Source: Nitrospira lenta (GTDB taxonomy: Bacteria > Nitrospirota > Nitrospiria > Nitrospirales > Nitrospiraceae). From it: a DNA stretch of 44,493 nt. Shown here piece by piece: positions 1 to 44,493 of this stretch. The position numbers and the translations under genes are program-made. The notes beneath the pieces are model-generated. The model had not been told where the DNA came from, ran no database searches, and was given only the letters and a program-made list of their open reading frames with translations. Positions within the stretch are counted from its first letter, which is position 1. Every line of letters starts with the position of its first letter. Where the stretch lies: assembly GCA_945905765.1 (NCBI GenBank), contig CAMDPZ010000010.1:1-44493 (forward strand), written 5' to 3'.

Positions 1-98
1 TCCTCGTCCTCGACCAGCCACAGGACCACGGCCCCGACGAGGGGGAGGAAGAGGATACAGGTCAGAATAGGAAATGTTGAGGCCAGTTCTTCTAACAT
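1..98 (-). CDS. nuoM: NADH-quinone oxidoreductase subunit M, N-terminal fragment
   Basis: Only the first 32 codons are in the window; the gene runs off the left edge. The ATG is at 98-96 and the peptide starts MLEELASTFPILTCILF, followed by a Leu/Val-rich stretch, which fits the first membrane helix of a NuoM-type proton-pumping antiporter subunit. It lies 9 nt downstream of the nuoL stop in the same orientation, the usual L-M order of complex I operons. The assignment rests mainly on this position. Whether a second nuoM copy follows, as in the 2M-type complex I reported for Nitrospira, cannot be seen here. Confidence 0.8.
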   Translation of the reverse strand, partial: MLEELASTFPILTCILFLPLVGAVVLWLVEDE

Positions 99-107
99 AC
101 AGTGTGC

Positions 108-2072
108 TTATAGTTGCATGATGAGCTGAATAATCACCGCTAACAGGAACAGGCCCGCCACCAGGATCGCGGCATAATGGTGCACCATCCCGCTTTGCAG
201 CTGCCGCCACTGTCTGGCGATGAGATGGTTGCCGTATCCGATCACGTTCAGGCCGCTGTAGACCACATACTTCTCCATCCAGGTCGAGCCGGCCGCGCCC
301 ATTTCCGCCATCTGAGCCACTCCGCGGACGAGGCCATCGATCACGGTGCGGTCGAACCAATCGAGCAGCTCTCCCAACTTTTTGGTCGGCTCCACAAAAA
401 GCCGGTCGTAGAGCTCATCGACGTAGTACTTGTCGAGCAATGTCTGATAGGCCACCTGAAACTTGGCCGCCAGCCGGTCCGGCGCCGAGAGGTTCACGCT
501 GTAGAAATAATGCGCGACGCCCCAACCGAGCAACGCGATCCCTGTGGCCACCATCATGAGCGTCAGCACCAGGCCGGTGCTCGCGGTATGTTCGGCTCCC
601 GCTCCCGCAACCGGCGCCAGGAATCCATGGAGCCAGCCATGCTCGGGAGGAAAGCCCAGAAGCCCGCCGAAAACGGACAGCACGCCCAACGCCATCAAGG
701 GGCCGACCATCACCATCGGCGATTCATGGACATGTTCCGCCGTATGGTGATCCATGCGGGACGTGCCGTAAAACGTCAGATAGGTCAGGCGGAACATATA
801 GAAGGAGGTCAGCAAGGCGCCGATGGCGGCCATGCCATACAAGAGATAATGCTCATGCGTGAAGGCATGGGCCAGAATTTCATCTTTGCTCCAGAACCCC
901 GCCAAGGGAGGAATGCCCGCGATGGCGATGGTGCCGATCAGGAACAGACGATAGGTCCAGGGGATCTTCGAGCTGAGGCCGCCCATCTTTCTGATGTCCT
1001 GCTCGCCAGATAGCGCGTGGATCACCGATCCGGCCGAGAGGAACAGGAGGGCCTTGAAGAAGGCATGGGTCATGAGGTGGAACACGGCGGCCGTATAGGC
1101 CCCGATCCCGCAACCCAGGAACATATAGCCAAGCTGGCTCACCGTCGAATAGGCCAGGACGCGTTTGATATCCGTTTGCACCAGGCCGATGGTCGCGGCA
1201 AAGAGGGCCGTGAGACCGCCGATGACGCCGACGATCGTCATGGCCGTGGGCGACAGATCGAAGATGGCATGGTTGCGCACGATCATGTAGACCCCGGCCG
1301 TCACCATCGTCGCGGCATGGATGAGGGCGCTGACAGGGGTCGGGCCCTCCATCGCATCGGGGAGCCAGGTATAGAGGGGCAACTGCGCGGACTTGCCGAC
1401 CGCGCCGACCAGCAGACAGAGCGCGATCGCCGTCGCCATGTCCGGAGAAAGCTGCCCGACCTGGGCGAAGACCTTCGTGTAATCGAGCGTCTTGAAATTG
1501 ATGAAAATCAGGAAGATGGCCAAGAGGAAGCCCGCATCGCCGATGCGGTTCACCACAAAGGCTTTCGAGGCGGCCTTCGCGGCGGAGACCTTGTCGTAGT
1601 AGTAGCCGATCAGGAGATAGGAGCAGAGCCCCACCCCTTCCCAGCCGATGAAGAGGACGAGATAGTTATTCCCCATGACGAGGAGCAGCATGGAGACCAT
1701 GAAGAGGTTCATGTACGTGAAGAAGCGGGTGAATCCCGCTTCCCCATGCATGTAGCCGACGGAATAGATATGGATCAGGAAACCGACGCCCGTCACCACC
1801 AGCAACATGATGCAGGTGAGCGGATCGACGAGATAGGCCAGATTGATCGTCAGATCGCCGCCGAAAATCCATTGGTAGGCGACGACTTCATGCGCGGCGC
1901 CGGTCTGGACGACGTCGACGAAGACGCCCAGCGTGCAGAGAAACGACAGACCCACCGATCCCCAGGCCAGGCGATGGGCGATCTCATGGGAATAGCGCTT
2001 GCCCGCGAGCCCGTTCAGGAGCACGGCCAGCAAAGGAAACACCGGAATCAGCTTGATCAATAAATCTGTCAC
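108..2072 (-). CDS. nuoL: NADH-quinone oxidoreductase subunit L
   Basis: Distal antiporter-like proton-pumping subunit of complex I in the cytoplasmic membrane, 654 aa, rather longer than the E. coli protein (about 613 aa). It is strongly hydrophobic throughout. The conserved Glu in GWEGVGLCSY (about residue 145) and Lys in GKSAQLPLYTW (about 227) are present, followed by the signature DAMEGPTPVSALIHAATMV. The C-terminal part (about 530-654) is a charged amphipathic stretch ending in one hydrophobic helix, matching the lateral helix of NuoL. The start is GTG at 2072-2070, one base after the nuoK stop, so translation is probably coupled. It belongs to the minus-strand nuo operon. Confidence 0.96.
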   Translation of the reverse strand: MTDLLIKLIPVFPLLAVLLNGLAGKRYSHEIAHRLAWGSVGLSFLCTLGVFVDVVQTGAAHEVVAYQWIFGGDLTINLAYLVDPLTCIMLLVVTGVGFLIHIYSVGYMHGEAGFTRFFTYMNLFMVSMLLLVMGNNYLVLFIGWEGVGLCSYLLIGYYYDKVSAAKAASKAFVVNRIGDAGFLLAIFLIFINFKTLDYTKVFAQVGQLSPDMATAIALCLLVGAVGKSAQLPLYTWLPDAMEGPTPVSALIHAATMVTAGVYMIVRNHAIFDLSPTAMTIVGVIGGLTALFAATIGLVQTDIKRVLAYSTVSQLGYMFLGCGIGAYTAAVFHLMTHAFFKALLFLSAGSVIHALSGEQDIRKMGGLSSKIPWTYRLFLIGTIAIAGIPPLAGFWSKDEILAHAFTHEHYLLYGMAAIGALLTSFYMFRLTYLTFYGTSRMDHHTAEHVHESPMVMVGPLMALGVLSVFGGLLGFPPEHGWLHGFLAPVAGAGAEHTASTGLVLTLMMVATGIALLGWGVAHYFYSVNLSAPDRLAAKFQVAYQTLLDKYYVDELYDRLFVEPTKKLGELLDWFDRTVIDGLVRGVAQMAEMGAAGSTWMEKYVVYSGLNVIGYGNHLIARQWRQLQSGMVHHYAAILVAGLFLLAVIIQLIMQL

Positions 2073-2073
2073 G

Positions 2074-2376
2074 TTACCACTTCAAAAGATTCATCTCGTC
2101 CACGTTCGTGGAGATCTTTCCACGGAACACGACGATGATAATGGCCAGCCCGATCGCCGCTTCCCCTGCTGCAATGGCAATGATAAAGAGGGCCACCAGT
2201 TGGCCTGCCATCGATTCCAGGTAGTAGGAAAAGGCGACGAGGTTGATATTGGCCGCGTTCAACATGATCTCGACGGACATCAACACGATGATGAAGTTCC
2301 GCCGGATCAATACGCCGAGCAGGCCGGTGAGAAAGAGGACGGCGCTGACGGCGACATATGCGCTTAAAGGAACCAT
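2074..2376 (-). CDS. nuoK: NADH-quinone oxidoreductase subunit K
   Basis: Small membrane subunit of complex I (100 aa, the normal length) with three predicted helices. Both buried glutamates known to matter for proton translocation in the family are visible: Glu36 in [10 protein letters not shown] and Glu72 in [10 protein letters not shown]. It contributes to the half-channel region beside NuoJ and NuoA. The ATG at 2376 has GAGG just upstream. It sits between nuoJ (30 nt upstream) and nuoL (1 nt downstream), the canonical order J-K-L. Confidence 0.97.
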
Positions 2377-2406
2377 AGGCCTCGCGGACTGAACAGGGTG
2401 AACCCC

Positions 2407-2931
2407 TTACCTATCACGTTTGTCGACGACCGGCTTCGGCGTTTTCGCCAGCACGATCGCTCCGATGATGGCGCCCAACAGGAACACCCCGACAATTTCA
2501 AACTGCAACAGATAATCGCTGAACATCTTGATGCCGACTGCGTAAGTATCGCCGTCCTGGAGGACCGCCACCGTAGGGGCATCGCCCTTCGTTCCCTTGA
2601 AGGGCGAGCGCATCAGCAGAAACAGGACATAGGCCGATCCGATGGCAGCGGGCGCCAGGAAATACCGGTAGGAGGAATGGAAATACCGGTCGTCGGTTTT
2701 CAAATTCAAGAGCATCAACACGAAGAGATAGAGGACGAGGATCGCGCCGGCATAGACGATGACCTGCACGGCCCAGAGGAACTCGGCGTTGAGGAGGATG
2801 AAGAGTCCGGAGACATGGAGCAACAGGGCCAGGAGCGCCAGACCGCAATGGACCGGGTGCTTGAGCGCAACCGTCATCACGCCTGCCACGATGCTGGCCA
2901 ATGCGAAATACGTAAAAAAGACCACAACCAT
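2407..2931 (-). CDS. nuoJ: NADH-quinone oxidoreductase subunit J
   Basis: Membrane subunit of complex I, 174 aa, with five hydrophobic segments. The NuoJ-type core HPVHCGLALLALLLHVSGLF is followed by EFLWAVQVIVYAGAILVLYL, the conserved central helix with the Tyr-Ala-Gly-Ala motif. The C-terminal tail is short and polar (KPVVDKRDR). The ATG at 2931 lies 8 nt after the nuoI stop, so the two genes are almost certainly co-translated. No unusual features were seen. Confidence 0.96.
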   Translation of the reverse strand: MVVVFFTYFALASIVAGVMTVALKHPVHCGLALLALLLHVSGLFILLNAEFLWAVQVIVYAGAILVLYLFVLMLLNLKTDDRYFHSSYRYFLAPAAIGSAYVLFLLMRSPFKGTKGDAPTVAVLQDGDTYAVGIKMFSDYLLQFEIVGVFLLGAIIGAIVLAKTPKPVVDKRDR

Positions 2932-2939
2932 GAATCGAC

Positions 2940-3527
2940 TCAGCCCAAATGCTTCGGTGGTGGTTGAGTCGGCTTCAGCACCGATTGCGGGAAGTAATAC
3001 CGATACTCCCGGCTTTCCTCAACGTTCTTTTCCTGATTATGCGCGTACAAATATTTTTTTGCATCGTCGAGATGCCGCTCGCCGATATCGTACAGCCGCT
3101 TCTTATCGAACAGCAGGGTACGTTTGTCGTGCGTCGAAAACTCGTACATCTTCGTCATGGCCAAGGCGTTGACGGGACAGGCCTCGACGCAATAGCCGCA
3201 GAACACACATTTCGTAATGTCGATATAGAACTCGCTGGCGAACCGCTGCAGCGGGCGCTTCACATCTTCCGCGCTGACGACCTTGATGCAGCGGGAGGGG
3301 CAGGCGGCTTCGCAGAGGTCGCAGCCAACACAGCGCTCCTGATGGTCGTCGTAACGTAACAAAGCCAGTGCCCCCCGGTGCGTATCGGGGAGGATCCGCT
3401 GCTCCCGCGGATACTGGAAGGTGATGGGCTTGTGGAACATATGCTTGAACGTGACCTTCATCGCGCCCCAGATCTCATAGAACAGGGCGGCCTGGAAAAC
3501 TTTTTTAATCAGTACGGTGATACGCAT
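2940..3527 (-). CDS. nuoI: NADH-quinone oxidoreductase subunit I (2x 4Fe-4S)
   Basis: Peripheral-arm iron-sulfur subunit (195 aa) that passes electrons from the NuoG side towards NuoB. Two ferredoxin-type clusters are visible: CVGCDLCEAACP with C66, C69, C72 and C76, and CVFCGYCVEACP with C107, C110, C113 and C117. These are the ligands of clusters N6a and N6b. The N-terminus is amphipathic (FQAALFYEIWGAMKVTFKHM), as expected for the membrane-surface helix of NuoI. The ATG at 3527 has AGGAAA upstream. In canonical operons nuoH lies directly upstream of nuoI; here the upstream gene is nuoG, only 19 nt away, so nuoH is absent from its usual place. Confidence 0.97.
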   Translation of the reverse strand: MRITVLIKKVFQAALFYEIWGAMKVTFKHMFHKPITFQYPREQRILPDTHRGALALLRYDDHQERCVGCDLCEAACPSRCIKVVSAEDVKRPLQRFASEFYIDITKCVFCGYCVEACPVNALAMTKMYEFSTHDKRTLLFDKKRLYDIGERHLDDAKKYLYAHNQEKNVEESREYRYYFPQSVLKPTQPPPKHLG

Positions 3528-3546
3528 GTGCGTTTCCTGTTTCCCC

Positions 3547-6240
3547 TTACGCCTTGTCGATCGTCACACGGGTCTGCTTGAACGAGGGCACGCCGGTCGT
3601 CGGATCGACCTGGACCGCCATCAGATCTTTCACCGGAGGCTCGTTGAAATGCTCCGGGAAGAAACAGGTCTGCGGCGTAACGAACTGATCGGCCTGGACC
3701 GCCAATTGGAGCGATCCGCCGTCCGACGTGAGGCGCACCTTCGCTCCCTCATTCACTCCGAGCCGTTTCATATCTTGCGGATTCATCTTGAGCCGGCCGG
3801 TGTTGGGCGAAATCTTGATGAGACCCGGCGCTGCCGTGGACAGCTTGCCTGAATGATAGAGGACCTGCCCCATCAGCAGCGTAAAGGGCCGCTGGCCCTT
3901 AGGGGCTGGCGCAGAAGCTTGATAACGCGCCGAAACTTCTGAGGCATAGCCGCTGGACAGATAACGGTCCACCGCCGGCACGACTTTACGGGGTTGCCCG
4001 AGGTTGTAGTAGCCGGGGAGCAATTTCATGATTTCCGCTTGAATATCGTTCGAGGATTCATAGGCCCATTCGCAGCCCAACGCATTGGCCAGCGCCGTCA
4101 TGATGTGCCAATCCGGCAAACTTTCTCCGATCGGATCCATGGCCTCGCGAACACGGAGGACGCGGCCTTCCAGATTGGTAAAGGTGCCGTCCTTCTCCGC
4201 GGAGGTGCAGGCAGGCAGCACCGCATGGGCCATCCGGGCCGTGTCGGTCAGGAACGGATCCTGGACGACGAGCAACTCCAAACGGTCCAGCGCAGCGCGG
4301 ACTTCCATCGAAGCGGGCAACGTGGCCAGAGGATTTTCTCCGACCACATAGAGGGCGCGGATCTCGCCGCTCTTGCAGCGTTTGAGAATTTCGACAAGGT
4401 TCGCGCCGGATCCGGCCGCCGGGAGCGGCATATCCCAGGCCTTGCCGAAACGGTCGCGCGCGGCTTGATCGTTGAATGACGCTTGGCCGGGAAGGAATTC
4501 CGGCGCGACGCCCATGTCCACGGCGCCCTGCTCGTTCGGCTCTTCCGTCACGGTATTCACTCCGCAACCTGGCTGGCCCAGTTTGCCGGTGATCCAGGCG
4601 AGGTCGATCAGCTTCAGCACATTCTGATAACCATTGGCTTGGCGGACGATCCCCTCGGCGCAGAGGATGATGGAGCGGGGCGCTTCGGCGAAGATCGCGA
4701 CGGTGGTCCTCAAGGAATCGACCGACATGCCGGTCTGCGCCTCGATCCGCTCCAATGAAATATGAGCCACGGCGACCTTCAGGGCCTCGAACGCCCGCGG
4801 ATACTTTTTGACGCTCGCCTCGTCGATCAAGTCCAGTTCCAGCGCAGCCTTGATGAGTCCATCGATCACGAGCCCTTCCGTTCCCGGGTTGATCAGGACG
4901 GGATGGGACGCGAGCCGGGCCATGTTCGTCACGGTGGAATCGATCACGACCACCTGCGCCTGATACACGCGCAACGCTTCCTTGATGCGCACGGCCGTAA
5001 GCGGGTTCGTCTCCGTAATATTGGAGCCGATCACGATGATCGCCTTGGCCTTCGTCAGGTCTTCCCAATCGTTCGGGCTCCGCCCGATCCCCAAGGCCTG
5101 CCGGGAGGCATGGACGAAATTGAGATGGCCGTAGCGCGCGCTGCTGTCGAGATGGTTGGTCTTGAACCCGGTGCGCATGAGCTTCTGGAACAGATAGAGC
5201 TCTTCGTTGGTGCAGCGGGCGGTAATCAAGCCGGCAATCGCGTCCGGTCCATGCTTCCGCTGGATGTCGGCGAATCGCTCGGACACAACGTGCATGGCTT
5301 CGAGCCAGGGGGTCGGCGCGAGCTGATTGCCCTTGCGGAGCAGCGGCTGCTTCAACCGGGCCTGGCTATCGATATACTCGAACCCGAAGCGCCCCCGCAC
5401 GCACAATCCTCCATGGCCCTTGGCCGTGTCGGCCCGGTCGCCCCATTTATTCTTCCAGGAGAGAGGCGAGGTCACGCGCACGACTTCGGCGTCCTTAGTC
5501 TCAAGATGCATCTGGCAGCCGTCCCCGCAGTAGTTGCAGGTCGTGGTGGTCTTTTTCATCTGCCAGGGCTTGTACAGATACTTGGAGAACTTGTTCGTGA
5601 TGGCGCCGACCGGACAGACCGCGAGGCAATCGCCGCAGAATTCGCAGGACAGCGCCACGTCGCCCTTCGGCACGACTTGATTGAACCCGCCCTTCTTCAT
5701 GAACTGGAGCACGTCGATCATCAGCACGTCCTTGCAGACGTTAATGCATTCCGCGCAGGCGATGCAGCGGTTCATGTTGAAGTCGAGCACCGGGCTGCGG
5801 GTATCTTCCGGAATAAATTTCTGTTTCGCGTTGGGCAGGTTCGTGACCCCATGCTGGAACGCCATGTCTTGCAGTTCGCAATGGCCGTCGGCGTCGCAGA
5901 CCGGGCAATCGAGCGGATGGACCGAGAGATGCTTCTCCACCGCTTTCTTCCTGGCCAGGAAGAGATCCTCTCCCTCGGTTCGGATGATCATGCCGGCTGC
6001 CGCCTTGGCGGTGCAGGAACGGACCGGCGCTTTCTTGCCTTCCTGCATGACCAGACACATGCCGCAGGAGCCGAAGGGATCGAACGTATAGTGGTAGCAC
6101 ATGGCCGGAATGATCTTGCCCGTGCTGGAGATTACGTCGTACAGCGACACGCCGTCCTTGGCGGTCACGGTCTTCCCATCGATCGACAGTTCGATCGTGG
6201 TGGCTTCCACGTCAGGATTGGTTGCTGGCTTTAAACCCAT
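3547..6240 (-). CDS. nuoG: NADH-quinone oxidoreductase subunit G, formate-dehydrogenase-like
   Basis: Large iron-sulfur/molybdopterin-fold subunit, 897 aa. In order: a 2Fe-2S domain (C48, C59, C62, C76), a His-Cys3 4Fe-4S site (H108, C112, C115, C121), two ferredoxin-type 4Fe-4S sites (from about C159 and C199), a further CNYCGDGC...C site (C235, C238, C242, C280) like N7 of NuoG or the first cluster of formate dehydrogenase, then a molybdopterin oxidoreductase domain. The region is FDH-like (ARCTNEELYLFQKL), but where FDH has RLCH or RLUH this protein has RYGH (Gly371), so the Mo ligand is missing. That argues for a structural NuoG, not a formate dehydrogenase. The start at 6240 has GGAG 7 nt upstream; an ATG 30 nt further upstream falls in the repeat and is less likely. 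Confidence 0.9.
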   Translation of the reverse strand: MGLKPATNPDVEATTIELSIDGKTVTAKDGVSLYDVISSTGKIIPAMCYHYTFDPFGSCGMCLVMQEGKKAPVRSCTAKAAAGMIIRTEGEDLFLARKKAVEKHLSVHPLDCPVCDADGHCELQDMAFQHGVTNLPNAKQKFIPEDTRSPVLDFNMNRCIACAECINVCKDVLMIDVLQFMKKGGFNQVVPKGDVALSCEFCGDCLAVCPVGAITNKFSKYLYKPWQMKKTTTTCNYCGDGCQMHLETKDAEVVRVTSPLSWKNKWGDRADTAKGHGGLCVRGRFGFEYIDSQARLKQPLLRKGNQLAPTPWLEAMHVVSERFADIQRKHGPDAIAGLITARCTNEELYLFQKLMRTGFKTNHLDSSARYGHLNFVHASRQALGIGRSPNDWEDLTKAKAIIVIGSNITETNPLTAVRIKEALRVYQAQVVVIDSTVTNMARLASHPVLINPGTEGLVIDGLIKAALELDLIDEASVKKYPRAFEALKVAVAHISLERIEAQTGMSVDSLRTTVAIFAEAPRSIILCAEGIVRQANGYQNVLKLIDLAWITGKLGQPGCGVNTVTEEPNEQGAVDMGVAPEFLPGQASFNDQAARDRFGKAWDMPLPAAGSGANLVEILKRCKSGEIRALYVVGENPLATLPASMEVRAALDRLELLVVQDPFLTDTARMAHAVLPACTSAEKDGTFTNLEGRVLRVREAMDPIGESLPDWHIMTALANALGCEWAYESSNDIQAEIMKLLPGYYNLGQPRKVVPAVDRYLSSGYASEVSARYQASAPAPKGQRPFTLLMGQVLYHSGKLSTAAPGLIKISPNTGRLKMNPQDMKRLGVNEGAKVRLTSDGGSLQLAVQADQFVTPQTCFFPEHFNEPPVKDLMAVQVDPTTGVPSFKQTRVTIDKA

Positions 6241-6255
6241 GTTTCGGCTCCACCG

Positions 6256-6345
6256 CTGAACGATGAACATTGAACGATGAACAGGGAGACAGAGGTCGTC
6301 AGTTCTTGATTACGTTCAGCGTTCATCATTCATCGCTCATCATTG
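6256..6345 (-). repeat. heptamer-phased inverted repeat between nuoD and nuoG
   Basis: The left arm (6256-6284) consists of TGAACGA / TGAACAT / TGAACGA / TGAACAG. The right arm (6313-6345) is its approximate reverse complement, with units such as TTCATCA and TTCATCG. About 20 of 25 core positions can pair, giving a long imperfect hairpin with a loop of about 28 nt. It fills nearly the whole nuoD-nuoG gap, so it should be transcribed in the operon mRNA. Three further elements of the same design occur at 16196, 37133 and 37356. Confidence 0.75.
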
Positions 6346-6346
6346 T

Positions 6347-7591
6347 CTACCGGTCGCACTCACCCATCACAATGTCGTAGGTCCCGAAGAGCGTGATCGC
6401 GTCGGCGATCATATAGCCCCTGGACATATAGTCGAACGCGCCCATGTGGATGAAAGAGGGGGCGCGAATCTTCAAGCGGTAGGGTTTCCCGCCGCCGACG
6501 CTGACGATATAAAAGCCCAGTTCGCCCTTATGCGCTTCGGTGCCGCAATAGATCTCTCCCGGAGGCGCATCGAACCCCTGGGAGAAAAGCTTGAAATGCT
6601 GGATCATCGATTCCAGATTCGTAAAGACTCGCTCTTTCGGCGGCATGGTGACGCTGGGCACCTCGGCCATAATGGGGCCGTCCTGCATCTGCTCCAGACA
6701 TTGCCGGATGATCTTCACGCTTTCATAAAGCTCCTGCACGCGAATCCAGTACCGGTCGTAGGTGTCGCCGTTCTTGCCGAGCGGCACGCTGAATTCGCAC
6801 TTCGGGTAAGCCGAATAGGGCTCAGCCTTCCGAAGATCGTAGTCGACGCCCGAGCCACGAAGCGTCGGGCCGCTCAGCCCGAAACTCACGGCATCTTCCG
6901 CCGAGATCACCGCCACGCCCTTCGTCCGCGCCACCCAGATCCGGTTCGTCTCCAGGAAGACGATGTACTCGTCGATTTTCGGCGGGAAATAGTCCAGGAA
7001 CTGCTTCAACTTGTCGAGCAGCGACGCGGTAAAGTCCCGCTCAACGCCGCCGATACGGTACCAGCTGGTCGTGAGCCGCGCGCCGCAGAGCTCGTCGAAC
7101 CAATCCAGCAGAATTTCCCGGTCGCGGAAACAATAGAAGAAGACGGTCATCGCGCCGATATCGAGGGCCTGGGTGCCGAGCCAGAACTGATGGCCGATGA
7201 TCCGCTGCACCTCCGCTACGATCGTGCGCAGGTATTCCGCGCGATCCGGCACGGTGATATTCATGAGCTTTTCGACCGCGCGGCAGTAGGCGAAGTTGTT
7301 GTACATCGCGCAGACATAGTCGAGCCGGTCCGTATGGGGAATGAACTGGTGGTAGGTGCCGTCTTCCGCGAGCTTCTCCACGCCACGATGGAGGAATCCC
7401 AGCACGGGGGTCGACTTGACGAGGCGCTCGCCTTCCAGCTCAAGAATGACCTTCAGCACACCATGGGTGCTCGGATGCTGAGGCCCCATGTTGAGCAGGA
7501 GCTCTTCCGTCCGCAGGGTCGGCAGCGTCTCGCTTTCCGGATGGGCCGGATCGACCTTATAGACGGTTGTACGTTGATCTTCAAAAGCCAT
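6347..7591 (-). CDS. nuoD: NADH-quinone oxidoreductase subunit D
   Basis: The 49-kDa subunit of the peripheral arm (414 aa), lining the quinone pocket with NuoB. Family motifs are clear: NMGPQHPSTHGVLKV near the N-terminus, HRGVEKLAE, the HTDRLDYVCAMYNN stretch, and a C-terminus ending in DIVMGECDR. Length is normal for a stand-alone NuoD and it is not fused to NuoC. The ATG at 7591 lies 17 nt downstream of the nuoC stop. After its stop comes the inverted repeat and then nuoG rather than nuoE-nuoF. Confidence 0.97.
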   Translation of the reverse strand: MAFEDQRTTVYKVDPAHPESETLPTLRTEELLLNMGPQHPSTHGVLKVILELEGERLVKSTPVLGFLHRGVEKLAEDGTYHQFIPHTDRLDYVCAMYNNFAYCRAVEKLMNITVPDRAEYLRTIVAEVQRIIGHQFWLGTQALDIGAMTVFFYCFRDREILLDWFDELCGARLTTSWYRIGGVERDFTASLLDKLKQFLDYFPPKIDEYIVFLETNRIWVARTKGVAVISAEDAVSFGLSGPTLRGSGVDYDLRKAEPYSAYPKCEFSVPLGKNGDTYDRYWIRVQELYESVKIIRQCLEQMQDGPIMAEVPSVTMPPKERVFTNLESMIQHFKLFSQGFDAPPGEIYCGTEAHKGELGFYIVSVGGGKPYRLKIRAPSFIHMGAFDYMSRGYMIADAITLFGTYDIVMGECDR

Positions 7592-7608
7592 CGTCTATCC
7601 TACAGGGC

Positions 7609-8112
7609 CTACCGGGCCGTTTCGTCCAGGAATTCGAACGTGTCGCGCCAGCCCTTGCCGCGCAGCGGAAAATCTTTTCGCAGCGGATAGCCTTCGGTGT
7701 AATCGTCCGGCATGAGGATCCGGCGGAGGTCCGGGTGGTTCCGGAAACGGATGCCCATCATGTCGTACACCTCGCGCTCCATGAAGTCCGCGCCCTTCCA
7801 GAGATCCGTCAGCGAATCCACGATGCAATCCGATTCCGGCGTCCTGGTTTTAAGGCGGATGCGCTGGCGCTTCTTGATCGAATAAAACTCGTACACGACT
7901 TCGAACCGCTCGTCATCGTCAGGCCAATCGACCGAACTCACATGCACGATGTAGTCGAAGTCCATGGCTGGGTCGTCATGAAGAAACTGCGCCACCTCGT
8001 GGAGCCGCTCCCGCGGCACGGTCACAGCAAGCTCGCCGCGCCACTCGACGATTTTCGTCAAGCCGACGGGGAACGCATCCTGGAGCTGGCTGATCACGTA
8101 CGGCAATGACAT
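7609..8112 (-). CDS. nuoC: NADH-quinone oxidoreductase subunit C
   Basis: The 30-kDa subunit of the hydrophilic arm, 167 aa. The family signature is visible as EREVYDMMGIRFRNHPDLRR, followed by the typical MPDDYTEGYPLRKDFPLRG ending. It is separate from nuoD, as in many non-proteobacterial complex I operons. The ATG at 8112 is 10 nt after the nuoB stop. No odd features were seen. Confidence 0.97.
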   Translation of the reverse strand: MSLPYVISQLQDAFPVGLTKIVEWRGELAVTVPRERLHEVAQFLHDDPAMDFDYIVHVSSVDWPDDDERFEVVYEFYSIKKRQRIRLKTRTPESDCIVDSLTDLWKGADFMEREVYDMMGIRFRNHPDLRRILMPDDYTEGYPLRKDFPLRGKGWRDTFEFLDETAR

Positions 8113-8122
8113 GGATCGAATC

Positions 8123-8650
8123 CTATACCTTATAGCCCGGCCGGACCTGTTCCGGCTGTTTCAGGAACACGCGCTTCTGCATGATCCGCTCTTGCAATTT
8201 CAGGATGCCGTCGAAGAGCGCCTCCGGCGTCGGAGGGCAGCCCGGCACATAGATATCCACCGGCACAAAACGATCGACGCCCTGGACGACGCTGTAACTG
8301 TCGTAGATATTTCCCGACGTGGCGCAGGAGCCCATCGCAATGACGTATTTCGGCTCCGGCATCTGATCGTAAATTTTCCGGATGACTGGCGCCATCCGGC
8401 GGCAGACGGTCCCGGCCACGATCATCAAGTCGGACTGCCGTGGCGAGGCCCGGAAGACGCCGGCTCCATACCGGTCCATGTCGTAACGTGACGACACGGC
8501 GGCGATCATCTCGATCGCGCAACAGGCCAGGCCGAACGTCATCGGCCAGAGCGAACCCTTGCGGGCCCAATTGACAGCTTTTTCGACCGTGGTGGTCACG
8601 ACGTCCGGCGTGCCATCCTTGTCGTGCCGACCGATTTGGATCAGTCCCAT
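8123..8650 (-). CDS. nuoB: NADH-quinone oxidoreductase subunit B
   Basis: Subunit carrying cluster N2, the last iron-sulfur centre before quinone; 175 aa. The tandem cysteines C43-C44 ([10 protein letters not shown]), C109 (GSCATSGN) and C138 ([10 protein letters not shown]) are the expected N2 ligands. The frame is open upstream to 8869, but that portion is out-of-frame nuoA. MGLIQIG at 8650 is the sensible start because it overlaps the nuoA stop by 10 nt (ATGGGACTGA), a common coupled arrangement. Confidence 0.96.
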
Positions 8651-9024
8651 TCCAGGGCTCCCTTGCGCCAGGCGTAAATATAGGCCACCAGAAACAACCC
8701 GATAAAAATCAGCATTTCGATCAGTCCGATAAACCCGATCTTGGTGAACACCACCGCCCAGGGATAGAGAAAGATCACTTCGATATCGAAAATCACGAAG
8801 AGCATCGCAAAGATGTAATACCGGACCGGGAACGGCATGCGCGCATCGGAAAACGGCTCCGATCCGCACTCATAGGTGGTGAGTTTCTCCGGTTCCGGAT
8901 ACTTGGGTTGGACCAAATAACTGAGCAGTAACGTGACCACGCCAAACGCCAGCGCCACGAAAATAAACAGCAGAATCGGAAAGTATCGGGTTAGGTACTC
9001 AAGGAGTAACTCGAAACCGCTCAT
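8641..9024 (-). CDS. nuoA: NADH-quinone oxidoreductase subunit A
   Basis: First gene of the operon; 127 aa with three predicted membrane helices. The conserved loop [20 protein letters not shown] between helices 1 and 2 carries the Cys and acidic residues typical of NuoA near the quinone entrance, followed by [20 protein letters not shown]. The ATG at 9024 has AAAGG 8 nt upstream. Its 3' end overlaps nuoB by 10 nt. No nuo gene lies upstream, so the operon starts here. Confidence 0.97.
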
Positions 9025-9065
9025 AGGGCTGACCTTTCAACACCTTGCGTACAAATGAGAGCGGG

Positions 9066-9095
9066 ATCTTAGACTCTGGATTGCGGGGATAGCAA
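9066..9095 (-). promoter_or_regulatory. possible sigma-70 promoter of the nuo operon
   Basis: On the minus strand: -35 TTGCTA (9095-9090), an 18-nt spacer and -10 TAAGAT (9071-9066), about 40 nt upstream of the nuoA ATG. The -10 matches consensus at four of six positions. It is the best pair found in the stretch ahead of nuoA. Confidence 0.4.
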
Positions 9096-9197
9096 GCGTC
9101 CAAAGGACCTATAGCCGAGACCCGAAAGTCCTAGACGCGGCTGCCTTGCGCGGGGCGTCACTCGAAAGCAGAGGTCGACCATCCGTCAGAAGAAGCT

Positions 9198-9407
9198 CTA
9201 CGAAGGTTTTTTTGCCTGGTTCGGCGGGGTTGGGGCCATGCGGCCTGAAGGCATACGCAGATGGGAGGGAGGCACCTGGTCGATTTGATCCCACTCAGGC
9301 TCCAGGGACGAAAAGGCCTTGGCCTTCTTCCGACGGTGAATCTGGGTCTCGATACGAGGAGGAGTCTGGCGTGGAGCCTTGTCGGCGGAAGGTCTGTCAG
9401 GAGCCAT
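9198..9407 (-). CDS. hypothetical small basic, proline-rich protein (doubtful)
   Basis: A 69-codon frame starting MAPDRPSADKAPRQTPPRIE and ending NQAKKPS. It is rich in Pro, Arg and Lys, with a basic patch HRRKKAKAF, and has no signal peptide or membrane segment. Codon choice looks coding-like (many G/C third positions), but there is no convincing Shine-Dalgarno site, and two alternative frames are also open on this strand. A run of seven T on the plus strand near its 3' end could shift the frame into a longer C-terminus. No family was recognised; it may be spurious. Confidence 0.35.
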   Translation of the reverse strand: MAPDRPSADKAPRQTPPRIETQIHRRKKAKAFSSLEPEWDQIDQVPPSHLRMPSGRMAPTPPNQAKKPS

Positions 9408-9494
9408 GGCCATTCCCGATCTGTGAGCAATCGATCCACCAGCACCTTAGCATCGGGAGAATTGACGGGTCAACGAGACAAAGCCTCAATATTC

Positions 9495-9522
9495 TTGACA
9501 ATACAGGACTACTTGCTATGGT
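9495..9522 (+). promoter_or_regulatory. sigma-70 promoter for the secreted protein gene
   Basis: A perfect -35 TTGACA (9495-9500), 16-nt spacer and -10 TATGGT (9517-9522). The predicted start of transcription near 9529 leaves a leader of about 31 nt before the ATG at 9560. This rules out the upstream in-frame ATG at 9527 as a start. Confidence 0.6.
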
Positions 9523-9559
9523 TTGAGTGCACTCCTTGTCTTACGGAAGGGCACCCCTC

Positions 9560-10639
9560 ATGGCTTACTATTCAATGAAATCTGTCGTATCTTCCATCGC
9601 CTGGACCCTGGCCCTGCCGCTCTGTTCTTTGGCCGGGACAACAGACCATCTCGCGGCGGTCCGATCCGGAGAACAGGCCCTGGCCTATTCGTCCGGCTCC
9701 ATCCAGCGATCGACTCAGCAAGACGGGGTCGTCAACGTCATTACCGGTGACAATCAGACCACCGGCGATCGCATGATCCTGGGCGGCCAGGACACCCTGT
9801 ACCTCCGGTTGGTGAGTCCAAGCACGGCGGCGCCGGGAGATCTCTTCACGATCTACAAGCGAACACGCAAAGTCTTCCATCCGACCACCGGCCAATACCT
9901 GGGACATTTGGTCAACCGGCTTGCTGTGGCCCAAGTGACCCAGATCGACAGGGACCTGACCACCGTTCAAATCATCCGGACCTACGGAACGGTCTCGCCG
10001 GGCGACCCGGTGATGAAATTCGTCCTCCCGGTTTATGAAGGAGCCACGGATGCGCAGCCTTCCGCCAGCGATGTGGAGGGACGGATTGTGGAGCTTCAGT
10101 CAGACATGGGCACCATGAACCTCGTGGCACAGGGGAATGTCGTCTATCTGGACCGGGGACGGAAAGATGGGATCCGAGCAGGGGATCGCCTGGACGTCAT
10201 CCGGTCAGGAGGGAACCTGCCCCAGCGGGTCGTGGGGGAGATAAAGATCCTGTCCCTGGAAGACCAAACTGCCACGGCGCTGATCACCAAATCGACGTCC
10301 CGCATTCTCAAGGGCGATCGCTTCCGCACGAAAACTCATGCCCCTGCTATCGCGCCGACCTCTCGATCGCCCAAACGATCCCCTGATGTCATGTCTGTGC
10401 CGACGGCGAAGTCGATCGAACAGGACGATGCAGACTATCGCCTGGCGCTGCGCAGTCCCGTGAAAAACAGCGCTCCGATCGCTGCAATGGACGTAACCAG
10501 CCAGGCAACTCCAACGGATCAGTCCACAGTGGACCCCTTCTCTGTACCTGTAACAGCGGTCCAGGACGCGATTCTTCCATCGGCTGGCCAAGAAGACTCG
10601 GCTCAAAGCTCCGAGGTTCCGGCCCTCCCTCTCCAGTAA
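9560..10639 (+). CDS. exported protein of unknown function with C-terminal beta domain
   Basis: 359 aa. The N-terminus MAYYSMKSVVSSIAWTLALP followed by LCSLAG looks like a Sec signal peptide. The middle (about 60-250) alternates short beta-type segments and GD turns (PGDLFTIYKR, SPGDPVMKF, IRAGDRLDVI, LKGDRFRTK). This resembles the small beta-barrel domains found at the C-terminus of some LysM-type envelope proteins, though no LysM motif is visible. The tail (260-359) is Ser/Pro/Ala-rich and probably disordered. The start at 9560 has GGAAGGG upstream and lies correctly behind a promoter. It is followed by a strong terminator, so it is monocistronic. No specific function can be assigned. Confidence 0.8.
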   Translation: MAYYSMKSVVSSIAWTLALPLCSLAGTTDHLAAVRSGEQALAYSSGSIQRSTQQDGVVNVITGDNQTTGDRMILGGQDTLYLRLVSPSTAAPGDLFTIYKRTRKVFHPTTGQYLGHLVNRLAVAQVTQIDRDLTTVQIIRTYGTVSPGDPVMKFVLPVYEGATDAQPSASDVEGRIVELQSDMGTMNLVAQGNVVYLDRGRKDGIRAGDRLDVIRSGGNLPQRVVGEIKILSLEDQTATALITKSTSRILKGDRFRTKTHAPAIAPTSRSPKRSPDVMSVPTAKSIEQDDADYRLALRSPVKNSAPIAAMDVTSQATPTDQSTVDPFSVPVTAVQDAILPSAGQEDSAQSSEVPALPLQ

Positions 10640-10657
10640 ACGCACAGCACATCGTGC

Positions 10658-10696
10658 GGAGGGTTGACGCGATCGCGTCAACCCTCCTTTCTCTTT
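10658..10696 (+). terminator. rho-independent terminator
   Basis: A 30-nt perfect palindrome (10658-10687; arms GGAGGGTTGACGCGA and its complement) followed by TTTCTCTTT. It lies 18 nt after the stop of the secreted-protein gene and just before the priA promoter, so it insulates the two genes. Confidence 0.85.
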
Positions 10697-10698
10697 CG

Positions 10699-10728
10699 TT
10701 GTTCCCACTTTTCTACTGCTGCTACAAT
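10699..10728 (+). promoter_or_regulatory. promoter of priA, predicting a leaderless mRNA
   Basis: -35 TTGTTC (10699-10704), 18-nt spacer, -10 TACAAT (10723-10728). Only five bases separate the -10 box from the priA ATG at 10734, so the expected transcription start coincides with the start codon. There is no Shine-Dalgarno sequence. Confidence 0.55.
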
Positions 10729-10733
10729 GCCGC

Positions 10734-13055
10734 ATGATTTCGACCCAAGCCCCTCCCCGCACGGAGCCTGAGGCTCTGTTCGCAGACGTCATCGTCCCGC
10801 GACATCTGGCAGGCCCCTTTACCTATATCGTGCCCCTGTCGCTCAGGCCGACGCTGCGCATCGGCCATCGCGTGCTTGTGCCCTTCGGTCGCTCCATGCT
10901 CCAAGGAGCGGTCGTCGCTCTTTCCCCTACGCTGCCCTATGGTCTGAGCCCAACACGCCTCAAAGAAATTCACTCATTGCTCCCGGAAGGGACCGCAACC
11001 GATGTGCCGCCCGACCTGTTCCAACTCTCACGGCAAGTAGCCGAGCAATATGTCGCGCCATGGGGACAATGTCTCAGACTGGTGCTGCCTCCAACCGCCA
11101 AGCCACAAAAACCGATCAGCCACTACCAGCTAACAGAGCAGGGGAAGGTCGCAGTTGCGGCGCGAGAACCCTGCTCGGTGAAAGAACGGGCTCTGCTCGT
11201 CAAACTGAATAAAGCGCCGTCGGGACTTCGCAAATCCTCCCGCCGCTCAGGCCTTGCCGACCTATTGCAAGACCTCACGGCGCGGGGATGGGTGCGAGAA
11301 GTTCAGGGCTCACCCTCTGCTCCGACAACGCCGCTTGCCCAACCGTCCTCACAGTTGAGCCTGACTCATACCGACCATGCCGCGCCGCTCTGTTCCGACC
11401 AGGCCCCCCTGTGGGCGGAACCGCTCTTTGAGACATTGAACAATCCTGGCCCCTCCCGGGTTCTGGTGCAGGCTCCCTGGGCCGATCGATTGAAGCTGTT
11501 ACAACAGACCGTTCGACTGATACTCGATCGCGGGCAAACGATCCTGATCCTCGTGGGTGAAGCAGAGCGGGCTCAATGGGTGGCGGACTTGCTCCGTAAT
11601 GATCAACGGAACCTTGCTCCGGCCTGCGTCCATAGCGGACTGTCGGACCAGGCGAAAGCCGAGCTCTGGGATCAGATCCATCGGCAGGTCGTTCGAGTGA
11701 TCGTAGGCACCAGGTCGGCCATCTTCCTCCCGCTGACTGCTATCGGAGCGATGTGGGTCGAGGGAGAAGAAGATGCGGCGTTCAAAGAAGCGCAGGAGCC
11801 CCGCTACCATGCAAGGGACGTGGCCTGGCTGAGGGCCCAGACTGAACGAACGGTGCTGGTTCTAAGTTCTTCCCATCCGTCCCTTGAAACTAGGGCGAGC
11901 GTGGAACAGGGAGGAGTCCTCATCCACAAGTCCATACCATCCGATACGCGGCCCGCCGTGCAGGTCGTGGATCTCCGCAAGCAAGGCTACGGCACGGTAC
12001 TGAGCCAGCCGCTCATTCGGGCCATCCAACAGACGATCAGCCGCAAGGCCGGCGTCCTCCTGTTTCTCAATCGGAAGGGCTATGCCGGCGCCCTCGTCTG
12101 TCGCGACTGCGGCCAGGTGCCCCGCTGTCCCGCCTGCCGCGTAGCCCTCATGTATTCTCGACAGACGGATCGCCTGCTCTGTTCCTATTGCGGAGAGAGA
12201 TCGTCCATCCCGGACACCTGTCATTCCTGCTCCGGCCCCTGCATGCAATTGATTGGAGAAGGCACAGAACGGGTTGAAGAGGATGCCAAGCGATTGTTTC
12301 CCCACGCAGCCGTGATCCGGCTCGATGGAGATACCATGAAGAAACCGGCAGAGGCCGAGGCCCTCTGGCGAAAAATCGACCGAGGGGAATGGGATATCAT
12401 CGTCGGCACACAACTGCTCTTGCGGCGCGGACCGCTTCCGACCATGGGCCTCGTCGGAATTGTGCAAGCGGACGCAGGCCTCAGCGTGCCGGATTTCCGA
12501 TCAGCCGAACGCACCTATCACACCTTGCTCGATGCCGTAGCACTCGCCGGTCCGGCAGGAGCCGGAGGCCAGGTCATCCTGCAAACCTCTCTAGCCTCGC
12601 ACCATGCGATTCAGGCCGTAGCGCAAGATGACGAATCCCTCTTCCTCTCGGAGGAACTGTCCCATCGAGCAGCCTTGGGCTATCCGCCCTCGGTCCACCT
12701 GATCGCCCTCCTCGTCTCGGGGACCGATGGAAACATGGTGCGCGACGCGGCCACAGCCTGGGTGGCTCGACTCACCGCCTGCGCATCGCCTTCCGTGGCA
12801 GGCCAGACCTCTGAGAGAAAGACCCGTCCGATGGCTCCATTAATGGGCAGGCCAGGCCCTCTCACAATCCTCGGGCCAGTCCCCTCTCCTGTGGCAAAAC
12901 TCCGGGGCCGCTATCGGTGGCAAATTCTCGTGAAATCGCTCGAACGACAAACGGGAATCGAGGCGGTGCGGACCACGGTCAAAGACATGGAGCGGACCCA
13001 CCATCGCCGGTCCATTAAGTTCGATGTCGACGTCGATCCGATCGAGATGTGGTAG
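10734..13055 (+). CDS. priA: PriA-type primosomal protein lacking helicase ATPase motifs
   Basis: 773 aa, full length for PriA, the replication-restart protein that recognises stalled forks. The N-terminal 3'-DNA-binding domain (FADVIVPRHLAGPFTYIVP) and the C-terminal domain ending FDVDVDPIEMW are conserved. All eight zinc-binding cysteines are present (about 458-503: CRDCGQVPRCPACR and CSYCGERSSIPDTCHSC). The catalytic motifs are not: Walker A is replaced by VLVQAPWADRLK (about 243), the DEEH box by EGEED (about 343), GSATP by SSSHP, the GTQMxAKG motif by GTQLLLRRG, and the arginine-finger motif QVAGRAGR by DAVALAGPAGA (about 600). It therefore looks like a DNA-binding, non-translocating PriA, as is known for Deinococcus and Actinobacteria. 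Convergent with the next gene, 3 nt apart. Confidence 0.92.
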   Translation: MISTQAPPRTEPEALFADVIVPRHLAGPFTYIVPLSLRPTLRIGHRVLVPFGRSMLQGAVVALSPTLPYGLSPTRLKEIHSLLPEGTATDVPPDLFQLSRQVAEQYVAPWGQCLRLVLPPTAKPQKPISHYQLTEQGKVAVAAREPCSVKERALLVKLNKAPSGLRKSSRRSGLADLLQDLTARGWVREVQGSPSAPTTPLAQPSSQLSLTHTDHAAPLCSDQAPLWAEPLFETLNNPGPSRVLVQAPWADRLKLLQQTVRLILDRGQTILILVGEAERAQWVADLLRNDQRNLAPACVHSGLSDQAKAELWDQIHRQVVRVIVGTRSAIFLPLTAIGAMWVEGEEDAAFKEAQEPRYHARDVAWLRAQTERTVLVLSSSHPSLETRASVEQGGVLIHKSIPSDTRPAVQVVDLRKQGYGTVLSQPLIRAIQQTISRKAGVLLFLNRKGYAGALVCRDCGQVPRCPACRVALMYSRQTDRLLCSYCGERSSIPDTCHSCSGPCMQLIGEGTERVEEDAKRLFPHAAVIRLDGDTMKKPAEAEALWRKIDRGEWDIIVGTQLLLRRGPLPTMGLVGIVQADAGLSVPDFRSAERTYHTLLDAVALAGPAGAGGQVILQTSLASHHAIQAVAQDDESLFLSEELSHRAALGYPPSVHLIALLVSGTDGNMVRDAATAWVARLTACASPSVAGQTSERKTRPMAPLMGRPGPLTILGPVPSPVAKLRGRYRWQILVKSLERQTGIEAVRTTVKDMERTHHRRSIKFDVDVDPIEMW

Positions 13056-13058
13056 AGA

Positions 13059-13502
13059 CTATCGATTCTTGCGGGAACGTTTGGGTTGAGACGGAGGGGG
13101 AGGGCTATCTGGCTCTTCCGATGAAGGAGCGATGTTTGGCCGGCTGGCTCGCTTAAAGAGCCCATAGGCAAACGTGATCCAAAAGACCGCCGAAAAAATT
13201 CCGGTCAGAACGGCTGAGAGAATCGCCCCCATCTGTTCGTCGGTCGGCTCCATCGTGATCGAGCGAACCTGCACCATCGTCATGATCGGCCAGGCCAAAC
13301 TCTCCAGACCCAGCAACAGAGTGGCCCAGGCCCAAACCAGTCCGATCGTCCGCCCCTGCCAGAGCAACAGTCCTGCTGCGGCCCCTGCGACGAAAACGAT
13401 TTCCCAGGGCGAAAACGAGTCCCAGGCCAGCCAGGCGCCCGCTGCCACGACGAGACTGCCCAACAAAGCATTGAGTTGAGGGCTCCACCAACCAATAACC
13501 AT
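13059..13502 (-). CDS. integral membrane protein of unknown function
   Basis: 147 aa from the ATG at 13502 (MVIGWWSPQLNALLG). The frame is also open from a TTG at 13562, which would add 20 polar residues. About four hydrophobic helices are visible (LLGSLVVAAGAWLAW, IVFVAGAAAGLLLW, IGLVWAWATLLLGL, AILSAVLTGIFSAVFWITFA). The C-terminal tail is Pro/Ser-rich and then strongly basic (PKRSRKNR), probably cytoplasmic. Its 3' end is only 3 nt from the priA stop. No family was recognised and the start is uncertain. Confidence 0.65.
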   Translation of the reverse strand: MVIGWWSPQLNALLGSLVVAAGAWLAWDSFSPWEIVFVAGAAAGLLLWQGRTIGLVWAWATLLLGLESLAWPIMTMVQVRSITMEPTDEQMGAILSAVLTGIFSAVFWITFAYGLFKRASRPNIAPSSEEPDSPPPPSQPKRSRKNR

Positions 13503-13586
13503 ACTGAACGTTCTTTTCCGTGAATGGGGGGCCAGTGTGAGTTCTGGCGGCGTAGTTGTCAATGGAGAGGGCGGTGGGAGGAAACG

Positions 13587-13967
13587 CTAAGACTGCAACT
13601 CTGATTGGACTGCGTCGAGGAGCGCCTTCATCTCAAAGGGTTTCTGCAGCGTGCGGTGAGCGCCTAGCATTTTGGCCACGTCCAGAAAATTGAGCGTGCC
13701 AACCATCTCGCTGCCGCCAGTGATCGCGATGACTTTCACATCTGGGAATTCCCGCCGCAGCCTGGATGTAGTTTCTAACCCATCCTGATCCGGCATGAGA
13801 ATGTCCATGATAATGAGGTCAGCCTGGGCCTGCCGGCATTGCGTGAGGGCCTCTTTCCCATCACGCGCTTCCGTGACCTGATAGCCAGCCTGCTCCAATG
13901 TTTCTCGAAGCAAGCGGCGGATCTGGTCTTCGTCATCGACAACAAGAATAGATGGCATCGTCCTCAT
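13587..13967 (-). CDS. single-domain response regulator (CheY-like receiver)
   Basis: 126 aa consisting of one receiver domain. The acidic pocket (VVDDEDQ, D11-D12), phospho-acceptor D55 in IIMDILMPD, T83 in AITGGS and K109 in LQKPF are all present, so it should be phosphorylatable. There is no output domain; it probably acts by protein contact or inside a phosphorelay. No histidine kinase lies nearby. The ATG at 13967 is used; an alternative ATG at 13958 (MPSILVVDDE) is equally plausible. A promoter at 14032-14060 suggests it is transcribed alone. Confidence 0.88.
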   Translation of the reverse strand: MRTMPSILVVDDEDQIRRLLRETLEQAGYQVTEARDGKEALTQCRQAQADLIIMDILMPDQDGLETTSRLRREFPDVKVIAITGGSEMVGTLNFLDVAKMLGAHRTLQKPFEMKALLDAVQSELQS

Positions 13968-14031
13968 GGCTTCAGTGAATGACTCCGCGCCTCGACTACC
14001 TGCACGCTGAGTCTTCTAGGTAATATTTTCG

Positions 14032-14060
14032 ACTGTACCATCTCCCCGGGGAGCAGGCAA
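14032..14060 (-). promoter_or_regulatory. predicted promoter of the CheY-like gene
   Basis: Minus strand: -35 TTGCCT (14060-14055), 17-nt spacer, -10 TACAGT (14037-14032), about 65 nt upstream of the ATG at 13967. Confidence 0.45.
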
Positions 14061-14160
14061 ACAAACAATGCGTTTTCATCAATAGCCAAGGCCCTCTTCC
14101 CCTCGCGAACAGATGCGAATGGAGGCGGCTGGCTCTAGTGAGCGTTGCGCGGACGATGCC

Positions 14161-14817
14161 TCAGGTCTGACGTTTGACGAAGAGGGCGGCGGCTTGCGAC
14201 CGTCGCGAGATGTGCAATTTCTGAAACATATTGGCGAGATAGTTCTTCACCGTCTTGTCGCTGAGCTGCATCGTGGTCGCAATTTCTTTGTTGGTCAATC
14301 CTTCTGCCACCAACGCCAAGACCCGCTCCTCCTGAGGGGACAGGGATTGCCCCCGCACCAGTCCGCCCTGATCCGGCACGGATTTAATCCAGTTCCGCGC
14401 CTGTTGGGTCAGGGCCGGATTCAAAATCGACTGGCCATTGGAGACGGCGCGAATCGATCGAATGAGCAGGCTCGAGTCAATATCCTTGAGGACATAGCCA
14501 TGCGCGCCGGCCAGCACCGCCGCCAGAACGGACTCTTCATCGGCAAAGGAGGTGAGAAAGATGATGCGGGTCGCGGGAAGGCTAGCGAGAATCGTGCGGC
14601 AGGCTTCGACCCCTGAGCCATCCGGGAGCCGCACATCCATCAGGACGATATCAGGCCGGAGACGTTTGGCGGCTCGCACTGCGGCGGCCTTGGACCCGGC
14701 CTCGCCGACGACGGTAATGCCCTGGTGGTTGTGCAAAACGGTCCGCAGACCGACACGAACCACTTCATGGTCGTCGACCAAAAGCAAACGAACCGGCTTG
14801 GCCTTAGCGGCGGGCAT
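14161..14817 (-). CDS. NarL/FixJ-family response regulator
   Basis: 218 aa. The N-terminal receiver domain (about 8-125) has VDDHEV (D15-D16), phospho-acceptor D61 in VLMDVRLPDG, a Thr in FLTSFADEES and a Lys in YVLKDID. The C-terminal LuxR-type helix-turn-helix (about 150-212) reads LSPQEERVLALVAEGLTNKE followed by IATTMQLSDKTVKNY, very like the DevR/DosR group. It is a DNA-binding transcription regulator controlled by phosphorylation. The ATG at 14817 has GAGG 6 nt upstream. No sensor kinase is adjacent, so the partner and regulon are unknown. Confidence 0.93.
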   Translation of the reverse strand: MPAAKAKPVRLLLVDDHEVVRVGLRTVLHNHQGITVVGEAGSKAAAVRAAKRLRPDIVLMDVRLPDGSGVEACRTILASLPATRIIFLTSFADEESVLAAVLAGAHGYVLKDIDSSLLIRSIRAVSNGQSILNPALTQQARNWIKSVPDQGGLVRGQSLSPQEERVLALVAEGLTNKEIATTMQLSDKTVKNYLANMFQKLHISRRSQAAALFVKRQT

Positions 14818-15276
14818 TCAAAACCTCGCTGGGCAGATCACGCACGACACACGTTCCTCGTTGATTTTCGAGAAAACGGACACCGGCCTCCGATCTTCTG
14901 CGCGCGCACCATCATATTATATTGGGCATCCCCTGCCGGTCCCTTTGACAACATCCGAAGTGAACCCGCACCGTTGCCGCGAATGCTCAGCCGATACAGC
15001 CTGCGAGGCGCACCCACGCGAGCTGATCTTGCGCGAGCAATGTTACCATATGTCGGAACGCCGTCGGCAAGTCTAGCCCTTGAAGCGGGCCAAAACTCAG
15101 CTCCTCAATAGAAATGCCAGGCGATCGATCTTCATCCTGCAGGCTTTGACCCACGGTTCAGATCAAGGCTCTGACCTGGTCGGCGCACGATGCGAAGTAA
15201 CTTGAGGAAGAGGAGCGGCGCTCGGCCCCGGCAACTCGATCACAGGAAAGAGTCGCCGGGAAGAGCGAACTTGAGT
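14818..15276. other. 459-bp intergenic region upstream of the NarL-type regulator
   Basis: No convincing gene is visible. A perfect -10 consensus TATAAT is present on the minus strand (14921-14916), about 100 nt before the regulator start, but no -35 hexamer lies at 16-18 nt; the nearest, TTGTCA, is 24 nt away. If used, the promoter would probably need an activator. The rest shows no clear hairpin or repeat. Confidence 0.5.
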
Positions 15277-15360
15277 TGGTGCCGAAGGCGGGACTTGAAC
15301 CCGCACGGCTTGCGCCACACGCCCCTCAAACGTGCGTGTCTGCCATTTCACCACTTCGGC
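15277..15360 (-). tRNA. tRNA-Leu (anticodon GAG)
   Basis: Type II tRNA of 84 nt on the minus strand, with CCA encoded. The acceptor stem GCCGAAG pairs with CTTCGGC, the anticodon loop is TTGAGGG giving anticodon GAG, there is a long variable arm, and the T-arm contains GGGTTCAAGTCCC. It reads CUC/CUU leucine codons. Confidence 0.95.
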
Positions 15361-15393
15361 ATTAGGAGGTCACTCAGACGACGAGGGAGAGGC

Positions 15394-15423
15394 ATTATAG
15401 AAGTGGGGCAAAATCCTTGTCAA
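15394..15423 (-). promoter_or_regulatory. strong promoter of tRNA-Leu(GAG)
   Basis: Minus strand: perfect -35 TTGACA (15423-15418), 18-nt spacer, perfect -10 TATAAT (15399-15394), about 34 nt before the tRNA. Its -35 overlaps almost completely the -35 of a divergent plus-strand promoter. Confidence 0.75.
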
Positions 15424-15445
15424 TCAATAGAGTGTCCGGTAGAAT
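15417..15445 (+). promoter_or_regulatory. predicted promoter of the HAD hydrolase gene
   Basis: -35 TTGTCA (15417-15422), 17-nt spacer, -10 TAGAAT (15440-15445). It is divergent from the tRNA-Leu promoter and the two share five bases of their -35 boxes (palindromic TTGTCAA/TTGACAA). Transcription should start near 15452. Confidence 0.55.
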
Positions 15446-15479
15446 CGGTCGGCAGATACTCACCGGATCCTCCAACGTT

Positions 15480-16190
15480 GTGCAGAGCCACCAGATCCTG
15501 ACTTCTACATGTGACAATGTCGCTGAACGACGGGCCAAAGGGTCCGTCGCGGCATTGTTCGACGTCGACAACACGCTCCTGCCAGGAGAGGCCAGCGAAA
15601 TACGGTTTTTCCGGTTTCTCTGGCGGCGCGGCCTGGTGGGCTGGGGCGAATTAAGCCGGACGATGGCCTGGCTGGCCGGGCATGTGCCCCCCTTCTCGCT
15701 GCACTCGCTCCGGGAACGAAAAGTCTATTTGACGGGCAAGCGGCCCGCCGACATTGAATCCTATGCGAAGGAGTTCTGTCAGGCGGAGATGATCGACCGG
15801 CTGGCCCTGCAGGGCCGCGCCAAGCTGGACGCCCATCGACGGGCCGGACATCAGCTGATTCTTGTGACCGGCGCGCCGGATTTTTTAATTGCGCCCCTTG
15901 CAGCATTCTTGAACGTGCCTACAGTTTTCGCGGCAAAACCGGAACAGCACAATTCCCTCTATACCGGCGCCTTGATCCCCCCCCTGCCCTATGGCCGTGG
16001 TAAACGTGAAGTGATCCTCGCCCATGCTCAGGAAATGGACCTCGATCTGGCCCGGTCCTACGCCTACGGAGACAGCCCCGGCGACCGCGACCTCCTGGAA
16101 CTGGTCGGCTACCCCCTGGTCGTCAACCCGATTCGAGGCATGAGACGCATCGCGCGCCGCAACGGCTGGCCGATCACGGAATGGACATGA
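15480..16190 (+). CDS. HAD-superfamily hydrolase, subfamily IB (PSP-like)
   Basis: 236 aa from GTG at 15480. Motif I is ALFDVDNTLLP (nucleophile D28, acid D30), motif II is the Thr in ILVTGAPDFL, a basic residue lies in GRGKREV, and motif IV is YGDSPGDRDLLELVG. The pattern and alpha-helical cap match the SerB-like IB group, often annotated HAD-IB or phosphoserine phosphatase-like; the true substrate is unknown. The frame is open from a TTG at 15417, but that lies inside the promoter -35, so the later GTG fits better. There is no clear Shine-Dalgarno site. An inverted repeat follows its stop. Confidence 0.82.
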   Translation: MQSHQILTSTCDNVAERRAKGSVAALFDVDNTLLPGEASEIRFFRFLWRRGLVGWGELSRTMAWLAGHVPPFSLHSLRERKVYLTGKRPADIESYAKEFCQAEMIDRLALQGRAKLDAHRRAGHQLILVTGAPDFLIAPLAAFLNVPTVFAAKPEQHNSLYTGALIPPLPYGRGKREVILAHAQEMDLDLARSYAYGDSPGDRDLLELVGYPLVVNPIRGMRRIARRNGWPITEWT

Positions 16191-16195
16191 GCATG

Positions 16196-16280
16196 AAGTC
16201 ATCGAGTCGAAACGTCGTCACGTCCTCACGTCTCAGACCTTCGACTTTCGACTTTCAAACTTGACGACATTCCGACTTTT
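16196..16280. repeat. heptamer-phased inverted repeat before queE
   Basis: Tandem heptamers TTCGACT / TTCGACT / TTCAAAC / TTGACGA run from 16240 to 16267. The left arm at 16203-16220 (GAGTCGAAACGTCGTCA) is the near-perfect complement of the right arm at 16261-16278, with two mismatches over 16 bases. It has the same architecture as the elements at 6256, 37133 and 37356 but a different primary sequence. It ends about 15 nt before the queE ATG. Confidence 0.65.
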
Positions 16281-16295
16281 TCACACGAGCATGAC

Positions 16296-16931
16296 ATGCG
16301 AGTAACTGAGATCTTCCATAGCATTCAGGGCGAATCGAGCTACGCGGGACAGCCCTGCGTATTTGTGCGGCTGACCGGCTGCCCGCTCCGCTGCACCTGG
16401 TGCGACACCGACTACGCCTTTTACGGAGGGCAGGACTGCTCGATCGATGAGGTCCTGGCGAAAGTGCAGACTTATGGGTGCCGTCTCGTGGAGGTCACGG
16501 GAGGGGAGCCGCTTGCGCAGACTGAGAGCCTCCCCCTCATGGCCAGGCTCTGCGATGCCGGCTACACCGTCCTCCTGGAAACCAGCGGCACCATCGATAT
16601 CGCGCCGGTCGACCCCCGGGTCCATATCATCCTGGATGTGAAATGCCCGGGAAGCGGCATGACAGAACGGATGCATTGGCCCAATCTTGCCGCGCTCACC
16701 GCCAAGGATGAAGCAAAATTCGTCCTGGTCGATCGAGCCGATTATGATTGGGCCAAGGAGATTCTTGTCCACCATCATTTGGCCGACCGCTGCTCGGTGA
16801 TTTTCAGTCCGGTCTTCGGCTCACTCGATCTGCGCCAGCTGGCGGAATGGATCCTGGCCGATCGGATGCCGGTCCGTTTTCAGTTACAACTGCACAAATA
16901 CATATGGGCGCCGGATATGCGCGGAGTGTGA
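16296..16931 (+). CDS. queE: 7-carboxy-7-deazaguanine synthase (radical SAM)
   Basis: 211 aa. QueE converts 6-carboxytetrahydropterin to 7-carboxy-7-deazaguanine in queuosine biosynthesis. The opening HSIQGESSYAGQPCVFVRLT is characteristic of the family, followed by the radical-SAM cluster site CPLRCTWC (C29, C33, C36) and the SAM-binding EVTGGEPLAQ. The C-terminus QLHKYIWAP also matches QueE. No queC, queD or queF is nearby. There is no evident Shine-Dalgarno site ahead of the ATG; the preceding sequence is the inverted repeat. pepA follows 22 nt downstream. Confidence 0.95.
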   Translation: MRVTEIFHSIQGESSYAGQPCVFVRLTGCPLRCTWCDTDYAFYGGQDCSIDEVLAKVQTYGCRLVEVTGGEPLAQTESLPLMARLCDAGYTVLLETSGTIDIAPVDPRVHIILDVKCPGSGMTERMHWPNLAALTAKDEAKFVLVDRADYDWAKEILVHHHLADRCSVIFSPVFGSLDLRQLAEWILADRMPVRFQLQLHKYIWAPDMRGV

Positions 16932-16953
16932 CAACTCGAACAAGGAGACGTGA

Positions 16954-18465
16954 ATGAAGATCATGCGGGTCAAATCACAGGTTGGAAAGGCGGAGACGGC
17001 ATCGACAGATGTGTTGGTGCTCACGCATTGCGAGGGAGAGGGTTTGGCCAAACAGGATGCGGCCCTGCTTGATCGGGCCCTCGGAGGCTCGCTGCGCAAG
17101 CTGCTCCAATCCAAGGAGTTCGAAGGCAAGGCCAACGAAGTCTTGCTCTATCACACCCAGGGTAAGGTGCCGGCCAAGCGGCTGATCCTGGTCGGCTTGG
17201 GCAAGAAGAGCACGGTCACGCTGGAGACGATCCGGCAGGCGATGGGATCGGCCGCGAAACGAGTCCGGCAGGCAAAAGTCGGGTCCTTTACCGTGGCGCT
17301 GCCGACAGTGATGCCTAGCGGGATGTCATCGCTCGAGGTCGCGCAAGCGATGGTCGAGGGCGCGATCCTGGGCAGTTATCAATTCACCGTCTATCGAAGC
17401 GAGGCCGCCTCGGATCATGCCGTCGCGGAGATGAAGGTGCTCATCCCGCAAACCAGTCAGCTGCGACAGGTTGCCGAAGGGATCCGCCGCGGCGTCGCCA
17501 CGGCAGAGGCCACCGTCTTCGTCCGAGACCTCTGCAATCATCCCTCCAACGTCCTGACCCCGACCATGGTGGCCGATGAAGCGAAGGCCATCGCCAAGGC
17601 TGAAAAGATCACGATCAAGATTCTCGAACAGAAAGATATGGAACGCTTGGGCATGGGGGCGCTGCTCGGCGTGGCGCGGGGAAGCCAGGAGCCGCCCAAG
17701 TTCATCATCCTAGAATATAACGGAGCCAAGAAAAAAGACGAACGTCCGGTCGTGCTGGTCGGAAAGACGATCACCTTCGACACGGGCGGAATCTCGCTGA
17801 AGCCTGCCGAAAATATGGAACATATGAAGGCCGATATGACGGGCGGAGCCGAAGTCCTCGCCTCGATCAGAGCGGCGGCCCGGCTCAAACTCCCCTTGCG
17901 GCTTATCAGTATCCTGCCTGTGGCGGAAAATATGCCGGGCGGGCGGGCGATGAAGCCAGGCGATATCGTCATGACGCTGGCGGGAAAGACCGTCGAGGTC
18001 CAGAACACGGACGCGGAAGGCCGGCTCATCCTGGCCGACGGCCTCGCCTATGCGATGCGCTACAAACCGGCGGCCTTGATCGACATTGCGACCCTCACGG
18101 GAGCCTGCGTGGTGGCGCTCGGCCAATTTGCGATCGGGATGTTCGGGAACGACGTGACCCTTAAGGAACAGGTGCGTCGGTCCGGGCAGAAGGCCGGCGA
18201 ACGGGTCTGGGAAATGCCTCTCTGGGAAGAATATTTCGAACAGCTCAAGAGCGACGTCGCCGACATGCGCAACATCGGAGGCCGGGGCGGCGGCATGATC
18301 ACCGCGGCGCTCTTTCTAAGCAAGTTCGTGGGGAACTGCCCCTGGGTTCACCTCGATATCGCCAGTACGGATTGGAGCGAACGGGAGCGGGCCTACGTAC
18401 CGAAGGGACCCTCCGCGATTGGAACCAGACTGTTGCTGCAATACCTGATTGATCGGAGCCTCTAA
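16954..18465 (+). CDS. pepA: cytosol (leucyl) aminopeptidase, M17 family
   Basis: 503 aa, full length. PepA removes N-terminal residues from peptides using two divalent metals. The catalytic C-terminal domain shows VGKTITFDTGGISLKPAENM and KADMTGGAEV (metal ligands and active-site Lys), and the family signature NTDAEGRLILADGL. The N-terminal domain (1-170) is the less conserved hexamerisation/DNA-binding part. The ATG at 16954 has AAGGAG 7 nt upstream. nagZ begins 2 nt after the stop, so the two are likely co-transcribed. Confidence 0.96.
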   Translation: MKIMRVKSQVGKAETASTDVLVLTHCEGEGLAKQDAALLDRALGGSLRKLLQSKEFEGKANEVLLYHTQGKVPAKRLILVGLGKKSTVTLETIRQAMGSAAKRVRQAKVGSFTVALPTVMPSGMSSLEVAQAMVEGAILGSYQFTVYRSEAASDHAVAEMKVLIPQTSQLRQVAEGIRRGVATAEATVFVRDLCNHPSNVLTPTMVADEAKAIAKAEKITIKILEQKDMERLGMGALLGVARGSQEPPKFIILEYNGAKKKDERPVVLVGKTITFDTGGISLKPAENMEHMKADMTGGAEVLASIRAAARLKLPLRLISILPVAENMPGGRAMKPGDIVMTLAGKTVEVQNTDAEGRLILADGLAYAMRYKPAALIDIATLTGACVVALGQFAIGMFGNDVTLKEQVRRSGQKAGERVWEMPLWEEYFEQLKSDVADMRNIGGRGGGMITAALFLSKFVGNCPWVHLDIASTDWSERERAYVPKGPSAIGTRLLLQYLIDRSL

Positions 18466-18467
18466 TC

Positions 18468-19586
18468 GTGGAACCCTATCGCATGACTACACGAGATCAG
18501 ATCGGACAGCTCTTCATGGTCGGGTTTCTAGGCACGTCGGTGACGCCGGACCTGGCGGCGTTTATTAAAGAATATAAGCCGGGCGGCGTCATTCTGTTCT
18601 CGCGGAATCTGGAATCCGTCGAGCAGATGGTCGAACTGACCAACGACTTGCAAGCCTGCAGCCCCCATTCACCGCTCTTGATCTCAATCGATCAAGAAGG
18701 CGGCCGCGTTTCCCGGCTCCCGAAGGGCTTTACGATTTTCCCGCCCTGCGACCTGTTGGGCCGGTGCAATTCAACCGAATTGGCCTATGCGGCCGCTGCC
18801 ACCATCGCCAAAGAGCTGAAGTCCGTGGGCGTGAACATGAATATGGCGCCGGTGCTCGACGTCAATAGCAATCCGGCCAATCCGGTCATCGGCGACCGAG
18901 CCTTCGGGACGACGCCGGGTGTGGTCTGTGAGCTGGGATTGGCCACGGCAGCGGGACTGCAAGACAATAAGGTCGTGGCCTGCGGCAAACATTTCCCCGG
19001 CCATGGCGACACGAGCGTCGATTCCCACAAAGAACTTCCGGTGGTCGAGGCCACGCGGGAGCGCTTGGAGGCTATCGAGTTCCCTCCGTTCCGCCGGGCC
19101 GTGGCGCAGGGAGTCGCGTCACTGATGACCGCCCATGTCCTGTACCAAGCCCTCGACAACGAATTGCCAGCCACTCTCTCGCCGGCCATCATCACCAATT
19201 TCTTGCGCCAGGAGCTGCAATACGATGGGGTGGTCTTGACGGACGACTTGGAGATGCATGCGATCATCGACCATTACGGAGTGGAAGATGCCGCAGTCCG
19301 GGCGGTGCTGGCAGGGTGCGATGTGCTGTTGATTTGCAAAGATCGGGATCGCGAAATCGCTGCCTTCAAGGCCATCGAACAGGCCGTCTCAGCAGGAACG
19401 ATTTCCCCCGAACGGTTGAACCTCTCGGTGGCTCGTATCACCAGACTCAAAGATAAATTTGTAGCACCCTATAAACCGGTGACGATCTCCGACGCGAAAC
19501 TCATTGCAGGCTGCCGAAGCCATCAGACCCTGCTCCGCACCATCGAGCAGGTCCGGGATCGGTTACCGAAGGTCGCAACACTGTAG
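18468..19586 (+). CDS. nagZ: beta-N-acetylhexosaminidase, glycoside hydrolase family 3
   Basis: 372 aa. NagZ cleaves N-acetylglucosamine from anhydro-muropeptides during peptidoglycan recycling in the cytoplasm. Diagnostic motifs: SIDQEGGRVSRLPKGFT, the KHFPGHGDTSVDSH loop carrying the His-Asp catalytic dyad of bacterial NagZ, and the nucleophile-containing VVLTDDLEMHAI. No signal peptide is present, which fits. The GTG at 18468 has GGAG 9 nt upstream; an ATG at 18483 (MTTRDQIGQLF) is the alternative. Tightly linked to pepA. Confidence 0.94.
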   Translation: MEPYRMTTRDQIGQLFMVGFLGTSVTPDLAAFIKEYKPGGVILFSRNLESVEQMVELTNDLQACSPHSPLLISIDQEGGRVSRLPKGFTIFPPCDLLGRCNSTELAYAAAATIAKELKSVGVNMNMAPVLDVNSNPANPVIGDRAFGTTPGVVCELGLATAAGLQDNKVVACGKHFPGHGDTSVDSHKELPVVEATRERLEAIEFPPFRRAVAQGVASLMTAHVLYQALDNELPATLSPAIITNFLRQELQYDGVVLTDDLEMHAIIDHYGVEDAAVRAVLAGCDVLLICKDRDREIAAFKAIEQAVSAGTISPERLNLSVARITRLKDKFVAPYKPVTISDAKLIAGCRSHQTLLRTIEQVRDRLPKVATL

Positions 19587-19631
19587 AGCAAGCACAACTG
19601 GGCTTTAGCCGGGGCGAGAGATGGAGGGGTT

Positions 19632-20018
19632 GTGGCGCTTAAAAAAGGCGATATCCTCGATGAATTCAAACGGCACCCACAATCGTGCGGCCTTGTCGTC
19701 AAAGTCATGGGCGGCGGCGAGGGATTCGAGAAGATCGTCTGTTGCGGCCATGATCTGACGGAAGAGGACCTGGTGCCTGACGCCGAAATCATCCGCGGCC
19801 GAAAAAAGGGGAGCCTGCCTCCCGCGGTCGTGCTCGATGAAAAAAAGCTATACCAGGACTCCTGCGGCCTGCGCGTCATGATCATCGACGGAGGGGCCGG
19901 CTTCACAGAGATTCGCTGCTGCGGGCATGTGCTGACGGCCAGCTCGATGCGGGATCTTCAATATGGCAAGATGCGGGGACCGGAGCCGGAACCGACAGGC
20001 CCGGCGGGAACAGCCTAA
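19632..20018 (+). CDS. tandem desulforedoxin-like small protein
   Basis: 128 aa with two copies of the same motif about 59 residues apart: SCGLVVKV...GFEKIVCCGHDLT (C19, C37, C38, H40) and SCGLRVMI...GFTEIRCCGHVLT (C78, C96, C97, H99). The spacing and the CG...V...CCG pattern resemble desulforedoxin and the N-terminal domain of desulfoferrodoxin, which bind iron with four Cys. Here the first Cys is missing in both copies (Pro or Gln at the equivalent place) and a His follows CCG. Iron or zinc binding is an inference. The GTG at 19632 is preceded by GGAGGGG. Probably co-transcribed with nagZ (45 nt upstream) and the next gene. Confidence 0.75.
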   Translation: MALKKGDILDEFKRHPQSCGLVVKVMGGGEGFEKIVCCGHDLTEEDLVPDAEIIRGRKKGSLPPAVVLDEKKLYQDSCGLRVMIIDGGAGFTEIRCCGHVLTASSMRDLQYGKMRGPEPEPTGPAGTA

Positions 20019-20039
20019 CGGCTTCACACAGGAGGGATC

Positions 20040-20552
20040 ATGCAGCACAGAAAAGAGCTCATGACGCGCTGGTGCGGGGCCATGGAATGGCTGGACCGAT
20101 TGGGCTATGCCACGGCAGGATTCAGCCTCCTGATCCTGGGCATGCTGATTTTCGTGCATGCCTGGTACATATTTGTGGCGGGGCAGTTCAATCCCAGCAG
20201 CCACCAGCAGCTTTTGCCTGCAGGGCTGAAGCTACTGAACGATATTCTACTCGTCATCATTCTGCTGGAATTGTTTCGAACCGTCATCCGGTTTCTGCAG
20301 ACGGAAATCCTGGACCTGGAACCCTATCTTGCGGTCGGCGTCATCGCCTGCACCAGACGGATTCTCACCGCCAGCGCAGAACTCTCCCATCTGACCGCCA
20401 TGACCGACACGCAATTTTATCAATACCTCATGGACGTGGGCTTGAACGTGACGGTCATCATGGTCCTGACCCTCGGCGTCTTCATGATCCGCAAACGCCC
20501 GGCGCAATCCCCGACCACGTCGCCGCAGCCTTCTGCTTTTCCGAATCCCTGA
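20040..20552 (+). CDS. PsiE-family inner membrane protein
   Basis: 170 aa with four predicted helices (ATAGFSLLILGMLIFVHAWY, NDILLVIILLELFRTVIRFL, a weaker one near YLAVGVIACTRRIL, and NVTVIMVLTLGVFMI). The segment ELFRTVIRF...EPYLAVGVIACTRRIL fits the phosphate-starvation-inducible E (PsiE) family, whose molecular role is not established. The tail is Pro/Ser-rich. The ATG at 20040 has GGAGG directly upstream. It follows the desulforedoxin-like gene by 21 nt in the same direction. Confidence 0.75.
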   Translation: MQHRKELMTRWCGAMEWLDRLGYATAGFSLLILGMLIFVHAWYIFVAGQFNPSSHQQLLPAGLKLLNDILLVIILLELFRTVIRFLQTEILDLEPYLAVGVIACTRRILTASAELSHLTAMTDTQFYQYLMDVGLNVTVIMVLTLGVFMIRKRPAQSPTTSPQPSAFPNP

Positions 20553-20557
20553 TTAAA

Positions 20558-20660
20558 GGGCAAGGAGGCTTGCCCCCTGACTGCGCGCATCGAACGAGCA
20601 CCGTTTCATCGTGCGCGTTCTGCGAGCAAGGAGGGCACCTGGCCCCCTCCCTCCTTGCCC
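20558..20660. repeat. 11-bp perfect inverted repeat enclosing a dispersed repeat copy
   Basis: GGGCAAGGAGG (20558-20568) is exactly repeated as its complement CCTCCTTGCCC (20650-20660). A second GCAAGGAGGG at about 20625 can pair with the same right arm. The region lies right after the PsiE-type gene and could act as a terminator or processing hairpin. Confidence 0.6.
20580..20629 (+). repeat. dispersed intergenic repeat, copy A
   Basis: Starts ACTGCGCGCATCGAACGAG and ends GCGCGTTCTGCGAGCA. The same outline recurs at 40846-40895 (ACTGCGCGCGTCCAACGAG ... GCGCGTTGCGCGAGCA), with near-identical ends and a variable middle. Both copies lie just downstream of a gene. Confidence 0.65.
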
Positions 20661-20704
20661 TCGGCGCACCTCTTGTGGCATCATGCCAGCCTCTTGGAGG
20701 CGGC

Positions 20705-21052
20705 ATGCCACAGTTACTTGAATACGTCGGCTCGGTACATATCTTCCTCGGTCCCTACCGTGGAAACCCGATCGCCCTCTATTTAAAGCGGACGGAAATG
20801 AAGTGCCAGATCGGCCCCAGGGCCTATCCCTGGAATGACGTGGTCGGCAGCGGTGAGACGCCGAATAAGGCAGCGGCTGATTTCGAAGAAAAATGGAAAG
20901 CCACGGGTCTCGCGGCAGACATGTACTCCGGTCCCTCTTGGGAAGGGGGCATCAAACCTGAAAGACCTGCTCCTCCCAAGCCACCTGCCGCTCCTAAACC
21001 GGCGGCATCCGCAGCAGCGCCAGCGGCTCAGCCAGTAGACGAATCGAACTAA
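20705..21052 (+). CDS. hypothetical protein with Pro/Ala/Lys-rich tail
   Basis: 115 aa from the ATG at 20705, chosen because GGAGGC lies 3-4 nt upstream. Residues 1-85 look like a compact globular domain (MPQLLEYVGSVHIFLGPYRG at the start, then a WNDVVGSG and DFEEKWKATG segment). Residues 86-115 are Pro/Ala/Lys repeats of PAPPKPPAAPKP type, probably disordered. It has no signal peptide and no family was recognised. It runs convergent to the amino-acid permease, with 10 nt between the two stops. Confidence 0.7.
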   Translation: MPQLLEYVGSVHIFLGPYRGNPIALYLKRTEMKCQIGPRAYPWNDVVGSGETPNKAAADFEEKWKATGLAADMYSGPSWEGGIKPERPAPPKPPAAPKPAASAAAPAAQPVDESN

Positions 21053-21062
21053 CCCACTCTAT

Positions 21063-22508
21063 TTAGCGTGAACGTTTTGGAAGGTGGTCTTCAGGGGAAG
21101 GACCAGCCAGCTTGCTATGTTTCAAGCCATATCCCAGGTAGACCCCGATGCCGATCATGGTCCAGACGACGAATCGGATCCAGGTCACCCAAGGAAGAAA
21201 GCTCATCAAGCCGAGACAGGCCAGCATGCCCAGAATGGGCACGACCGGCATGAAGGGAAGACGGAAGGGGCGGGGCTGATTCGGCTTCGTATAGCGCAGG
21301 ATCACGACACCGATACAGACCAGGACAAAGGCAAAGAGGGTGCCGATGTTCGTCATGTCCGCTGCGTCGCCAATGGGAATCAAGGCGGCAAGCGTGGCCA
21401 CGCCGATGCCGGTGATAATCGTGGCATAGTGAGGCGTGCCATAGCGCGGATGCACGGTTGAAAGCCAGGGACTTAAAAGGTGGTCGCGCGACATGGCAAA
21501 GAAGACCCGGATCTGGCCCAGCATCATCACGACCAGCACGCTAGTGATCCCTGCCACAGCCCCGATCCCCACAATCGCCGCTCCCCACTTGAACCCTACC
21601 CGGTTGAGCGCTTCCGCCACCGGCGCATGGATATCGATCTGTGATGCGGGAACCAAACCGGTCAGGACAGCGGCCACGGCAATGTAGAGAACCGTACAGA
21701 TGCTGAGCGAGGCAATGATCGCGATCGGCAGATCCTTCTGAGGGTTTTTGGCTTCCTCGGCAGTCGTGGAAATCGCGTCGAATCCGATATAGGCGAAAAA
21801 CACGATCGCCGCGGCGGCGCCGACGCCGGCGAACCCCTGAGGCATAAAGGGGGTCCAGTTGTCCGCATTCACGGCCGGCGTCCCCACGGCAATGAAAAAG
21901 AGGATGACCGCGAGCTTCAAGCAAACAATGATGCCGGTCGCGCGGGCGCTTTCTTTGATCCCGATGACGAGGATGATGGTAACGAGTAACACTATGATGG
22001 CAGCAGGGAAGTTCGCCACGCCCCCGTCCGGTCCTCCCGGCGGATGCGTCGCCCAATGCGGCAATTCGATCCCGGCCAACTGGAGCAGATTATTGAAATA
22101 ACCGGACCAGCCGATGGCCACCGCGACGCAGGCCACACCATATTCGAGGATCAAATTCCACCCGGTGATCCAGGCCAGAAATTCTCCCAGCGTGGCATAC
22201 GAATAGGTATAGGCGGAGCCGGCCACGGGAATCATGGTGGAGAACTCTGCGTAGCAAAGCGCCGCAAAGGCGCAGGTCAGGCCGGACAGCACGAAAGACA
22301 GAATGATTCCCGGTCCCGCTCCTGGCCGATGGGCATCACCGACGATGGCGGTGCCGATCAGGACGAAGATGCCGGTGCCGATGATCGCGCCGATGCCGAG
22401 CGCCGTCAGATCCCAGGCCGTAAGGGTCTTCTTCAGCCGATGATCCGGGTGATCCGCGTCCTTGAGAATCTGGTCGATGGATTTCGTTCGAAAGAGCCGC
22501 CTGATCAT
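21063..22508 (-). CDS. APC-superfamily amino acid permease
   Basis: 481 aa with about twelve hydrophobic helices. The conserved APC start DLTALGIGAIIGTGIFVLIG is clear, followed by PVAGSAYTYSYATLGEF and FFAYIGFDAISTTAEEAKNP, both typical of the cationic amino-acid transporter (YfnA/YhdG-like) subgroup. It would import an amino acid by proton coupling; substrate is not predictable. The ATG at 22508 has AGGTGG upstream. It lies downstream of the glutamine-amidotransferase gene in the same orientation (96 nt), suggesting a shared amino-acid or polyamine role. Confidence 0.92.
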   Translation of the reverse strand: MIRRLFRTKSIDQILKDADHPDHRLKKTLTAWDLTALGIGAIIGTGIFVLIGTAIVGDAHRPGAGPGIILSFVLSGLTCAFAALCYAEFSTMIPVAGSAYTYSYATLGEFLAWITGWNLILEYGVACVAVAIGWSGYFNNLLQLAGIELPHWATHPPGGPDGGVANFPAAIIVLLVTIILVIGIKESARATGIIVCLKLAVILFFIAVGTPAVNADNWTPFMPQGFAGVGAAAAIVFFAYIGFDAISTTAEEAKNPQKDLPIAIIASLSICTVLYIAVAAVLTGLVPASQIDIHAPVAEALNRVGFKWGAAIVGIGAVAGITSVLVVMMLGQIRVFFAMSRDHLLSPWLSTVHPRYGTPHYATIITGIGVATLAALIPIGDAADMTNIGTLFAFVLVCIGVVILRYTKPNQPRPFRLPFMPVVPILGMLACLGLMSFLPWVTWIRFVVWTMIGIGVYLGYGLKHSKLAGPSPEDHLPKRSR

Positions 22509-22604
22509 CGAACCACCTCGATCCGCTGGGACGCCGAACGGCGCATCGCGAAATATTCTGCGCGGCTGACGAACCCGAAGCTGGAGTTTTTTTTCAACAT
22601 CCTG

Positions 22605-23345
22605 CTATGTGGCCCGGCGACGGGCGGCGCGCAAAAAGGCCTCGAACAATCGCCGGTGGAGCGGATGCTGCTCGAACAAAAATTCCGGATGCCACTGGAT
22701 GCCGAGAAAGAAACGGTGGACCGGGGATTCGATCGCCTCGACGATGCCATCGGTGGCTACGGCGCTGGCGATCAATGACGGCGCGACGGCTTTGACCGAT
22801 TGATGGTGGGAGCTGTTCACTCGCATCGAAGCAGACCGCACGATGCGACGGAGCAAACTGCCAGGCGTGACGATCACGCTATGACTGAGGTTCGTCGCGT
22901 GAGTCCGTTGCCGATGCTGAAGCGGCTTCGTCACTTGGGACGCGATATCCTGGAACAGACTGCCGCCGCAGGCGACGTTTATAGTCTGCATCCCTCCACA
23001 AATACCGAGCAGCGGAAGATCGGCCCGCCTGGCCAGGTGCACAAAATCCAATTCACAGCTTGCGCGACGGTCGCTCACCGTTCCAAACGGATAGCGCTGA
23101 CGCTCACCGTACAATGACGGAGGGAGGTCCGGCCCGCTACCTGTGAGAAGGAGTCCGTCGAGTTGCTGCAACAGACGCCGCCTTGCGGTTCGATCTGCAA
23201 CGAGCGGCAGCACCAGCGGGATGCCGCCCAATTCTTCAATGGCGCGAATGTAACGCGCGCGCAGGAAGTAGGTGGGCTCGCGCCCGCCCCATTCCTTCCG
23301 ATCACCGGCATTGAAGTCTGGTGTGACGCCGATGATCGGTTTCAT
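22605..23345 (-). CDS. class-I glutamine amidotransferase-like hydrolase (peptidase C26, PuuD-like)
   Basis: 246 aa. The start MKPIIGVTPDF and the nucleophile elbow LLGICGGMQTINVACGG (C116) match gamma-glutamyl-gamma-aminobutyrate hydrolase-type enzymes. The His-Glu of the triad is in GIQWHPEFLF (H219, E221), and SSHHQSVKAV is the usual substrate-side motif. It probably hydrolyses a gamma-glutamyl amide; the exact substrate is unproven and no other puu genes are present. The ATG at 23345 lies 3 nt after the stop of the upstream small exported-protein gene, so the two are coupled. The amino-acid permease follows. Confidence 0.88.
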   Translation of the reverse strand: MKPIIGVTPDFNAGDRKEWGGREPTYFLRARYIRAIEELGGIPLVLPLVADRTARRRLLQQLDGLLLTGSGPDLPPSLYGERQRYPFGTVSDRRASCELDFVHLARRADLPLLGICGGMQTINVACGGSLFQDIASQVTKPLQHRQRTHATNLSHSVIVTPGSLLRRIVRSASMRVNSSHHQSVKAVAPSLIASAVATDGIVEAIESPVHRFFLGIQWHPEFLFEQHPLHRRLFEAFLRAARRRAT

Positions 23346-23348
23346 CGG

Positions 23349-23774
23349 CTAGCGGGCAGGTTCCGACCCACTGTTCGGATCCGCAACCCCCAGGAACCGC
23401 ACAGGCCGATTGCCCTGGAGATGGTCCGGCGTAATAAGGTAGGTGCCGTAGAGGCTCGTGGTCCAAATGCTCTTAGCCGATTGTTCATTCCCGCCTGAAA
23501 ACGCATAGGCCAATCCACCGACAATGCCTCCGCCAATGGCGAATGCCGCTTTCAGCGGAAAATACACAACGGTCGTGAGAACGGCTGCGGCTTGCAGGCC
23601 CGCGCTCGATGGATTTCCGCCATCGTTGGCCCCGCTCGAAGAGACCGAGGTGCTGTCCTGGCTCCAAGCCAGTGGCGCCATCGTGACGGTGCACAAAGCC
23701 AGAATCATGAAAGCTGCGACCAGCTTGCAACCGGAAGCCGCGCAGAGACGAGCAGATGATGCATATGTATTCAC
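23349..23774 (-). CDS. small exported protein of unknown function
   Basis: 141 aa from GTG at 23774, which has GGAGG 7 nt upstream; the frame is open further but without a better start. A signal peptide is clear (CKLVAAFMILALCTVTMAPL then AWSQ). After it come a Ser/Gly-rich linker, a hydrophobic glycine-rich segment VYFPLKAAFAIGGGIVGGLA and a C-terminal motif YGTYLITPDHLQGNRPVRFL. It is probably anchored or membrane-associated in the envelope. It is first in the operon with the amidotransferase-like hydrolase and permease. No family was recognised. Confidence 0.75.
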   Translation of the reverse strand: MNTYASSARLCAASGCKLVAAFMILALCTVTMAPLAWSQDSTSVSSSGANDGGNPSSAGLQAAAVLTTVVYFPLKAAFAIGGGIVGGLAYAFSGGNEQSAKSIWTTSLYGTYLITPDHLQGNRPVRFLGVADPNSGSEPAR

Positions 23775-23856
23775 GGGTAATCCTCCTTCTTCGACAAAAC
23801 AAGCTGAGCGGCGGTGGTTGACCCCAGGACGCTCACCCACATTGCAGGGTAGTGGG

Positions 23857-23884
23857 GTTATAGCAAATTCGACTCTGATTGCAA
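23857..23884 (-). promoter_or_regulatory. predicted promoter of the exported protein-hydrolase-permease operon
   Basis: Minus strand: -35 TTGCAA (23884-23879), 16-nt spacer, -10 TATAAC (23862-23857), about 80 nt upstream of the GTG at 23774. It lies just after the stop of the upstream gene. Confidence 0.5.
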
Positions 23885-23914
23885 ACCCCCTGCATGGCAG
23901 AGAGAACGCGTTGT

Positions 23915-24379
23915 CTACAAGACATCCGTCTCTCCCGAGGCAAGGTCCAGCCCAGCAGCAATGTACGATATCATGAAGCTCCTTCGCCGGACAACCGCCT
24001 CTCCGACTTCGACGGCCCAGCGGTCCTCCGCGAGACATTGGTTCTCTTGCGTAATGCCGGATTGCAGCAAGATATCCAACTTGCACCAACAGACCGCCTG
24101 GACAAAGAACTCGCTGGCTCGCTCCTGGCACGATGCACGATCTTCCGCTGAGAGATCATTCAAAGCCCGAGCCAGCCAACCGGAAAAATCCATGTCGGCG
24201 CAGAGCCGATCGATCTGGCTCTGCGTCATGTGGACGGCAACCTGGATCCCGCCCTTCCAGCTCCGCTTCTTGACGTTGAACACGCAGGAAAAAAGCTCAG
24301 GCCTTCCCTCCACCGGCTGCGGTCCGACAAACAGGGTCACCCGGAACTGAGAAGGCTCTGGTGCATGCTCGGCTGCCAT
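23915..24379 (-). CDS. conserved-looking hypothetical cytoplasmic protein
   Basis: 154 aa starting MAAEHAPEPSQFRVTLFVGP. No signal peptide or membrane helix is seen. There is a beta-type N-terminal half (RVTLFVGPQPVEGRPELFSC) and a helical half with acidic and Trp/Cys residues (FFVQAVCWCKLD). No catalytic motif stands out and no family was recognised. A -10 box TACAAT (24391-24386) ends 6 nt before the ATG and no Shine-Dalgarno site exists, so the mRNA may be leaderless. It is divergent from the M24 peptidase gene. Confidence 0.7.
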   Translation of the reverse strand: MAAEHAPEPSQFRVTLFVGPQPVEGRPELFSCVFNVKKRSWKGGIQVAVHMTQSQIDRLCADMDFSGWLARALNDLSAEDRASCQERASEFFVQAVCWCKLDILLQSGITQENQCLAEDRWAVEVGEAVVRRRSFMISYIAAGLDLASGETDVL

Positions 24380-24385
24380 GCGCGC

Positions 24386-24391
24386 ATTGTA
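24386..24391 (-). promoter_or_regulatory. -10 box predicting a leaderless start
   Basis: TACAAT on the minus strand (24391-24386) is followed by six bases and then the ATG at 24379. No good -35 is visible at 16-18 nt. The arrangement copies that of priA. Confidence 0.4.
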
Positions 24392-24421
24392 GCACGACCG
24401 CCGGTCTCACCTTTCGTCTCA

Positions 24422-24450
24422 TTGACGGCTTGGTAGCGCGACGATAAGAT
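24422..24450 (+). promoter_or_regulatory. promoter of the M24 peptidase gene, predicting a leaderless mRNA
   Basis: -35 TTGACG (24422-24427), 17-nt spacer, -10 TAAGAT (24445-24450). The -10 overlaps the upstream ATG at 24449, so that codon cannot be the start if this promoter is used. Transcription would begin at or beside the next in-frame ATG (24458). Confidence 0.6.
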
Positions 24451-24457
24451 GCCCGCG

Positions 24458-25654
24458 ATGATTACAGCCCTCCACCAGCGCGTGAACGAAATTCAGCAGG
24501 CCCTTCGCGAGACCGACATCGACGGCTGGCTCTTCTACGATTTTCGCGGGAGCGACCCCCTTGCCTATCGCATCCTTCAGCTCGACCCGACGCTCCATGT
24601 GACGAGACGCTGGTACTACTGGATTCCGGCGCAGGGCACTCCGGTCAAATTACTGCACCGCATCGAGCCCCATGTGCTGGATCCATTGCCGGGACAGGCC
24701 GACTGCTACGTGTCGTGGGAACAGCAGCGGCAAATCCTGGCCCGCCTGTTGGCCGGCAGCCCCCGCGTCGCCATGCAATATTCTCCGCTGAACGCAGTCC
24801 CCTATGTGTCGCGGGTGGATGCCGGCACCATTGAGTTGATCCGAAGCTACGGCGCCGAGGTGGTCAGTTCTGCGGACCTGATTCAGATATTTGAGGCGCG
24901 CTGGACAGACCGGCAGCTCGAGTCGCACCAGTTTGCCGCGGCCGCGCTCCGGCGCATCGTCGACGAAACGTTCAGCCATGTGCATGAAGCCATCGCGCAA
25001 GGCCGAAGTCTCACCGAATATGATGTGCAACAGTTTATTCTGGCTCGTATCGGCGATGCCGGCATGACCACGTCGAGTGCGCCGATTGCCGCCATCAATG
25101 CCCATAGCGCCGACCCCCATTATGGCCCGACGAAGGCCGGATCGGCCGACGTGACCCGCGACTCATTGCTCTTGATCGATCTCTGGGCCAAACGAGCGGA
25201 GACCGATGCGGTCTACGCCGATATCACCTGGACCGGCTATGTCGGGCAAACTGTGCCGGCAAAACAACGCGCGATCTTCGACTTGGTCCGGCAAGGCCGG
25301 GACGCGGCCCTGAACTTTGCCAAAACAGAAACAGCGGCAGGCCGCCGCCCCTTCGGCTGGGAAGTCGACCAGGCCTGCAGGCAGGTCATCCAACAGGGTG
25401 GCTATGGCGACCAGTTCGTCCATCGCACGGGCCATTCAATCGGCGAAGAGGTCCATGGCAACGGCGCTAACATTGACAGTCTGGAGACGCAGGACACCCG
25501 CCGCCTGATGCCGAGAACCTGCTTTTCAATCGAGCCTGGGATCTACTTGCCTGGCGAGTTCGGGATCAGAAGCGAACTGGATGTGTACCTCGCGGACCGG
25601 GAAGCTCTGGTCTTTGGCTTGCCATTGCAAAGCGAAATCGTCTCCATTTTCTAG
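24458..25654 (+). CDS. M24-family metallopeptidase (Xaa-Pro peptidase-like)
   Basis: 398 aa. The C-terminal pita-bread domain (from about 155) carries the five metal ligands of M24 enzymes: D241 in LLIDLWAK, D255 in VYADITWTG, H326 in HRTGHSIGEEVHG, E359 in SIEPGIYLPG and E373 in IRSELDVYL. The N-terminal domain (1-140) is of the creatinase/prolidase type. It probably cleaves Xaa-Pro peptides in the cytoplasm; no signal peptide. The ATG at 24458 is preferred over that at 24449 because the latter lies inside the -10 box. Confidence 0.9.
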   Translation: MITALHQRVNEIQQALRETDIDGWLFYDFRGSDPLAYRILQLDPTLHVTRRWYYWIPAQGTPVKLLHRIEPHVLDPLPGQADCYVSWEQQRQILARLLAGSPRVAMQYSPLNAVPYVSRVDAGTIELIRSYGAEVVSSADLIQIFEARWTDRQLESHQFAAAALRRIVDETFSHVHEAIAQGRSLTEYDVQQFILARIGDAGMTTSSAPIAAINAHSADPHYGPTKAGSADVTRDSLLLIDLWAKRAETDAVYADITWTGYVGQTVPAKQRAIFDLVRQGRDAALNFAKTETAAGRRPFGWEVDQACRQVIQQGGYGDQFVHRTGHSIGEEVHGNGANIDSLETQDTRRLMPRTCFSIEPGIYLPGEFGIRSELDVYLADREALVFGLPLQSEIVSIF

Positions 25655-25668
25655 CCCCTGGCCATTCC

Positions 25669-25696
25669 TTGACAGTGCCTCCTACTGGCCTATACA
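25669..25696 (+). promoter_or_regulatory. sigma-70 promoter of tatA
   Basis: Perfect -35 TTGACA (25669-25674), 16-nt spacer, -10 TATACA (25691-25696). The leader before the tatA ATG would be about 60 nt. Confidence 0.65.
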
Positions 25697-25762
25697 GTTG
25701 ATTCGGCTCTCAAAACAGCAGGGCCGCAGTCGACTTATCGAACTAAACAAAGGAACGACGCC

Positions 25763-26557
25763 ATGTTTGGTACCATGGGGATCTCAGAGCTCATCATTAT
25801 CCTGGTCATCGTCCTCATCATTTTCGGAGCAGGCAAGCTTCCGCAAATCGGTGAAGGGGTCGGCAAGGCGCTCAGAGGATTTAAAAAAGAAGTCAATGAA
25901 ATCCCCGCGCCGGAGGTCCTGCAAGCGGAAGCAACTGAGCCGGCTCCCATGCAAGTCCAAGCAACAGTCCAGGCTGCGCCAGCCACAACGGTACCGCAGC
26001 AGGGCCAGGCGCCCGCCTCGCTGAAACCCACCGCTCCTTATACGCCAGGCCCAGAACTGACCCCTGGAACCACCGCCGCCTTGATGCACAACATGGCGGC
26101 TCCGCCGCAGCCAGTTCGCGCGGCAACATCCACTACAGCGGCGCAGCGCCAGAGACCCCCGACAATGGAAGAGCGGGCGGCGGCTCCCTCACCGATGATG
26201 AAGGCGCAGTACCCGCCCCTGCCTCCAGGCGCCCAGGCCAAACCGGTAGCCAATCGTCCCTCCGCCATCGTGAATAAGGATGCCGTGGTCCGCGTACAGG
26301 CACAGCAGGCGGCGATGAAGGCGAAGGCCGCGCAGCCAGCCGGCGTCTCCCCTCAAGATATGCAGAGCTTGGGCGAGGGACTGGGCGATGCCTTACGGAC
26401 ATTCAAGCAAGCCGTCGCCGATGTTCGCAATTCGGTCGATCCTGAGATGCGCACGATCCAAGCTGAAATGGATTCCGCGCAGAAAGAGTTCCAGCAATCC
26501 CTCGAAGCAGCCAAAGAACTGCCCGCCCTGCATGAGGAGCCTCCGAAACAAGCGTGA
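25763..26557 (+). CDS. tatA: Sec-independent protein translocase TatA with long C-terminal extension
   Basis: 264 aa, about three times the usual TatA length. Residues 1-22 (MFGTMGISELIIILVIVLII) form the short membrane helix, FGAGKLP is the hinge, and IGEGVGKALRGFKKEV (29-44) is the amphipathic helix; together these are diagnostic of TatA/E. Residues 50-195 are a low-complexity Pro/Ala/Gln linker. At 203-218 the sequence LGEGLGDALRTFKQAV repeats the amphipathic-helix pattern, followed by an acidic coiled-coil-like helix to 255. TatA forms the pore for folded Tat substrates. The start has AAAGGA upstream. The next gene overlaps by 4 nt. No tatC is nearby. Confidence 0.9.
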   Translation: MFGTMGISELIIILVIVLIIFGAGKLPQIGEGVGKALRGFKKEVNEIPAPEVLQAEATEPAPMQVQATVQAAPATTVPQQGQAPASLKPTAPYTPGPELTPGTTAALMHNMAAPPQPVRAATSTTAAQRQRPPTMEERAAAPSPMMKAQYPPLPPGAQAKPVANRPSAIVNKDAVVRVQAQQAAMKAKAAQPAGVSPQDMQSLGEGLGDALRTFKQAVADVRNSVDPEMRTIQAEMDSAQKEFQQSLEAAKELPALHEEPPKQA

Positions 26558-27357
26558 GCTGGGGAAAGGGCTCCATCGGCCTGGCCAATGTCTGGTCCCT
26601 GTTCCGCCGCGCGACCTCCTCTCACACCATCGGATGGGCTGCCCTTGCACTGAGCCTCTCTCTCTCCGGCTGTCTCCAGGACTCTCCCTCTTCATCCAAA
26701 GCGCAGGCGCTCTCGCTGTTATTGAAACTGCTCCAGGATGAGCGGCCAGAGATGCGGCGAACGGCAGTGGAATCCCTCGGAAAAATCGGCGACCCTCAAG
26801 CCACCGACTCCATCCTTCCCCTCTCCCGTGACCCCTCCGCTCTCGTTCGCGAGGCAGCGATCACCGCGCTGGGACGATTGAAACCAGCAGCCACGGAAGC
26901 GGTCGTGCTCCTATTGGCGCAAGCGCTGGAGGATCCCGTCGAATCGGTCCGCCAGGCCGCGGTTGGGGCAATCGGTGAAATCGAACCGCGCTCCCAATTG
27001 CTGCAACCGATCGTCGCCTTACTGCCATCTTCGGATCCCAACATCAAAAAAGCCGCGGCGCGAGCCCTGATCCAAGTCGATTCAAGTCAATGGATTCCTG
27101 CGCTCATCGCCGCAGGCCATGATTCCGATGCGGAGGTCCGTCAGGGAATTGTGGCGGCGGTAGGGGAATGGGGAGGAAGCTCTGTCGCCCCTTGGCTCAG
27201 AGAATGTTTAGCGCAAGACCCCTCGCCCAGGGTGCGGGCAGAAGCAGCCTATCGCCTGAGAACATTCAGCGATTTCGAGACGAAGGCCGCGCTTGAAGCA
27301 GCGGGCGCGAAGGACGCAGACCGCGAGGTGCGGCGCTGGGCGAAACAAGGGCCTTAG
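26554..27357 (+). CDS. HEAT-repeat lipoprotein
   Basis: 267 aa from GTG at 26554, overlapping the tatA stop (GTGA). A lipoprotein signal is visible (TIGWAALALSLSLSGC, lipobox LSGC at about 36-39), with a rather long basic N-region. The mature part (45-267) is a series of HEAT-like helical repeats of 30-36 residues, with recurring ERPEMRRTAVESLGKIGD and SALVREAAITALGRL type motifs. Such proteins are scaffolds for protein contacts and no enzyme activity is suggested. Translational coupling to tatA suggests a related envelope role, but that is inference. It ends 4 nt inside the convergent PilZ gene. Confidence 0.85.
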   Translation: MSWGKGSIGLANVWSLFRRATSSHTIGWAALALSLSLSGCLQDSPSSSKAQALSLLLKLLQDERPEMRRTAVESLGKIGDPQATDSILPLSRDPSALVREAAITALGRLKPAATEAVVLLLAQALEDPVESVRQAAVGAIGEIEPRSQLLQPIVALLPSSDPNIKKAAARALIQVDSSQWIPALIAAGHDSDAEVRQGIVAAVGEWGGSSVAPWLRECLAQDPSPRVRAEAAYRLRTFSDFETKAALEAAGAKDADREVRRWAKQGP

Positions 27358-27872
27358 GCCGCCTTGCGGGAACGAGTCAACGCCTCAACGAGCTGAGCAA
27401 GCTCGCGGCGAGCCTGATCGTCGATCACGGTAAATTGAACACCCATCCCTGGAAAGAGCACATACCGCTCAGGCTTTCTGCGAGTCCAAACGACTTTCGC
27501 CTTGGCCTTGTGCTTCTCCATGGGACGGTCTGGCAGCGCAAACTCGATGGACAACTCGGTGCCATGATCCAGCGGGGCGCTGCTCTCAATAAACAGGCCG
27601 CCCGCGCCGATGCTACCGGTGACACTGTCGAACTGCTTGCCCTCCGGAGTCATATACCGGACCTTCACGGCAAGCGGCACTCTCGGATGCGAGCGCACCG
27701 AGGAAAATCTGGCGTCGTCGTCACGAACAAGAACCCGCTCAATGATATCGCCCCACGCGAGAGCCCCGAGCAGCTCTCCTGTCGCGCTATGAAGCGTGAG
27801 GACTTCCTCCTCGACATTCATCGCCAGAACTTTCCCCTCATGTCTTTCTGTCGTGGTGACAGGAAACTTCAT
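27354..27872 (-). CDS. PilZ-domain protein
   Basis: 172 aa. After an N-terminal segment of about 60 residues comes a PilZ domain with RSHPR (the RxxxR motif), SIGAGGLFIESSAPL and VVWTRRKPERYVLFPGMGVQ. The second c-di-GMP motif ([DN]xSxxG) is degenerate, with Thr in place of Asp/Asn. It resembles the PilZ subgroup common in deltaproteobacterial paralogues with GxGGLFIE. Regulation by c-di-GMP is possible but not assured. ATG at 27872 is chosen over a TTG 6 nt upstream. It is a close paralogue of the gene 54 nt upstream and probably co-transcribed. Convergent 4-nt overlap with the HEAT lipoprotein. Confidence 0.85.
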   Translation of the reverse strand: MKFPVTTTERHEGKVLAMNVEEEVLTLHSATGELLGALAWGDIIERVLVRDDDARFSSVRSHPRVPLAVKVRYMTPEGKQFDSVTGSIGAGGLFIESSAPLDHGTELSIEFALPDRPMEKHKAKAKVVWTRRKPERYVLFPGMGVQFTVIDDQARRELAQLVEALTRSRKAA

Positions 27873-27926
27873 ACTCAAATCCCTATTATGATATGCGAAA
27901 CGATTTGATCGCGGATGGATCTGCGG

Positions 27927-28445
27927 CTAGGCGGGCTGTGCGACGGTCTGGATGGATTTCACCAGTTCCAGCACGCGAGCGCGAATATCGGGGTTAATTT
28001 CGGTAAAACGTACCCCCATGCCTGGGCTAAACGTATATTGGTCGGCCTTGGGACAGACCCATGCGATCACGCCCTTGGCCGGCAACCATTCTGCAGGATT
28101 TTCTGGCAACGAAAATTCAAGCGCGAGCTTGGTGCCAACCGTGAGAGGGCTGTGGCTTTCTATAAAGAGCCCGCCTCCGCCGATGCCACCGGCGCGGCCT
28201 TCAAACCGGTGCCCCTCCGGAGTCTTGTATTTGACGCGAAACGTAAGCGCCACACGCGGCTCATTCCTGGGCTCCCGGCTCGTGGGGGGCTTACGATAGG
28301 CCAAAATCTGGTCGATGACGAAATCCCAGGACAAATTGCCCATAGGCTCGCCGTTGCTTCCCAGAAGCGTGATAACTTCCCGGGCTGCATCGAGGTCGAT
28401 GGCTTTGCCTTTATGCCGAAGACTTGAAGACACTGGATACTTCAC
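27927..28445 (-). CDS. PilZ-domain protein (paralogue)
   Basis: 172 aa from GTG at 28445, with GGAGG 5 nt upstream. Layout is identical to its neighbour: a 60-residue N-terminal part, then RNEPR (RxxxR), GIGGGGLFIESHSPL and VIAWVCPKADQYTFSPGMGV. The serine of the second c-di-GMP motif is replaced by Gly, so ligand binding is less certain than in the sister protein. The pair looks like a tandem duplication followed by divergence. It is first in its transcription unit, behind the promoter at 28476-28503. Confidence 0.85.
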   Translation of the reverse strand: MKYPVSSSLRHKGKAIDLDAAREVITLLGSNGEPMGNLSWDFVIDQILAYRKPPTSREPRNEPRVALTFRVKYKTPEGHRFEGRAGGIGGGGLFIESHSPLTVGTKLALEFSLPENPAEWLPAKGVIAWVCPKADQYTFSPGMGVRFTEINPDIRARVLELVKSIQTVAQPA

Positions 28446-28475
28446 ACGTCCTCCACGTTCAAGCGTGACAAAGCA

Positions 28476-28503
28476 AGTATAGCGCAGGATTCTATCTTGT
28501 CGA
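28476..28503 (-). promoter_or_regulatory. predicted promoter of the PilZ gene pair
   Basis: Minus strand: -35 TCGACA (28503-28498), 16-nt spacer, -10 TATACT (28481-28476), about 30 nt upstream of the GTG at 28445. Confidence 0.5.
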
Positions 28504-28584
28504 GGAAAAGCGCGAAATTAGGAGGCTGACACCGGCTGGAATAAAAAGAGGACGCGGGGCCAAGCCGATTCAAAAGGGGGCTCT

Positions 28585-28628
28585 ATAACAAAACAGCCAG
28601 GACAGGGGCACCCTGTACCTGGCTGTTT
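28585..28628 (-). terminator. rho-independent terminator of the tig-clpP-clpX operon
   Basis: The arms AAACAGCCAGG and CCTGGCTGTTT with inner ACAGGG/CCCTGT form a 17-bp stem with one bulged base and a 3-nt loop (28591-28628). On the minus strand it is followed by TTTTGTTAT. It begins about 54 nt after the clpX stop. Confidence 0.85.
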
Positions 28629-28681
28629 CTTAAATGAAAGAAGACGGAAGTACTAACTAAAACTCATTTACTTACAACGGC

Positions 28682-29947
28682 TTATGCCGTCTTTACATCC
28701 TTGTCCTGTTCGAAAATCCGAATAGGAGGATGCTTCCCAAGGATGGCATCCTCCGTAATAAGGACTTCCTTAATTAGCTTTTGCGACGGGGCGTCGTACA
28801 TCACGTCCAACATCACATCTTCCAGGATCGCGCGCAGGCCCCGAGCGCCTGTTTTCTGGATAAAGGCCTTCCGCGCGATCGCGCCCAACGCGCCTTCCGT
28901 AAACTTCAACTTCACTTTTTCGAATGAGAGCAGCTTCTCGTACTGCTTCGTCAGGGCGTTTTTCGGTTCGGTCAAAATACGGATAAGCGCTCGCTCATCC
29001 AGCTCATCCAACGTGGCCACAACCGGCAGCCGCCCGACGAATTCAGGAATCAACCCGTACTTGAGGAAGTCTTCCGGTTGAACCTTCGCGAACAGTTCGC
29101 CCAGCTTGATTTCGTTCTTCCCGCGAACTTCGGCGCCGAATCCCATCGACTTGCGGTTCAGCCGCTGTTCGATAATCTGCTCGAGCCCGACGAACGCGCC
29201 GCCGCAGATGAACAGAATGTTGCTCGTGTTGACCTGGATAAATTCCTGATGCGGATGTTTGCGCCCGCCCTGAGGCGGCACGTTGGCCACGGTGCCCTCG
29301 ATGAGCTTGAGCAGCGCCTGTTGCACCCCTTCACCAGACACATCGCGCGTGATGGAGGGGCTGTCGCTCTTGCGGCTGATCTTGTCGATTTCATCGATAT
29401 AGACGATGCCCCGCTCCGCCCGCTCGACATCGTAGTCCGCCGCTTGCAGAAGCTTGAGGATGATGTTTTCCACATCTTCGCCGACATACCCCGCTTCGGT
29501 CAGCGTGGTGGCATCGGCCAGCGTGAATGGAACATCCAGATACTTCGCGAGAGTCTGCGCCAGCAACGTCTTGCCTGTGCCCGTCGGCCCCAGCATGAGG
29601 ATGTTGCCCTTCTGGAGCTGCACCTCATCCGTGTCCTTGTCCTTGGACGAGATCCGCTTGTAGTGGTTATGCACGGCCACCGCGAGGATTCGCTTGGCCC
29701 GCTCCTGCCCCACGACGTATTGATCCAGGTGGTGCTTGATCTCCACCGGCTTTTTGAGCTTCGACGAAATCTCTTCTTTGGCTTCTTCCCAATCCTCGGC
29801 AATGATGTCGTTGCAGAGGTTGACGCATTCGTCACAGATGTAGACCGTAGGCCCGGCAATCAATTTGCGGACTTCGTCGCGGCTCTTTCCGCAGAACGAG
29901 CAGCGGAGATGTCGATCCATCTTATCCGGCTTATCCGGCTTAGCCAT
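28682..29947 (-). CDS. clpX: ATP-dependent Clp protease ATP-binding subunit ClpX
   Basis: 421 aa, normal length. ClpX is the AAA+ unfoldase that feeds substrates to ClpP. The N-terminal zinc-binding domain has C16, C19, C38 and C41 (CSFCGKS...CDECVNLC). Walker A is GPTGTGKT (120-127), Walker [11 protein letters not shown], followed by the sensor and pore-loop segments ([27 protein letters not shown]). The IGF-type ClpP-binding loop is represented by KSMGFGAEV. It lies 11 nt downstream of clpP. No odd features. Confidence 0.97.
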
Positions 29948-29958
29948 ACGTCCCCCTG

Positions 29959-30594
29959 TTACTTGTCCTTCGCCGCGTCTTTCCCTGCATCGCCACTGAC
30001 AGCCTTGAGGAGCTTCGGAGGCCTCGTGATGACTTCGTCGATGAGACCATACTGCTTGGCCTCTTCCGCCGACAGGAAGTAGTCCCGTTCCGTATCCTGA
30101 GCGATCTTCTCCAACGGCTGGCCCGTGTGCTTGGCCATGATCTCGTTGAGCCGCTCGCGGATTTTCAAAATCTCTCTGGCATGAATGTCGATTTCCGTGG
30201 CCTGTCCGGAAAACCCGCCCATGGGCTGGTGGATCATGACCCTGGCATTCGGCAGGGCGAATCGCTTGCCCTTGGTGCCGGCGGTGAGCAAGAAAGCTCC
30301 CATGCTGGCGGCCTGGCCCAGACAGATGGTGTTGATCGGGGGCTTCACATATTGCATCGTGTCGTAAATACCCAAACCTGCCGTAACGCTTCCTCCTGGC
30401 GAGTTGACGTAGAGATTGATGTCTTTCTCCGGATCTTCCGCTTCGAGGAACAACAGCTGGGCAATAATCAAGTTGGCGAACACGTCGTCGATTGGCGCAC
30501 CCAGGAAAATGATCCGGTCTTTGAGGAGCCGGGAATAGATGTCGTAGGCCCGCTCGCCTCGGTTCGTCGTTTCAATAACAATGGGAACCAGCAT
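29959..30594 (-). CDS. clpP: ATP-dependent Clp protease proteolytic subunit ClpP
   Basis: 211 aa. Serine protease core of the Clp complex, forming a tetradecameric barrel with ClpX. The catalytic triad is complete: S97 in [12 protein letters not shown]122 in MIHQPMGG and D171 in [11 protein letters not shown]. The N-terminus [20 protein letters not shown] is the usual axial-loop sequence. The ATG at 30594 follows a purine-rich GGAAAGGA stretch. It sits between tig and clpX, the conserved order. Confidence 0.97.
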
Positions 30595-30662
30595 GCACGT
30601 CGTTCCTTTCCGCTTACAGCCTGTTGACGCCGAGGTGCCGGAGGACCGGCACCGGTCGGTTC

Positions 30663-31973
30663 TTATCCCTGAATCACCGCATTGCGATACACGAAATCCA
30701 ACGCCTTGTCCGCCAGAATCCTGGCGCGCAATTCATCGATAGAATCCTGCCCGCCCGACTTAATCATCTTCACGAGATCGGCCGCCGGCATCTTGAGCTC
30801 CGACGCCAACCGCATGACTTCGGCGTTCAGGTCATCCTGCGTGACCGTCAGCCCTTCTTTCTCGGCAATCGCTTCCAAGATAAGGCCGAGCTTCACCCGG
30901 CGCGCGGCTTCGTCGCGATGTTCCTGACGAAGAGCCGTGAGCGCTTCCATGCTCAACGCATCCTCGCTGCCGCTCTTCTGTTGCTGTTGCTGCACGTGCT
31001 GGCGAATGATGGCTTCCAGCTCGCGCTCTACCAGGGTTTCCGGAAGATCGAAGTGGTGGGTCTCCACCAGCCGCTTGATGATCGTATCCTTGTAGGTATC
31101 TTCGATCTCTCGCTTCAGGGCCTGCTCCATCCCGCCCTGCAACTTGTCTTTGATTTCCTGGAGCGAGGTGTAGGGGCCGCAGTCTTTGGCGAACTCGTCG
31201 TCCAGCGCCGGCAGCTTCTTCTCTTTGACGGCCTTCAACGTCACGTTAAACACCACCGTTTTCCCTGCGACACGAGGATCGGGATGGCTGGCAGGATAGG
31301 GCTGGGAAATCTGGACGACGTCGCCCTCTTTCTTGCCCATGACCTGCGAATCGATCTGCACGCCCAATACGGACGCGTTCGATCCGACCTTATGGAGCTG
31401 CCCTTCCTTCTTCGTGCCGTCCAGCGGCGCCCCGTCGAGGGTGCCCTGCACGTCCAGCACGATATAGTCCCCCTCCGCGATGACGTGGCCGGCCGGAGCC
31501 GCTTCCAAACGGGCTTGCTGTTCGCGCAACACTTCGAGCCCACGAGCCAGCTGCTCCTCGGTCACGGTGCGCTTGTCCGGCTTGAGCGAGATAGGGCTCG
31601 GCGCCTTATAGTCCCGCAACTCGATGGTCGGCTTGATCTCGACAGTCGCGGTAAAGGTGAAGGGCTCGTCCTTCTTGATCTTGACTCGCTCCAGCGGAGG
31701 AATTTCGACGAGAACCGGCACAATCCCCGCTTGGCGAACGGCCTTATCATAATAGTCCGGCACGAGGTTCCGGATCACGTCTTCTTCCACGGATTTGGAA
31801 TAGCGTTTTTCCAGCAAGGCCTGGGGCGCCTTGCCCGGGCGAAACCCCGGGATGTTGACCTGGCGGTTCAACTCCACGTACGCACGGGCAAACCGTTGCG
31901 TGACCTCGTCGGCTGGCACCTCGATCTTGAGGGCGCGTTTCATCGGTCCTAATTCAGTCACTTCCATTTTCAT
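30663..31973 (-). CDS. tig: trigger factor (ribosome-associated chaperone, PPIase)
   Basis: 436 aa. The N-terminal ribosome-binding domain contains the signature [20 protein letters not shown] (about residue 44). A central FKBP-type PPIase domain follows (about 150-245), then a long helical chaperone domain. The frame is open upstream to 32081, into tRNA-Leu, but [20 protein letters not shown] at 31973 is the genuine family start. First protein gene of tig-clpP-clpX, 68 nt downstream of tRNA-Leu(UAG). Confidence 0.96.
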
Positions 31974-32041
31974 AGCTGGTACTACCCTTATCTTGTAAGA
32001 AGCCGCCAGGTGCCACTGCGCCGTCGCAGCCGTCCGTGGTT

Positions 32042-32124
32042 TGGTGCGAGCGGAGGGACTTGAACCCCCACGGTTACCCACGAGATCCTAAGTCTCGCGC
32101 GTCTGCCAGTTTCGCCACGCTCGC
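32042..32124 (-). tRNA. tRNA-Leu (anticodon UAG)
   Basis: Type II tRNA of 83 nt on the minus strand with encoded CCA. Acceptor GCGAGCG pairs with CGCTCGC, the anticodon stem is CGAGA/TCTCG around loop CTTAGGA (anticodon TAG), and the T-arm reads GGGGTTCAAGTCCCT. It lies ahead of tig and is probably processed from a tRNA-tig transcript. Confidence 0.95.
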
Positions 32125-32555
32125 ATGGTGGGGTTATGCTGAAGTCGCCTCCAGCATGATGAGCAACTAAGCGAAATAACTCAATAGCGTTCGTCTTTTG
32201 TACCGTTGGATGCCTCCTACTGTCAACCCATACTCCTGGGGGAGAGGACCCATGGTAAACAGGCCCTGAGTCGGCCCAAGAGCGGAGAACGATTGAATTT
32301 TGCAGGCTTTCGACCGAGCCCCATCAGGCCAACTACGCACGACTCCTGGCCCAAGTCAGTGATTGGTAGCACCCTCATCTTATGGGGGGTATAATACCGA
32401 CGAGGTTGCTCCATCGCCTCAAACCCTGCAAGCGTGACACAGTGACACGAGGTGAAGACGTGAGTCGTGGAACGAGCGGGGAATAGCACGAAACTCCCTC
32501 TCCTCCGCACATTCAATGGCTTCCCCTGAAGCCCTGTTCCGTAAGGAGGTGCACG
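32125..32555. other. 431-bp intergenic region
   Basis: Holds the divergent promoter of the tRNA-tig operon (32197-32226) and a perfect TATAAT on the plus strand at 32390-32395 without a good -35, a possible promoter for the HEAT-repeat gene at 32556. Around 32434-32468 there is a single GTGACA-rich stretch resembling one arm of the heptamer repeats. No gene could be supported. Confidence 0.5.
32197..32226 (-). promoter_or_regulatory. predicted promoter of tRNA-Leu(UAG)-tig-clpP-clpX
   Basis: Minus strand: perfect -35 TTGACA (32226-32221), 18-nt spacer, -10 TACAAA (32202-32197), about 65 nt before the tRNA. No comparable promoter was found between the tRNA and tig. Confidence 0.55.
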
Positions 32556-33626
32556 ATGCGAGCGTTTCTCCTTTCCATGGCCTGCCTGCTGGCTTTGCTA
32601 CCGACTCCTTCTTGGGCCTATCGCGATTATTTTACGATCGAGCAGAAGGCGCAACTCGCCAAAGTTCAGACAGTCCTGGTCGATGCCATGGCCCTGACCG
32701 ATAAGGGAGCCATTGAAGCGGGACCGATTGCCGACCTCGTCTCACAGAAGCTGGGCGAGTTGGGCTATACAATGGTTCAGGATCGCGCGAAGCCCCACGA
32801 CGCAGTCTTCAAGGTGAAATGCGAACAGCGGAAGACCTGGGAAGGGACCACTGCGGCCGGCGGCGACGCAGATCTGCCCGATGCTCCGTCGCGCCTCTGG
32901 AAAGGGCCTGCCTGTCAGATGACCTATCTCTTGGGGGAACTAAAAGTGAGATGGCAGCGGGAGGTGCGCACCGGCTTCGACGATGCGGTCGTGGCAGCCC
33001 AAGCCGCGAAGGCCGGGGAACCAGGAGCCTATGCGATCGGAAAACTACAAGAGGAGCTGGAGAAATACGAGTTTCCGCTGCTGTTGACGGCGGAGTGGGG
33101 CCAGCCGGAGCGGCTATTGAAGCTGCTGGACTCTGCCGGAACCACCCAGGCTCGCAAAGTCAAAATCTTTTCGTTGCTCGGCGAAATGCAGGCAGATGAA
33201 GCCCTGCCGAGGCTGAAACAAGCGCTCCAAGATAGAGACTTGGCGAAACAGGCCTTGTCTGCGATGGGCAATCTCGGAAGGGAAGGCATTCCGCTACTGA
33301 TTGAAATCATGACGACGTCCCAGGATCTCGAGGTGCAAGCAGCCGCAGCCAAAGGGTTAGGCCAACTCGGCGGACTCCACGGAGATGCCTCAGTCGTATC
33401 GCCGCTCCTGGCCAAGCTGAAAGATCCGAAGACCGACTGGTCCGTACTCACGGAAGTGGCCTGGGCCTTGGGGAAAATTCCGGACAAACGATCGATTCAG
33501 CCCCTCTACGACCTCGACAAGAAGCTCCAAGCCATGCGCGACCCGGAAAACATACCATTGAAGAAACTCAAAGAAGCGGTGTTCTGGTCGATCAAACAGT
33601 GCGATACCTGGGATCAGTTCAGTTAG
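32556..33626 (+). CDS. secreted HEAT-repeat protein
   Basis: 356 aa. The first 21 residues (MRAFLLSMACLLALLPTPSW then A) are a standard signal peptide with an SWA cleavage site. Residues 22-165 form a domain with two Cys (C89 and C114 region) and no recognised family. Residues 190-330 are HEAT/PBS-lyase-type repeats (DRDLAKQALSAMGNLGREGI, LEVQAAAAKGLGQLGGL, WSVLTEVAWALGKIPDKR). Likely a periplasmic scaffold or binding protein. The start has a near-perfect AAGGAGGT site. It is the second HEAT-repeat envelope protein in the window. Confidence 0.88.
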   Translation: MRAFLLSMACLLALLPTPSWAYRDYFTIEQKAQLAKVQTVLVDAMALTDKGAIEAGPIADLVSQKLGELGYTMVQDRAKPHDAVFKVKCEQRKTWEGTTAAGGDADLPDAPSRLWKGPACQMTYLLGELKVRWQREVRTGFDDAVVAAQAAKAGEPGAYAIGKLQEELEKYEFPLLLTAEWGQPERLLKLLDSAGTTQARKVKIFSLLGEMQADEALPRLKQALQDRDLAKQALSAMGNLGREGIPLLIEIMTTSQDLEVQAAAAKGLGQLGGLHGDASVVSPLLAKLKDPKTDWSVLTEVAWALGKIPDKRSIQPLYDLDKKLQAMRDPENIPLKKLKEAVFWSIKQCDTWDQFS

Positions 33627-33750
33627 TTAACCGGCCACGGGCCCTACGGCGCCTGCCGGGCCGGCACGAGAGGCAGGGCCACCCTGACTCCCTGCAGGTC
33701 GCCCGTGCTTCCCGAGACTAACTTACTTTGCACAATACCCGGAGGCTCTC

Positions 33751-34995
33751 ATGACCGATTGCTCACGCAGACGATTTCTCCAACTGACAGCCGCGACCGG
33801 TGGCGCCCTGGCCTTGGGTGATCTGATCAATCAGGTGGTGGGTCTGACGGGCAGGCCTCACATGGCGACTGCGGGCGAACCGATCAAGATCGGCATCATC
33901 GACCCCTTGTCGAGCCCCTATAAGACCTCCTCAATCCATGATGTGCATGGCGCCAATGTCGCGGCGGATCTGTTCAATAAGAAAGGCGGGGTGCTGGGTC
34001 GGCCCGTCTTGATTCTTGAGGCAGACGATGCGTCGAGTCCGGACACAGCCGTAAAAGCGGCAACCAAATTGATCGAAGAGGATCGCGTCGACGTGTTAAT
34101 GGGAACGTTCAACGGAGACTGCGCGCTCGCCGTGAGTGCGCTGGCGCAGCAGAAAAATAAACTCTTCATGGTGACAGGCGCGCATCTCCCCGAACTGACG
34201 GGAGCGGCCTGCACTGCTCAGACATTCGTATTCATGCCCAACGCCCGCATGATGGCGCAGGCGGTCGCGCCGCACATTGCAAGGGTCTACGGGACTCGCT
34301 GGCACATGATTACAGCTGCCACCCTCGATGGCAAGACATCGGCCCAGGCGATGCTGGACGCGGGCAAGTCCCAAGGCGTCGACTTTGTCGGAGAGACAGT
34401 CACGCCATTCGGCTCGACTGATTTTGCGCCAGCCTTCACCGACGCGAAAAGCAAAAATCCCACGGCGATCATTCTCAACCTGTATGGGTGGGATCTCGTC
34501 CATGCGTTGAAAGCCTACACCAAACTGGAATTGGCCAAGGAAAAGATTGGCGTGGGCGGCATGATCGCCGGCGAACAGATCGGTCGCCCGTTAGGCTATG
34601 CCAATAATGCGGGAGTTTGGGGCCTGATCTGGGATCCCAAGATCAACACCGAGGGCTCACGACGGTTCATCCAAGGCGTAATCGACAAGTACAACCATAC
34701 GCCCACGTCACGGTGCTACCTCGGCTACGCCGCGGCGATACAAATTCTTGAGGCGATACAGCGGACCGGTTCGACCGACACAGCCGGGCTGATCAAATCG
34801 CTGGAAGGGCACGAGTTCGATGGGTTGAAGGTCGGCCCCTCCTCCTTCCGCGCCAGGGACCATCAACATATACAGGATGTGCTCGTGGGTGAAGCTTTCG
34901 GCAAAGAACTGGGCCTTGGGCATTACAAAATATTGGCCACGGTTGCCGGCGATCGCCTTGCAGGGACTGTCGATCAGAATACCTGCAGGCTGTAG
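33751..34995 (+). CDS. Tat-exported ABC-transporter substrate-binding protein (branched-chain amino acid/urea type)
   Basis: 414 aa. The N-terminus CSRRRFLQLTAATGGALALG is a twin-arginine signal (SRRRFLQ). The mature part is a type-I periplasmic binding protein fold like LivJ/UrtA: IKIGIIDPLSSPYKTSSIHD, then GANVAADLFNKKGGVLGRPV, then the LIEEDRVDVLMGTFNGD segment. It would capture a small ligand in the periplasm, but no ABC permease or ATPase genes are adjacent, so it may be an orphan receptor or supply a distant transporter. The ATG has GGAGG 5 nt upstream. Ligand is unknown. Confidence 0.88.
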   Translation: MTDCSRRRFLQLTAATGGALALGDLINQVVGLTGRPHMATAGEPIKIGIIDPLSSPYKTSSIHDVHGANVAADLFNKKGGVLGRPVLILEADDASSPDTAVKAATKLIEEDRVDVLMGTFNGDCALAVSALAQQKNKLFMVTGAHLPELTGAACTAQTFVFMPNARMMAQAVAPHIARVYGTRWHMITAATLDGKTSAQAMLDAGKSQGVDFVGETVTPFGSTDFAPAFTDAKSKNPTAIILNLYGWDLVHALKAYTKLELAKEKIGVGGMIAGEQIGRPLGYANNAGVWGLIWDPKINTEGSRRFIQGVIDKYNHTPTSRCYLGYAAAIQILEAIQRTGSTDTAGLIKSLEGHEFDGLKVGPSSFRARDHQHIQDVLVGEAFGKELGLGHYKILATVAGDRLAGTVDQNTCRL

Positions 34996-35038
34996 CGCAT
35001 CGCTAAAGAAACAACGGAAAGCGACATGTTCCTCATTC

Positions 35039-36901
35039 CTATCTTCCTAATAACCCTTTCAAGAAATCCTGCCCCTTCTGTTTCAAATCCTGGGGTTTCG
35101 ACGAGCCACTCAATAGATCGTTAATGGCCCCCTTGAGCTGTTCCTTCACCTGTCCCTGAACCCTCCCTGTGAGCACATGCAGGTCCACACCATAGGAGGG
35201 GGCTTGGGTCGTGCCGGTAATCGTCACTGGCACGTTCAAGCGACCTCCGGCAAAGGCCAATCGTGTCGCCGGCAAGGCTCCTGCGATTTGCTGACTCAAG
35301 GAAGGCGAGAGATTGAGCGCGAGCTTAAGATTGAGCGATTGGTCGAATCCAACCGTTCCCCCTCCCGTGGCCTGAAAATCATGGCTGTCCATCAAGAGCC
35401 GCTGAATGTTCACAATGCCATCCTTGATGGCCAGGTCCGTTTCGGCCGTCGAGAAGACCGTCGCCTTCAGATTGTCCAATCTAAGACCTGGAACGTTGAG
35501 ACGCGCCACTGCCTCCTGAATCAAATTCACGCCTTCGATTTTCCCCTGACTCACGTTAATATGGCCGGTCGCCTCCAACGCCTTCGTCAGGTCCGACATT
35601 GAAAACCCCCGTCCGCTCACTGCGAGCTCAAACCCGGCAGTTCCGCTAGCGGAAATTTGCGAGGGACCGAGCGCATCGAGCGCCGGGCCAAGCTGCAATC
35701 CTGCTACAGTGACCTTCCCGTTGAAGGGAGGAGCAAGACTTCCCGCCGTCACCCCTCCAATCGCCTTGATCGTCCCGCCGAAGAGCTGCAGCGACAGGTT
35801 GTTCACGCGAAGGTCTTGGCCCTTGAGCTCGACGGAGAGTTGCAGCGCCTGCATTTCGATGGGCTTCTTCAGGGATAGCTCGGTCGGGAGATCGGCCGTA
35901 CTGATCGAAGGAGCCGAAACCATAATGGTCAGACGACCGCCGGTTCCATACCCCTGCACCGTCAACAGGGATTGGCCCATGGCCACCGCGAAACCGAGAT
36001 CATGGATATCGACCAGTTGCTCGGCTGATCCTCCCGGCGGCAACGGATAGTGGGCTTTCACCGTAGCATGAAAATCCTTGATCAGGACCGGCTTCGTAAG
36101 GGGGAGCGCCATCGGCAAGTCGGCGCTGTTGATCACGGGCGCCGTCAATGTGGCAGTGAGGTTCCCGCCCACTAAACTGCCCTTGAGGCCCATCGCGATC
36201 TTGCCCAGACCGAGGTCGAACGTGAACTGCTTCAGATCGAACATGTCGACGAGCGGGCCACCCGATCCATCCAGCCGGACCGGAATATTGTAAGGCTGCA
36301 GGGTCGCGGCAAGATGCAGGGTGGGGGTCTCGCCCAGATGCACGGACTTGAGCAACAGCTCAAGGTCGTTGACCCGGTATTCCATCGGCTCAGGCGTGGA
36401 CTCGTCGCGATAGGTAATGGCACCCCCTGTAATAGCGAAGCGATCCACCGCCAGCAGGGCCAGCACTTGCAGCGGGTTGGCAGCTGACTGCCCAGGGGAG
36501 GAGGCTGCGGAGGCCCTCACCCCGATCGTCGACAGGTTCATCTCGCCCTTGCGGTCCTTAATGACGGCGATGAGCGGATCGCGCAGCGTCACCTCTTCAA
36601 CTTCGACCCTCCGGCTCAAGAGCGGCAGCAGTTTCACCCCCACGTCGAGCGAGGTGAACGACACAAAGGGACCGGCGCCAAAGGCAGGATCCTCCTGCAC
36701 CGTGACCCCTGCCACGCGAACACCCAGCCGTGGCCAGATGGTCAACCGAACGTCCTGGAGGACCACCTTGCGGTTGAACGCCTCCTCGATCAGCGGCTTG
36801 TACCGGTCTTGATACTGGTTCAGGTCGACGAGAAAGGGCAAAACCAGGAGGATGGCCAGCAAAAGAACAACCAGAACACCCAGCCCGACGAAAATTCTCA
36901 T
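35039..36901 (-). CDS. AsmA-family protein
   Basis: 620 aa. One N-terminal membrane anchor (IFVGLGVLVVLLLAILLVLP), then the AsmA opening VDLNQYQDRYKPLIEEAFNR and VRLTIWPRLGVRVAGVTV. The rest is long, beta-rich and repetitive, as in AsmA/TamB-type envelope proteins that bridge the periplasm and influence outer membrane lipid assembly. The C-terminus has the family region GVNLIQEAVARLNV and a VTITGTTQAPSYGVD segment. The ATG at 36901 has GGAG 8 nt upstream. Monocistronic behind a good promoter. Confidence 0.9.
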   Translation of the reverse strand: MRIFVGLGVLVVLLLAILLVLPFLVDLNQYQDRYKPLIEEAFNRKVVLQDVRLTIWPRLGVRVAGVTVQEDPAFGAGPFVSFTSLDVGVKLLPLLSRRVEVEEVTLRDPLIAVIKDRKGEMNLSTIGVRASAASSPGQSAANPLQVLALLAVDRFAITGGAITYRDESTPEPMEYRVNDLELLLKSVHLGETPTLHLAATLQPYNIPVRLDGSGGPLVDMFDLKQFTFDLGLGKIAMGLKGSLVGGNLTATLTAPVINSADLPMALPLTKPVLIKDFHATVKAHYPLPPGGSAEQLVDIHDLGFAVAMGQSLLTVQGYGTGGRLTIMVSAPSISTADLPTELSLKKPIEMQALQLSVELKGQDLRVNNLSLQLFGGTIKAIGGVTAGSLAPPFNGKVTVAGLQLGPALDALGPSQISASGTAGFELAVSGRGFSMSDLTKALEATGHINVSQGKIEGVNLIQEAVARLNVPGLRLDNLKATVFSTAETDLAIKDGIVNIQRLLMDSHDFQATGGGTVGFDQSLNLKLALNLSPSLSQQIAGALPATRLAFAGGRLNVPVTITGTTQAPSYGVDLHVLTGRVQGQVKEQLKGAINDLLSGSSKPQDLKQKGQDFLKGLLGR

Positions 36902-36928
36902 CTGCGAATCTCCCTATGAACTCCTGGC

Positions 36929-36957
36929 AGTATAGGAAGGGGACCGGGGAGGGTCAA
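36929..36957 (-). promoter_or_regulatory. sigma-70 promoter of the asmA-like gene
   Basis: Minus strand: -35 TTGACC (36957-36952), 17-nt spacer, -10 TATACT (36934-36929), about 28 nt upstream of the ATG at 36901. Confidence 0.65.
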
Positions 36958-36986
36958 TGACATGGCGATTCGCGCTGGTTGTCAGC

Positions 36987-37015
36987 TTGCCGCTCACCAG
37001 ACCGCGTGCTAAGAT
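36987..37015 (+). promoter_or_regulatory. promoter of tRNA-Ser(GGA)
   Basis: -35 TTGCCG (36987-36992), 17-nt spacer, -10 TAAGAT (37010-37015), followed by a GC-rich start region and the tRNA 22 nt later. Confidence 0.55.
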
Positions 37016-37037
37016 GCCCCTTCGTAAAAATCGGTGC

Positions 37038-37127
37038 GGAGAGGTGCGAGAGTGGTCGAATCGACATGCTTGGAAAGCATGCGTCCCAGCAATGGGACCG
37101 TGGGTTCAAATCCCACCCTCTCCGCCA
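37038..37127 (+). tRNA. tRNA-Ser (anticodon GGA)
   Basis: Type II tRNA of 90 nt with encoded CCA. Acceptor GGAGAGG pairs with CCTCTCC, the anticodon loop TTGGAAA gives GGA, there is a long variable arm (GTCCCAGCAATGGGAC), and the T-arm reads GTGGGTTCAAATCCCAC. Confidence 0.96.
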
Positions 37128-37132
37128 AAAAT

Positions 37133-37232
37133 AGTGATAGGTGATGGGTCATGAGTGATACCGTCATGCGAGGAAGGCGATCGGGGCGTTTCTCGTCTCT
37201 CACGTATCACCGATCACTCATCACGTGTCACC
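37133..37232. repeat. heptamer-phased inverted repeat between tRNA-Ser and ffs
   Basis: Left arm (37133-37160): units GTGATAG / GTGATGG / GTCATGA / GTGATAC. Right arm (37197-37232): TATCACC / GATCACT / CATCACG / TGTCACC, approximately complementary. A loop of about 36 nt separates them. Same design as at 6256, 16196 and 37356. Confidence 0.75.
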
Positions 37233-37239
37233 GGTCAAC

Positions 37240-37340
37240 GGGGCTGGGCCCTGTGCAACAGAACCCTGTGAACCCCGCCAGGTCCGGAAGGAAGCAACGG
37301 TAAGCGGTCAGTTCTGTGTGCCGCAGGATCACCTGGCCCC
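37240..37340 (+). ncRNA. ffs: signal recognition particle RNA, 4.5S type
   Basis: About 101 nt. The ends GGGGCTGGGCC and GGCCCC pair, and the conserved apical domain CCAGGTCCGGAAGGAAGCAA contains the GGAA tetraloop and the asymmetric loop bound by Ffh. Location directly upstream of dnaX is the common bacterial context. No own promoter was seen, so it may be processed from a transcript starting at tRNA-Ser. Confidence 0.92.
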
Positions 37341-37355
37341 ACTTAGCTTTATTCC

Positions 37356-37439
37356 GTGAGGCGTGAAACCTAAGACGATACGACGTGCAAGGTCACGCCT
37401 CTCAACGTTTCACATCTACCGTTTCACGCCTAACGTCTT
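37356..37439. repeat. heptamer-phased inverted repeat abutting the dnaX start codon
   Basis: Left arm (37356-37377) GTGAGGCGTGAAACCTAAGA.. pairs with the right arm (37406-37439), which contains TTTCACA / TCTACCG / TTTCACG / CCTAACG. TAAGACG and CGTCTTA mark the two outer ends. The last base before the dnaX ATG belongs to the element. Confidence 0.7.
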
Positions 37440-39275
37440 ATGGATTACCAAGTCTCCGCCAGAAAATACCGGCCCGGCACATTCGACGACGTGATCGGAC
37501 AGCCGCACGTCGTGCAGACGCTGGTCAATTCCATCACTACGAAGCGAATCGCCCAAGCCTATCTCTTTTCCGGGAGCCGCGGCGTGGGAAAAACCACAGT
37601 TGCACGAATCCTCGCCAAAGCGCTCAATTGCGAGCAGGGGCAGACCGGCACACCCTGCGGCACCTGTTCCAACTGCCTCGAAATTGCGGCGGGCACATCC
37701 GTCGACGTCATGGAGATCGACGGCGCCTCCAACACGAGCGTGGACGATGTGCGCGAGATCCGCGAGAACGTCAAGTTCGCCGCGTTTCGCGGGAAGTACC
37801 GGGTCTACATCATCGACGAAGTCCACATGTTGTCGAACTCGGCCTTCAACGCGCTGCTGAAGACCCTGGAAGAGCCACCCCCGCACGTCGTGTTTATTTT
37901 CGCCACCACCGAAATCCACAAAATTCCGGCGACGATTCTGTCCCGCTGTCAGCATTACAACTTCCGGCGCATTGCGCGAGCCGAGATCGTCGAACGGCTG
38001 CGCCATGTGGTCAATCAGGACCAGATCGTCATCGAGGAACGAAGCCTGATGGCGCTCGCCCGGGCCAGCGAAGGCAGCATGCGCGACGGACTCAGCCTGC
38101 TCGACCAGGCGGTGGCCTTCGGCGGAAAAACGATCGTGCATACGGACCTGGAAGCATTGCTGGGAGCTGTTCCGCAAGAATTGGTGCGCGCCATGATTCA
38201 GGCCATTACCGCACAAGAGAGCGCCTCGGCGCTGCTCGTGCTGGCCCAACTGCTGGACCAGGGACACGATCTGCGCGCCTACTGTGCGGAGATCGTCGAA
38301 TATCTGCGCAACATGCTGGTGGTGTCGGTCGTGCCTTTGCCGCAAGAGCAGCAGGGCCTGATCGAAGCCGCCACGGAAGACCTGGCGCAGATGGCGGCTG
38401 ATGCCAAGGCCTTCTCACCGGAGCAGCTTCAAGAACTCTTTGCGATTTTCACACAAGCAGAGGATTCGCTCCGGCTCAGCGCCCATCCCCGATTCGTGCT
38501 TGAAACGGCGGCGGTGCGGGCCACGCGGTTACTGCGTCGCGCGAACGAGAAGCCGGCCCAAGCGATGCCGCCGGCCCAGGCACCACGCCCCTTGCAGACG
38601 CCTGTTCGCGTAGAAAAACCGGCGCAGCCCGTTCGCGCAGATAATCCGCCCCCTCCATCGGCGCCAAAGCCTCCACAATCGACGGCTTCCATGCCAGCCG
38701 CGCCAATGCCGGCCAGACCTCCGGTGCTCGCAACGGCAGCCCCGGCACGGAACCCCCTCCCGACTCCTCCACCTGTCCGGCCTCCCCTCGCCAGCAGTGA
38801 AGGGACCGCAACGAAACCTGTCCCTGCTCCCCCGAGTGACGCGGCCCGTCCCGCTGTCACGCTCAATTGGGAGCAGCTTCAAGAGGAAGTGGCCGGGGCC
38901 TTTTCCAATATCGCCCCCTTCCTGGAAATGGGGCGGCTCGTCGGCGTGGACGGCCATGTCGTGACGATTGGCTTTTCCAAACAAGCGACGGTGGCTCGTG
39001 GCATGATCGAGAAGCCCGACAATATCGCGGTGCTCACCTCGATGTGTGAACGGCTGAGCGGGCAGACCCTTCGGCTGCGGGTTGTCGAGTTGACCGAGGC
39101 GGATCCCCCGGGGCGCACGATGGCAGAGCTCAGAGTGTCAAAAGAAAAAGAACAAAAACAGGTTCTCTTCGAGCAGGCGCGGGCGCATCCGGTCGTCAAG
39201 CAGGCACTGGAAATGTTCGGCGCAGAGCTCGCAGAGGTCCGGCCGGTAGCGAGCCAGAAGGAGATCGAAGAATGA
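37440..39275 (+). CDS. dnaX: DNA polymerase III subunit gamma/tau
   Basis: 611 aa. The clamp-loader ATPase: MDYQVSARKYRPGTFDDVIG, Walker A GSRGVGKTT (45-53), zinc-binding C64, C73, C76 and C79, Walker B YIIDEVHML and the SRC motif in ILSRCQHY. Residues about 370-460 form a Pro/Ala-rich linker, followed by a C-terminal tau-like domain. No A-AAA-AAG type slippery site was seen, so programmed frameshifting to gamma is not supported. There is no Shine-Dalgarno site; the ATG abuts an inverted repeat. It overlaps ybaB by 4 nt. Confidence 0.96.
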   Translation: MDYQVSARKYRPGTFDDVIGQPHVVQTLVNSITTKRIAQAYLFSGSRGVGKTTVARILAKALNCEQGQTGTPCGTCSNCLEIAAGTSVDVMEIDGASNTSVDDVREIRENVKFAAFRGKYRVYIIDEVHMLSNSAFNALLKTLEEPPPHVVFIFATTEIHKIPATILSRCQHYNFRRIARAEIVERLRHVVNQDQIVIEERSLMALARASEGSMRDGLSLLDQAVAFGGKTIVHTDLEALLGAVPQELVRAMIQAITAQESASALLVLAQLLDQGHDLRAYCAEIVEYLRNMLVVSVVPLPQEQQGLIEAATEDLAQMAADAKAFSPEQLQELFAIFTQAEDSLRLSAHPRFVLETAAVRATRLLRRANEKPAQAMPPAQAPRPLQTPVRVEKPAQPVRADNPPPPSAPKPPQSTASMPAAPMPARPPVLATAAPARNPLPTPPPVRPPLASSEGTATKPVPAPPSDAARPAVTLNWEQLQEEVAGAFSNIAPFLEMGRLVGVDGHVVTIGFSKQATVARGMIEKPDNIAVLTSMCERLSGQTLRLRVVELTEADPPGRTMAELRVSKEKEQKQVLFEQARAHPVVKQALEMFGAELAEVRPVASQKEIEE

Positions 39276-39595
39276 AAAACCCGTTAGCGAACATGGGAAA
39301 TATTCTGAAGCAGGCGCAGGCGATGCAGGCGCAAATGGCGAAGGTGCAGGAACAGGCTTCAGTGAAGACCGTCACCGGGACAGCCGGCGGAGGGAGCGTG
39401 ACCGTCACGGCCAATGGGGCGATGCAATTGCTCGGCATCGTGATCGATCCCGAAGTCGTGAAAAGCGGCGACGTCGAGATGGTGCAGGATCTGGTCATGG
39501 CGGCATCGAACGACGCCCTCCACAAGGCGCGCGAGATGATGGCGAATGAGATGAAAGCCGTGACCGGCGGCATGAATGTCCCCGGATTATTTTAG
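39272..39595 (+). CDS. YbaB/EbfC nucleoid-associated protein
   Basis: 107 aa. Begins MKNPLANMGNILKQAQAMQA, a helical dimerisation segment, followed by the family core GTAGGGSVTVTANGAMQLLG and IDPEVVKSGDVEMVQDLVMA. YbaB proteins are small DNA-binding dimers of the nucleoid. Its ATG overlaps the dnaX stop (ATGA), and recR follows 14 nt later; dnaX-ybaB-recR is a widely conserved cluster. Confidence 0.96.
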   Translation: MKNPLANMGNILKQAQAMQAQMAKVQEQASVKTVTGTAGGGSVTVTANGAMQLLGIVIDPEVVKSGDVEMVQDLVMAASNDALHKAREMMANEMKAVTGGMNVPGLF

Positions 39596-39609
39596 CGGAC
39601 AATTACCCT

Positions 39610-40212
39610 ATGGCAGTTGATCAGCAAGGACTCCTCGCGCGGTTGGTGCGCGAATTGGTCCGTCTCCCCGGCATCGGGCAAAAGACAGCGCAGCGATTGG
39701 CCTTTCACGTGTTGAAAGCCGAGCGCGAAGAGGCGCTCCGCTTGGCCGACGCCATTCGCGCCGTGAAGGACGGGCTCTCGTTTTGCCGCCAATGCCGGAA
39801 CATTGCCGAGGGGGAGCTCTGCGAGTTTTGCCTCGACCCCAAGCGGGACCAAACGAGAATCCTCGTGGTGGAAGAACCGAGCACGACCTATGCCATCGAA
39901 CGGGCCGGCGCCTACCGGGGCCTGTATCATGTGTTGCTCGGCGCCTTATCTCCGCTGGACGGTGTCGGACCCTCCGATATCAGGGCCGAGGAGTTGGTCG
40001 ATCGGGTAAAGCTCGGCGGCATTCAGGAAGTGATCCTCGCGACGAGTCCGACGATCGAAGGCGAGGCGACCGCCATCTATCTCACCAACCAGCTGAAACC
40101 CCTTGGCGCCAGAGTCTCCCGTATCGCCTATGGCATCCCGGTCGGGATGGACATTGAGTATGCCGACGACGTGACGTTACTGAAATCGATTGAAGGCCGC
40201 CGAGACCTCTAG
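39610..40212 (+). CDS. recR: recombination mediator protein RecR
   Basis: 200 aa. The helix-hairpin-helix LPGIGQKTAQRLAFHVL, the zinc finger C59, C62, C71 and C74 (CRQCRNIAEGELCEFC), the Toprim segment ILVVEEPSTTYAIERAGAYR and the C-terminal SRIAYGIPVGMDIEYADDVT are all canonical. RecR works with RecO/RecF to load RecA at gaps. No deviations were seen. Confidence 0.97.
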   Translation: MAVDQQGLLARLVRELVRLPGIGQKTAQRLAFHVLKAEREEALRLADAIRAVKDGLSFCRQCRNIAEGELCEFCLDPKRDQTRILVVEEPSTTYAIERAGAYRGLYHVLLGALSPLDGVGPSDIRAEELVDRVKLGGIQEVILATSPTIEGEATAIYLTNQLKPLGARVSRIAYGIPVGMDIEYADDVTLLKSIEGRRDL

Positions 40213-40289
40213 CAGTCCCACCCCCTGCACCGAACTTTCTCAGCATCCTTAGGGCCGATTGAGCGAGATAAACGGGCATGCGCCTCCCA

Positions 40290-40318
40290 TTGACCCCCCT
40301 CCAGACCCCTGTTATAGT
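40290..40318 (+). promoter_or_regulatory. predicted promoter of the DksA-type gene
   Basis: -35 TTGACC (40290-40295), 17-nt spacer, -10 TATAGT (40313-40318), leader about 36 nt. A second -10-like TATACT lies at 40337-40342. Confidence 0.6.
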
Positions 40319-40360
40319 CCGCTCGCTTAGGATGGTTATACTCCTCAGGCAGGTGGCTAG

Positions 40361-40804
40361 ATGAAAGCAAGCTCTTCCGCCAAACGCATTGCATCCGCTC
40401 CCGCAGCGACACAACCTGTCGCTCGCACACGCCACACCACAATCGCAGCCGTTGAAGGAAAGTACGACGCGATTCGTCGCGACCTGGAGCAGCAGCGCCG
40501 GACCATTTTGAATGAAGTGGTCGAGGGCCTGACTAGTTCAAATAGTCAGGAGACCTTCCCGGATGTCAGCGACCAGGCCTCGGCGGAAGCCGAGCAGCAC
40601 TTCTCGATGAGGATTCGCGAGCGCGAGCAACGGCTGGTCAAGAAGATCGATGAAGCGCTGGCTCGAATGGACCAGAACATCTACGGCATCTGCGAACGCT
40701 GCGAAGAAGAGATTCCCTATCCGCGACTCAAAGCCCGTCCCGTCACCACCCTCTGTATCGACTGCAAGACGCTCGAAGAGCAAGAAGAAAAGAGCCGGCG
40801 CTAA
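40361..40804 (+). CDS. TraR/DksA-family zinc-finger transcription regulator
   Basis: 147 aa. An N-terminal extension of about 30 Ala/Ser/Thr-rich residues precedes the coiled coil. The coiled-coil tip FPDVSDQASAE keeps both acidic residues (D68, D71) and the Ala (A73) needed for DksA action in the RNA polymerase secondary channel. The C4 zinc finger CERCEEEIPYPRLKARP...CIDC uses C111, C114, C132 and C135. It is close to true DksA, so a role in ppGpp-linked control is likely. The start has AGGTGG upstream. Confidence 0.92.
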   Translation: MKASSSAKRIASAPAATQPVARTRHTTIAAVEGKYDAIRRDLEQQRRTILNEVVEGLTSSNSQETFPDVSDQASAEAEQHFSMRIREREQRLVKKIDEALARMDQNIYGICERCEEEIPYPRLKARPVTTLCIDCKTLEEQEEKSRR

Positions 40805-40845
40805 ACGTCAGACTCTCCCCCTTAGATAGCCCGGATAAGTCCCCC

Positions 40846-40895
40846 ACTGCGCGCGTCCAACGAGGACTTGCTCAAGCCGCGCGTTGCGCGAGCAT
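40846..40895 (+). repeat. dispersed intergenic repeat, copy B
   Basis: ACTGCGCGCGTCCAACGAG at one end and GCGCGTTGCGCGAGCA at the other match the ends of copy A at 20580-20629; the central 10-12 bases differ. It lies 41 nt after the dksA-like stop, between two convergent genes. Confidence 0.65.
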
Positions 40896-40918
40896 AGGGA
40901 ACTCACCAGGCCATCCCG

Positions 40919-42106
40919 CTACTGTTTGAGTACCTTCACTCGCTGTTTGACGAGAGCGATGCGGCTGGCTTCCTCCGGGATACCTTCGACCAAGGCGAGA
41001 TAGGTCTCGTATTCCAGGATGGCGCGCCTGGGATTCGTGGACTCGATGGCTTCCGCCAGGTTGTAACGGGCGATGGCGTAGTTGGGCCGAAGGATAACGG
41101 CCTTCTCGAAGGAGGCCAGCGCGTTCGCCTTGTCTCCCAGCTTGCCGTAGACCGTGCCGAGGTTGTTCAGAATTTCCGGAGTGTTGGGCCTGATGGCCAG
41201 CGACTGCTGCAGCTCCCCCTTGGCCTTCTCGTGCTGCCCCTTCCCTTCCCATGCCAACCCCAGCTTGTGGTGCGCCTCGGCCTGCCACACCTTACTCGTA
41301 AAGCCGCTCGCGATCGCTTTCTGATAGGCATTGGCCGCGACCTCGTAGTTCTGGGGCCCGCAGTAAGACAGTTGCGCCGTTTGTCCTCGTGCAAATTGCT
41401 GGAGCGACAGGAACGGCTCCTTGTCCTCCGCGCCTTGGCTGTCGAGCTGTTGCCCTGGCTTCTGACTGCTTGGGCGGCGCAACCGTTCTAAAAATTCCCG
41501 TCGATAGGGGGAGAACAATCGCGCGTAGGGATCGATCGTGATCGAGGCCTGGAGCAATGCCGACTGCTCGTTCGTGCCAAGGACCAAATATTGCGTCGTA
41601 GATTTTTCATCGCCCGTTTCATAGAGGGCGCTCGACGCCATGCTCGCCTTGGAAGACAGATTCGCCACGTTGAGATAAAACTCCAATGCAGGCTTCAACA
41701 ACGTCAGGGTCTGGCGCAGGACTGGGTAGGGCTCCAGCCCAAGGCCGGACGAAAAGGTGAACAGCGCTCCAACCAACAGCCCATCTTCATCGAAGAAATA
41801 CGATTCATCGCCGTGGGAGGGGCTTCGATCGGCAGGCAGCATCAACTCCTGGCCTGAGCCCCAGGCTTGCGTCTTGAGCGCAGAAACAGGATGGGTCTTA
41901 AGGAAGTCGGACTTTGCCGCACAAATCGTGGCGGACTTCAAAAGGATGAGATCGCTTTCCGATGGTGGGAGGGGCGGCTTGGGAGCTGCCGTTTCGCAGG
42001 CGCTCAGCAAGAGGCTTAGCCCTAACCCACAGACCAGCCATGGCCGAAGGGGCGCAGCGCCAGAGGCTCTCATATCACAGGGGGTTCGACTCACGGGAGA
42101 GAGCAT
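40919..42106 (-). CDS. TPR-repeat lipoprotein
   Basis: 395 aa from ATG at 42106. A lipoprotein signal is clear (WLVCGLGLSLLLSAC, lipobox LSAC). Residues 40-240 have no recognised fold; residues 255-380 are tetratricopeptide repeats (AEAHHKLGLAWEGKGQHEKA, PEILNNLGTVYGKLGDKANA, YAIARYNLAEAIESTNPRRA). It is probably an envelope scaffold for protein complexes. Start choice is uncertain: an ATG at 42073 (MRASGAAPLRPW) gives a more typical signal peptide, whereas 42106 has TACATT six bases upstream, compatible with a leaderless start. Neither has a Shine-Dalgarno site. Confidence 0.82.
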   Translation of the reverse strand: MLSPVSRTPCDMRASGAAPLRPWLVCGLGLSLLLSACETAAPKPPLPPSESDLILLKSATICAAKSDFLKTHPVSALKTQAWGSGQELMLPADRSPSHGDESYFFDEDGLLVGALFTFSSGLGLEPYPVLRQTLTLLKPALEFYLNVANLSSKASMASSALYETGDEKSTTQYLVLGTNEQSALLQASITIDPYARLFSPYRREFLERLRRPSSQKPGQQLDSQGAEDKEPFLSLQQFARGQTAQLSYCGPQNYEVAANAYQKAIASGFTSKVWQAEAHHKLGLAWEGKGQHEKAKGELQQSLAIRPNTPEILNNLGTVYGKLGDKANALASFEKAVILRPNYAIARYNLAEAIESTNPRRAILEYETYLALVEGIPEEASRIALVKQRVKVLKQ

Positions 42107-42146
42107 ACACGAAATGTAAAAGCCTTTACCAACCGACAAACGACCA

Positions 42147-42176
42147 CGCCCGCCTCTCCGGAGAGAAGCGGGCGTG
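42147..42176 (-). terminator. hairpin after the small lipoprotein gene, likely terminator
   Basis: ACGCCCGC and CTCTCC pair with GGAGAG and GCGGGCGT, giving a 14-bp stem with two unpaired bases and almost no loop. It lies 29 nt downstream of the lipoprotein stop. The T-rich tail is weak (GGTCGTTTGTC), so it could instead be an attenuator. Confidence 0.5.
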
Positions 42177-42204
42177 AAATCGGAAAACCGTCTTACTCTA
42201 AATT

Positions 42205-42546
42205 TTATCGACGCTGCGCATCCAGCATGGCATCTTCGGATGTGTAGCCGAAGAGATAGGGCAACCGGCTGGTGAGCGAGTAAATCGGTCGGTTGATCGC
42301 GTAATCCAATGCCACTCCGGCCGGGTGCAAGGCAAAGCCAGTCCAGCGCCAGGGGTTATCGCTTGGAGCCGCTCCAGCCGCCACATCGGTATAGACCAAA
42401 GATGTCGGATCCATGACACTGTAAATACTGGCGGGAGCGGTATAGCCCCCTTCCGCGTCGGCCAGCGCCTGCTGCTGGCGGTTTTCAGCGCAACCGGCCA
42501 CAGTGACCAGGAAGAACATTCCTACGGCCCATGCTGTTGTCCGCAT
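42205..42546 (-). CDS. small lipoprotein of unknown function
   Basis: 113 aa from ATG at 42546, with GAGG 6 nt upstream; the frame is open further but without a better start. The signal peptide MRTTAWAVGMFFLVTVAGCA has a VAGC lipobox. The mature part holds an aromatic-rich segment NPWRWTGFALHPAGVALDYA and ends in RLPYLFGYTSEDAMLDAQRR. No enzymatic motif is visible; the C-terminal half resembles small conserved outer-envelope lipoproteins, but no family can be named. Monocistronic. Confidence 0.8.
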   Translation of the reverse strand: MRTTAWAVGMFFLVTVAGCAENRQQQALADAEGGYTAPASIYSVMDPTSLVYTDVAAGAAPSDNPWRWTGFALHPAGVALDYAINRPIYSLTSRLPYLFGYTSEDAMLDAQRR

Positions 42547-42601
42547 AGCTAACCTCACTTGTCCGGCAGGGTTCACAACGCACGATAGCGCAACACAATA
42601 A

Positions 42602-42630
42602 AGTGTAGCCGACCACCCTGGTTCTGTCCA
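42602..42630 (-). promoter_or_regulatory. predicted promoter of the small lipoprotein gene
   Basis: Minus strand: -35 TGGACA (42630-42625), 17-nt spacer, -10 TACACT (42607-42602), about 55 nt before the ATG. Confidence 0.5.
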
Positions 42631-42692
42631 GGATGAGAGCGGCGCCAACAACCCTTATGAAAACCGTACGTTGGGAGGCGGGGATGGGGAAG

Positions 42693-42767
42693 TGGTGGGC
42701 GATACTGGTATCGAACCAGTGGCCTCTTCCGTGTGAAGGAAGCGCTCTACCCCTGAGCTAATCGCCC
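42693..42767 (-). tRNA. tRNA-Val (anticodon CAC)
   Basis: 75 nt on the minus strand with encoded CCA. Acceptor GGGCGAT pairs with ATCGCCC, D-arm AGCTCAGGGGTAGAGC, anticodon stem CTTCC/GGAAG around TTCACAC (CAC), T-arm CTGGTTCGATACCAG. Confidence 0.95.
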
Positions 42768-42778
42768 TCAGAGTTTGA

Positions 42779-42808
42779 AGTCTAGCATGGGGCCATAAAT
42801 CGGATCAA
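42779..42808 (-). promoter_or_regulatory. predicted promoter of tRNA-Val
   Basis: Minus strand: -35 TTGATC (42808-42803), 18-nt spacer, -10 TAGACT (42784-42779), 11 nt before the tRNA. Confidence 0.5.
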
Positions 42809-42895
42809 CCGGGAACGATGGCGTCACGGGCGATCCGATCAACAGGTACCCGCTTCCGTGCGGCGCCGCCAGGCCACTTTCAGCGCGCCGTCGCC

Positions 42896-42925
42896 TTGAC
42901 ATCGCTAAAACACGGTTCCTACAAT
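42896..42925 (+). promoter_or_regulatory. sigma-70 promoter of trmFO
   Basis: Perfect -35 TTGACA (42896-42901), 18-nt spacer, -10 TACAAT (42920-42925), with a leader of about 33 nt to the ATG at 42965. This excludes in-frame starts upstream. Confidence 0.65.
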
Positions 42926-42964
42926 GCCCTTCGCCTCACCTTTTTCCCACGGAGTCCCACTCGC

Positions 42965-44281
42965 ATGCGCGACGACATTGTCATTATCGGCGGCGGTCTG
43001 GCCGGATCTGAAGCAGCATGGCAGGCAGCCAATCGTGGCGCGAAAGTCACGCTCTATGAAATGCGCCCCAAAGCAACGACGCAAGCGCACAAGACCGGCG
43101 GCTTAGCCGAGCTGGTCTGCTCCAATTCGCTCGGCTCGACAGATCCATTGAACGCGCCCGGCATCTTGAAAGAAGAGATGCGCCGACTCAACTCGCTCAT
43201 TATCAAGGTAGCGGACGAAGTGCGGGTGCCGGCCGGATCGGCCCTGGCCGTCGATCGCGACCTGTTCTCACTCAAGATCACCCAGGCGCTCGAAAGCCAC
43301 CCGAACATTCGCATTCTGCGCGAGGAGATCGCCGAGATCCCGACGGACTGTCTCTGCATTCTGGCGACGGGGCCTCTGACATCCGACAAACTATCTCAGG
43401 CCATCGCGCAATTGACCCATACCAAACATTTATATTTTTACGATGCGATCTCACCGATCGTAGATGCCGACTCCGTCAATATGGACGTCGCCTTCCTGGC
43501 CTCCCGGTACGGCAAAGGCGGAGACGACTACCTCAATTGCCCCATGGATGAAGCGACCTACAATGCCTTCTACGCCGCGCTGCTGGCAGCGGAAAAGGTA
43601 CAGCCGAAAGACTTTGAAAAAGCCGCCTACTTCGAAGGCTGCATCCCCATCGAGGTAATGGCCGAGCGGGGCCGCCAGACCATGCAATTCGGCCCGTTGA
43701 AACCGGTGGGTTTGGAGAATCCCAAGACGGGGAAGCGAGCCTACGCCGTGGTGCAGCTCCGGACGGAAAACGCCCATCGCTCCTGTTACAACCTCGTGGG
43801 GTTCCAGACCAAACTGACCTACGGAGAACAGAAGCGGGTGTTTCGCATGATCCCCGGTCTCGAACAGGCGGAGTTTCTCCGCTACGGCAGCCTGCATCGC
43901 AACACCTTTATCAATTCGCCGCAACTGCTCTACAACACCCTCCAATTCAAAGCGCGCGGCACCCTCTTCTTTGCGGGGCAATTGGTCGGCGTCGAAGGCT
44001 ATACGGATTCCGCCGCGGTGGGAGGGCTGGCCGGCATCAACGCCGCTCGCGGCCTGGCAGGATTGCCCTTGGTCACGCCGCCGCCCACCACGGCCCACGG
44101 CTGCCTCACGACATACATCACGACCGCAGATCCCCGGCACTTTCAGCCGATGAATACGAACTTCGGGCTCTTTCCTCCCCTTGCCACCCCGACGAGAGAC
44201 AAGGAGAGCAAACGACGGCTCACCGGACAACGGGCGCTTGAGGACCTGACGGCATGGATGACGCAATTCAAGCTTTCATGA
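42965..44281 (+). CDS. trmFO: methylenetetrahydrofolate-tRNA-(uracil-5-)-methyltransferase
   Basis: 438 aa from ATG at 42965. TrmFO methylates U54 of tRNA using folate and FAD. The N-terminal dinucleotide-binding motif is IVIIGGGLAGSEAAWQAANR. The family blocks AHKTGGLAELVCSNSLGSTD, then KAAYFEGCIPIEVMAERGR, and GQLVGVEGYTDSAAVGGLAG are all present. It overlaps the following recombinase gene by 28 nt; trmFO-xerC is a common gene pair in bacteria. Confidence 0.96.
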   Translation: MRDDIVIIGGGLAGSEAAWQAANRGAKVTLYEMRPKATTQAHKTGGLAELVCSNSLGSTDPLNAPGILKEEMRRLNSLIIKVADEVRVPAGSALAVDRDLFSLKITQALESHPNIRILREEIAEIPTDCLCILATGPLTSDKLSQAIAQLTHTKHLYFYDAISPIVDADSVNMDVAFLASRYGKGGDDYLNCPMDEATYNAFYAALLAAEKVQPKDFEKAAYFEGCIPIEVMAERGRQTMQFGPLKPVGLENPKTGKRAYAVVQLRTENAHRSCYNLVGFQTKLTYGEQKRVFRMIPGLEQAEFLRYGSLHRNTFINSPQLLYNTLQFKARGTLFFAGQLVGVEGYTDSAAVGGLAGINAARGLAGLPLVTPPPTTAHGCLTTYITTADPRHFQPMNTNFGLFPPLATPTRDKESKRRLTGQRALEDLTAWMTQFKLS

Positions 44282-44493
44282 CCTTCCTGGAAGTGGAACG
44301 GCATGCGTCGCATGAAACCGTGCGCAACTACGGTTCAGACCTCCGCCAATTTCACACCTTCATGAAGGCGGAACAGCCGGGACTGCCCAGGCTCGATCCC
44401 GCGACCGTGAAAACGGAGTCCATCAGAGCCTACCTTCATTGGCTGGACCGCAAACAGGAAAAAAGCGCCTCGATCGCCAGGAAGCTCGCCTCC
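44254..44493 (+). CDS. xerC: tyrosine recombinase XerC/XerD, N-terminal fragment
   Basis: 80 codons from ATG at 44254 to the window edge. The peptide (MDDAIQAFMTFLEVERHASH, ETVRNYGSDLRQFHTFMKAE) is the SAM-like core-binding domain of Xer recombinases, which resolve chromosome dimers. The catalytic domain lies beyond the edge, so C versus D cannot be decided from sequence; the trmFO neighbour favours XerC. GAGGAC lies upstream of the start. Confidence 0.85.
   Translation, partial: MDDAIQAFMTFLEVERHASHETVRNYGSDLRQFHTFMKAEQPGLPRLDPATVKTESIRAYLHWLDRKQEKSASIARKLAS

Follow-up and report, generated by a model that had tools for sequence, protein, structure and literature searches.

Inverted repeats built of short tandem units lie behind genes in Nitrospira, and between related species their sites are often kept while the entire sequence is replaced, which suggests that shape rather than letters is retained. 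The phase of the units, the inverted arms, the 3′ location, the persistence of the sites with differing unit classes and the replacement of classes across species were all observed directly. We favor the view, at a probability of about 0.43, that these are site-resident inverted repeats located 3′ of genes in which what counts is the tandem structure of period 7, 8 or 9 together with arm complementarity, and not the letters. They are best read as DNA-level, sequence-interchangeable structures at the 3′ sides of genes, probably made by slippage and arm copying and endowed with a putative function.

Phased inverted repeats in the window and in Nitrospira genomes

The window, i.e., the whole stretch of 44,493 bases that was analyzed, contains four such elements, which are listed here with their flanks.

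3547..6240, − strand: gene called NuoG-like here; best NCBIfam match TIGR01591 (formate dehydrogenase alpha), third TIGR01973 (NuoG), both under their curated cut-offs
6254..6344, no strand assigned: element 1, with a TGAACGA-type heptamer arm (6257-6283) and a TTCATCG/TTCATCA-type arm (6315-6344); seen in TRF arrays, phased inverted repeat, RNA fold and orthologs
6347..7591, − strand: NuoD-like gene, flank of element 1; NCBIfam TIGR01962, above its cut-off
16202..16288, no strand assigned: element 2, an inverted repeat mainly of 8-nt units (ACGTCCTC / AAAGTCG-type) between the preceding + strand gene and queE; orthologs compared
16296..16931, + strand: queE, flank of element 2; TIGR04349
37038..37127, + strand: tRNA-Ser(GGA)
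37134..37231, no strand assigned: element 3, with GTGATRG / TCACNNN heptamer arms, between tRNA-Ser and the small SRP RNA gene; orthologs compared
37242..37341, + strand: small SRP RNA (ffs); RF00169
37355..37435, no strand assigned: element 4, with arms CGTGAGGCGTGAAAC ... GTTTCACGCCTAACG, between the SRP RNA gene and dnaX; orthologs compared
37440..39275, + strand: dnaX (DNA polymerase III gamma/tau)

The NuoD-like and NuoG-like genes both lie on the − strand, and element 1 takes up the greater part of the space between them. The start of the NuoG-like gene was placed at 6240, as given by the gene caller, and not at 6270, which falls within the element.

An earlier note on this DNA had described the four elements as sharing one heptamer-phased design. 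The description held for elements 1, 3 and 4, which supplied all four of the top 70-nt segments of the window when lags 7, 14 and 21 were taken together, and which consist of head-to-tail intergenic 7-nt units. Scoring for phased inverted arms gave 6254-6335 (TGAACGn), 37134-37231 (TGATAnG) and 37355-37435 (ACGTTAn), and the RNA-fold z values of elements 1, 3 and 4 were −3.95, −4.43 and −4.22, respectively. In the inverted repeat of element 2, 28 of the 42 aligned positions are paired, the best period is 8, and the RNA-fold z of only −0.68 is little better than that of shuffled sequence; therefore, the word heptamer is wrong for this element. All four are pairs of inverted arms, and none is a direct array lacking a partner arm.

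Samples of the genome that holds the window (G000, 444 kb) and of two congeners (G001 and G019, 400 kb each) contained 317 intergenic inverted repeats, 73 of them phased at 7, 8 or 9 nt. Three dinucleotide shuffles per gap yielded 560 inverted repeats, of which only 3 were phased, so the genome-wide excess over shuffled gaps on which the note had staked its proposal is present. Real elements of period 7, 8 and 9 numbered 41, 7 and 25, compared to one shuffled case each, and the remaining periods within 4-13 gave 9 real and 5 shuffled cases. The claim that all units are heptamers must consequently be dropped. Phased elements occur in these samples at about one per eight gaps, and inverted arms are the rule among those found, which were searched for as inverted repeats. 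A sequence pattern of one unit class had 89 matches in the window's own genome and 10 when the reversed control was used. In a control stretch of 50 kb of E. coli with 20 gaps, none of 4 inverted repeats was phased.

Placement at gene ends and the level of selection

In the codirectional gaps of the three genome samples, 39 of 52 elements were closer to the stop codon, with median distances of 4-9.5 nt to stops and 11-57 nt to starts. Convergent gaps carried 17 elements in 71 gaps, and divergent gaps only 4 in 92 (p = 2.7e-4). Thirty-two of the 41 period-7 elements have TGA first, and 9 have TCA first, so this polarity is not universal. The entry arm of a period-7 element carries stops in 2.1 reading frames, and the exit arm in 1.24. 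Closure of three frames was nevertheless rejected as a general explanation of period 7, since it is a tendency at that period and is absent at periods 8 and 9.

Location 3′ of genes, with convergent gaps favored over divergent ones, also agrees with selection at the RNA level for stem-loops at mRNA 3′ ends or between cistrons, which would act as U-tract-free terminators or stabilize the RNA; this is the leading alternative although we consider it unlikely. Three of the four elements have good predicted RNA folds, compensatory changes were found in 2 of 24 pairs within class A, and U-tract terminators are few in these genomes. Gene ends with a hairpin and a T run numbered 2 of 185 in the sample of the window's own genome, 2 of 179 and 0 of 196 in the others, compared to 5 of 18 in E. 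coli. The latter has a lower G+C content than the compared genomes, and T runs are commoner there. Elements 1 and 2 were not among the terminator-like sites in a scan covering positions 1-20000, and no U tract was seen by eye to follow elements 3 and 4. U-tract (Rho-independent) terminators were thus rejected, as U tracts are wanting at the elements and rare at gene ends.

What weighs against RNA-level selection is the behavior of the two strands. Sense-strand mismatches in the orthologous sequences were G-T in 86 cases and A-C in 102 (p = 0.27), and a further test gave 62 versus 68 (p = 0.66). One of the three tests, with 130 G-T versus 100 A-C (p = 0.056), leaned toward RNA; the G-U excess was absent in the other two, and selection at the RNA level is unsupported on this ground. 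The sense strand folded better than the antisense strand in only 33 of 89 orthologous sequences. In addition, RNA selection leaves the 7-9 nt phase unexplained.

Composition of the arms and occurrence in other phyla

The design is not peculiar to the window. Hairpins with TGAGTNC units were found in at least eight phyla (taken from record titles), and phased hairpins of other kinds likewise recur beyond this phylum. The TGAGTNC hairpins have a single polarity, 105 in one orientation and 0 in the other. Viral carriage was rejected as their source, as IMG/VR held 12 stretches with such a hairpin (0 inside-out) and genomes at least 120. Depletion in divergent gaps was not significant among the TGAGTNC hairpins of other phyla, with 9 of 98 versus 68 of 428 gaps (p = 0.11 with 120 of the at least 120 loci; p = 0.068 with 80 of them). 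The same 80 loci, among at least 120, were used in the tests of unit order, arm sharing and other-phyla hairpins.

The earlier note had also proposed that the elements are generated by slippage and templated copying. In 44 TGAGTNC elements from nine sets, the two arms of one element shared unit variants above the level seen with other elements' arms from the same genome or set (0.597 versus 0.434, permutation p = 0.003), which agrees with the proposal. The order of the units within arms did not match above shuffled order (0.588 versus 0.566, sd 0.027). Register-exact copying from arm to arm was accordingly rejected, strict templated copying is weakened, and only a sharing of composition between arms is claimed.

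Replacement of alleles in orthologous gaps

The four gaps were compared with their orthologs in congeners. At a threshold of 3.5, a phased hairpin was present in 54 of 89 congener sequences and in about 1 of 267 shuffles; 35 of the 89 missed the threshold, among them 12 of 23 at queE. At a threshold z of 3, phased hairpins were detected in 7 of 15 orthologous gaps of three phased sites and in none of 70 other gaps (p = 1.3e-6). Each of the four sites has four to six unit classes, and 16 of the 21 class labels have at least one member over 3.5. With class labels given by eye, the changes of class on the flank-gene trees were 13, 10, 7 and 10 for 24, 22, 20 and 23 labelled species, respectively. 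At ffs-dnaX the classes are grouped on the tree, with only 1 of 200 shuffles giving as few as the 10 changes observed. Some unphased gaps also change sequence fast. Orthologous loci of other families (L073-L080, L104-L110 and L135-L140) were left out of the scoring; several of their gaps are too short, and L140 carries such an element by eye.

The relationship between classes was measured at the nuoD-nuoG gap; at the other sites classes were counted rather than aligned. Different unit classes at this gap have a mean identity of 0.531, the same as shuffled sequence (0.531), which bears out the idea of one architecture with different units. Within one class, the members can be recognized as homologs throughout the genus. 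Classes D and C, when compared across species to the same class at another site, show background identity. Taken together, these three observations indicate whole-allele replacement and not transposition. The gap of G000 is 97% identical to that of G003 and 56% to that of G001, unlike the coding blocks on both sides, in which G000 is closer to G001 and G015. Non-homologous alleles, conserved flanks and incongruence with the flank trees were therefore all found at nuoD-nuoG. The unit turnover anticipated in orthologous gaps was not what was seen: recent change at this gap is a swap of whole, old, site-specific alleles and is not gradual.

These data bear on whether the elements could be a pure mutational by-product, in which a slippage step of about 7 nt and quasi-palindrome correction operate wherever they are tolerated, i.e., behind genes. 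Polymerase slippage is an idea already cited for the excess of heptamers in bacteria (in the accessible part of PMC4692102), unit variants are common to both arms, mismatches have no clear strand bias, and units differ from element to element. We regard this explanation as improbable, since single sites hold four to six classes with a phased member in 16 of the 21 labels whereas the samples have only about one element per eight gaps, since the other gaps held none, and since the TGAGTNC hairpins have one polarity. A hot spot without function could be an alternative source of site persistence.

The least probable explanation is that small mobile palindromes, REP/REPIN- or MITE-like, inserted behind stop codons and that the elements are their copies or what is left of them. 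REPs have a position bias like that of these elements. In favor of it, a single period class can reach high numbers in one genome, as with the 21 elements of period 9 in the 400-kb sample of G019, and some elements sit, by eye, within another long hairpin family. Against it, alleles that belong to one class and one site show homology between species, and loops as well as flanks look different on inspection. Moreover, classes D and C, taken from two sites, share no palindromic sequence and nothing measurable beyond the unit (likewise by eye in other phyla), and the RAYT-type Y1 transposase (PF01797), matched in 20 of the 41 genomes searched, had no match in G000, G001, G003, G015 or G020. With 0 PF01797 matches in the own genome, which is 90% complete, RAYT-driven REP elements were rejected for it.

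Discussion

In the mechanism that we propose for the site-resident inverted repeats, tandem units would arise by slippage at the DNA level and be copied from arm to arm by hairpin-templated correction, and because of this copying both arms would keep matching. A small number of old alleles, equivalent in structure, may exist for each gap and be exchanged between species via very short recombination tracts, because any hairpin of this design would serve. In these genomes, where U-tract terminators are scarce, the service may be a boundary or a hairpin/cruciform function of the DNA where genes end, and the TGA-bearing 5′ arms of many classes may also stop stray translation. The sequence-independent structural role suggested by the earlier note fits the persistence of phased hairpins despite sequence replacement, with the function itself a putative one.

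Since the TGAGTNC hairpin occurs in at least eight phyla, either a generating process common to them or extensive transfer has to be invoked. It is conceivable, and on balance doubtful, that many bacterial phyla share one DNA element defined by geometry alone: a pair of inverted arms, with units of 7-9 nt, downstream of genes. The units would come from a small recurring vocabulary (e.g., TGAGTNC), the letters would be replaced as whole alleles while the site requires the shape, and one copying process common to all would produce it.

Elhai et al. (2008) reportedly described small dispersed repeats in the heptamer arrays of Nostoc as hairpin elements embedded in tandem heptamers. Heptameric repeats (SSR/STRR) are known as GGGAATC in Xanthomonas, as GGGGA(C/T)T in Nostoc, and in Calothrix, and heptamers are stated to be over-represented in many bacteria, with slippage as an idea and little detailed study (PMC4692102). 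STRRs resemble the present elements in being intergenic 7-nt tandem units, some forming inverted repeats, that mostly lie between the same gene pairs in two related species with varying length and sequence; they differ, as described there, in being G-rich arrays of one unit type, whereas here many units form inverted arms (PMC4692102). Furthermore, classes of 8 and 9 nt coexist here, and the classes at a site are replaced wholesale.

A further likeness is to classes 1-3 of the "global regulator binding sites" of Geobacter metallireducens, which are likewise paired tandem 7-8 nt repeats on opposite strands, an arrangement also found in our elements, with several unit classes per genome and a proBA gap that is occupied by another repeat in a sister species (PMC2700814). 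These pairs are read there as protein binding sites, and no analysis of allele replacement is described in the accessible portion of that paper (PMC2700814). The TAACTGA repeats of Beggiatoaceae are also intergenic heptamers in unrelated phyla with a placement limited by stop codons; according to the part of the report at hand, they are direct repeats of one unit, mostly just upstream of starts, with a single indirect repeat (PMC4679880). REPs and REPINs are extragenic palindromes too, but form one RAYT-linked sequence family in the accessible descriptions (PMC3116915, PMC12306157), while here only the unit was shared in the comparison made and the own genome has no RAYT-type gene. Finally, switched intergenic regions, or horizontal regulatory transfer (Piggy), involve non-homologous alleles between conserved genes that are incongruent with gene trees; the portion of that work consulted does not describe a design shared by the alternatives (PMC5890482), in contrast to the phased hairpin of most class labels here. 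No description of this combination was found in the open-licence literature searched, and the accessible part of a Nitrospira genome paper does not mention intergenic repeats (PMC5767232). The ingredients are already known; their combination is new.

These sites, which repeatedly swap their sequence while mostly keeping a phased hairpin, provide a testable case that separates shape from sequence. The evidence leans away from RNA and toward DNA as the level concerned, and it suggests that, in a genus where U-tract terminators are scarce, the ends of genes may be marked by these elements.

Results

Phased inverted repeats and their excess over chance

In the window's genome (2.33 Mb, 115 contigs, 90% complete) 444 kb were sampled, made up of the window and the initial 20 kb of each of 20 further contigs. 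Two relatives, G001 and G019, contributed 400 kb each. Genes were identified with a simple codon-usage caller, inverted repeats were sought in each gap of 40-700 nt (589 gaps in the three Nitrospira samples), and the periodicity of their arms was scored against shuffling with a cut-off of z >= 3.5. The excess of period-7 inverted arms over shuffled intergenic DNA implied by an earlier note was found: 41 of 317 inverted repeats were phased at 7 nt, versus 1 of 560 in shuffled gaps (three shuffles per gap). The phasing extended to 8 nt (7 real, 1 shuffled) and 9 nt (25 real, 1 shuffled), with 9 real versus 5 shuffled cases at other periods. Three of the four heptamer elements claimed in that note are the window's strongest period-7 stretches, while element 2 (16202-16288, before queE) is an inverted repeat of mainly 8-nt units with a weak RNA fold. 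A heptamer-like run at 32430-32475, GTGACACAGTGACACGAGGTGAAGACGTGAGTCGTGG, upstream of the gene at 32556, has no obvious partner arm and is perhaps a decayed element. Another palindrome family, REP-like and unphased (CTGCGCGC..CGAACGAG / GCGCGTT..GCGAGCA), lies at 20571-20637 and 40825-40915 and is also present in G001 and G019.

One unit class, the TGAGTNC hairpin, was used as a search pattern across genomes. Gaps were taken from 80 listed contigs carrying it, omitting 7 loci under 4 kb and removing gaps with the pattern itself. In the resulting 197 gaps, period 7 was found in 27 elements, period 8 in 7, period 9 in 4 and other periods in 9, a rate that is no phylum average because the contigs were selected for one such hairpin. 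About 4 of the 38 phased at 7-9 nt are TGAGT variants missed by the exact pattern. Two shuffles of these gaps yielded one element of period 7, one of period 9 and three of other periods.

Position relative to genes

In the three Nitrospira samples, 52 phased elements were located in the 426 codirectional gaps, 17 in the 71 convergent ones and 4 in the 92 divergent ones; two of the last four are not truly divergent because the gene calls around the tRNA and SRP genes did not include RNA genes. Of the 52 codirectional elements, 39 were nearer the stop codon. The closeness of TGAGTNC hairpins to stop codons is clear (median 15.5 nt, and 59 nt from starts). In the 120 contigs analysed, with 4 under 3 kb omitted, 76 of these hairpins lay in codirectional, 13 in convergent and 9 in divergent gaps, another 12 fell within called genes and 14 were at contig edges. 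Given the gaps available in TGAGTNC contigs (305, 55 and 68), their divergent depletion was not significant (p 0.11).

By a strict test, the three samples had a hairpin followed by a T-run at 2/185, 2/179 and 0/196 of their gene ends, and a 50-kb stretch of E. coli had one at 5/18. U-tract terminators are few in the Nitrospira samples by this test, unlike E. coli. A general terminator scan of the window's first 20 kb gave no excess (17 vs 16.2). In period-7 elements, the arm that the ribosome meets first stops 2.1 of three frames, compared to 1.24 for the other arm and 1.62 for shuffled arms, and 32 of the 41 are TGA-first. MacGregor made a related stop-codon argument for the TAACTGA heptamer repeats of Beggiatoaceae (PMC4679880, section 9).

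Persistence at orthologous gaps and replacement of alleles

When the window's 23 gaps were compared with those of six relatives (z >= 3), phased elements were confined to the three gap sites holding them in the window (7/15 comparisons vs 0/70 elsewhere, p 1.3e-6). Across the genus, the 3.5 cut-off was passed by 13/20 sequences between the tRNA and ffs (the small SRP RNA gene), 14/22 between ffs and dnaX, 11/23 before queE and 16/24 between nuoD and nuoG. Since species inherit their alleles, these counts should not be treated as independent. About 1 of 267 shuffles passed at these sites. Of the 35/89 sequences below threshold, some resemble by eye degenerate or short versions; locus L060 (tRNA-ffs) has no visible element and L126 (nuoD-nuoG) has another palindrome instead. 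In G044, from another family of the order, the gap after nuoD (L140) contains at the orthologous site what looks by eye like a phased inverted repeat, CGTATCTCGTGAAGCG .. CACGAGATACGGACGACGAGATAC.

Changes of unit class, assigned by eye and counted on quick trees of flanking genes
nuoD-nuoG: 24 species, 6 labels; 13 changes; shuffled mean 14.6, as low in 34/200
ffs-dnaX: 22 species, 5 labels; 10 changes; shuffled mean 13.2, as low in 1/200
queE: 23 species, 4 labels; 10 changes; shuffled mean 10.2, as low in 117/200
tRNA-ffs: 20 labelled, 6 labels; 7 changes

At ffs-dnaX, the value of 1/200 indicates that classes cluster on the tree. At least one member exceeded the phase threshold in 16 of the 21 class labels at the four sites. 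Identity at nuoD-nuoG averaged 75.7% (58-98%) within classes and 53.1% between them, the same as shuffled sequence, which supports the proposal of one design with divergent sequence. When the nuoD site was compared with the ffs-dnaX site, class D shared 44% and class C 54% identity. Identity along the nuoD locus outlines the tract. The 150-nt element block there in the window's genome is 97% identical to that of the relative G003 and 56% to that of G001; its two flanking blocks match G003 at 93 and 91%, and G001 at 97% each. This is most simply explained by an exchange of whole alleles, old, specific to the site and non-homologous, in roughly gap-sized tracts, although old alleles may instead have been retained through several splits. 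Of 18 unphased window gaps compared with G001, 11 had 84-96% identity and five less than 70%. The replacement is intergenic 'switching' in the sense of PMC5890482, except that most of the alternatives found here have a design in common.

RNA or DNA level

If pairing were kept for an mRNA hairpin, the sense strand should show more G-U pairs than A-C mismatches. The ratio of the two was 130 vs 100 in 52 elements (p 0.056), 62 vs 68 in 51 TGAGTNC elements and 86 vs 102 at the four orthologous sites. The sense strand folded better than the antisense in 33/89 sequences (p 0.03, in the opposite direction), and 2/24 pairs of class A at nuoD had changed on both sides. The arms thus stay complementary largely irrespective of strand, which copying at the DNA level, or a structure in the DNA, would predict; there may also be some weak signal from RNA. 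The arms of one TGAGTNC element share N variants more than do arms of other elements within a set (0.597 vs 0.434, p 0.003; sets were genomes, except one pooling Nitrospira). No match was found in variant order between these arms.

Unit classes and spread

Classes in the samples include TGAAACG, TGATGAG, TGAACGA, AAAAGTA, TGATAGC and TCAGCTT, 8-mers of the type CGTCTTCA and 9-mers GGTTTATTT. In one genome, G019 (L161-L180), a class of period-9 hairpins, GGTTTGTTT, in which the core GGTTGAACGAAACTAACC recurs, is abundant. In G043, G046 and G051, from another family of the order, units are TTTAACG/CGATTAACG, with TAA replacing TGA, and in several places the elements again form minus-then-plus pairs. 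Members of a family of long hairpins, GCAGGATGCTGAAAAAGTCCGCCAGC.., at four loci (L143:14962-15126, L147:10711-10857, L176:13289-13439, L178:4302-4439) have an inner part that by eye looks swapped for a heptamer-phased hairpin, forming nested elements.

The TGAGTNC hairpin in its normal polarity occurred 105 times in 25 of 61 relatives (the sum of the forward column, where each overlapping register counts once), and its inside-out form 0 times in the 61. A species-genome collection had at least 120 stretches with it (80 listed). Record titles among the matches listed, many of them metagenome-assembled, name Cyanobacteria, Acidobacteria, Planctomycetes, Chloroflexi/Thermomicrobiales, Proteobacteria, Deltaproteobacteria, Bacteroidota, Elusimicrobia, Hydrogenedentota and Nitrospira. 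A 41-kb viral-labelled contig, IMGVR_UViG_3300005578_000008 (L350, L353, L355, L357), has many such hairpins and is possibly a misclassified bacterial contig.

Discussion

The elements combine phase, inverted arms and a position at gene ends, and they persist at their sites while their classes are replaced. Slippage with arm copying would make them, structural equivalence of alleles would explain why replacement is tolerated, and they may have a boundary role at gene ends. The separate ingredients are already in print, namely heptamer repeats, intergenic switching and the paired tandem repeats of Geobacter; no description of their combination was found among the open-licence papers searched. 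An idea cited in PMC4692102 is that heptamers reflect the length of DNA touching the polymerase. The elements described here render the heptamer puzzle testable.
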